This document shows, piece by piece, positions 1 to 35,180 of a DNA stretch of 35,180 bases (position 1 is its first letter; each line of letters starts with the position of its first letter). The position numbers and the translations under genes are program-made. Under the pieces are notes generated by a model that saw only the letters and a program-made list of their open reading frames with translations, did not search any database and was not told where the DNA came from. The stretch covers positions 1-35,180 of the forward strand of contig CAMYLP010000009.1 of NCBI GenBank assembly GCA_947259245.1. Direction: 5' to 3'. The stretch is from an uncultured Patescibacteria group bacterium. Lineage in GTDB: Bacteria > Patescibacteriota > Minisyncoccia > Phycocordibacterales > UBA12088.

Positions 1-88
1 ATTGCGGCATTGTACCATATTGGTACCATCAACCGCTTGCGCAGTGGCAGTGATTGTGACTGCGCAGTAAAGTACGTATACTGCACGC

Positions 89-184
89 ATGGGAGACGAC
101 AATCGAAGTAGAGGTAAGCTCGCCTTTCTTTTCGCAGGCATCCTCATCGTCATAGCATTTGTTATGGTACTGTTTGTGCTCTAA
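89..184 (+). CDS. putative 31-aa single-pass membrane microprotein (MGDDNRSRGKLAFLFAGILIVIAFVMVLFVL)
   Basis: ATG at 89, stop at 182-184; charged N-terminus then one hydrophobic helix; preceded by TTGTGA(54-59)-N17-TATACT(77-82), 6 nt before the ATG. Confidence 0.5.
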   Translation: MGDDNRSRGKLAFLFAGILIVIAFVMVLFVL

Positions 185-261
185 CCGGCAAACTGTGCGA
201 GAAGATAGCCATGTCATGTGCGGGTGGCGTTACGCGCTTTTTCCGTATATGCTGGTCGGAC

Positions 262-1275
262 ATGATTCGTCTCACGCCAAAGCTCGGCATTGACCTCGGC
301 ACGACAACAACTCTGGTCTACGTACCAGAAAAAGGCGTCGTTTTGAACGAGCCGTCAGTGGTCGCGGTGTCGCTCGAAGACCAAAAAATACTTGCGGTGG
401 GGGCAGATGCAAAAGTCATGATCGGTCGTACGCCGGACACCATTGTCGCGTATCGACCAATGAAGGACGGCGTGATAGCGAACTATCGCGTGACAGAGGT
501 CATGCTCGCCTACTACATGAAGAAAGCACTCGGTCGGTTCAGCATGTTTCGACCGGACGTCATACTGTCAGTGCCGGCAGGCGTGACATCCACCGAGAGA
601 CGCGCTGTCGTTGAAGCTGCGGTCAAGGCTGGTGCGCGGAACGCCTACGTAGTGAAGGAACCGGTGCTAGCAGCTATCGGTGCTGGTATTCCTATCCAAG
701 AACCTCGTGGTCACATCGTGGCGGACATCGGGGGCGGTACCATAGACGTTGCCGTGATTTCCCTTGGTGGTATCGTCGCTTCCACGTCGGTGAAGTGTGC
801 AGGGAACAGGCTCGACAGGGCAATCCAGGATTTTGTAAAGAAGAAGCGTAACATTGCGATCGGTGAAAAGACGGCCGAGGAGATAAAGATAGGGGTCGGC
901 TCAGCGCTACCGATCAAGGAAGAGCTGTCCATGGACGTGAAGGGACGCGATGTGATAACCGGACTGCCGCAAACGACGGAAATTACCACCAACGATGTCG
1001 TAAAAGCGACGCAACGTGAGCTACGGGAAATGATAGGTGCCATAAAGTACGTGTTACAGGAGACACCGCCCGAGCTTGCGGCGGATATTATTGACAGGGG
1101 TATCACCATGACAGGCGGCACCAGCCAGCTGCGGCACTTACCGGAGCTCATTTTTCGTCGTACCGGTGTCCGTGCGTCACTCGCAGACCATGCGCCGCTG
1201 TGTGTCGCACGCGGTACCGGTATCGCACTCACCCACCTCGATACGTACAAGCGCAGTATGATCGCAAAGAAGTAG
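262..1275 (+). CDS. mreB: MreB/Mbl-like rod-shape-determining actin homologue
   Basis: LGIDLGTTTTLVYV phosphate-1 motif, VADIGGGTIDVAVISLGG, ITMTGGTSQLRHLPEL; ORF opens at 211 but the start at 262 (MIRLTPKLGIDLG) fits the family. Confidence 0.93.
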   Translation: MIRLTPKLGIDLGTTTTLVYVPEKGVVLNEPSVVAVSLEDQKILAVGADAKVMIGRTPDTIVAYRPMKDGVIANYRVTEVMLAYYMKKALGRFSMFRPDVILSVPAGVTSTERRAVVEAAVKAGARNAYVVKEPVLAAIGAGIPIQEPRGHIVADIGGGTIDVAVISLGGIVASTSVKCAGNRLDRAIQDFVKKKRNIAIGEKTAEEIKIGVGSALPIKEELSMDVKGRDVITGLPQTTEITTNDVVKATQRELREMIGAIKYVLQETPPELAADIIDRGITMTGGTSQLRHLPELIFRRTGVRASLADHAPLCVARGTGIALTHLDTYKRSMIAKK

Positions 1276-1345
1276 CTACTTATCTATCCACTGCTTTCTT
1301 TCTCACATGGTCACGTGAGCACAGCGTGCGCGGTATACTATCTGT

Positions 1346-4108
1346 ATGCCTGATCCTTTTACGAATCAGCCGGAACGTGGTGACAACCGCTTTCAGAATC
1401 CAAATGAGGAGATTGAACATCTTCGCGCGCAGGTAGCTGAGCGCGAGCGGCAGCTCGCTGAGCTCGGTCAGAAACCGGAAAGGGAACTCGCTACGTATGA
1501 AGAGGTGCAAGAATACAAAGCAAAGCCACCTACTCAAGTGCTGCACGAAGACCATGCGATGGCACAGGGGGAGATGGACGCCTTTGTACTTGACCTTCCA
1601 CCCGATGATGACGACGAAGCGGTCCAGCAGCTCCTTGGAATCGTACACGAGAAGGGCGTAAAAAATGCGCTCACTGTCGCGGCGCAAGTGGGCAACGCCC
1701 ACGTTGAGGATGATTTTCATAGGGCACTCGTACAGTACATTGCGCACGGATACCCAGCAGCTGATCTTCGGGAGAAGGGTGCGCTCTGGAACGTCCTTCA
1801 CATGACCCTGTTTGAGGTAACGCTCCCCGAGCTTGACGAAGACGAACTCAATCGTCCGCTCGAGGAACTCATCAGCGCCATGGAACAGTTCTACCTCGGC
1901 ATGTTCTCAGTCGATGCAGATCTCCAAAAAAGGGGCGATCGTTTCTTCACGTTTGAGATAGCGGTCTCGGGTGATGCTGAGCACATCGTGTTCTACATTG
2001 CTGTTCCGAAGGACAAAGAAGACCTGTTTGAAAAACAGCTCCTCTCCGTGTTCCCGAAAGCTCGCGCGCACCACATGCCAAGTGACTACAACATTTTCTT
2101 ACACGATGGAGAAACGTCGGTCGCCTACGCGCAGCTCAAAGAGCACCCCATCTACCCCATCAAGGACTACCGTGCTTTCGACCACGACCCCTTGAACGTA
2201 CTCGTCAACTCCTTCACCAACCTCAAGGAGGTCGGCGAGGGTGCAGCAATACAAATGGTCATCAACCCGATCGGCTCGCGGTACGACCGCTACTACCGTA
2301 AGATCCTCGACAAGGTTGAGGAGGGGATGACACTGCGAGAAGCGCTTAAAGACACACCGGACGGCATGGCTGAAGAGATATTCAAAGGTTTCAAGGATTT
2401 TCTCTCGACAAAGAAACAGGATGACGATGAAGATGAACAGAAACGTGTCGACGACATCCTTGTCGAACAGATCCGCAATAAGGTAGAGACGACCATTCCG
2501 TCGGTAAATCTGCGACTCATTGCCAGCGCGGCCACCCAAGAGCGGGCACGTGCCATCATCACGGATACGATATCAAGTTACAACCAGTTCCACAATCCGT
2601 CCGGCAACCGGCTTCGTTTTGACCGTCCGACCGGGAAAAAGGCGCTCGAGGTCGCAAAACAGTACACGTTTCGCGAGTATGACACGCGGCAAGCGATGCC
2701 GCTGTCCGTTCGCGAGGTCACGACCTTGATGCACTTCCCATCGCATGCGCTTGCGGCGACGCCACAGCTGAAGCGAGCGAAAGCTGCGCTTGCTCCTGCA
2801 CCGGTGGGTCTGCCGACCAGCGGTACGCAGCTGGGAGTCAACAGTTTCAGAGGGCAAGACATAGATGTATTTCTTACCGATGAAGATCGCCTACGACACC
2901 TCTACGTCATTGGTCAAACCGGTACCGGTAAGTCAAAGTTCCTGCTGTCACTCATCAAGCAGGATATTGATCGTGGGGCAGGTGTCTGCTTTATCGACCC
3001 GCACGGTGAGGACGTGAATCTCATACTCGACAACATTCCGGAACACCGAATGCAAGATGTCATCTACTTTGATCCCGCTGACACCGAGCATGTACTTGGG
3101 CTCAACATGCTTGAGTACGATCCACGTTTTCCGGACCAGAAGATCTTCGTCATCAATGAACTCTTCGGCATTTTTCAGAAGCTCTATGCGGGCACACCGG
3201 AGAGCATGGGGCCTGCTTTTGAACAATACTTCCGTAACGCAACGGCTCTCGTACTGGAGGACCCAAGCACCGGGAGTACCATGCTCGATATCTCACGCGT
3301 CCTTGCCGACGAAAAGTATCGTGCGGTGAAGCTCTCGAGAAGTAAGAATCCTGTGGTCAATCAGTTTTGGAACGATATAGCGACAAAAGCGCAGGGAGAA
3401 GCGAGTCTGCAAAACATCGTGCCGTACATCACGAACAAGTTCGACATCTTCACCGCAAACGACATCATGCGGCCGATTATTGCGCAACAGACCTCTGCTT
3501 TCAGGATGCGCGAGGTGATGGATTCCAGTAAGATCCTGCTCGTCAATCTCTCGAAAGGCAAACTGGGGGACATCAACGCGAACCTTCTTGGCATGATCCT
3601 GGTGGGGAAGATGCTCATGGCGGCACTGTCACGAGTTGATGCACTTGTAAGTGACCTACCGCCTTTCTACCTCTATATCGATGAGTTTCATTTCATCTCA
3701 ACAAACTCCATCGCCTCTATACTCTCCGAGGCACGGAAATATAAGCTCTCGCTCAATGTGGCGCATCAATACATATCTCAGCTCGATGACAATATTCGTG
3801 ATGCGGTATTCGGTAATGTGGGAACAAAAGCGATCTTTCGTGTGTCCTACGATGACGCACAGTATCTCGAAAATCAGCTCAAGCCCGTGTTTGATACACA
3901 AGATATTATGAACATTGAATTCAGGTATGCATACCTGGCACTCCTTGCAAACGGTGTGCCGCAAAAACCTTTTAGTATTAAAACACTTGATTTTAGCAAA
4001 GGTAGCCCTGACAGAAACGCGCACGTCAGAAAACTCTCTGCACAAACCTATGCGCGAAACAAAGACGAGATCAACAGGGAGATAATGATGCGCTATGGTA
4101 TCGGGTAA
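1346..4108 (+). CDS. VirD4/TraG-type (type IV secretion coupling-like) P-loop ATPase with long N-terminal region
   Basis: Walker A GQTGTGKSKF, Walker B FYLYIDEFHFIS, HerA/VirD4-like C-terminal half; N-terminal heptad-rich segment. Confidence 0.8.
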   Translation: MPDPFTNQPERGDNRFQNPNEEIEHLRAQVAERERQLAELGQKPERELATYEEVQEYKAKPPTQVLHEDHAMAQGEMDAFVLDLPPDDDDEAVQQLLGIVHEKGVKNALTVAAQVGNAHVEDDFHRALVQYIAHGYPAADLREKGALWNVLHMTLFEVTLPELDEDELNRPLEELISAMEQFYLGMFSVDADLQKRGDRFFTFEIAVSGDAEHIVFYIAVPKDKEDLFEKQLLSVFPKARAHHMPSDYNIFLHDGETSVAYAQLKEHPIYPIKDYRAFDHDPLNVLVNSFTNLKEVGEGAAIQMVINPIGSRYDRYYRKILDKVEEGMTLREALKDTPDGMAEEIFKGFKDFLSTKKQDDDEDEQKRVDDILVEQIRNKVETTIPSVNLRLIASAATQERARAIITDTISSYNQFHNPSGNRLRFDRPTGKKALEVAKQYTFREYDTRQAMPLSVREVTTLMHFPSHALAATPQLKRAKAALAPAPVGLPTSGTQLGVNSFRGQDIDVFLTDEDRLRHLYVIGQTGTGKSKFLLSLIKQDIDRGAGVCFIDPHGEDVNLILDNIPEHRMQDVIYFDPADTEHVLGLNMLEYDPRFPDQKIFVINELFGIFQKLYAGTPESMGPAFEQYFRNATALVLEDPSTGSTMLDISRVLADEKYRAVKLSRSKNPVVNQFWNDIATKAQGEASLQNIVPYITNKFDIFTANDIMRPIIAQQTSAFRMREVMDSSKILLVNLSKGKLGDINANLLGMILVGKMLMAALSRVDALVSDLPPFYLYIDEFHFISTNSIASILSEARKYKLSLNVAHQYISQLDDNIRDAVFGNVGTKAIFRVSYDDAQYLENQLKPVFDTQDIMNIEFRYAYLALLANGVPQKPFSIKTLDFSKGSPDRNAHVRKLSAQTYARNKDEINREIMMRYGIG

Positions 4109-4171
4109 CATCGCTGGATAACCAACTTTCGTACGATGAGTAGCTATCGTACACTATATAGTGATAGTTCT

Positions 4172-5530
4172 ATGACGGTACTTAAAAAGTTTGGACCATA
4201 TGCGGCCTTTCTCGGTGTGGCGCTTGTGCTTGCCTATGCAACAGCGAACATACCGTGGCTGCGTGACCTGTTCATCCATCCTGATGGACACTTTGACCCA
4301 GAGCGCTTCTATCTTTCGCTAGCACTACTCTTCGGGGTGGGCTATGGCTTGAACTACTTTGCGCCAAAAACAGCCATACCAAGTTTCGTCTGGGCGGTCC
4401 TCTTTGGTATGGCGCTGCAGGTACCGCTCTACGCGCTCACCATGAACCTCGAGGCATTGAAGATGGTCGTTGAACTCTTGGCAGCATTTGTGCTCTTTGC
4501 GGGTGGTGTTGAGGTGCCCATCAAGAACTTCAAGAAGTACTTCGCACCGATAGCCACTCTCTCGCTTGCAGGTACCGTGCTCACGGTAATGTTATTTGCA
4601 TACGTCTTGTCCGGCCTCACAGGTTTCTTTGATATCCAAGTATCCATAGTCACCATTCTCGTTGTTGCAGCGATACTCGCATCGATAGACCCGACCGCCA
4701 TCATCCCCACGCTCGACCAGCTGCATTTCCGAAAGCCGTTCCTTCGAGATATTGCTGTGTCTGAAAGTGCCGTAAACGATGTGGTCGGTACCATATTGAC
4801 CCGCTTCTTCCTCGTCGCAGCACTCGGTGCCACGGCTGGCGCCATGGTGACAGTTGAAGACGGCCTCGCACCGCTGTTTACGCGTACGGTGCTCGACAGC
4901 TTTGCACTTGAGATAGTGTGGGGTGTCCTGGTCGGACTCCTTGGCGCAAAGATATTGAGCATTTGGGGTAAGTCCGTACGCGAGACGCACTGGTCTGACC
5001 CGGCACTCTTCTTTGCGGTCCCGATATTCTGTTTCGCACTCGGCTCGATAGCCGGTGGTTCTGGCTTCCTTGCGGCGTTCGTCGCAGGACTCCTCTTTGA
5101 GGCAAAAGCGGAGACCAAGATCGTACGAAACTTCTTCGAAAAATTGGTTGACGGATTTATGAAGCCAGTAATTTTCCTCCTGCTCGGTGCGCTTGTAGCG
5201 CTTGATGTCATGGTCGACACCATGGCAATTGGTGTACTCGCAGCACTTGTGTTCATGTTCATAGTGAGACCAGCGGTGGTCTTTTCTAGCTTGATGCCGT
5301 GGATGAGTCGACACAACGCGCTCCTCACATGGCGAGAGGTGATGTTTCTGTCCTTCATACGAGAAACCGGTGCTATACCCGCCGTGCTTATACTCACCGC
5401 GGTTGCAGCAGGTATAGTGCATGCTGAGTTTGTGTTTGCGATCGGTATGTGGGTGATACTGCTTACGCTCACCATAGAGCCGCCGTTCACACCGCTCCTC
5501 GCGCGCTACCTAGGCATCACGAAGGACTGA
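4172..5530 (+). CDS. CPA1-family cation:proton antiporter
   Basis: Many TM helices; SIDPTAIIPTLDQL and SESAVNDVVGTILTRFF motifs; ORF begins at 4136, likely start ATG 4172. Confidence 0.85.
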   Translation: MTVLKKFGPYAAFLGVALVLAYATANIPWLRDLFIHPDGHFDPERFYLSLALLFGVGYGLNYFAPKTAIPSFVWAVLFGMALQVPLYALTMNLEALKMVVELLAAFVLFAGGVEVPIKNFKKYFAPIATLSLAGTVLTVMLFAYVLSGLTGFFDIQVSIVTILVVAAILASIDPTAIIPTLDQLHFRKPFLRDIAVSESAVNDVVGTILTRFFLVAALGATAGAMVTVEDGLAPLFTRTVLDSFALEIVWGVLVGLLGAKILSIWGKSVRETHWSDPALFFAVPIFCFALGSIAGGSGFLAAFVAGLLFEAKAETKIVRNFFEKLVDGFMKPVIFLLLGALVALDVMVDTMAIGVLAALVFMFIVRPAVVFSSLMPWMSRHNALLTWREVMFLSFIRETGAIPAVLILTAVAAGIVHAEFVFAIGMWVILLTLTIEPPFTPLLARYLGITKD

Positions 5531-7012
5531 TCAGTCTCTGATACGCGTGATGCGCGGCCCGTCTTCAGTATCTTCGACGGCATAGCCGTGCTTTTCGAGA
5601 TCGTTCCTGAGTGTATCAGCACGTGCCCAGTCTTTTTCTGTTCGTGCTGCTTCACGATCCTCGACCAACATCCGTATCGACTCGGGCAATTCAGTTATGT
5701 CCTGACTGTCGACATCCAGCTGTATCCCTTTGCTCCCGCTTCGTGCCAACTCAATGATGCCTATACCGAGGACACGGTCGAAGTGGAGTAACGTTGCGCG
5801 TTTGTCCGCGGGTTGCACCTCTTCATCTTTCACAAGGTCCCACACGAGAGCAAGCGCTTTCGGCGTATCAAGGTCATCGTTCATTACACGGAGGAATGGT
5901 TCGTTGTATGAGGCATTGACCGTACCACCGGCCACCTGTGACAGGTGCTCAACAAAGAACCGATGCAACCGACGGAGTGCCGTTTGCGCACCCTCGAGTG
6001 CATGAAAGCTAAAATTCATTTGTGTACGGTAATGGCCGGCCAGCAGCCAGTATCGATACGCAAGGGGAGCAAAGCCGTGGTCGACAAGTTGGCGCAGTTT
6101 GATCGTGTTCTGTAAGCTCTTGCTGAATTTTGTACCTTCTACCATGATGTGCGCGTGGTGCATCCAGTAGCGAGCGAACTGCTTTCCTGTCGCCGCTTCA
6201 CTTTGTGCTATTTCATTGTTGTGGTGTGTGCCTATGTGGTCGATACCACCGGTGTGAATGTCTATCTCCTTACCGAGATACTCCATGGCCATCGCAGAAC
6301 ACTCAATGTGCCAGCCCGGAAAACCACGGCCCCAGGGACTCTCCCAGCCAATCGTGTCATTACGCTTCCACAGTGCAAAGTCGGTATGGTGTCGCTTTTC
6401 AGCGTTCATCTCGACGCGAGCGCCTTCCTTGAGCGCTTCAGTATCGATACCACCGAGTTTTCCATAGCCGTCAAAACGTGTGGTGTCGTAGTATACGCCG
6501 TCACTGGTTTGGTATGCATACTCTTTCTGCATCAGTGTCTCGATGAGCGCTATGTCTGCATCCACGTGTTCACTGGCGCGTGGTAGAGCGCTCGGGTGCT
6601 TTATGTTGAGCGCAGTAAGGTCCTCGAGAAACGCCTCTGTGAATGTGTCGGCGACTTCTTTCATGGCCTCAAGGGTGAGCGGTTTACCCTCACGCTTGAG
6701 CGCAAGTGTCATCTTGTCTTCTCCTTCATCGGCATCGGACGTGAGGTGTCCAACGTCTGTCACGTTGACCACCTGCATCACCTTGTACCCATTAATGAGA
6801 AGCACCCGCCGTATGATGTCCGAAAACACGTAGCTTCGCAGATTGCCGATGTGAGCATAGTCATAGACGGTCGGTCCACAATTGTACATCCGAACATAAT
6901 CATTGTGGACAGGCTCGAAGATTTCTTTCTTTCGAGTGAGTGTATTGTAGAAGAACAGCGGCAACTTGGCAGCGCTGCTTTTTTCAGTCGTGTTCATAAC
7001 AAAGGGAAGCAT
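5531..7012 (-). CDS. cysS: cysteinyl-tRNA synthetase
   Basis: NCGPTVYDYAHIGNLRSYVFSDIIRR (HIGH-type), FPGWHIECSAM, KFSKSLQN (KMSKS-type). Confidence 0.97.
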   Translation of the reverse strand: MLPFVMNTTEKSSAAKLPLFFYNTLTRKKEIFEPVHNDYVRMYNCGPTVYDYAHIGNLRSYVFSDIIRRVLLINGYKVMQVVNVTDVGHLTSDADEGEDKMTLALKREGKPLTLEAMKEVADTFTEAFLEDLTALNIKHPSALPRASEHVDADIALIETLMQKEYAYQTSDGVYYDTTRFDGYGKLGGIDTEALKEGARVEMNAEKRHHTDFALWKRNDTIGWESPWGRGFPGWHIECSAMAMEYLGKEIDIHTGGIDHIGTHHNNEIAQSEAATGKQFARYWMHHAHIMVEGTKFSKSLQNTIKLRQLVDHGFAPLAYRYWLLAGHYRTQMNFSFHALEGAQTALRRLHRFFVEHLSQVAGGTVNASYNEPFLRVMNDDLDTPKALALVWDLVKDEEVQPADKRATLLHFDRVLGIGIIELARSGSKGIQLDVDSQDITELPESIRMLVEDREAARTEKDWARADTLRNDLEKHGYAVEDTEDGPRITRIRD

Positions 7013-7064
7013 ACAGCGCAGTATAATGGAGAACTACGCTGGATGAAAGGATGCTGCTAAATCT

Positions 7065-7895
7065 CTACAGCCACTTTTTATACTTAAAGTATGCGAAGAA
7101 TGCGACCGCCACCGCGAGCATGATACCAACGATCATCCAGAAGTCGAGTGGGTGACCCAAGAGCGGTGTCCTAGTGGTGTTCATACTGAACACCGAGGTA
7201 AAGAGCGTAAGCGGGAAGGTCACGAAGGCTAGTATGGTGAAGGTCTTCATGATCTCATTCTGTTTGGTCGAGAGGAGTGAGTCGTTGGTTTTGCGCAACT
7301 CGTGCAGGCTCTCTCTGTGGGCCTGTAACGCTACCTTGAGACGCTCAAACTCTCCGACCAGACTACGGATATGTCGTGCATACTCATAGCCGAAGAGTGC
7401 CACGCTCGGTGTCTCGAGACTCTGTAACATCATCTGGTGTCCATCAAGCGCTTGGTTGTAGTTGAGTACGTCTCTGCTGATCGTGGACAGTACACGTACC
7501 ATCTCTCGTTCTTCGCCAAGAAATATGTGTTCTTCTGCGTCGTCGAGCCGTGCACTCATGTGCGTTAACTCATCCGAGACGGATTTATACAAGCCGGATA
7601 GCATGTAGTAAAACACGAAACCCGCATGTTCGCTCATGTTGCGTTTGTCGAGAACGGTATCGACCTCAAATAATGTAGAGAACTGGTGTAGGGGGTCTAT
7701 TTCACTATACCGTGTCGTTATGATCCACTTCTGTCCGACAATAAAGTCAAGTTCAACTGGAACTCCTGATATCGTATGTTGGTGCTTGAAGGCAGGGAAG
7801 TGCAACACAACATAAAAGTATTCATCTCGTGCATCGACCCTATGGGTGACTACGTCCACCCACAGCAATTCACCGTGACTATGTCTACGTATCAT
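7065..7895 (-). CDS. CorA-like divalent cation transporter (divergent GMN motif)
   Basis: CorA architecture: soluble helical N-terminal domain, two C-terminal TM helices, loop motif FSMNTT in place of GMN, basic C-terminal YFKYKKWL. Confidence 0.82.
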   Translation of the reverse strand: MIRRHSHGELLWVDVVTHRVDARDEYFYVVLHFPAFKHQHTISGVPVELDFIVGQKWIITTRYSEIDPLHQFSTLFEVDTVLDKRNMSEHAGFVFYYMLSGLYKSVSDELTHMSARLDDAEEHIFLGEEREMVRVLSTISRDVLNYNQALDGHQMMLQSLETPSVALFGYEYARHIRSLVGEFERLKVALQAHRESLHELRKTNDSLLSTKQNEIMKTFTILAFVTFPLTLFTSVFSMNTTRTPLLGHPLDFWMIVGIMLAVAVAFFAYFKYKKWL

Positions 7896-7990
7896 AGGGA
7901 CAGTATACCAAGTCTTCGACATAGACCATCCTAGGGGCGGTGGATAGCGAGCGTGCTGATGAAACGGTAAAAGTAGCGTACAATGGTCCC

Positions 7991-9262
7991 ATGGAACAGA
8001 AGCAACATCTTGGCATCGTACTCCTTGCAGTTATGCTGGCGTTTTTCATCGGGTTCGTTTTTGGCCACCAGGTTGAAACACGTGCCTCACAGACGACGTA
8101 CAGCCCGGGTGCGCCTTCCGATGTGAACATGGACCCGGTATGGCGCGCCTGGTGGCTCCTTGATGAGAAGTTTGTGTCATCAAGTAGCAGCGCACCACTC
8201 TCTGCCGAGGAGCGCGTTTGGGGCATTATCGCCGGGCTGGCAAACAGCTACAATGATCCCTACACCTTGTTCTTGCCGCCACAGGCCTCAAAGAGTTTTG
8301 ACGAGGAGCTATCAGGTGCGTTCGGGGGAGTCGGGATCGAGATAGGCATGCGCGACGGCATCCTCACTGTCATTGCACCTCTGAAAGGGACTCCTGCCGA
8401 TCTCTCCGGTATAAGGGCTGGTGACCTTATTCTTGAGGTTGATGGCATAAGCACGCAGAACATGAGCATAGACGACGCTGTCTCTACCATTCGTGGAGAG
8501 GTGGGTTCAAGTATCGAGTTCACGATCGCGCGGGAAGGAGAGCAAGAGTTCCTAACCATTGAGGTAGTGCGAGATACTATTAAGGTGCCAACGCTCGACA
8601 GTGAGCTCCGGAGCGACGGTGTGTTTGTCATTTCCCTGTATAATTTTGGCGGCACGGCCGTTGATGAAATGCGGAACGCGCTACGGTCATTCGTTCAGAC
8701 CGGTTCTGACAAACTGATCCTAGACCTACGGGGAAATCCCGGTGGGTTCGTGGACGCTGCTATAAATACCTCCAGCTGGTTTCTGGAAGCTGGAAAGGTG
8801 ATACTCATTGAGGATTTTGGTGATGAACAAGAGCGAATCTATCACCGTTCCACGGGTCGTGATATCACGCAAGACGACTGGAACATTGTAGTACTCGTAG
8901 ATGGCGGTTCGGCGTCCGCATCTGAAATAGTAGCTGGAGCACTACGGGAACACGGGAAGGCAGTTGTCATGGGAGAACAAACGTTCGGCAAAGGGTCGGT
9001 GCAGGAGCTCGTACAGGTGACGCCTGAGACTTCGCTGAAGATAACGGTGGCGCAGTGGTTAACGCCGAACGGCATAACCATCTCTGACGGAGGCCTTACG
9101 CCCGACTATGTTATCGAACTACAACGCGAGGACATTGAGGCGGGTCGTGATCCCCAAATGGACACCGCGGTTCAGTACCTACTCACTGGCGTATTCGCTC
9201 TTCCCGCTGCCGCAAGTACGACTGACGCGACAGGGCTTGAAGCGGGGAACGATTTAGAGTAG
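7991..9262 (+). CDS. S41 family carboxyl-terminal processing peptidase (CtpA-like) with PDZ domain
   Basis: N-terminal TM; PDZ GGVGIEIGMRDGILTVIAPLKGTPADLSGIRAGDLILEVDG; catalytic Ser/Lys motifs GSASASEIVAGAL and GEQTFGKGSVQ. Confidence 0.95.
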   Translation: MEQKQHLGIVLLAVMLAFFIGFVFGHQVETRASQTTYSPGAPSDVNMDPVWRAWWLLDEKFVSSSSSAPLSAEERVWGIIAGLANSYNDPYTLFLPPQASKSFDEELSGAFGGVGIEIGMRDGILTVIAPLKGTPADLSGIRAGDLILEVDGISTQNMSIDDAVSTIRGEVGSSIEFTIAREGEQEFLTIEVVRDTIKVPTLDSELRSDGVFVISLYNFGGTAVDEMRNALRSFVQTGSDKLILDLRGNPGGFVDAAINTSSWFLEAGKVILIEDFGDEQERIYHRSTGRDITQDDWNIVVLVDGGSASASEIVAGALREHGKAVVMGEQTFGKGSVQELVQVTPETSLKITVAQWLTPNGITISDGGLTPDYVIELQREDIEAGRDPQMDTAVQYLLTGVFALPAAASTTDATGLEAGNDLE

Positions 9263-9286
9263 TATGCATCCACTAACAATCAATCT

Positions 9287-9730
9287 ATGCAAGTAATCCT
9301 GTTGCAACATGTAGCACGTGTCGGTCGTCAGTATGAAGTGGTGACCGTGGCTGACGGGTATGCGAACAACTTCCTTTTCCCACGCAAGCTTGCAGAGCGT
9401 GCAACACAGGAAAAGGTGGCAGCCTTAGAAAACAAGCGTGAAGCCGCGATGGCTGCCGAGGACGCCAAACAGCAAGAGATGCAGGAGAAATTAAATGATC
9501 TCGCTGGTGACACTATCGTGATGGAGGTCAAGGCAGATGACCAGGGCCACCTTTTCAAAAAGATACGGGGGCACGACATTGCTGTTCATCTCAAGAATGA
9601 ACACGATCTAGAGATCCCAGAGGAGAGCATTCTACTCGATGCACCACTCCATGAGGTCGGAGACCATCAGATACTTGTGGATGCCGCCGGAGAAAACCGT
9701 ACACTTACGATCGAACTGGTTGCAGGGTAG
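9287..9730 (+). CDS. rplI: 50S ribosomal protein L9
   Basis: MQVILLQHVARVGRQYEVVTVADGYANNFLFPRKLA; L9 signature. Confidence 0.97.
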   Translation: MQVILLQHVARVGRQYEVVTVADGYANNFLFPRKLAERATQEKVAALENKREAAMAAEDAKQQEMQEKLNDLAGDTIVMEVKADDQGHLFKKIRGHDIAVHLKNEHDLEIPEESILLDAPLHEVGDHQILVDAAGENRTLTIELVAG

Positions 9731-9739
9731 TACGATCAC

Positions 9740-9767
9740 AAAAAGGCACCGCAGAGCGGTGCTTTTT
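9740..9767. terminator. Rho-independent terminator between convergent rplI and rpmA
   Basis: aaaaa-GGCACCGC-aga-GCGGTGC-ttttt hairpin (stem 9746-9752 / 9756-9762) with A and T tracts on either side. Confidence 0.85.
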
Positions 9768-9795
9768 CTGGACTAGATTTTGTCGGCCGTCTTCT

Positions 9796-10068
9796 CTACT
9801 GTACGTCAACGACCTTCTTTCGGTGTACCGTGCCATCATACTTTGTCTTACGCATATCACGGAACGAAACAACGCCTTCCTTCAACGCAAAAAGAGTATA
9901 ATCTTTGCCCGTCCCAACGTTCTTACCGGCAAGTATCTTGCTGCCACGCTGACGCACTATAATAGAACCAGACTTGGCTTTTTGACCCTCATACAACTTT
10001 GTACCCAGGTACTTTGGTCTTGAATCACGCAGATTTCTTGCGGTACCTCCTGCTTTTCTATGTGCCAT
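9796..10068 (-). CDS. rpmA: 50S ribosomal protein L27
   Basis: [52 protein letters not shown]. Confidence 0.97.
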
Positions 10069-10133
10069 AGTATCGTATGTGTGTAAAAATTTGGTGTATG
10101 TAGTAGACTCCTACTTGGTATACTGTTTTCACT

Positions 10134-10517
10134 GTGGCGTACACTTTACCAGAGATACAGGGCTCACGCAAGATGCGGGAGGTGCTACTCCTTGCCTCTG
10201 TTGTCCTGCTAGCATTCCTATCCTTTGGACTCGGTCGCCTGTCAGCCACCGATGCAAGACCAGAGGTAGCGCTCTGTGAAGCCACACTTGTCCCAATACG
10301 GGAGTCCGCACGTACATCCACGGCAGTGCCCGGGGGCACTCTTGATGCACCACTGTACGCGGGCACGTACGTCGGCTCAAGGCATGGCTCAACGTACCAT
10401 TTTCCGTGGTGTCCCGGCGCAAAGCGCATAAACAAAGAGAATGAGGTTTGGTTCAACTCAAAGCAACAAGCAGAGGATGCGGGGTACCGTGCCGCAAGCA
10501 ACTGTAAGGGGTTATAA
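10134..10517 (+). CDS. membrane-anchored protein with Ada-like metal-binding domain
   Basis: GTG start; TM segment LLLASVVLLAFLSFGLGRL; C-terminal YVGSRHGSTYHFPWCPGAKRINKENEVWFNSKQQAEDAGYRAASNCKGL resembles the Ada Zn-binding fold. Confidence 0.7.
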   Translation: MAYTLPEIQGSRKMREVLLLASVVLLAFLSFGLGRLSATDARPEVALCEATLVPIRESARTSTAVPGGTLDAPLYAGTYVGSRHGSTYHFPWCPGAKRINKENEVWFNSKQQAEDAGYRAASNCKGL

Positions 10518-10525
10518 TGCTATCT

Positions 10526-11557
10526 ATGGGTATACATCCTGAATACCGCAAAGCGCGTCGTAGAGCCATCACCGTTGGCTGGGGATTTGTTTGTATCGGA
10601 TTGCTCGGCATCGTGATGCCCTTACTGCCGGGTATCATTTTAATACTCGTTGGCTTTTCGTTATTGTCGCTTCACAGCAAACGCGCTCACCTGTTTATTG
10701 CTACAGTACGAGCACGCCATCCGGAGGCTGGCGTACATTTGGAGCGCATTGAAACACACGTTGCGCAGTGGTTGAACATCGCAACACACACTCATGAATA
10801 TATACACGTTCCGAGGAAAGGCACGGGTGTGGTGCACGTTCTTCTTGAAGTGTGTAAGCACCAAGAAGGGATCGTGGTCTTGCTGCACAGCGCGCAGACG
10901 ACCAGGGAGGGCGTCGTACAAAACAGCATCGCCGAGGCGTTTCGTGCACGTGGTTTCACCGTGGTCCGCTTCGACGCGTATAATGGTATCGGGGAAGGTG
11001 ATGGCACGTATACCAACCTCACTGCAACCAGCTACAAGGAGGACCTCGAGTCCGTACTGGCATGGATGAGGGAGCAAGTGTGGTACAAACCACACATCAC
11101 CCTTGTGGGACACTCAGTCGGTGGTCTGGTTGCAGGGCTGTATGCGCAAGAACACCCACAGCAGGTGAACGAGCTCTTTCTCCTCGCCCCAACGATATCA
11201 GGTGCACAGTATCGTGCTGCAGCACGGGCTGCGGATGAAGAGGCTTTTCTGGCATGGGAGGAAACACGTCTAAAGTTGGTACAACACCCGCTCACTGGAG
11301 AGGATTACGGTCTCGCCTTCGGGTTCGTGACCGACCTGGACTCACACGACCTCCTGCCACATGCCAACAGCATAACGTGCACGACACACGTGCTTGTAGG
11401 GAACGAGGACACCACGTCCCCCCCGGATACCTGCGAGACTCTGGTGCGGGAAATAGGCGGACACGCCGAGCTGCATGTCCTACAGGGTGTCCCGCACATA
11501 CCACATACACATGAGCACATACGCGAACTTGAACGCGTCTTAGAAGCTATAGAATAA
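10526..11557 (+). CDS. alpha/beta hydrolase fused to an N-terminal two-helix membrane domain (PGPGW/DUF454-like)
   Basis: N-terminal GFVCIGLLGIVMPLLPGIILILVGFSLLS; nucleophile elbow GHSVGG, acid in LVGNEDTTSPPDTC, His in LQGVPHIPHTHEH. ATG at 10526 lies 7 nt after TATAAT (10513-10518). Confidence 0.8.
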   Translation: MGIHPEYRKARRRAITVGWGFVCIGLLGIVMPLLPGIILILVGFSLLSLHSKRAHLFIATVRARHPEAGVHLERIETHVAQWLNIATHTHEYIHVPRKGTGVVHVLLEVCKHQEGIVVLLHSAQTTREGVVQNSIAEAFRARGFTVVRFDAYNGIGEGDGTYTNLTATSYKEDLESVLAWMREQVWYKPHITLVGHSVGGLVAGLYAQEHPQQVNELFLLAPTISGAQYRAAARAADEEAFLAWEETRLKLVQHPLTGEDYGLAFGFVTDLDSHDLLPHANSITCTTHVLVGNEDTTSPPDTCETLVREIGGHAELHVLQGVPHIPHTHEHIRELERVLEAIE

Positions 11558-11561
11558 CACC

Positions 11562-12164
11562 ATGATCGTACTCGACGTTGAAGCATCAGGCACCGACTAT
11601 GAGAAGCACTCCATTCTCTCGATTGGTGCGCTTGATTTCAATGAGCCAGACAATCGCTTGTACTTGGAGTGCCATGTGTGGGAGGGTGCCCACATTGATC
11701 CGGGCGCTCTCGAGGTTACCGGATTCAGCAAGGATGAAGCTACGGACAACAGCAAGCTCACCGAAGCACAGCTCATTTCCCAGTTCTTGAGTTGGGCAGA
11801 CGGTGTCGCGGACCAGACGTTCGCGGGTCAAAATGTCTCATTCGATAGGGACTTCGTCCGCGTTGCGTGTGAGCGTGCTGGGTTGAATTATCCTTTCGCA
11901 CATCGTACTGTTGATACACACAGTCTTGCCTACATGCACTACGTCACGCACGGTCATGTGGTGCCGGAAGATAAGCGTCACAGCGCACTGAATCTAGATA
12001 CCATCTTGAACTACGTAGGGATACCGGATGAGCCAGAGCCACACAATGCACTCACAGGCACACTCTGCCATGCTGAGGTCATATCACGCTTGCTGTACAA
12101 TGCACCACTACTCCCAGAATTCGAACAATATCCCTTACCGGACTCGTTCCATGACCAAGCTTGA
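11562..12164 (+). CDS. DEDDh-fold 3'-5' exonuclease-like protein (DnaQ/RNase T superfamily), last catalytic Asp replaced
   Basis: ExoI IVLDVEASGTD, ExoII AGQNVSFDRDFV, ExoIII position HNALTGT (His retained, +5 residue Gly instead of Asp). Confidence 0.82.
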   Translation: MIVLDVEASGTDYEKHSILSIGALDFNEPDNRLYLECHVWEGAHIDPGALEVTGFSKDEATDNSKLTEAQLISQFLSWADGVADQTFAGQNVSFDRDFVRVACERAGLNYPFAHRTVDTHSLAYMHYVTHGHVVPEDKRHSALNLDTILNYVGIPDEPEPHNALTGTLCHAEVISRLLYNAPLLPEFEQYPLPDSFHDQA

Positions 12165-12166
12165 CC

Positions 12167-12628
12167 ATGTCTGATCGACTAGTAAAATATGTACTTTCGT
12201 GCCTCATCCTTGTTGGACTCGGACTGGGTATATACGTACTAACAGGTGCGCAAGGTGTCGACATCGAGGAGCTGCAAGAGAAGGCGCAGGCGCCGAACGA
12301 CCGTGCTCTACGCACCGTACACGTACAAACATTTGCCATGACACTAGAAACAGCTGATCGTACGATTATAGACACAAGAACTCCCGCGGAGTATAGCGAG
12401 GGTCATCTTAGTGAAGCGAAGAACATAGACTTCTATGCACACGACTTCGAACAACAACTTGCTGCATTGGACGCTGATGCGCCGTACGCTATTTACTGTC
12501 GTTCAGGCAATAGAAGTTCACAGGTGCTAGAGATAATGAGACACCTTGGTTTCAAGGATGTCATAGATCTTCAGGGTGGCATCGTTGCTTGGGAGAGAGA
12601 AGGGAAGGGACTTTGTACAGATTGCTAA
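12167..12628 (+). CDS. membrane-anchored rhodanese-like domain protein
   Basis: N-terminal TM; IIDTRTPAEYSEGHLSEAKNIDF and active-site loop IYCRSGNRSS. Confidence 0.9.
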   Translation: MSDRLVKYVLSCLILVGLGLGIYVLTGAQGVDIEELQEKAQAPNDRALRTVHVQTFAMTLETADRTIIDTRTPAEYSEGHLSEAKNIDFYAHDFEQQLAALDADAPYAIYCRSGNRSSQVLEIMRHLGFKDVIDLQGGIVAWEREGKGLCTDC

Positions 12629-12630
12629 AA

Positions 12631-12660
12631 AACCGGCACGAATACGTGCCGGTTGTCTTT
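12631..12660. terminator. Rho-independent terminator
   Basis: AACCGGCACG-aata-CGTGCCGGTT perfect 10-bp stem (12631-12654) followed by gtctttt. Confidence 0.85.
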
Positions 12661-13121
12661 TAATGGAGTGTAACAGGGCCTTCCTCAAAGGCAGCGTATG
12701 CGACACTTCGTAAATTTGCGTACGTACGTTCGATGATCGCACCGTGAGGTCCGATGGTAAAGTACGCGCAACCCTGAGATCCGTTCAGTCGTACCATATA
12801 CCACCAGCAGGGGGAGTTCTGAAGTCTGCTGCGCAGCCAGTGTGCAATGTTGTGCGATAGTAAACCACGAAACTCAAGGGATGGGTAATAGCGCGGTACA
12901 GATGGTGCTCGCGGATGTTCCTGCGAGAAACATGACACCTGCAGCACCTGACAGCCAAGCTGAACTTCTTCTGTGAACCTGTACTGAATAGTTTGACACA
13001 GTCGTAGAAGCGTATCGAGTGACAGTGTCTCCATCATCACATGACATCCTACCAACGGTATGAAGCAGTTGCGTGAGCTATCGTATGCTTCGGCAATATG
13101 TATGGTCCGTAGCGTATCCAT
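12660..13121 (-). CDS. orphan hypothetical protein (~153 aa)
   Basis: ATG at 13121 preceded by AGGAGG (cctcct on + at 13127-13132) and a TTGCGC-N17-TATAGT promoter; no family recognised. Confidence 0.6.
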   Translation of the reverse strand: MDTLRTIHIAEAYDSSRNCFIPLVGCHVMMETLSLDTLLRLCQTIQYRFTEEVQLGCQVLQVSCFSQEHPRAPSVPRYYPSLEFRGLLSHNIAHWLRSRLQNSPCWWYMVRLNGSQGCAYFTIGPHGAIIERTYANLRSVAYAAFEEGPVTLH

Positions 13122-13151
13122 TGGCGCCTCCTGTTGCCGTTTACTACACCA

Positions 13152-13180
13152 ACTATAGTGAATGCGCTCCTGATGCGCAA
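13152..13180 (-). promoter_or_regulatory. sigma70-type promoter of the 12660-13121 gene
   Basis: On the - strand: TTGCGC (13180-13175), 17-nt spacer, TATAGT (13157-13152). Confidence 0.5.
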
Positions 13181-13243
13181 TACCGAAATGTACATCCACA
13201 AGGTGCGTCCATCAGCACTTTTCATCATGGTATACTAACGACC

Positions 13244-13960
13244 ATGGAAGCAATGCGACCAAAACGGCCGTCAGTAGAGCACGAACTGCTACAGCAGGGC
13301 GACGAAGATGTCAGTCTTACGTCATGGCGGATATTCCGTATCATGTCAGAGTTTGTCGCGGGTTTTGAGCTTCTGCGGCGGTATCGCTTGGCGGCGACGA
13401 TATTTGGATCTGCCCGAGCGCTTCCCGACGACAGATGGTACCAAGAATCACAGAAACTAGGATATCTATTGGCAAAAGATGGCTTTGCCATTATTACGGG
13501 TGGTGGTGGTGGGATCATGGGAGCAGCAAACAAGGGTGCGTATGAAGCGGGCGGGGAATCGGTCGGTCTCAACATACGTCTGCCGCATGAACAGCGACTC
13601 AATAGCTACGTGACCGATTCCGAGACATTCCATTTTTTTTTCACACGAAAGGTCATGTTGTCGTTCGCGAGTGAAGCGTACATATATTTTCCTGGAGGTT
13701 TTGGAACAATGGATGAGTTCTTTGAAATCGTCACACTCATTCAAACAAAAAAAATATCGCGTGTGCCCATCATACTCGTTGGGACCGATTACTGGCAGCC
13801 ACTCATCGAGTGGTTCGAAGGTACGATGCTCGCTAAGTACCGGGCCATCGGCAAAAAGGATACATCGCTGTTTCAGATTGTTGACTCGGCAGAAGAGGCA
13901 CGTGAGGTCCTGCGTGCGCTCGACACAAGTGATCTGGAAACGATAAAGGGTACTGCGTAA
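13244..13960 (+). CDS. TIGR00730-type LOG family (lysine decarboxylase-like Rossmann) protein
   Basis: TIFGSARALPDDRWYQESQKLGYLLAKDGFAIITGGGGGIMGAANKGA and PGGFGTMDEFFE. Start ATG 13244 chosen over 13073. Confidence 0.92.
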   Translation: MEAMRPKRPSVEHELLQQGDEDVSLTSWRIFRIMSEFVAGFELLRRYRLAATIFGSARALPDDRWYQESQKLGYLLAKDGFAIITGGGGGIMGAANKGAYEAGGESVGLNIRLPHEQRLNSYVTDSETFHFFFTRKVMLSFASEAYIYFPGGFGTMDEFFEIVTLIQTKKISRVPIILVGTDYWQPLIEWFEGTMLAKYRAIGKKDTSLFQIVDSAEEAREVLRALDTSDLETIKGTA

Positions 13961-13961
13961 C

Positions 13962-15266
13962 ATGCGACTGCAAACACAGGACACATCCTTGGTCTCTGAC
14001 GGTATCCTCGCTGCGCACTGTGCCAATCTATCAGACTATATCGGCGTACTGCGTGATGCTTGTGCAGACCATACATACAGCTCGCCCGAGACATCGCTTG
14101 CTGCACCCTCAGACGCTTCATTTCGAGAATTGGCGCACAAAGCGGCACGAGAGATGGGAGACGGGGTGCGTACGGTTATCCTGGTTGGTATCGGCGGTTC
14201 TGACCTTGGTACACGTGCACTCTACAATGCCCTCTACGGACACAGTGATACGTTGGTGCAGGAACATACACGAAAGCTCGTTGCTTTCGATACCATTGAA
14301 CCGTCTCTGTTGTCTCGGGTACGTACACTTCTGAACGCCCATAAAACGCCAGAGGAAGTGGCGCTCGTCGTCATAAGCAAGTCGGGTACAACAGCAGAGA
14401 GCATTGCGAACGGTAATGTACTCTTCGAACATTTAAAAAAACGTTTTGGCAGCGAAGCCGCGGCAAAAAGGACGATTTGTATCAGCGATCATGATGCACC
14501 TCTGTCGGTACAAGTGAAAGAGAAGGGGGTGTACCACGTAGCGATGCCCAAGATGATAGGCGGCCGCTATAGCGTCTTTTCTCCCGTGGGGCTCGTCCCA
14601 CTTGCGCTCCTCGGCGTTGACATTGATGCTCTTTGTGATGGTGCTGCAAACGCCGCGCGTGCCTCGACACCCGAGCGTGGGTACGGTCCTGCAGCGGTCC
14701 TTGCCGCGCTCTTGTTCGAACACTACTTGAACGATAGACAGATCCACGAGATGTTCTTGTTCCACCCTGAACTTGAGACGCTCGGCAAATGGTACCGCCA
14801 GCTGCTCGCAGAGTCGATAGGCAAGGAGCGCGAGGATGGAACACGGGTGGGTATCATGCCTACGGTCGCAATTGGCTCGACAGACCTCCACTCGCTTGGT
14901 CAGCTTGTTCTTGGTGGGCCTCGCAACAGATTCACTACCTTTGTAGCAGCACCCACGCGCTGGAACGATTCCGTTGCATACGCACAAGACTCGCCATTTA
15001 CACTGTCCATGCTGGAGAACAAGAAGGTTGGGGATGTGATGCAGGCAATATATGGTGGTGTACGTACCACCTACGGCAAAGGTGAGCTTCCATATGCGAG
15101 CATAGAACTGAGTGACATAAATGAACGTGAGTTGGGTGCATATATGGCTCTCCACATGGCCACAGTGATGTACCTAGGTCGTCTCTTTGGCGTGAACGTG
15201 TTTGACCAGCCTGCTGTAGAGTCGTACAAGACCGAGGCACGGGGTTTACTAACTCAAGAGAAGTAG
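13962..15266 (+). CDS. pgi: glucose-6-phosphate isomerase
   Basis: VGIGGSDLGTRALYNAL, VISKSGTTAES, GGRYSVFSPVGL, GGVRTTYGKGELPYASIELSD. Confidence 0.93.
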   Translation: MRLQTQDTSLVSDGILAAHCANLSDYIGVLRDACADHTYSSPETSLAAPSDASFRELAHKAAREMGDGVRTVILVGIGGSDLGTRALYNALYGHSDTLVQEHTRKLVAFDTIEPSLLSRVRTLLNAHKTPEEVALVVISKSGTTAESIANGNVLFEHLKKRFGSEAAAKRTICISDHDAPLSVQVKEKGVYHVAMPKMIGGRYSVFSPVGLVPLALLGVDIDALCDGAANAARASTPERGYGPAAVLAALLFEHYLNDRQIHEMFLFHPELETLGKWYRQLLAESIGKEREDGTRVGIMPTVAIGSTDLHSLGQLVLGGPRNRFTTFVAAPTRWNDSVAYAQDSPFTLSMLENKKVGDVMQAIYGGVRTTYGKGELPYASIELSDINERELGAYMALHMATVMYLGRLFGVNVFDQPAVESYKTEARGLLTQEK

Positions 15267-15267
15267 T

Positions 15268-16110
15268 ATGTACATATACTTTGACATTGGTGGCACAAAA
15301 ACTCGTGTGTCCATATCACATGACGAGACGACGTTTGAGGAACCCCAGAGTTTTCATACGCCGCAAGATCACAATGAGCTGTTCGACACCATTCTTACGA
15401 TAGCTCGTAAGCTGGGCGGCGGCGCTGACATAGAAGGTGCCGGTGGCGGTGTCGCAGCATCCGTCGACCGTGGAAAGAATGCTCTCTGCTGGGGTCCGAA
15501 CTTGCCGCAGGATTGGTTTGACATACCGTTCACCGAGAAGTTTGCGCAGGCACTTGGCTGTCCCGTCTTTATTGACAACGACACTGCCGTTATTGGAATG
15601 GGCGAGGCAGCACATGGTGCCGGCAAAGGATACGAAGTTATGGTCTACATGACCATATCAACAGGTGTCGGTGGCGCCCGTATCGTGAACGGCAAAAGTG
15701 AATCTACAGGACGAAGCTCAGAGCCGGGTTGGCAGTACATCGACTACGACAATACTGCATGCGACAACTGTGAATCGGGTAACGTACAGATCTTGCTCTC
15801 TGGCTCGAACATGGAGAAGAGATTCAATATGAAACCATATGAGATACATGACGAAGCTGTATGGGAACGGTACGCAGAGTGGACCGGGTACATGCTCGCA
15901 AACTCCGCTGTACACTGGACGCCGGATGCGTTCGTCATGGGTGGGTCCATGATCACGGGTGACCCAGCGATACCGGTGGACAGAATAGCACACCACCTCC
16001 AAAGAGTGCTCGTAAACGCACAGATGCCGGAGGTAAAAATTGCCACGCTCGGAGACTTCGGGGGTATATACGGTGCCATGGAATTCGTACGTTACAGAAT
16101 AGCTCAGTAA
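15268..16110 (+). CDS. ROK family protein (sugar kinase-like)
   Basis: FDIGGTKTRVSI, FIDNDTAVIGMGEAAHGAGKG, TISTGVGGARIVNG, Cys-containing TACDNCESG segment. Confidence 0.92.
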   Translation: MYIYFDIGGTKTRVSISHDETTFEEPQSFHTPQDHNELFDTILTIARKLGGGADIEGAGGGVAASVDRGKNALCWGPNLPQDWFDIPFTEKFAQALGCPVFIDNDTAVIGMGEAAHGAGKGYEVMVYMTISTGVGGARIVNGKSESTGRSSEPGWQYIDYDNTACDNCESGNVQILLSGSNMEKRFNMKPYEIHDEAVWERYAEWTGYMLANSAVHWTPDAFVMGGSMITGDPAIPVDRIAHHLQRVLVNAQMPEVKIATLGDFGGIYGAMEFVRYRIAQ

Positions 16111-16183
16111 AGCGCTATTTCAGCCTCGCTCTGCTGACTCAGTCGCAACACTTGACAACATAATATTAGGACACGCGTAGCTA

Positions 16184-16810
16184 TTGCGTGTCAATAGTTT
16201 TTATGCTATGCTTGGGGTGCCCCCAGCAGCACTGCTGTGGTTTTTTTATTTCCTCAATGGTGCGCTGGTGAGGGTGGTCCACCAAGTGATTGGTAGGGCG
16301 CTTACATTTAAGAAACGGCTTATTTTAGGTACGCTCATTGCTTATGGTGTCGCACTTGCAGTACAGGTGACCACCATGCCCACGGTAGCTATTGAACTTG
16401 AGACAGCGAGTGAAGCGCGTGCAGCAACACGCACGGAAACTCGTACCAGTGCAGAAAAGCGTGTAGACGAACATGCGCACGTGACACAGGAGCAGTCAAC
16501 TGAAGCGGCCGTTCGTCGATACTTTAGCGACGTGCCGATCATGGCTGAAGTGGCTCGTTGTGAATCAAGATTTAACCATTTGAATCCTACGACCGGTACT
16601 GTCCTTCGTGGTATCGTTAACAATAGTGATGTTGGTGTCATGCAGATAAACACCTATTATCACGGTGACACCGCTCGTATCTTGGACCTAGACCTTCATG
16701 ACTTTGAAGACAACATGGCATATGCTCGCTATCTCTACGAGAGAGAGGGAACACAGCCATGGAGCGCTTCACGCGGGTGTTGGGGAAGCCACCACCTTGC
16801 AATGCGTTAA
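16184..16810 (+). CDS. membrane-anchored SLT-like lytic transglycosylase
   Basis: N-terminal TM; PIMAEVARCESRFNHLN (catalytic Glu), VGVMQINTYYH, DFEDNMAYARYLYEREGTQPWSAS. True start may be ATG 16208. Confidence 0.8.
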   Translation: MRVNSFYAMLGVPPAALLWFFYFLNGALVRVVHQVIGRALTFKKRLILGTLIAYGVALAVQVTTMPTVAIELETASEARAATRTETRTSAEKRVDEHAHVTQEQSTEAAVRRYFSDVPIMAEVARCESRFNHLNPTTGTVLRGIVNNSDVGVMQINTYYHGDTARILDLDLHDFEDNMAYARYLYEREGTQPWSASRGCWGSHHLAMR

Positions 16811-16837
16811 TCGCACATCATATAGTCAATGGTAATT

Positions 16838-17023
16838 ATGGATTGGCATACGCTACTTAAGATAGTCTCCGGCATATTTGTTGTGCCGCTCGCCATAATT
16901 GCTCGTCAAGTGTGGCCGTGGTGGGAAAGGACACCGATTGCGTTACGCATCATCAGTGGCATATTTATTCTCCCGTTCGTCGGTATTGCAGCACTCCTTA
17001 GCAACTGGTGGAATACATACTGA
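16838..17023 (+). CDS. small membrane protein (~61 aa)
   Basis: Two hydrophobic segments with a repeated pattern (IVSGIFVVPLAIIARQVWPWW / IISGIFILPFVGIAALLSNWW); ORF opens at 16829, second ATG 16838. Confidence 0.6.
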   Translation: MDWHTLLKIVSGIFVVPLAIIARQVWPWWERTPIALRIISGIFILPFVGIAALLSNWWNTY

Positions 17024-17047
17024 CACGTAGTGTGCGAGATAAATAAG

Positions 17048-17081
17048 CTCCCGCTCCGTCACAGGAGAGGGAGATTTTTTT
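17048..17081 (+). terminator. Rho-independent terminator
   Basis: CTCCCGCTCC-gtcaca-GGAGAGGGAG (one mismatch) followed by a TTTTTTT. Confidence 0.8.
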
Positions 17082-17164
17082 GTCTCACACAAGGTCATTG
17101 TGTCGATTGACACCGTCACGCACACGAGTATCCTTGGTCCAGGTACCGCCACGGAGAACCGCCA

Positions 17165-17476
17165 ATGTTCAAGACCATTCGACGTTTTGCACAATGTTCA
17201 TTCAACCACTGCGAACTCGCATATCGTTTCCTACGCAACAGACCTTTGCAGTTCAACATCCTGGACGATGCTGAGGGTACGTCCGTAGGAGACATCCTGC
17301 ATGTGTATCATCCTTCGACCCACGATATGCAGTACTGGGCATGCGCAGGGAAGTTAACCCAACATGTCCTGCGAGGTGGACTGAAAGGCGACGTAGATAG
17401 TTTTCGCATCATGGATCATCAAGTAGATCACAAACACTACGCCGCACTGACCATAATCCAACCCTGCAAGCAATAG
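17165..17476 (+). CDS. orphan hypothetical protein (103 aa)
   Basis: Isolated ORF between two strong terminators; GGAGA ~10 nt before the ATG; no family recognised. Confidence 0.5.
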   Translation: MFKTIRRFAQCSFNHCELAYRFLRNRPLQFNILDDAEGTSVGDILHVYHPSTHDMQYWACAGKLTQHVLRGGLKGDVDSFRIMDHQVDHKHYAALTIIQPCKQ

Positions 17477-17480
17477 GGGA

Positions 17481-17515
17481 GGCCCGCCAGAGAGACTTAT
17501 GGCGGGCCATTCTTT
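17481..17515 (+). terminator. Rho-independent terminator
   Basis: GGCCCGCCA-(10 nt)-TGGCGGGCC perfect 9-bp stem (17481-17489 / 17500-17508) followed by attcttt. Confidence 0.75.
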
Positions 17516-17598
17516 GACACCCATACGTCGCACAATATATCTTTTACGACATAGATATGTACGGCAAAAGGTCTTCTGTGGACGAGTGCTGTGTAAAG

Positions 17599-17607
17599 TT
17601 ATCCACA
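17599..17607 (+). promoter_or_regulatory. exact DnaA-box consensus match TTATCCACA
   Basis: Sequence gtgtaaagTTATCCACAcatgc in the intergenic region; a single box only. Confidence 0.4.
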
Positions 17608-17667
17608 CATGCATGTTTTTGTTCAGTCTCGTCTAATCCATGATCCTCTGCATCAAACAAGTTCTGT

Positions 17668-17748
17668 ACACAAAGATACACACGCATAAGTGACTAAGAC
17701 CGGCAAAGCGGCCTTGGAGCGGTCACTTATGCGTGTGTATCTTTGTGT
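17668..17748. repeat. perfect 27-bp inverted repeat with 27-nt loop
   Basis: Left ACACAAAGATACACACGCATAAGTGAC (17668-17694), right GTCACTTATGCGTGTGTATCTTTGTGT (17722-17748): exact reverse complements. Confidence 0.97.
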
Positions 17749-17832
17749 GTATTCGTACCTCCCTCCTCTTCCCTACAAACTCCCCTGCTTTAATGTCGCA
17801 CAATATGCGCGCATGGTTTTTCAATCGTAATC

Positions 17833-18081
17833 CTACTCAGGTAGGTGCCGAGTGAAGTGCTTCTTCAGTGTGTCGTCGAGTGCCTTCTGGAAGCGCATCG
17901 CATGCTTCGGTGCGAACACCAGCTCGCTGACTAATGTTCCTCTCCCTTCCTCTGGGCGCACAAGTGCGCATTGTAAGATAACCTCCTCATCGGTCACATT
18001 TATCTTCACACTGTTCACGTACATGGGCTTTGCGTCAGCTGGTACGTTTATCTTTATCTGCTTCTTTTGTTCCTCGGACAT
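17833..18081 (-). CDS. DUF3467 family protein
   Basis: 82 aa: MYVNSVKINVTDEEVILQCALVRPEEGRGTLVSELVFAPKHAMRFQKALDDTLKKH matches the DUF3467 pattern. Confidence 0.8.
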   Translation of the reverse strand: MSEEQKKQIKINVPADAKPMYVNSVKINVTDEEVILQCALVRPEEGRGTLVSELVFAPKHAMRFQKALDDTLKKHFTRHLPE

Positions 18082-18115
18082 GTCTATGTATGTTAGTTAT
18101 GAGTAAGTACTCCGG

Positions 18116-19474
18116 CTAGAGGTAATCAAGAGGATTAAGGTATGCCTCAAAACCTGCCACAGGTACCCGTGCCGGTCCGCAGCTTGTAATGGCCTTTACG
18201 TCACCCAACGGAACTACATCTACACCTTTGTTTGCGTACACAGTAAAGTGGAGATGCGGCCCTGTGGAGTATCCGGTGTTACCGGAGTAGCCGAGCACCT
18301 GACCGGTGCTTACGCTTTGCCCGGCACTCACGTTAATGGATGAGAGGTGAGCATAGAGTGTTGCGAGACCGTTTCCGTGTCGTACGAGTACCCACTTTCC
18401 ATAGGAGAGACATCCTGCATACCTGTCTGTATCCCCCGTCTCTGCTACCGTCCCGCCAAGCGCTGCAAGTATCTTTGTACCTGTCGGTACACCAAAGTCG
18501 ATGCCGTTGTGCCCCTTGCCGTTGTACGCTCCGGACTGCGCAAAAGCGGTGTTACCGAAGTACTGGGTCAAACAGTAGTCGTTTCCAAAGGCACTCGCAC
18601 GCTGTCCACAGCTTGCCATGAGGCTTGGCTCAAATGGCCACCGCAGTACGCCAGAGCCAGCAGCAGGGATGGTGCTTGGATCAAGAATGAACTGTATCTG
18701 CGATTCAAAATCAGCGATCGCCTTTTCAAAGGCCTCACGGGCTGCTCGTTTATCAGCGAGTATACGTTGGTACTTGGCCTCCTCATTCTCTGTCTCATCG
18801 AGTAAAGAGTCCTTTTGGCTTCGCACATTTTCTACAGCGTTCTTCTCGCCCGAAAGATCTTGTTTCAAGGAATCCAACTCGTCGCGCTTATCAAGTGAAC
18901 GGTCCTTAGCATGTACATACTCGCTCTTGAGCGCAGCGAGTATCTGCACATCGTCTCTCAGCGACTGCTGCACCGTTGCCTGAGCAGCAAGCGTATCCCA
19001 AACCTCCGCCAATGACTCGTGACCGAGCAACATCTCAATGAATGTCTGACGTTCTATCTGGTCGATGGTGCGGAAGGATTGCGCGATGGCATCCATGTTC
19101 CGATCTATCTCAAGTTCCTTAATGTATATCTCACGTTCGAGCTCTTGTATCTCAAGATCGGTTGAATTTATCCGGCTTTCTGTTGCTTGAATCTCTGACT
19201 GCAACTTCTTTCGTGAGAGGTCTAGTTCGTATATTGCGCCTTGTAAGGTCTTCTTTTCAGCGCCTACCTGGGTGAGTTCGTGTTCATACTGGCGTATCTC
19301 AGCTTCAATAGCCTCCAACGCTTTTTGGCTTACGTCGATCTTTTTTCTAAGGTCTTCTACCGTTTCCTGTGCACCGACATCACCTGTAGGCACCACGTAG
19401 GTAGCACCAAGCACCGCGGTTGCTACCAAACACGCCATCAGCATTCCATATTGTGTGCGTGTGTGTAAATGCAT
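18116..19474 (-). CDS. M23 family peptidase with N-terminal coiled coil (EnvC/murein hydrolase activator-like)
   Basis: Signal/TM, long coiled coil, GHNGIDFGVPTGTKILAALGGTV and GPHLHFTVY. Confidence 0.93.
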   Translation of the reverse strand: MHLHTRTQYGMLMACLVATAVLGATYVVPTGDVGAQETVEDLRKKIDVSQKALEAIEAEIRQYEHELTQVGAEKKTLQGAIYELDLSRKKLQSEIQATESRINSTDLEIQELEREIYIKELEIDRNMDAIAQSFRTIDQIERQTFIEMLLGHESLAEVWDTLAAQATVQQSLRDDVQILAALKSEYVHAKDRSLDKRDELDSLKQDLSGEKNAVENVRSQKDSLLDETENEEAKYQRILADKRAAREAFEKAIADFESQIQFILDPSTIPAAGSGVLRWPFEPSLMASCGQRASAFGNDYCLTQYFGNTAFAQSGAYNGKGHNGIDFGVPTGTKILAALGGTVAETGDTDRYAGCLSYGKWVLVRHGNGLATLYAHLSSINVSAGQSVSTGQVLGYSGNTGYSTGPHLHFTVYANKGVDVVPLGDVKAITSCGPARVPVAGFEAYLNPLDYL

Positions 19475-19475
19475 A

Positions 19476-20816
19476 TTACAAATGTACCATTGCGGCAGAT
19501 ATCCTCGCTAGTGCCTCTTCTTTGCCAAGGGCTTCAGCAAGCAGAAACGGGTCCGGCGAACGTTCCTTGCCTGAAAGCGCGACGCGCATGGGCCACAGTA
19601 CGTTGCCCTTCCCTTCCTTTTCAGCGTACGACCAGAGTGCATTCTTTATCGCCCCTTGCGTAAAGGACTCAAGAGGCGTAAGTATGTTGACTATATGTTG
19701 TAGACGTTGCTTAATATTGTCCGGGGTTGGATCTTTCTTCCACGTGAGCTGTTCGACTGTTGGAGTTGGTCGTGTCTCGTAGAATGAGAACTCCCCCTGC
19801 TCTACCGCCTGTAAAAAATCACCACTGGTAGCGTATCGTTCCACCACATCCCGTATCGCTGCGGGTGAACGCATGAACACTTGATGGATCGTGCTATCTT
19901 CATCGAGTTGTGACGTGAAGAGTTCGAACTGCGTACGCTGATCTAGCCGGTCCCGGTGCTCACGTTGTAACCAACTGAGTTTTTCTATATCAAATACCGC
20001 GCCGGCCTTTTGTACCTGTGACAGTGAGAATCGTTGTACGAGCTCGGAAATGGTAAATATCTCTTCCTCCGTCCCGGGATTCCATCCAAGTAGTGCGAGA
20101 TAGTTGACTAGCGCTTCAGGTAGGTAGCCCTGAGCACGATATTCACTCAACGAAACAGCACCCTTCCGTTTCGACAACTTACTCCGGTCTGGTGCCAGTA
20201 TCAACGGCAAATGAGCGTACACTGGTCGAGTGAGACCGAGTGCCTCCTGTATCAGGATCTGTCGGGGGGTGTTGCTTATATGATCCTCTCCCCGTATCAC
20301 GTGCGTAATTCCCATCTGTGCGTCATCTACAACCACTGCAAGGTGATAGAGTGGGTCAGTGCGGCTACGGGCAATAACAAAGTCACCTAACTCCTGTGTT
20401 TCAAATGAAATGTCGCCGCGCACTTCATCGGTAAACGTTATGCTCTTGCCTGCGTTCCGTAAACGAACAACCTCAACCGTGCGACTTGTATCGTTCTTTG
20501 CGGTCTCTTTAGATACATACGCTGCGCCCGAGGCAATGAGTGCGTCTAGCGCATCAGTGTAGTGAGTTGTCCGTTCACTCTGCCTGACCAACTCATCATG
20601 TGCAAGACCGAGCCACATGAGTCCCTCCAAAATGTCTCTCTCATATTCTTTCTTGCTCCGCGTACTGTCGGTATCCTCTATACGTACTACGAAGCGCCCA
20701 TTGTGCTTCCTTGCATACAGCCAGTTGAATAGCGCTGAACGGGCAGTGCCAATATGGAAGAGGCCCGTGGGACTCGGTGCGATACGTGTCACAACTTGTG
20801 TACCCTTCGTGCTCAT
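19476..20816 (-). CDS. gltX: glutamyl-tRNA synthetase
   Basis: TRIAPSPTGLFHIGTARSALFNWLYA, RIEDTDSTRSKKEYE, KLSKRKGAVSL. Confidence 0.96.
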   Translation of the reverse strand: MSTKGTQVVTRIAPSPTGLFHIGTARSALFNWLYARKHNGRFVVRIEDTDSTRSKKEYERDILEGLMWLGLAHDELVRQSERTTHYTDALDALIASGAAYVSKETAKNDTSRTVEVVRLRNAGKSITFTDEVRGDISFETQELGDFVIARSRTDPLYHLAVVVDDAQMGITHVIRGEDHISNTPRQILIQEALGLTRPVYAHLPLILAPDRSKLSKRKGAVSLSEYRAQGYLPEALVNYLALLGWNPGTEEEIFTISELVQRFSLSQVQKAGAVFDIEKLSWLQREHRDRLDQRTQFELFTSQLDEDSTIHQVFMRSPAAIRDVVERYATSGDFLQAVEQGEFSFYETRPTPTVEQLTWKKDPTPDNIKQRLQHIVNILTPLESFTQGAIKNALWSYAEKEGKGNVLWPMRVALSGKERSPDPFLLAEALGKEEALARISAAMVHL

Positions 20817-20818
20817 AA

Positions 20819-21949
20819 TCACTGTTCATGCTCAAGAACCATGCGGAGCAGTTCCTCCGCAATGGTGTGCGCCGCCTGTGGACGCGCAAAGGCGCGAGCT
20901 CCTGCGCGCATATCCTCCTGCACCTTTGTGTCGGTCAAGATACGGACTGCCTCACTCAACAGTACATGCGGTGTCATATTCTCCTGTTCAATGACCAGTG
21001 CACCCCCTGCCCGCGCATAAGCGTACGCGTTCGAACGTTGGTCGCGGCTTACGTCTTCTGGTATCGGAATAAGTATTGCTGGCTTTTCTGCACAGGCAAT
21101 CTCAAAGATCGAACCGGATCCTGCACGAGACACGATGAGATCGGCAGCAGAGTACGCTTGCTTCAACTCCTCAACCTCGAGGTATGGTACCGATTTGTAA
21201 CGTCCTATGTTAGGGTCGTTCTTAACCTCCATATCAATCATCGACGAAAATGCATCGTACTTTTCCTTCCCTGTCACATGCACCACCTGGAATTGCTGTA
21301 GAAGATCAGGAAGTGCCTGCAGCAGCACCGTATTGAGCGCCTCAGCACCCTGCGAGCCACCGATGAAAAGTAGGGTTGGTAAGTCCGGCTGCAGTCCGAA
21401 CTGTTCGTGTCCGCCACGACCGGCGGGTGTTCGTAGCTCAGCGCGGACAGGGTTTCCAACGTGCGCAATATGAGCTTTCTGTACAAAGAAATCGGCGGCC
21501 TCTGGATAACTAATGCCAACACGTTCTGCAAACTTGCCAGCCCAGATATTCGCACGACCAGGGACGGAATCCGAATCATGCACGAACACTGGTATCTGAA
21601 GTATACGTGCAGCCATAACGACAGGTACGGTCACATATCCTCCCTTGCTAAAAATAATGTCAGGGTACAGCTTATACAGGGTACGTAAGGCCGTTGGTAC
21701 TCCAATGAGAGTTTTCAAAAAATCAGAACCATTTTTTAGTGAAAAATACGTACGCATCTTACCCGCCTCTACGTGCTTGTACTTGATATTGTACCGTTTG
21801 AGGGTCGCCTCATCGTATGGATGGTTGCTCAAATAGTACAGCTCAGGCCGCACGAGACCATGCTCTTTCACCAGGGCGTCTATTTCCTGGACAACCGCAA
21901 TGAGCGGCACAAAGTGTCCTCCGCCTGCACCAGTTAGTACTATCTTCAT
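20819..21949 (-). CDS. murG: UDP-N-acetylglucosamine--N-acetylmuramyl-(pentapeptide) pyrophosphoryl-undecaprenol GlcNAc transferase
   Basis: TGAGGGHFVPLIAVVQEI, FSKGGYVTVPVVMAA, FIGGSQGAEALN, SRAGSGSIFEIACAEKPAILIPIPE. Confidence 0.95.
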   Translation of the reverse strand: MKIVLTGAGGGHFVPLIAVVQEIDALVKEHGLVRPELYYLSNHPYDEATLKRYNIKYKHVEAGKMRTYFSLKNGSDFLKTLIGVPTALRTLYKLYPDIIFSKGGYVTVPVVMAARILQIPVFVHDSDSVPGRANIWAGKFAERVGISYPEAADFFVQKAHIAHVGNPVRAELRTPAGRGGHEQFGLQPDLPTLLFIGGSQGAEALNTVLLQALPDLLQQFQVVHVTGKEKYDAFSSMIDMEVKNDPNIGRYKSVPYLEVEELKQAYSAADLIVSRAGSGSIFEIACAEKPAILIPIPEDVSRDQRSNAYAYARAGGALVIEQENMTPHVLLSEAVRILTDTKVQEDMRAGARAFARPQAAHTIAEELLRMVLEHEQ

Positions 21950-23064
21950 ATGGTTCGTTTGTTAATAACAGCGTAGCGACTAATGTTTAGTACGATGCCA
22001 ACACCAGAGAGTGCCAGCAACAACGAGGTACCCCCGTGACTAATGAACGTAAGCGGCTCACCCGTCAAAGGCATGAGTCCTAGCATTGACGCAATATTCA
22101 TAAATGCCTGCGTCACCACCAGTATAACAACCCCCACAACCACGAGTCCACCGAACCTATCGGGGGCGCGTGCCGCGATTTGAAGACCTCGTATAGCGAA
22201 GAACAAAAACAGTGCGATTATCGACACACTTCCTACGAAGCCAAACTCCTCTGCCGCGACACTAAATATTGAATCTCCTATGGGCTCAGGAAGGTAGTTG
22301 AATTTTTGGACACTCTGTCCGTAGCCACGCCCCACCACCTGTCCCGAACCGATAGCGATCAGTGATTGCTTTATTTGATACCCACTACCCTGGGGATCGG
22401 CCACAGGATTGAAAAATGTCGTAACACGGTCCAGCAAGTACGGTCGCGCTGAGGCAAGCATGACCAAGCCTATGAACATGAAGAAACCCAGAAGTGCCAT
22501 GTGCCTGATGCGCATGCCAGCTGTCAAACTCATAGCCACTCCGGTCGCCGCCATGATGGCAAACGTGCCTGTGTCGGGCTGTAACAGTAGTATCACCGCT
22601 GAGAGTCCGAGTGTAATGAACAGACCCGCAAGCGCATACCGAACGTCGTTCATTTTTTTATAGTACAAACTATAGTACCACCCGAGACACAAGACGAAGG
22701 CTAATTTCAGTATTTCAGCAGGTTGTATGGAGAATGAAAATATCGACAACCAACGACGTGCACCATTCGCCTCATATCCCAGACCTGGGATGAAAACAAG
22801 CGCGGTCACAAGCAGCGCCGCAACAAAAAAGTACGGACTCATGTGACGGTACCGACGGTACGGTATACGGGTGAGAATGGTCAGTGCGATGAGTCCGCCA
22901 CAAATGCCGAACAAAAATTGAGAGAGCGCTACACTTGAAAATTGTGCCCCATCACGCGCAAGAAGCCCAAGAGATGCAGAGCTGAAGATGAAAAACCCAA
23001 TAATCACCAGTGCGAGCGTCGCAAGTAACAATGGCCGATCAACATGCTTATGAGGACGTGGCAT
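21946..23064 (-). CDS. ftsW: SEDS glycosyltransferase FtsW-like
   Basis: Multi-TM; GYEANGARRWLSIFSFSIQPAEILKLAFV, LQPDTGTFAIMAATG, SHGGTSLLLALSGVGIVLNISRY. Confidence 0.93.
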   Translation of the reverse strand: MPRPHKHVDRPLLLATLALVIIGFFIFSSASLGLLARDGAQFSSVALSQFLFGICGGLIALTILTRIPYRRYRHMSPYFFVAALLVTALVFIPGLGYEANGARRWLSIFSFSIQPAEILKLAFVLCLGWYYSLYYKKMNDVRYALAGLFITLGLSAVILLLQPDTGTFAIMAATGVAMSLTAGMRIRHMALLGFFMFIGLVMLASARPYLLDRVTTFFNPVADPQGSGYQIKQSLIAIGSGQVVGRGYGQSVQKFNYLPEPIGDSIFSVAAEEFGFVGSVSIIALFLFFAIRGLQIAARAPDRFGGLVVVGVVILVVTQAFMNIASMLGLMPLTGEPLTFISHGGTSLLLALSGVGIVLNISRYAVINKRTI

Positions 23065-23070
23065 AGAGTA

Positions 23071-24150
23071 CTACTGCACCGAACCAGCAAGTGCGACTAT
23101 CACGCCAATGAATGCCACGATCATGGACAAAACCCAATACCGCATCGTCACTTTATAGGAAGGCCACCCAATCGATTCAAAGTGGTGGTGTATCGGTGCT
23201 ATACGAAAGACCTTCTTACTGAACAGCCGCTTACTCACAACTTGAATAACGTCTGAGGCGACGGTTACTACCAACGGGAACGCAATGAGCGGGAGGACCG
23301 CAACCCCTTTCCCCTCACCGAGTGTGTCTGTCATGAATGCGGTAATGGTTAACGCGAGCGTCAAACCCATAACACCCGTTTCGGTCATGTAAAATCGTGC
23401 AGGAGGTATGTTGAACCATAGAAACGCAAGCAACCCCCCCACAACGGTGCCACAGAACGCCGCAAGATCGATTTGGTTCTGAGCGATAGCAATGACACCG
23501 TAGCTTGCAAACATAATCGCAAATACACCGCCGGCGAGGCCGTCGACACCATCTATGACACCACCTGCATACACAGCAATACCTACAGCGACAAAAAACA
23601 GCATGAACCACGCACCAAGATCTATGGCACCATTGAACGGCACGGATATTTGCGATACTTCAAGCTTGTCGTAGAACCACCAAGCGGCAAACAAACACAC
23701 GGCGCCAACCACACTGAGGCGTTTACTGAGTGAAAGACCTCCTGCGAAGTGTGTGCCTGTGCCACGTACTTCCAAGAGATCGTCTAGGAAACCCACAACC
23801 GCTCCAACGAAGAGTGCAAATACCGGCAACCATGTTTGACTTCGTGATAAGAAGTCGAGCTTGTTCAACAGATCGCCTCCGATAGTACGTTCGAGAAACC
23901 AAATACCGAACATAGTCAGGAACACACTCGCCCAGACCACTATTCCGCCCATGCGTGGCGTATTCACTTCTCTCTCCTTGTGGAGTGCATCAAACAGCGG
24001 TGTGCCCCCACCCGCATAACCAACTTTCCCTGCTTTCTTTTTCCAGCATTTATGCTTGTACAGGTAATGCGTTACGATAGGAGTTATCGCTATGCCAATG
24101 AAGAACGCTATGGCGGTGGGGCTGAGTACTTTTATGAGGTCAACAACCAT
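23071..24150 (-). CDS. mraY: phospho-N-acetylmuramoyl-pentapeptide-transferase
   Basis: TPRMGGIVVW, GFLDDLLEVR, DGVDGLAGG, GVAVLPLIAFPLVVTVASDVIQV, RIAPIHHHFESIGW. Confidence 0.95.
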   Translation of the reverse strand: MVVDLIKVLSPTAIAFFIGIAITPIVTHYLYKHKCWKKKAGKVGYAGGGTPLFDALHKEREVNTPRMGGIVVWASVFLTMFGIWFLERTIGGDLLNKLDFLSRSQTWLPVFALFVGAVVGFLDDLLEVRGTGTHFAGGLSLSKRLSVVGAVCLFAAWWFYDKLEVSQISVPFNGAIDLGAWFMLFFVAVGIAVYAGGVIDGVDGLAGGVFAIMFASYGVIAIAQNQIDLAAFCGTVVGGLLAFLWFNIPPARFYMTETGVMGLTLALTITAFMTDTLGEGKGVAVLPLIAFPLVVTVASDVIQVVSKRLFSKKVFRIAPIHHHFESIGWPSYKVTMRYWVLSMIVAFIGVIVALAGSVQ

Positions 24151-24227
24151 TGTATCTGTCCCACCAGTATAGCATTTTCTTGGCTTGAACTATAGGCATA
24201 ATGCTGCCGAACGCTGTTGTGTAACCA

Positions 24228-24256
24228 TTGACAGTAAAGCTATTTTAGGTTATTAT
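24228..24256 (+). promoter_or_regulatory. near-consensus sigma70 promoter
   Basis: TTGACA (24228-24233), 17-nt spacer, TATTAT (24251-24256); about 49 nt upstream of ATG 24306, which has GGAGG at 24296-24300. Confidence 0.75.
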
Positions 24257-24305
24257 TGCGCGTGGAGCCTGCCCATCGCAGGTGTTTTGTTATCCGGAGG
24301 CAGTC

Positions 24306-25166
24306 ATGTCTGATACAGGAGAGCGGTGTTCCCTCAAAATGGTCGCAGTGTACATGTTTGTCGTTGGCGCATCTATAGCGCTGAACGTGGTTGCGGCGAT
24401 CGCACTGCTGTTGCCATTCGGGGCAGCAGCAGAGAAAGCGACGTCAGTCGCAACCGAGTGTTCCCACGTTAAGCTTGAGGCGCTGACAGCACTTATGGAG
24501 CGCACCACTAAGGAGCAGGAGCGCATGTATGGCCTTGTGAAGCAAATGATCGAACTGCAACACCAGCAACTCAGGCTAAGAGTCGATCAGGAAGTTTCTT
24601 CGATAGGTGATCGGCGGAAACCAGAGGGTTTGGTAGGTCGTGGAAATCTTGACGGTAGTGGTGCAGATGCACATGCTCGTGAAGAGGTCCAGGTGGCACC
24701 AAATGTATCACTTCCCACCTCCCTTCCAGACACCATCGTCCTCTCGGAGCGTATGAGCATTAAGTGGGACGGTACGGACGGTATGGTCTACCTCACCATA
24801 CCAAAGGAGGAGCTTGACTATGGATTTGCGGCATTCACGCTGCATGATAAGCACTTCCATCCGAGCACGGTTCCAGACGGTGCATACGGTGCCAAGGGCT
24901 ATGCTGACAATACCCACGAGTCGAGACTGTTGTTTCTCAACATGCTGGTATCACATCCCGCAAACGCCGACATCCTTGCGCCTGTTCTCGAGCATCTGCA
25001 CGAGGATGGTACGCTCGATATCGGTGCATGGAACCACATGCTGTACGGTGATATCACTATCCCGCTAGCATACGTCGACATGGACCGAATACTCGACTTG
25101 CAGGCACAGTTCGAAGAACTGGAACCAGGAGAGTACCTTAGCAACATCCACGCATTGTTTGCGTGA
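24306..25166 (+). CDS. orphan membrane-anchored protein with coiled coil and novel C-terminal domain
   Basis: TM MVAVYMFVVGASIALNVVAAIALLL, coiled coil TALMERTTKEQERMYGLVKQMIELQHQQLRLRV, globular C-terminus without recognised family; SD GGAGG upstream. Confidence 0.75.
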   Translation: MSDTGERCSLKMVAVYMFVVGASIALNVVAAIALLLPFGAAAEKATSVATECSHVKLEALTALMERTTKEQERMYGLVKQMIELQHQQLRLRVDQEVSSIGDRRKPEGLVGRGNLDGSGADAHAREEVQVAPNVSLPTSLPDTIVLSERMSIKWDGTDGMVYLTIPKEELDYGFAAFTLHDKHFHPSTVPDGAYGAKGYADNTHESRLLFLNMLVSHPANADILAPVLEHLHEDGTLDIGAWNHMLYGDITIPLAYVDMDRILDLQAQFEELEPGEYLSNIHALFA

Positions 25167-25230
25167 CCGAAACGCCTCGGCAGGGCTACTTCAAAAAGAA
25201 AAATACAAGTACCCGCCACAGGCGGACTAC

Positions 25231-25254
25231 AAACCGGGCTAGACCCGGTTTTGT
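25231..25254. terminator. Rho-independent terminator
   Basis: AAACCGGG-ctaga-CCCGGTTTt perfect 8-bp stem (25231-25251); a smaller CCGCC-aca-GGCGG hairpin at 25213-25225 precedes it. Confidence 0.75.
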
Positions 25255-25304
25255 GCTATCTTGTAGCTTGGCAACATGTGGTAGAATAAGGGTCAACCTG
25301 CGAT

Positions 25305-26213
25305 ATGCCTTCGATACACCCCCGCATGATCACCATTGCACTAGCGCTTCTTATAGTGCTTGGTGTTGGTTCGCTCGTGCGTGCGATTCTCACTGAACGT
25401 CGTCTTGATGCGCTGGACACACAGCTGTCACAAACGTCACAAACGCTTGAAGACCTTTCTCGTACAGTAGATATACGCATGGATGCACAGCAGCAGCTTA
25501 CGGTGCAGCTGTCAGACCGTCTATATACAGAAGAGAAGATCGTTAGGGATATATCAGACTATTTGGAAGAATTTGACGAAGATGTTGATGATCTATCTAG
25601 CACAGTACGGACGCTGGAAAAGCTATCGACGACAGATCCGGAACTACTGCAGAAGTATTCCCGTGTTTTTTTCTTGAACGAGCACTATATGCCTGTGGAT
25701 CTTGAAGAGATAGATGAAAAGTATACCTATCCCAGCGACAAGACGCTTAGTATACATGCTGATGTGTGGCCGTACCTCGAAGAACTGCTTGAGGAGGCAG
25801 AAGATGACCGCGTTGAGCTTATGGTGCTCTCCGGTTTCCGTTCGTTCGATGAGCAGAGCTCCCTAAAGGACGAGTACCTCGTGCGGTACGGTACCGGCGC
25901 CAACACCTTCAGCGCCGACCAGGGCTATAGTGAGCACCAACTCGGCACGTCCGTCGACTTTACAGAGCCCGACGGTGGAGACAATCTTGATACCTTCGGC
26001 TCAACAGAAGAGTTCAAATGGCTGATGAAGAATGCGCATAAATATGGTTTTGTACTCTCTTACCCTGAAGACAACGACTATTATGTTTACGAACCGTGGC
26101 ACTGGCGTTTTGTTGGTGAAGAACTTGCCCGTGACCTGCGCCGTAACGATAAGTATCTGTACGAGTTGGAGCAGCGTGAGATCGACGGGTATCTGGGTGA
26201 TTTGTTCGACTAA
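25305..26213 (+). CDS. membrane-anchored M15 family D,D-carboxypeptidase (VanY-like) with coiled coil
   Basis: N-terminal TM and coiled coil; VLSGFRSFDEQ, GYSEHQLGTSVDF, YEPWHWRFVG. Confidence 0.92.
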   Translation: MPSIHPRMITIALALLIVLGVGSLVRAILTERRLDALDTQLSQTSQTLEDLSRTVDIRMDAQQQLTVQLSDRLYTEEKIVRDISDYLEEFDEDVDDLSSTVRTLEKLSTTDPELLQKYSRVFFLNEHYMPVDLEEIDEKYTYPSDKTLSIHADVWPYLEELLEEAEDDRVELMVLSGFRSFDEQSSLKDEYLVRYGTGANTFSADQGYSEHQLGTSVDFTEPDGGDNLDTFGSTEEFKWLMKNAHKYGFVLSYPEDNDYYVYEPWHWRFVGEELARDLRRNDKYLYELEQREIDGYLGDLFD

Positions 26214-26224
26214 CCTGATGCGAC

Positions 26225-26250
26225 AAAAACCACCCGTAGGGGTGGTTTTT
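26225..26250. terminator. bidirectional Rho-independent terminator between convergent genes
   Basis: AAAAACCACCC-gtag-GGGTGGTTTTT perfect 11-bp inverted repeat. Confidence 0.9.
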
Positions 26251-26253
26251 CTG

Positions 26254-26649
26254 CTACCGTTTGCTCCACTGTGGCGCACGGCGTGCCTTCTTCAGACCAA
26301 ATTTTCTTCGTTCCTTCATACGCGGATCACGACGTAGATATCCAGCCCCTTTCAGCGGGACTCGAAGGTTTTCCTCATACTTGGTGAGTGCACGTGCAAT
26401 ACCGTGTCGTACCGCCTCCGATTGTGATGAGATGCCACCACCCTTAACATGAACTGAGACATTGAACTTCTGGTCTAATCCTTCAACATCAAAAGGTTCT
26501 GCAATATGCCTACGGAGTACGTCGGTTGGAAAGTACTCGTCAACACTCTTATCATTTACCGTAACCGCATGCTTCCCTGCCGGCGTGATACGGACTCTCG
26601 CCGTTGAGGTTTTACGGCGCCCAATTGCCTCAATGTATCGATCAGCCAT
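26254..26649 (-). CDS. rpsI: 30S ribosomal protein S9
   Basis: MADRYIEAIGRRKTSTARVRI ... DPRMKERRKFGLKKARRAPQWSKR. Confidence 0.97.
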   Translation of the reverse strand: MADRYIEAIGRRKTSTARVRITPAGKHAVTVNDKSVDEYFPTDVLRRHIAEPFDVEGLDQKFNVSVHVKGGGISSQSEAVRHGIARALTKYEENLRVPLKGAGYLRRDPRMKERRKFGLKKARRAPQWSKR

Positions 26650-26652
26650 AAT

Positions 26653-27018
26653 TTATTCAAGTATCGTTAAGTTCTTCATGCGAACAGCGCGCAGTCGGTT
26701 GTTCGGCAACATGCCGTACACTGCCTTGCGTAAAATTTCACGGTACCCCTTCTTCGCGATGACCTGAGACATAGGTTCTCGTCGTAGACCTCCAGGATAT
26801 CCAGAGTATCGCTGATACGTTTTCTGTGCACGTTTTCGTTCATCGATAAACAATTTGCTCGCATTTTCTACGGTTACTTGGACCGGTGCAGCTTGATGAC
26901 GAACAGCATCAGTCCTATTCTTGCCCATCAACAGATGAGCAACTTCTGTAGCCACGCGGCCAAGGCGCTTTCCCTGCGCGTCTATTGTATGTTCTTGTAT
27001 TGGTGCTTGTGCTTTCAT
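26653..27018 (-). CDS. rplM: 50S ribosomal protein L13
   Basis: IDAQGKRLGRVATEVAHLLMGKNRTD ... KTYQRYSGYPGGLR ... AVYGMLPNNRLR. Confidence 0.96.
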   Translation of the reverse strand: MKAQAPIQEHTIDAQGKRLGRVATEVAHLLMGKNRTDAVRHQAAPVQVTVENASKLFIDERKRAQKTYQRYSGYPGGLRREPMSQVIAKKGYREILRKAVYGMLPNNRLRAVRMKNLTILE

Positions 27019-27027
27019 AGGTCCATT

Positions 27028-27381
27028 CTATACAAATCCGATGAATGCTTTTGTCGCACCGTCACCTGCCCGTGTACCAACGCGTACGATACGCACATAC
27101 CCTCCCGGTCGATCTTTGTACTTTGGCCCGATTTCAACAAATAGCTTGCTGGTTGCCCGTGCGTCGTTGCCAAGGCGGGCACTAACAAGACGACGGTTTG
27201 CAACGGTATCTTCTCGAGCAACGGTCACGAGACGTTCAATAAAGGGTCGAAGACTCTTTGCCTTTGCCTCTGTTGTTATCATCTTTCCCTCGAGGATCAA
27301 GTTGTGTGCCAGAGATCGCATCAACGCTCTACGTACTTTACGTTCCCGTCCCAATTTCTTTACTTTGCTGTGATGTAACAT
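27028..27381 (-). CDS. rplQ: 50S ribosomal protein L17
   Basis: MLHHSKVKKLGRERKVRRALMRSLAHNLILEGKMITTEAKAKSLRPFIERLVTVA; start ATG 27381, 8 nt after a TATACT. Confidence 0.96.
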   Translation of the reverse strand: MLHHSKVKKLGRERKVRRALMRSLAHNLILEGKMITTEAKAKSLRPFIERLVTVAREDTVANRRLVSARLGNDARATSKLFVEIGPKYKDRPGGYVRIVRVGTRAGDGATKAFIGFV

Positions 27382-27420
27382 GGTGATTGAGTATACCGTT
27401 CCTATCTTGAATCGCAAGTG

Positions 27421-28404
27421 TTAGCGGAGTGTTATACCGAAGTCCGATAACGCACGCTTGATCTCTTGCAGACCTTTCAATCCAAGACCCTCGATGGCGA
27501 GAATATCCTCCTCCTTTTTACGGGCAAGACCTCCTACCGTACGTATGTTAGCGTTCGTCAATGCACTGATCGTACGTGTCGATAGCTTAAGCGACTCAAT
27601 ACGCGTTTTCAGCACATCGACATCGATCTGTTCCTTTTGCTTTTCGACGCGAGGTGCAGACGGCTCAGGTGCCTCGCTAACAGCTGCTTCGGCGTCATGT
27701 TCGTCTTCGTGCGAGTCCTTGAACCCGACGATGGCCTTGAGTTGATGGATCATAATCTCCACCGAACGCTCCAACGCCTCACGAGGTGTGATGGCACCGT
27801 CTGTTTCGATGAATATACTAAGACGATTGAAATCAGTGCGATCACCTACACGCATGTTCTCTACCTCGTAGTTCACGCGACGTATGGGAGTGAATGTGGC
27901 GTCAAGATGTATGGCACCGATTTCTGCCTTTTCTTCCGTCCGTGCTTCTCGGGGGACGTAGCCCAATCCCTTCTCCACTGTAATTTCTGCAGATATGGTA
28001 CTATTTTTTGCGGTGAGTGTTGCCAAATGCTGATCCGGATTAAGTACTTCGACTTGTCCGGACGTCACAATATCAGCTGCTGTAACCTCCTTGGCACCTT
28101 TCACGTTCAGCGCCAGCGTCTGCGGTTCGTTGCCCGACATTGAGAAACGTACACGCTTAAGGTTGAGAAGTATAGTGATGACATCCTCTTGCACTCCGTC
28201 GATAGTTGAGAATTCATGTGGAACACCCTCTATCTTAACAGAGGTAACCGCAGAACCGGTAAGTGATGAGAGAATGATTCGACGCAAAGAGTTGCCGAGT
28301 GTGTGACCGTAACCCGGAAACAGACCGTCGATCTCGAATAGTGCAGAGGTGTCCTCCTCTTTTACGACACGGGGCTTGGATGGTAGTGCAACGTTGTTGT
28401 CCAT
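27421..28404 (-). CDS. rpoA: DNA-directed RNA polymerase subunit alpha
   Basis: GHTLGNSLRRIILSSLTGSAVTSVKIEGVPHEFSTIDGVQEDVITILLNLK; C-terminal alpha-CTD LSTRTISALTNANIRTVGGL. Confidence 0.97.
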   Translation of the reverse strand: MDNNVALPSKPRVVKEEDTSALFEIDGLFPGYGHTLGNSLRRIILSSLTGSAVTSVKIEGVPHEFSTIDGVQEDVITILLNLKRVRFSMSGNEPQTLALNVKGAKEVTAADIVTSGQVEVLNPDQHLATLTAKNSTISAEITVEKGLGYVPREARTEEKAEIGAIHLDATFTPIRRVNYEVENMRVGDRTDFNRLSIFIETDGAITPREALERSVEIMIHQLKAIVGFKDSHEDEHDAEAAVSEAPEPSAPRVEKQKEQIDVDVLKTRIESLKLSTRTISALTNANIRTVGGLARKKEEDILAIEGLGLKGLQEIKRALSDFGITLR

Positions 28405-28449
28405 ACGTTTACTAGTAGTGAAGCTGGTAAGAAATAATGACGATAGCTA

Positions 28450-29067
28450 TTAACGACTGTAGTACTCAAGTATAGCACCTGGACTTCCGGGCATTTCTGT
28501 CATGTCGGCGGTCGGACGGGCGTTTACCTTCCCTTCCATCTTCTTTACGTTAAGCGTAAGCCATGCTGGCGTAGATGCTTCCTCAATAGACTGTTTCAGT
28601 CGTTCTGCTATGGGAAGGGCTTTTGTACGGTCACGTACGGCAATACTATCGCCTTCACGTACTTGGACACTTGGAACGGTCGTGCGCGTACCATTGAGCA
28701 GAACGTGACCGTGCGACACGAACTGGCGTGCAGCACGTCGTGTTGAGGCAAGACCAAGTCGGTACACGACATTATCCAAGCGCATTTCAAGCTGCTCGAT
28801 GAGACGAACGATCGGGTCCATGCCAAGTGCGGAGACACGATTCGACTCTTCAACATAGCGCCGTAGCTGGCGCTCGGAGATTCCATACGCAAATCGGACG
28901 CGTTGTTTTTCAAGTAGCTGCTTGCCGTAATCGGAAACGTTGCGACGTCGTCCGCGGACGTTCTTTGTATGCCGCGCTTCACTGAGCATGTACTTTTGTG
29001 TCTGGCACTTATCGTAGACACCTGCCCCGAGACGTCGACATACTTTATATGTTGGTTGAATTTTCAT
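28450..29067 (-). CDS. rpsD: 30S ribosomal protein S4
   Basis: KQLLEKQRVRFAYGISERQLRRYVEES, RLDNVVYRLGLASTRRAARQFVSHGHVLLNG. Confidence 0.96.
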   Translation of the reverse strand: MKIQPTYKVCRRLGAGVYDKCQTQKYMLSEARHTKNVRGRRRNVSDYGKQLLEKQRVRFAYGISERQLRRYVEESNRVSALGMDPIVRLIEQLEMRLDNVVYRLGLASTRRAARQFVSHGHVLLNGTRTTVPSVQVREGDSIAVRDRTKALPIAERLKQSIEEASTPAWLTLNVKKMEGKVNARPTADMTEMPGSPGAILEYYSR

Positions 29068-29084
29068 ATGACTATTCGTATGCA

Positions 29085-29519
29085 TTAGACACGCCGAGGT
29101 TTCCGTTGTCGTGGACCGTTAAATGGCATTGGTGTCTCGTCACGTATCCCCGACAGCGAGATGCCTTTTCCGGCGAAACTGCGCATTGCTGCCTCGCGAC
29201 CGGCGCCCACACCACGTATAACCACGTCGACCTCACTCATTCCCATTTGAATGGCCTTGTCTGCCATCAGCTCGCCTACCTTGGCGGCTGCAAAGGGTGT
29301 ACTCTTCTTGGCACCTTTAAATCCCAAGCTTCCTGCGCTACTTGCCACGAGCGTATTGCCGCGCTTATCAGTAAGTGTGACCAGTGTGTTGTTGTACGTT
29401 GCCTGTACGTTGAGCGTACCACGGTCAACTTTCTTTCGCGCACTTCGAGAAAGTGCACGCGCACGTAGACCTTCGTTTACCGATGACCCTGATTTCTTTA
29501 CAATTCGTTTCTTACCCAT
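29085..29519 (-). CDS. rpsK: 30S ribosomal protein S11
   Basis: GTLNVQATYNNTLVTLTDKRGNTLVASSAGSLGFKGAKKSTPFAA ... RDETPMPFNGPRQRKPRRV. Confidence 0.97.
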   Translation of the reverse strand: MGKKRIVKKSGSSVNEGLRARALSRSARKKVDRGTLNVQATYNNTLVTLTDKRGNTLVASSAGSLGFKGAKKSTPFAAAKVGELMADKAIQMGMSEVDVVIRGVGAGREAAMRSFAGKGISLSGIRDETPMPFNGPRQRKPRRV

Positions 29520-29548
29520 AGGAGTACCTGAATATTACGTGTGCGAAG

Positions 29549-29932
29549 CTACTTCTTTTCAACCTTACGACGTCCACTACCCATTGTTTTGCGGACACCC
29601 TTGAGCGTACGTGCGTTTGTCTTTGTGTGCTGACCACGACATGGGAGTCGCTTCAAGTGACGGCTTCCACGATAACTTGCTACATCCTTTAAACGCTTTA
29701 TGTGCGATCCTACCTCTCTGCGGAGTTCTCCTTCGATGAGTAGACCTCTGTTCTCAATTGCTGAGCGTATGGCTTTCTCTTCGTCCGTTGATAGATCTTT
29801 TGCCTTCTTACCTAGATCAATCTTCGCATCGTTCAGAATGTCATGCGCCATCGGCCGACCAACACCGTATACTTCGGTGAGTCCTATTTCCAAACGCTTA
29901 TTATCGGGAATGGTAATACCAGCTATACGCAT
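29549..29932 (-). CDS. rpsM: 30S ribosomal protein S13
   Basis: MRIAGITIPDNKRLEIGLTEVYGVGRPMAHDIL ... RGSRHLKRLPCRGQHTKTNARTLKG. Confidence 0.97.
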   Translation of the reverse strand: MRIAGITIPDNKRLEIGLTEVYGVGRPMAHDILNDAKIDLGKKAKDLSTDEEKAIRSAIENRGLLIEGELRREVGSHIKRLKDVASYRGSRHLKRLPCRGQHTKTNARTLKGVRKTMGSGRRKVEKK

Positions 29933-29948
29933 AACTATGTTTGTCTTC

Positions 29949-30065
29949 TTAACCCTGACGCTGTTTGTTGCGCGGCCTTTTCTTATTTATGACATACAAA
30001 CGACCGCGTCGACGCACTATTTTGTCATCCGGACTACGTTTCTTTATAGATGATCGTACTTTCAT
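29949..30065 (-). CDS. rpmJ: 50S ribosomal protein L36 (zinc-less type); absent from the supplied ORF track because it is short
   Basis: Translated by hand: [38 protein letters not shown] between infA and rpsM. Confidence 0.95.
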
Positions 30066-30132
30066 GTTCTTCTTTCCTAAAAAAGCTGCCCGAAGACGGA
30101 CAGAACGTACCCCCGCAAACTACGAAACTTGC

Positions 30133-30348
30133 TTAATTGCGTCGAACGATACGTGCTTTCCCGCCATACGGATCCAACTCCAACTGTACGGTGTCGCCTA
30201 TGAGCACCTTGATCCGATGCTTGCGCATCTTACCGGCCACATACGCGAGTACCAACGTACCGTCAGCAAGCAAAACACGAAACAAGGCGTTTGGGAGCGC
30301 CTCCTCGACTGTTCCCGCTACTGTTTGCTTCTCAGGTTGATTCTGCAT
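30133..30348 (-). CDS. infA: translation initiation factor IF-1
   Basis: [59 protein letters not shown]. Confidence 0.95.
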
Positions 30349-30379
30349 CGAGCGTCAGCAAAGAGTATCAAAATAGTGC

Positions 30380-31807
30380 CTATGCGTCAAGTTCTGTGAT
30401 CACCACTATGTCTTCTGCTGATTCTGGGAATGTCTTCTTCCAGAACGGCCGTATGGTCGCAGCGGCTCGGTCAATACCGGGATATGCTTCAAGAAGACCA
30501 CCTTGGACCGGCATTTGAAGAATCACCTTATCCTTACCCGCCAAATCCTCAGCAAAACTTGTTGGGTCGAACTCCCAGATAAAGTGGGTTGTTCCTTCAA
30601 CGGAAACATCGTACGTAGTCGCCTGCCATGGCACATTTGCGGTTTGGTTGTCCTCATCGTCAACTGCTGTGACCTGTACGATGAGGTCATCAGGATTGTC
30701 GATGTAGAGCTCGGCTCCCTCATAGTTGCCCAACGTCTGCTCCGCAAGGCGCTGTGCGAAAACATCCTCTTTGAACAACAAGCCATGAAGTTTACCGGTC
30801 AGCGACACTGTTACTTTATCCTGCTCTACAAGTTCGTCAGGTAGTGAGTTAAACTCGTAGAAAATCGCTTCCTTGAACAGATGGTATCCGTCCGGCTGTT
30901 CAGCATCACTGAACGCCGCATCACGTAGTTCGTCGCGCAACTGTGATTCAAGATCTGTAAGGGCTTGTTGACGTTCTGCTTCACCGACGGTACGTTTCAC
31001 GCCAACAAAGCCGCCCGCAAGCGCTTCTGTGCTTTTTGCGTATATCTTGCCCTCAGGTGGTAGTCCAACGAACCCCGGAATCGAGAAAGTGTCTGGACCC
31101 ATGTTGTAATCCTCCCCAGGCTCCTCTGCGTAGACCGTGACCTCAATCGTACCGGGAGTACCATCACTATTCATGCCGGGTACCTCAACCGGGTCAGCGA
31201 TGCGATAGATACGTCCCTCGCTCGACTCGAAGCGTGTACGCTTGATGAGCCGTTGTGGCGCGTCAGAATACTCGTTGAAGATGGTTATGTTTCCAAAGGC
31301 GCGTTCCTCTACCTCATCTTCACCGAGCGCAACTACGCTCTGGCTGGCGGTACGTTCTACAACAATGCGCTCAAACGGTAGTGCGCCTCCGGCACCTTCT
31401 TGCTCGGCGGTGAACTGAGCGGATGCGACCATCTTATCCTGTAGCGGATATACGGTTACGGTCGCTCCAGCAAAGAGCAGTGAAAGTGCAACGGAAGAGA
31501 GTATGACGATAGCACCAATACCAAGTGCTACTATCAGCCATTTCTTGCGATGCGGATCACCTTCATCAAACATATCATCTCTGCCCAACACCGGCGGCTC
31601 GTCTAAAGGACGGCTTATACGATGCCGCACACGCCGAGACTGATCTTCGTCGTAATCGTGTTCTGGGTGGGCAGCGCTGGCATCCCTTCGTATGGGTACC
31701 GCGTTTTCTTCATGTTGAGCCGGTGCGCGGCGGCGGCGTACTCCCTCGTCGGGAGTGCTTCTCCGGGAAGGTTTTACTATTACATCCTGTAAGGGCGGTT
31801 TTCTCAT
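30380..31807 (-). CDS. single-pass membrane protein with large extracytoplasmic region, unknown function
   Basis: Cytoplasmic Arg-rich N-terminus, TM WLIVALGIGAIVILSSVALSLLFAG, beta-rich C-terminal region. Confidence 0.75.
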   Translation of the reverse strand: MRKPPLQDVIVKPSRRSTPDEGVRRRRAPAQHEENAVPIRRDASAAHPEHDYDEDQSRRVRHRISRPLDEPPVLGRDDMFDEGDPHRKKWLIVALGIGAIVILSSVALSLLFAGATVTVYPLQDKMVASAQFTAEQEGAGGALPFERIVVERTASQSVVALGEDEVEERAFGNITIFNEYSDAPQRLIKRTRFESSEGRIYRIADPVEVPGMNSDGTPGTIEVTVYAEEPGEDYNMGPDTFSIPGFVGLPPEGKIYAKSTEALAGGFVGVKRTVGEAERQQALTDLESQLRDELRDAAFSDAEQPDGYHLFKEAIFYEFNSLPDELVEQDKVTVSLTGKLHGLLFKEDVFAQRLAEQTLGNYEGAELYIDNPDDLIVQVTAVDDEDNQTANVPWQATTYDVSVEGTTHFIWEFDPTSFAEDLAGKDKVILQMPVQGGLLEAYPGIDRAAATIRPFWKKTFPESAEDIVVITELDA

Positions 31808-31836
31808 ACTCTACATATTCAGTATACCATGTGGTG

Positions 31837-33060
31837 TTAGGCACCGAGGCGAGGTCGGAGCGCATGTGTGAATACCTGAATACGGCTATCCTGTATGGCA
31901 TCTTTCGGAACATCAGTGCCCTCGTGTACCGGCAATACAAAGTCTTTACACGGTCGTACGACCAGAGGCCGCTCCTCACGGATACCTGGAACGAGGAATG
32001 GGCGCTGTAGTAGAGGTAAAAGAAACTCATTCCAGTTGTTACCGACGAGCACCATGGTGAGCTCTGGAGGTGTAACCCCATCGCTTTGGTCAACAATCTC
32101 ATCACGTACTGCAACGTACCACGCTTCGAGCGCCTCGCGAACGACTGCAGGCAGCTCCAGTTCGTCCGTCTCGCCACCACTCTTGGTTTTTCTGAATACT
32201 TCGAACGTACTCTGTGCTTCCCGCATGCTGATAGCGTTGGGTGCTGCAGCACGCAATATGCTGTTCGTTCCCGTGGGGATGGTACGCACATGAACAAGTG
32301 AACCGCGTCGCACGGTCGAAATGCTTGTGATCTGCCCGAGCACCTCAATAAGTATCGCCTGTGCAGTCTCGCCCTGCCAGAGTGTTTGATGGAAGAGTTT
32401 TGCAAGCAGTCGCGTACTGGTATGTACGTGGGCAGTAGAATGCGGGAGTACCCTGTCGAGTATTTCGTGTATTTGATCAAGGGTTTCTATCCCAACTATC
32501 GCGTGATACGTAATGACGGACATCTCATTGACCATTTTCTGCCTCCAGTTTTTGATTGGATACCCCTGTAGATACGTAGCTTGGTCTAACACATCTATTT
32601 GTTTAAACTCTCCAACCACCTCCTGCCACGAACGACACGCTGGTCTCTCGACAATGTCTGTCAGTCCCTCGGTGTGAAGTTCTGCTAGCACGGTTTCGTC
32701 GGCCATGAATGCACGTTCCACACTTCGAGTACTTTCAGCAACGCCGGCAAAGAACCACGGTGGTGAAATAACGCAGTGTACGCTTAGATCGGAGGCCTTA
32801 AACGAGGCATTGTGTGCACGTGCAAAGGGCAAACCCTCGCTGGTCAATTTCATGCCGAGCTCTAAAAGTGTAGAGTACATAGACCGCACGTAACGATGAT
32901 AATCGTCATATGCCTGGTACGAGTACTCCAGACGTGCGTACCATAAAAGCGTATTCCCCTGCGCATGACACTGCGAAAGACCAACACCAACGCTCGTTGC
33001 ACCTATATCAAATACCACTGAGTACGGTTTACTAGCTGACGCATCGCGCTTGCTTAACAT
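31837..33060 (-). CDS. divergent ASKHA/actin-like protein (FtsA/PilM-like)
   Basis: SVVFDIGATSVGVGLSQ phosphate-1-like motif, AQAILIEVLGQITSISTVRRGSL phosphate-2-like strand; start ATG 33060. Confidence 0.6.
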   Translation of the reverse strand: MLSKRDASASKPYSVVFDIGATSVGVGLSQCHAQGNTLLWYARLEYSYQAYDDYHRYVRSMYSTLLELGMKLTSEGLPFARAHNASFKASDLSVHCVISPPWFFAGVAESTRSVERAFMADETVLAELHTEGLTDIVERPACRSWQEVVGEFKQIDVLDQATYLQGYPIKNWRQKMVNEMSVITYHAIVGIETLDQIHEILDRVLPHSTAHVHTSTRLLAKLFHQTLWQGETAQAILIEVLGQITSISTVRRGSLVHVRTIPTGTNSILRAAAPNAISMREAQSTFEVFRKTKSGGETDELELPAVVREALEAWYVAVRDEIVDQSDGVTPPELTMVLVGNNWNEFLLPLLQRPFLVPGIREERPLVVRPCKDFVLPVHEGTDVPKDAIQDSRIQVFTHALRPRLGA

Positions 33061-33136
33061 GCACACAGTATAGCTTTGTCCGGGTGCACTTCACAGAGTC
33101 ATTGTACACACGTGAGATAGTGGCGCGGTGTTCCCG

Positions 33137-35020
33137 CTACGCTTCATGCAAGACTGCTTTGACTCGCCGTACACCAGCCGATGATGCTTCTTCCTTCGTG
33201 ATGCGAAATGTACCTTTGATGCGGTCTGTACTCTCCACGTGGGGGCCCCCACATAGCTCGCGTGAGTATACCGTGCCATCCGGCGTTTTCACTTCATACA
33301 CAGTAACTCTGTCAGGGTACTTCTCCCAAAAGCTCCCCTCAACGCCAGATTGCTTGGCATCATCCTTCGACATGATGGTGGTCGTGACTGTGCTTCCCTT
33401 CTGTATCGCTTCATTCACGTACTCTTCGACCTTGTCGAGCGTTTCGCGTGACACTTTCTCATGGTGGGTAAAATCAAAGCGCGTTCTATCCTGCGTGATA
33501 TTACTGCCAGCCTGATGTACGTGGTCGCCTAGGTATTTACGCAGACCAGCGAGCATGAGGTGCGTGCAGGTGTGCAGTGCTGTGGTCACCTCGCTTGCGT
33601 CGGCCAAGCCCCCTTTAAACTTCTGTTCGCTGCCTTTGCGTGAGAGCTCTTGGTGCTCTTCCATCTCCTGATGAAAGGCTGCTTCGTCCACCATCATGTT
33701 ACGTTCGTGTGCAAGCTCCACGGTCATTTCGAGCGGAAAACCATAGGTCGAGAACAGTTGAAACGCATCCTTCCCTGATACCGTGTCACCCTTCAGCTTT
33801 CCGAACTCGCGCATGCCACGCGCAAGTGTCGTACGAAACTTCCTCTCTTCATCCTCAATCGCCTTTTCTATCAGCTCTACCTTTTCCTTCAAGAGTGGGT
33901 ACGCACCTTCATACATCGAAACTATAGGTCGTACGACTGCAGCAAAGCCAGACTCGCTCACGCCGAGTGCGTCAGCATATCGTACTGCCCGACGTATGAG
34001 ACGGCGTACGAAGTAGCCCTGGTCGGTGTTGCTCGGTAGCACACCATCACCAATGAGGAACACGGCGGCCTTCATGTGGTCTGCGATGATACGGAATGCT
34101 TTCGTGTCCTCCTCGTGTTTACCGTACGTCTTCCCAGAATGCTCTTCGATGTACGAAATGATAGGTGTGTGGTTCACACGAATGATATCCGGTGTGTCGG
34201 TACGTGCCATCACAATGCGCTCAAGCCCGCCGCCGAAGTCTACGTTCTGTTTTGGTAGCTTGCTGAAAGTGCCGTCTGCCTCCTTCTTGTACTGCATAAA
34301 AACACTGTTCCCTATTTCCAAGAAACGGCCGCAGTCGCAGTTCGGATGACAGTGCTCACCGTATGCAGTGTCGTGTTCGATATCAAAACGGTAGAAGACC
34401 TCCGAGTCCGGACCACCCGGCTCTCCAGCAGGCATCTTTGCAGGGACACCGCTCCTACTCCACCAATTCTTTGCAGCATCGTAGAAGAAGATGCGCTCCC
34501 CTTCCTTATCCTTGATACCGCGCTTGGCACCCTCCTCCTCGGTACCTATTACGACGCGCTCTGCAGGGATGCCCTTTTCCGCGAATAGCTTCTCCCAGAC
34601 ATCTGCAGAGGTATCATCGCGGGGTATCCCCAGCTCCTTGTCGCCAGTAAATGCGGTCACGTACAGACGCTCTGGTTCAAGACCGATCTCATCAACAAGG
34701 AAAGTGAAGAACCACGACAGCTGCTCCTCTTTGCCATAATCGCCCAACGACCAGTTCCCGAGCATCTCAAAGAATGTGGTATGCCTGTTGTCCCCCACCT
34801 CTTCGATGTCACCTGAACGGAAACACTTCTGGCTGTCGACGAGGCGCGTACCTTTCGGGTGCGGCTCCCCGAGGAGGTACGGCAGCAAGGGCTGCATACC
34901 AGAGCCGGTAAACAGTGTCGTGGGGTCGTTCTCGGGCATGAGCGACGCGCTTGGGATGACCGAATGTCCTCGCTCTTCAAAATATTTAAGATATCGTTGT
35001 CGAACGGTATTCGGGTCCAT
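33137..35020 (-). CDS. alaS: alanyl-tRNA synthetase, lacking the C-terminal C-Ala domain
   Basis: MDPNTVRQRYLKYFEERGHSVIPSASLMPENDPTTLFTGSGMQPLLPYLLG; editing motifs HTCTHL and CGGPHV; stop directly after KEEASSAGVRRVKAVLHEA. Confidence 0.95.
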   Translation of the reverse strand: MDPNTVRQRYLKYFEERGHSVIPSASLMPENDPTTLFTGSGMQPLLPYLLGEPHPKGTRLVDSQKCFRSGDIEEVGDNRHTTFFEMLGNWSLGDYGKEEQLSWFFTFLVDEIGLEPERLYVTAFTGDKELGIPRDDTSADVWEKLFAEKGIPAERVVIGTEEEGAKRGIKDKEGERIFFYDAAKNWWSRSGVPAKMPAGEPGGPDSEVFYRFDIEHDTAYGEHCHPNCDCGRFLEIGNSVFMQYKKEADGTFSKLPKQNVDFGGGLERIVMARTDTPDIIRVNHTPIISYIEEHSGKTYGKHEEDTKAFRIIADHMKAAVFLIGDGVLPSNTDQGYFVRRLIRRAVRYADALGVSESGFAAVVRPIVSMYEGAYPLLKEKVELIEKAIEDEERKFRTTLARGMREFGKLKGDTVSGKDAFQLFSTYGFPLEMTVELAHERNMMVDEAAFHQEMEEHQELSRKGSEQKFKGGLADASEVTTALHTCTHLMLAGLRKYLGDHVHQAGSNITQDRTRFDFTHHEKVSRETLDKVEEYVNEAIQKGSTVTTTIMSKDDAKQSGVEGSFWEKYPDRVTVYEVKTPDGTVYSRELCGGPHVESTDRIKGTFRITKEEASSAGVRRVKAVLHEA

Positions 35021-35075
35021 AGGCGTCATACGTATGAATGAAGCATAGCGAAAACGAAAGCCATGTCTAGCCTGT

Positions 35076-35180
35076 TCACGCAAGCGGTTTGCCGTCTTTG
35101 TCTATGCTACCGGCTGCGGCAGTGACGATGAGGCTCGGATCTACCGAAGTGTGTATCGCCTTGTTTATAGCACCACGCGT
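35076..35180 (-). CDS. C-terminal fragment of a CDS running off the window
   Basis: Open - frame ...TRGAINKAIHTSVDPSLIVTAAAGSIDKDGKPLA* with TGA at 35076-35078; no family recognised. Confidence 0.4.
   Translation of the reverse strand, partial: TRGAINKAIHTSVDPSLIVTAAAGSIDKDGKPLA

What the first reader, a model, noticed from the sequence alone, without database searches (positions are those of the whole stretch)
77..33072. Window-wide leaderless architecture: a -10 box 6-9 nt upstream of the start codon in at least 13 genes
Seen directly as -10 box, then gap to start codon: smORF TATACT 77-82 (6 nt); mreB TATGCT 248-253 (8); VirD4-like TATACT 1334-1339 (6); antiporter TATAGT 4157-4162 (9); cysS(-) TATACT 7025-7020 (7); corA-like(-) TATACT 7907-7902 (6); S41 TACAAT 7979-7984 (6); Ada-like TATACT 10119-10124 (9, GTG start); hydrolase TATAAT 10513-10518 (7); exonuclease TAGAAT 11550-11555 (6); LOG TATACT 13231-13236 (7); rplQ(-) TATACT 27395-27390 (8); FtsA-like(-) TATACT 33072-33067 (6). 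Sigma70 transcription normally starts about 7 nt after the -10 box, so these mRNAs would begin at or next to the start codon. Eight of 13 are the exact hexamer TATACT at near-constant spacing, far more than expected for a specific 6-mer. Most lack a good -35 hexamer. Leaderless genes with TANNNT boxes are known from Actinobacteria and Deinococcus-Thermus; extensive use in a CPR-like genome would be notable and also corrects start codons (cysS 7012, hydrolase 10526).
Basis: partly seen in the sequence, partly recalled or inferred. Interest (0 to 1): 0.78.

Follow-up and report, generated by a model that had tools for sequence, protein, structure and literature searches.

The report
Leaderless promoters, ribosome lacking anti-Shine-Dalgarno
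This tiny uncultured bacterium appears to start many of its messenger RNAs right at the start codon, and its whole order has lost the ribosomal sequence that bacteria normally use to find that codon, so it very probably starts most protein synthesis without the textbook signal.

Summary
All 13 hexamers are at the stated places; TATACT occurs 27 times in the window against 10.9 expected. I rebuilt the genome (949,805 bp, 37 contigs). Upstream of first-in-operon genes, TATACT followed by ATG after 6, 7 or 8 nt is in frame in 48 of 48 cases, none occurs at 4-5 nt, and spacers of 12-30 nt are in frame in 24 of 41. The motif is an extended -10 promoter, TGGTATACT, with a weak TTG 17 bp upstream. 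About 24-29% of 446 first genes carry it at leaderless spacing; genes inside operons mostly do not. It recurs across the order. All 22 readable tails of the order lack the anti-SD, as do many sister families, while the rest of the phylum nearly always keeps it. No SD enrichment is seen. Leaderless genes and scattered anti-SD losses are both known, anti-SD loss even in single CPR genomes; the order-wide pairing in Parcubacteria is the new part. No transcription start site has been mapped, and leadered promoters also exist.

The parts
77..91 (+). TATACT, 6-nt gap, ATG of a 31-aa ORF (89-184)
   Evidence: no Pfam match, gene status unproven
248..264 (+). -10 TATGCT, 8-nt gap, ATG 262 of mreB
   Evidence: weaker box (score 5.9); MreB profile begins at residue 7 of this start
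1334..1348 (+). -10 TATACT, 6-nt gap, ATG 1346 of VirD4/HerA-like ATPase (TraG-D_C, DUF87)
   Evidence: gene 70 nt after upstream gene
4157..4174 (+). -10 TATAGT, 9-nt gap, ATG 4172 of Na+/H+ exchanger
7010..7025 (-). -10 TATACT, 7-nt gap, ATG 7012 of cysS
   Evidence: start aligned from residue 1 with a 71%-identical homologue
7893..7907 (-). -10 TATACT, 6-nt gap, ATG 7895 of CorA-like transporter
   Evidence: divergent with the S41 promoter
7979..7993 (+). -10 TACAAT, 6-nt gap, ATG 7991 of S41 peptidase
10119..10136 (+). -10 TATACT, 9-nt gap, GTG 10134 of Ada-Zn-domain protein
   Evidence: the only GTG case among the 13
10513..10528 (+). -10 TATAAT, 7-nt gap, ATG 10526 of alpha/beta hydrolase
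   Evidence: overlaps the stop of the upstream Ada-like ORF
11550..11564 (+). TAGAAT, 6-nt gap, ATG 11562 of exonuclease-like protein (probably chance)
   Evidence: overlaps stop codon of the gene 4 nt upstream, score 5.3
13231..13246 (+). -10 TATACT, 7-nt gap, ATG 13244 of LOG/SLOG-family protein
   Evidence: TGGTATACT extended -10
27379..27395 (-). -10 TATACT, 8-nt gap, ATG 27381 of rplQ (bL17)
   Evidence: L17 profile starts at residue 20 of this start and covers the rest
   Evidence: no Pfam match

Best explanation
The boxes are extended -10 elements (consensus TGGTATACT, weak TTG about 17 bp further upstream) of promoters for the housekeeping sigma factor, placed so that transcription starts on the A of the start codon. 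The mRNAs of about a quarter of first-in-operon genes therefore begin with AUG and are translated as leaderless mRNAs. The lineage has also lost the anti-SD at the 3' end of 16S rRNA and shows no SD motif, so leadered and operon-internal genes must start SD-independently, probably by start-codon context (pyrimidine at -1, A at -3 and -6) and by coupling to the upstream stop codon. Shown: the positional and in-frame signal, its restriction to first genes, its conservation, the absence of SD and anti-SD. Inferred: the exact start of transcription, leaderless translation itself, and coupling in operons.
For: In-frame test 48/48 at 6-8 nt with an abrupt start at 6 nt, about the shortest discriminator sigma70 promoters normally use (established knowledge). 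PWM with extended -10 and weak 17-bp -35; 24-29% excess over shifted-spacing controls in first genes, 5-7% in internal genes. Strong hits at 0-9 nt: 82 sense against 10 antisense. 16S tail lacks CCTCC; 22 of 22 readable tails in the order; h45 covaries G-C/C-G, so it is a real functional 16S. No SD enrichment in G000, G140, G011, G073. Orthologues with homology-supported starts in three order genomes: box in 17/43 when the G000 gene has one, 23/105 when not, 1-4% in controls. 120 named Parcubacteria loci: TATANT at 6/7/8/9 nt = 47/20/19/12 against 3.1 per nt at 14-40.
Against: No 5' ends are mapped. A strong box marks only about a quarter of first genes; strong hits 10-60 nt upstream are also in excess (100 sense against 38 antisense), so leadered genes exist. 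The -1 pyrimidine is equally strong in operon-internal genes, so it is not a transcription-start signature. Leaderless promoters also occur in G134, whose anti-SD is intact, and in SD-using G158, so leaderless use is not a simple consequence of anti-SD loss. The genes come from a simple caller of my own.
Confidence: 0.88

Rival explanations
1. The boxes are ordinary -10 elements of leadered mRNAs; another start codon further downstream is used and the ATG at 6-9 nt is incidental.
For: Some strong promoters do sit 10-60 nt upstream of starts; my start calls are computational.
Against: 48/48 ATGs at 6-8 nt are in frame with the gene. Starts supported by homology show the box at 6-9 nt in relatives far above control. 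rplQ, cysS and mreB starts agree with their protein families.
Confidence: 0.06
2. TATACT is a translation signal in the mRNA, an SD substitute that pairs with the altered 16S tail.
For: Spacing of 6-9 nt resembles SD spacing, and the 16S tail has changed.
Against: Operon-internal genes mostly lack it (5-7% against 24-29%). The 16S tail has no AGTATA, and k-mers complementary to the tail are not clearly enriched upstream of starts. The motif carries an extended -10 TG and a -35 at 17 bp, and the same box occurs in genomes with different tails.
Confidence: 0.02
3. The anti-SD loss is an assembly or annotation artefact, or a second 16S gene with an anti-SD exists.
For: Draft MAG, 97% complete; G140 has a second 16S with anti-SD on another contig.
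Against: 22 of 22 readable tails of the order lack it, including one from a single-contig genome (G011); tails are similar but not identical; h45 shows compensatory changes; Rfam matches positions 1-1533 once in G000. The G140 extra copy has a different h45 and is probably contamination.
Confidence: 0.03
4. Base composition or chance: TATACT-like words are simply frequent near starts.
For: Upstream regions are slightly AT-richer.
Against: Dinucleotide shuffles, reversed pattern, shifted spacers, antisense and internal-gene controls all fail to reproduce it; two anti-SD-intact genomes (G070, G262) show no peak.
Confidence: 0.01

Closest known systems
TA-led / leaderless genes of bacteria (Actinobacteria, Deinococcus-Thermus; PMC3160421; Mycobacterium tuberculosis, PMC3898074)
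   Same: TA-rich -10 signal about 10 bp upstream of the start codon, similar share (more than 20% of genes in those phyla)
   Different: Here in Parcubacteria (CPR), where searches of the held literature found no report. The classic examples co-use SD; here no SD is detectable and the anti-SD is gone
SD-scarce organisms lacking the CCUCC core (PMC10783764, category iv; PMC6107228)
   Same: 16S tail without CCUCC and background-level SD motifs. PMC10783764 already lists single CPR genomes (Campbellbacteria, Wolfebacteria, Absconditabacteria, Peribacter)
   Different: Here the loss is order-wide and repeated in sister families of the class, and goes with a leaderless promoter layout that I did not find described for CPR
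Bacteroidetes-type SD-independent initiation with Kozak-like A-3/A-6 (PMC6847099)
   Same: No SD; A preference at -3 and -6 in operon-internal genes
   Different: Flavobacterium johnsoniae transcripts are mostly leadered and keep the anti-SD; here many are predicted leaderless and the anti-SD is lost; the strong -1 pyrimidine is the dominant context signal here
Nanoarchaeia / Sulfolobus leaderless translation without CCUCC (PMC10783764)
   Same: Leaderless mRNAs together with a lost anti-SD
   Different: Archaeal ribosome and promoters; here a bacterial sigma70 extended -10 promoter and bacterial initiation factors (IF1 and IF3 found)

Membership tests
Leaderless (TA-led) bacterial genes | TA-like -10 signal at fixed distance (about 10 bp) upstream of the start codon | tested here: met
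   peak at spacer 6-9, none at 4-5
Leaderless (TA-led) bacterial genes | Signal confined to promoter-proximal genes | tested here: met
   24-29% excess in first genes, 5-7% in operon-internal genes
Leaderless (TA-led) bacterial genes | No SD in front of these genes | tested here: met
   SD-like words 0.050 upstream of first genes against 0.019-0.031 control in G000; no signal in the other order members
Leaderless (TA-led) bacterial genes | Mapped 5' end at the start codon | not testable with these tools
   no transcriptome available here
SD-scarce organisms lacking CCUCC | 16S 3' tail lacks the CCUCC core | tested here: met
   GGATTAATTCC in G000; 22/22 readable order tails lost
SD-scarce organisms lacking CCUCC | Same kind of variant shared by related genomes | tested here: met
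SD-scarce organisms lacking CCUCC | No base pairing between the actual tail and upstream regions | tested here: inconclusive
   tail-complement k-mers show no clear enrichment; the mature 3' end is unknown
Sigma70 extended -10 promoters | TG 5' of the -10 hexamer and a weak or missing -35 | tested here: met
   T .42 G .64 G .56 just upstream of TATACT; weak TTG 17 bp upstream; one clear RpoD-type sigma in the gene set. The classic element is TGn; here G is favoured at both positions next to the hexamer
Bacteroidetes-type Kozak-like initiation | A at -3 and -6 upstream of starts | tested here: met
   A-3 0.47, A-6 0.45 in operon-internal genes of G000; only weak in first genes

The most novel reading that the evidence does not exclude
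A whole bacterial order of Parcubacteria, with repeated parallels in its class, has abandoned Shine-Dalgarno initiation: SD use was lost first (G070, G134 and G262 keep the anti-SD but show little or no SD signal), leaderless promoters and start-context initiation took over, and the then useless anti-SD decayed several times independently. That would make the class a natural laboratory for anti-SD loss and SD-free translation in bacteria.
Probability: 0.6. Interest if true: 0.75.

Novelty: new variant of a known kind. Interest (0 to 1): 0.62.

Why it matters
The SD/anti-SD pair is usually treated as near-universal in bacteria. Here is a very diverse group of uncultured bacteria (Kaiserbacteria, Nomurabacteria, Taylorbacteria, Adlerbacteria and others by record title) whose ribosomes lack it, and whose promoters are often placed so that the mRNA starts at AUG. 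This bears on gene calling (start-site models that expect SD will misplace starts, as can happen at cysS) and on how translation initiation evolves under genome reduction. Because anti-SD status varies among sister families, the order of losses can be reconstructed.

Tried and rejected
AGGAG-ATG pattern counts proved uninformative, because coding composition gives a ratio of about 2 in anti-SD-intact and anti-SD-less genomes alike, so SD was tested at gene starts instead. The -1 pyrimidine was considered as a transcription-start signature and rejected, as internal genes have it too. Complementarity of upstream regions to the new 16S tail was tested without a clear signal. A phmmer search with E. 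coli bS21 found nothing, but the Pfam model finds bS21 in G000 and in many genomes of the class, so 'bS21 lost' was dropped. Anti-SD loss as the cause of the leaderless layout was rejected as too simple: G134 is leaderless with an intact anti-SD. Across the class the two are only loosely associated (near/far box ratio median 1.30 lost, 1.11 intact, p = 3e-4 by genome, 0.026 by family; 0.06 by family without the window's order). A post-h45 hairpin in the precursor is only modestly above shuffles (mean stem 3.9 against 3.25).
Full report
OBSERVATION. TATACT occurs 27 times in the 35-kb window against 10.9 expected from dinucleotide shuffles, none of 100 reaching 27. The window is a whole contig (C9) of a 949,805-bp, 37-contig, 97%-complete genome. 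I rebuilt that genome from stretches (GC 51.5%) and called genes with a Markov-chain caller that uses no upstream signal.

IS IT MORE THAN CHANCE? Without any motif being given, TATACT is the commonest hexamer in -30..-6 of first-in-operon genes (64 of 556) and is not among the common words upstream of genes that closely follow another. The cleanest test does not depend on start calls. Taking every TATACT near the 5' end of 446 first genes and every ATG after it, spacers of 6, 7 and 8 nt are in frame 21/21, 17/17 and 10/10; 9 nt 5/7; 4-5 nt never occur; 12-30 nt are in frame 24/41 (Fisher p = 2e-7). The sharp lower edge at 6 nt is what a sigma70 promoter with its start point on the A of AUG would give (established knowledge of sigma70 discriminator lengths).

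THE PROMOTER. Iterated on the genome, the motif is T-G-G-TATACT (T .42, G .64, G .56 upstream; positions 1, 2, 4 and 6 of the hexamer fixed in the confident set) with a weak TTG whose spacing to the -10 is 17 bp. The genome has one clear RpoD-type sigma factor in the gene set. Over shifted-spacing controls, 24-29% of first genes carry a strong box at 6-9 nt, against roughly 5-7% of operon-internal genes. Strong hits also show a smaller excess at 10-60 nt (100 sense against 38 antisense), so leadered promoters exist; of 239 first genes with a strong hit nearby, 107 have it at leaderless spacing.

THE RIBOSOME. The single 16S gene (C17:37056-38566, minus strand, Rfam positions 1-1533) ends ...GTAGCGGAAGCTGCTCGTGGATTAATTCC..., where other bacteria have ...TGGATCACCTCC.... 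Every readable tail of the order (22 genomes) lacks the CCTCC core, for example GGAATATTTC or GGATTAATTC. Helix 45 in these genes varies by compensatory exchange (G-C 67, C-G 60 among 128 distinct sequences), so they are real rRNAs. In a sample of the class, 43 of 83 tails have lost the core, 10 keep a partial CTCC, 30 are intact. Across the rest of the phylum nearly all tails keep CCTCC. Genomes with the order-type tail are titled Kaiserbacteria, Nomurabacteria, Taylorbacteria, Zambryskibacteria, Yonathbacteria, Adlerbacteria and other Parcubacteria (that search pattern itself excluded anti-SD-bearing tails, so it gives names, not frequencies). The nearest named 16S are Parcubacteria bacteria ND3_Bin_29 (93.6%) and GW2011_GWD2_42_14 (93.1%).

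SD MOTIFS. SD-like words upstream of starts are at or near background in G000, G140, G011 and G073. By contrast G158, of another class, has them at 20-26% of genes against about 3-7% in controls, which shows that the test works.

RELATIVES. On 200 kb each, the three other order members show the same 6-9 nt peak (TA-box in 25-26% of first genes, G000 27%). G090 (anti-SD lost, other family) shows it at 15%. G134 (same class, anti-SD intact) shows it at 24% with no SD; G070 and G262 (anti-SD intact) show no peak; G158 uses both SD and leaderless promoters (14%). Where orthology fixes the start, order genomes have the box in 17/43 genes whose G000 orthologue has one and 23/105 where it has none, with 1-4% in controls (Fisher p = 0.04); in the 16S-linked loci 15/38 against 6/51 (p = 0.005; these loci repeat the same few genes, so the cases are not independent). 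Pooled over 120 named loci, TATANT sits 6, 7, 8, 9 nt before a long ORF 47, 20, 19, 12 times against 3.1 per position further away, in 69 of the 120 loci.

HOW IT MOST LIKELY WORKS. RNA polymerase recognises an extended -10 and starts on the A of AUG; the ribosome takes the 5'-terminal AUG directly. Genes further down the operon start by context and coupling: -1 is a pyrimidine in about 90% of internal genes, A is favoured at -3 and -6, and common junctions are ATGA overlaps (26) and a start 1 nt after the stop (33), often as TAGTATG (20 of 238). IF1, IF3, bS18, an S1-domain protein and bS21 are present. The promoter and sequence facts are shown; start points, leaderless translation and coupling are inferred.

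ORDER OF EVENTS. Because G134, G070 and G262 keep the anti-SD without clear SD use, SD use was probably given up before the anti-SD decayed. Across the class the box signal is somewhat stronger in anti-SD-less genomes (p = 3e-4 by genome, 0.026 by family, 0.06 by family without the window's order), an association but not a proof.

KNOWN OR NEW. Leaderless 'TA-led' genes are known from many bacteria (PMC3160421); a GeneMarkS-2-based survey predicts them in 21.6% of bacterial species (PMC9581028). Anti-SD loss is known in Flavobacteriia, Mycoplasma, insect symbionts (PMC6107228) and, importantly, in single CPR genomes including Campbellbacteria and Wolfebacteria (PMC10783764). In the held library I found no paper that reports leaderless promoters in CPR or an order-wide anti-SD loss; subscription journals are mostly missing, so this is weak evidence of absence. 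I file it as a new variant of a known kind.

Noticed in passing
genome-wide; internal genes of G000, G070, G262: Strong pyrimidine (mostly T) at position -1 of the start codon in SD-less CPR genomes: about 90% Y in G000 internal genes, 82% T in G262, absent in SD-using G158. A start-context signal I have not seen described for CPR.
   Followed up: partly
genome-wide, operon junctions of G000: Frequent TAGTATG stop-start junctions (TAGT before 20 of 238 internal ATG starts) and ATGA overlaps (26), suggesting translational coupling.
   Followed up: partly
class-level 16S tails: Anti-SD erosion appears in graded steps (CACCTCC, CATCTCC, CACTTC, ATTTTT) in many families of the class, so several independent losses are likely.
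   Followed up: partly
L088 (G026 16S locus): The 16S match spans fewer bases than the model and a non-rRNA insert seems to lie nearby; possible intron, not examined.
   Followed up: no
G140:C6:260-318: Second 16S copy with intact anti-SD and a different helix 45 in this genome, probably a contaminating contig.
   Followed up: no
   Followed up: partly
window 89-184 (+): 31-aa hydrophobic ORF behind a perfect leaderless TATACT box; possible small membrane protein, no Pfam match, conservation not tested.
   Followed up: partly
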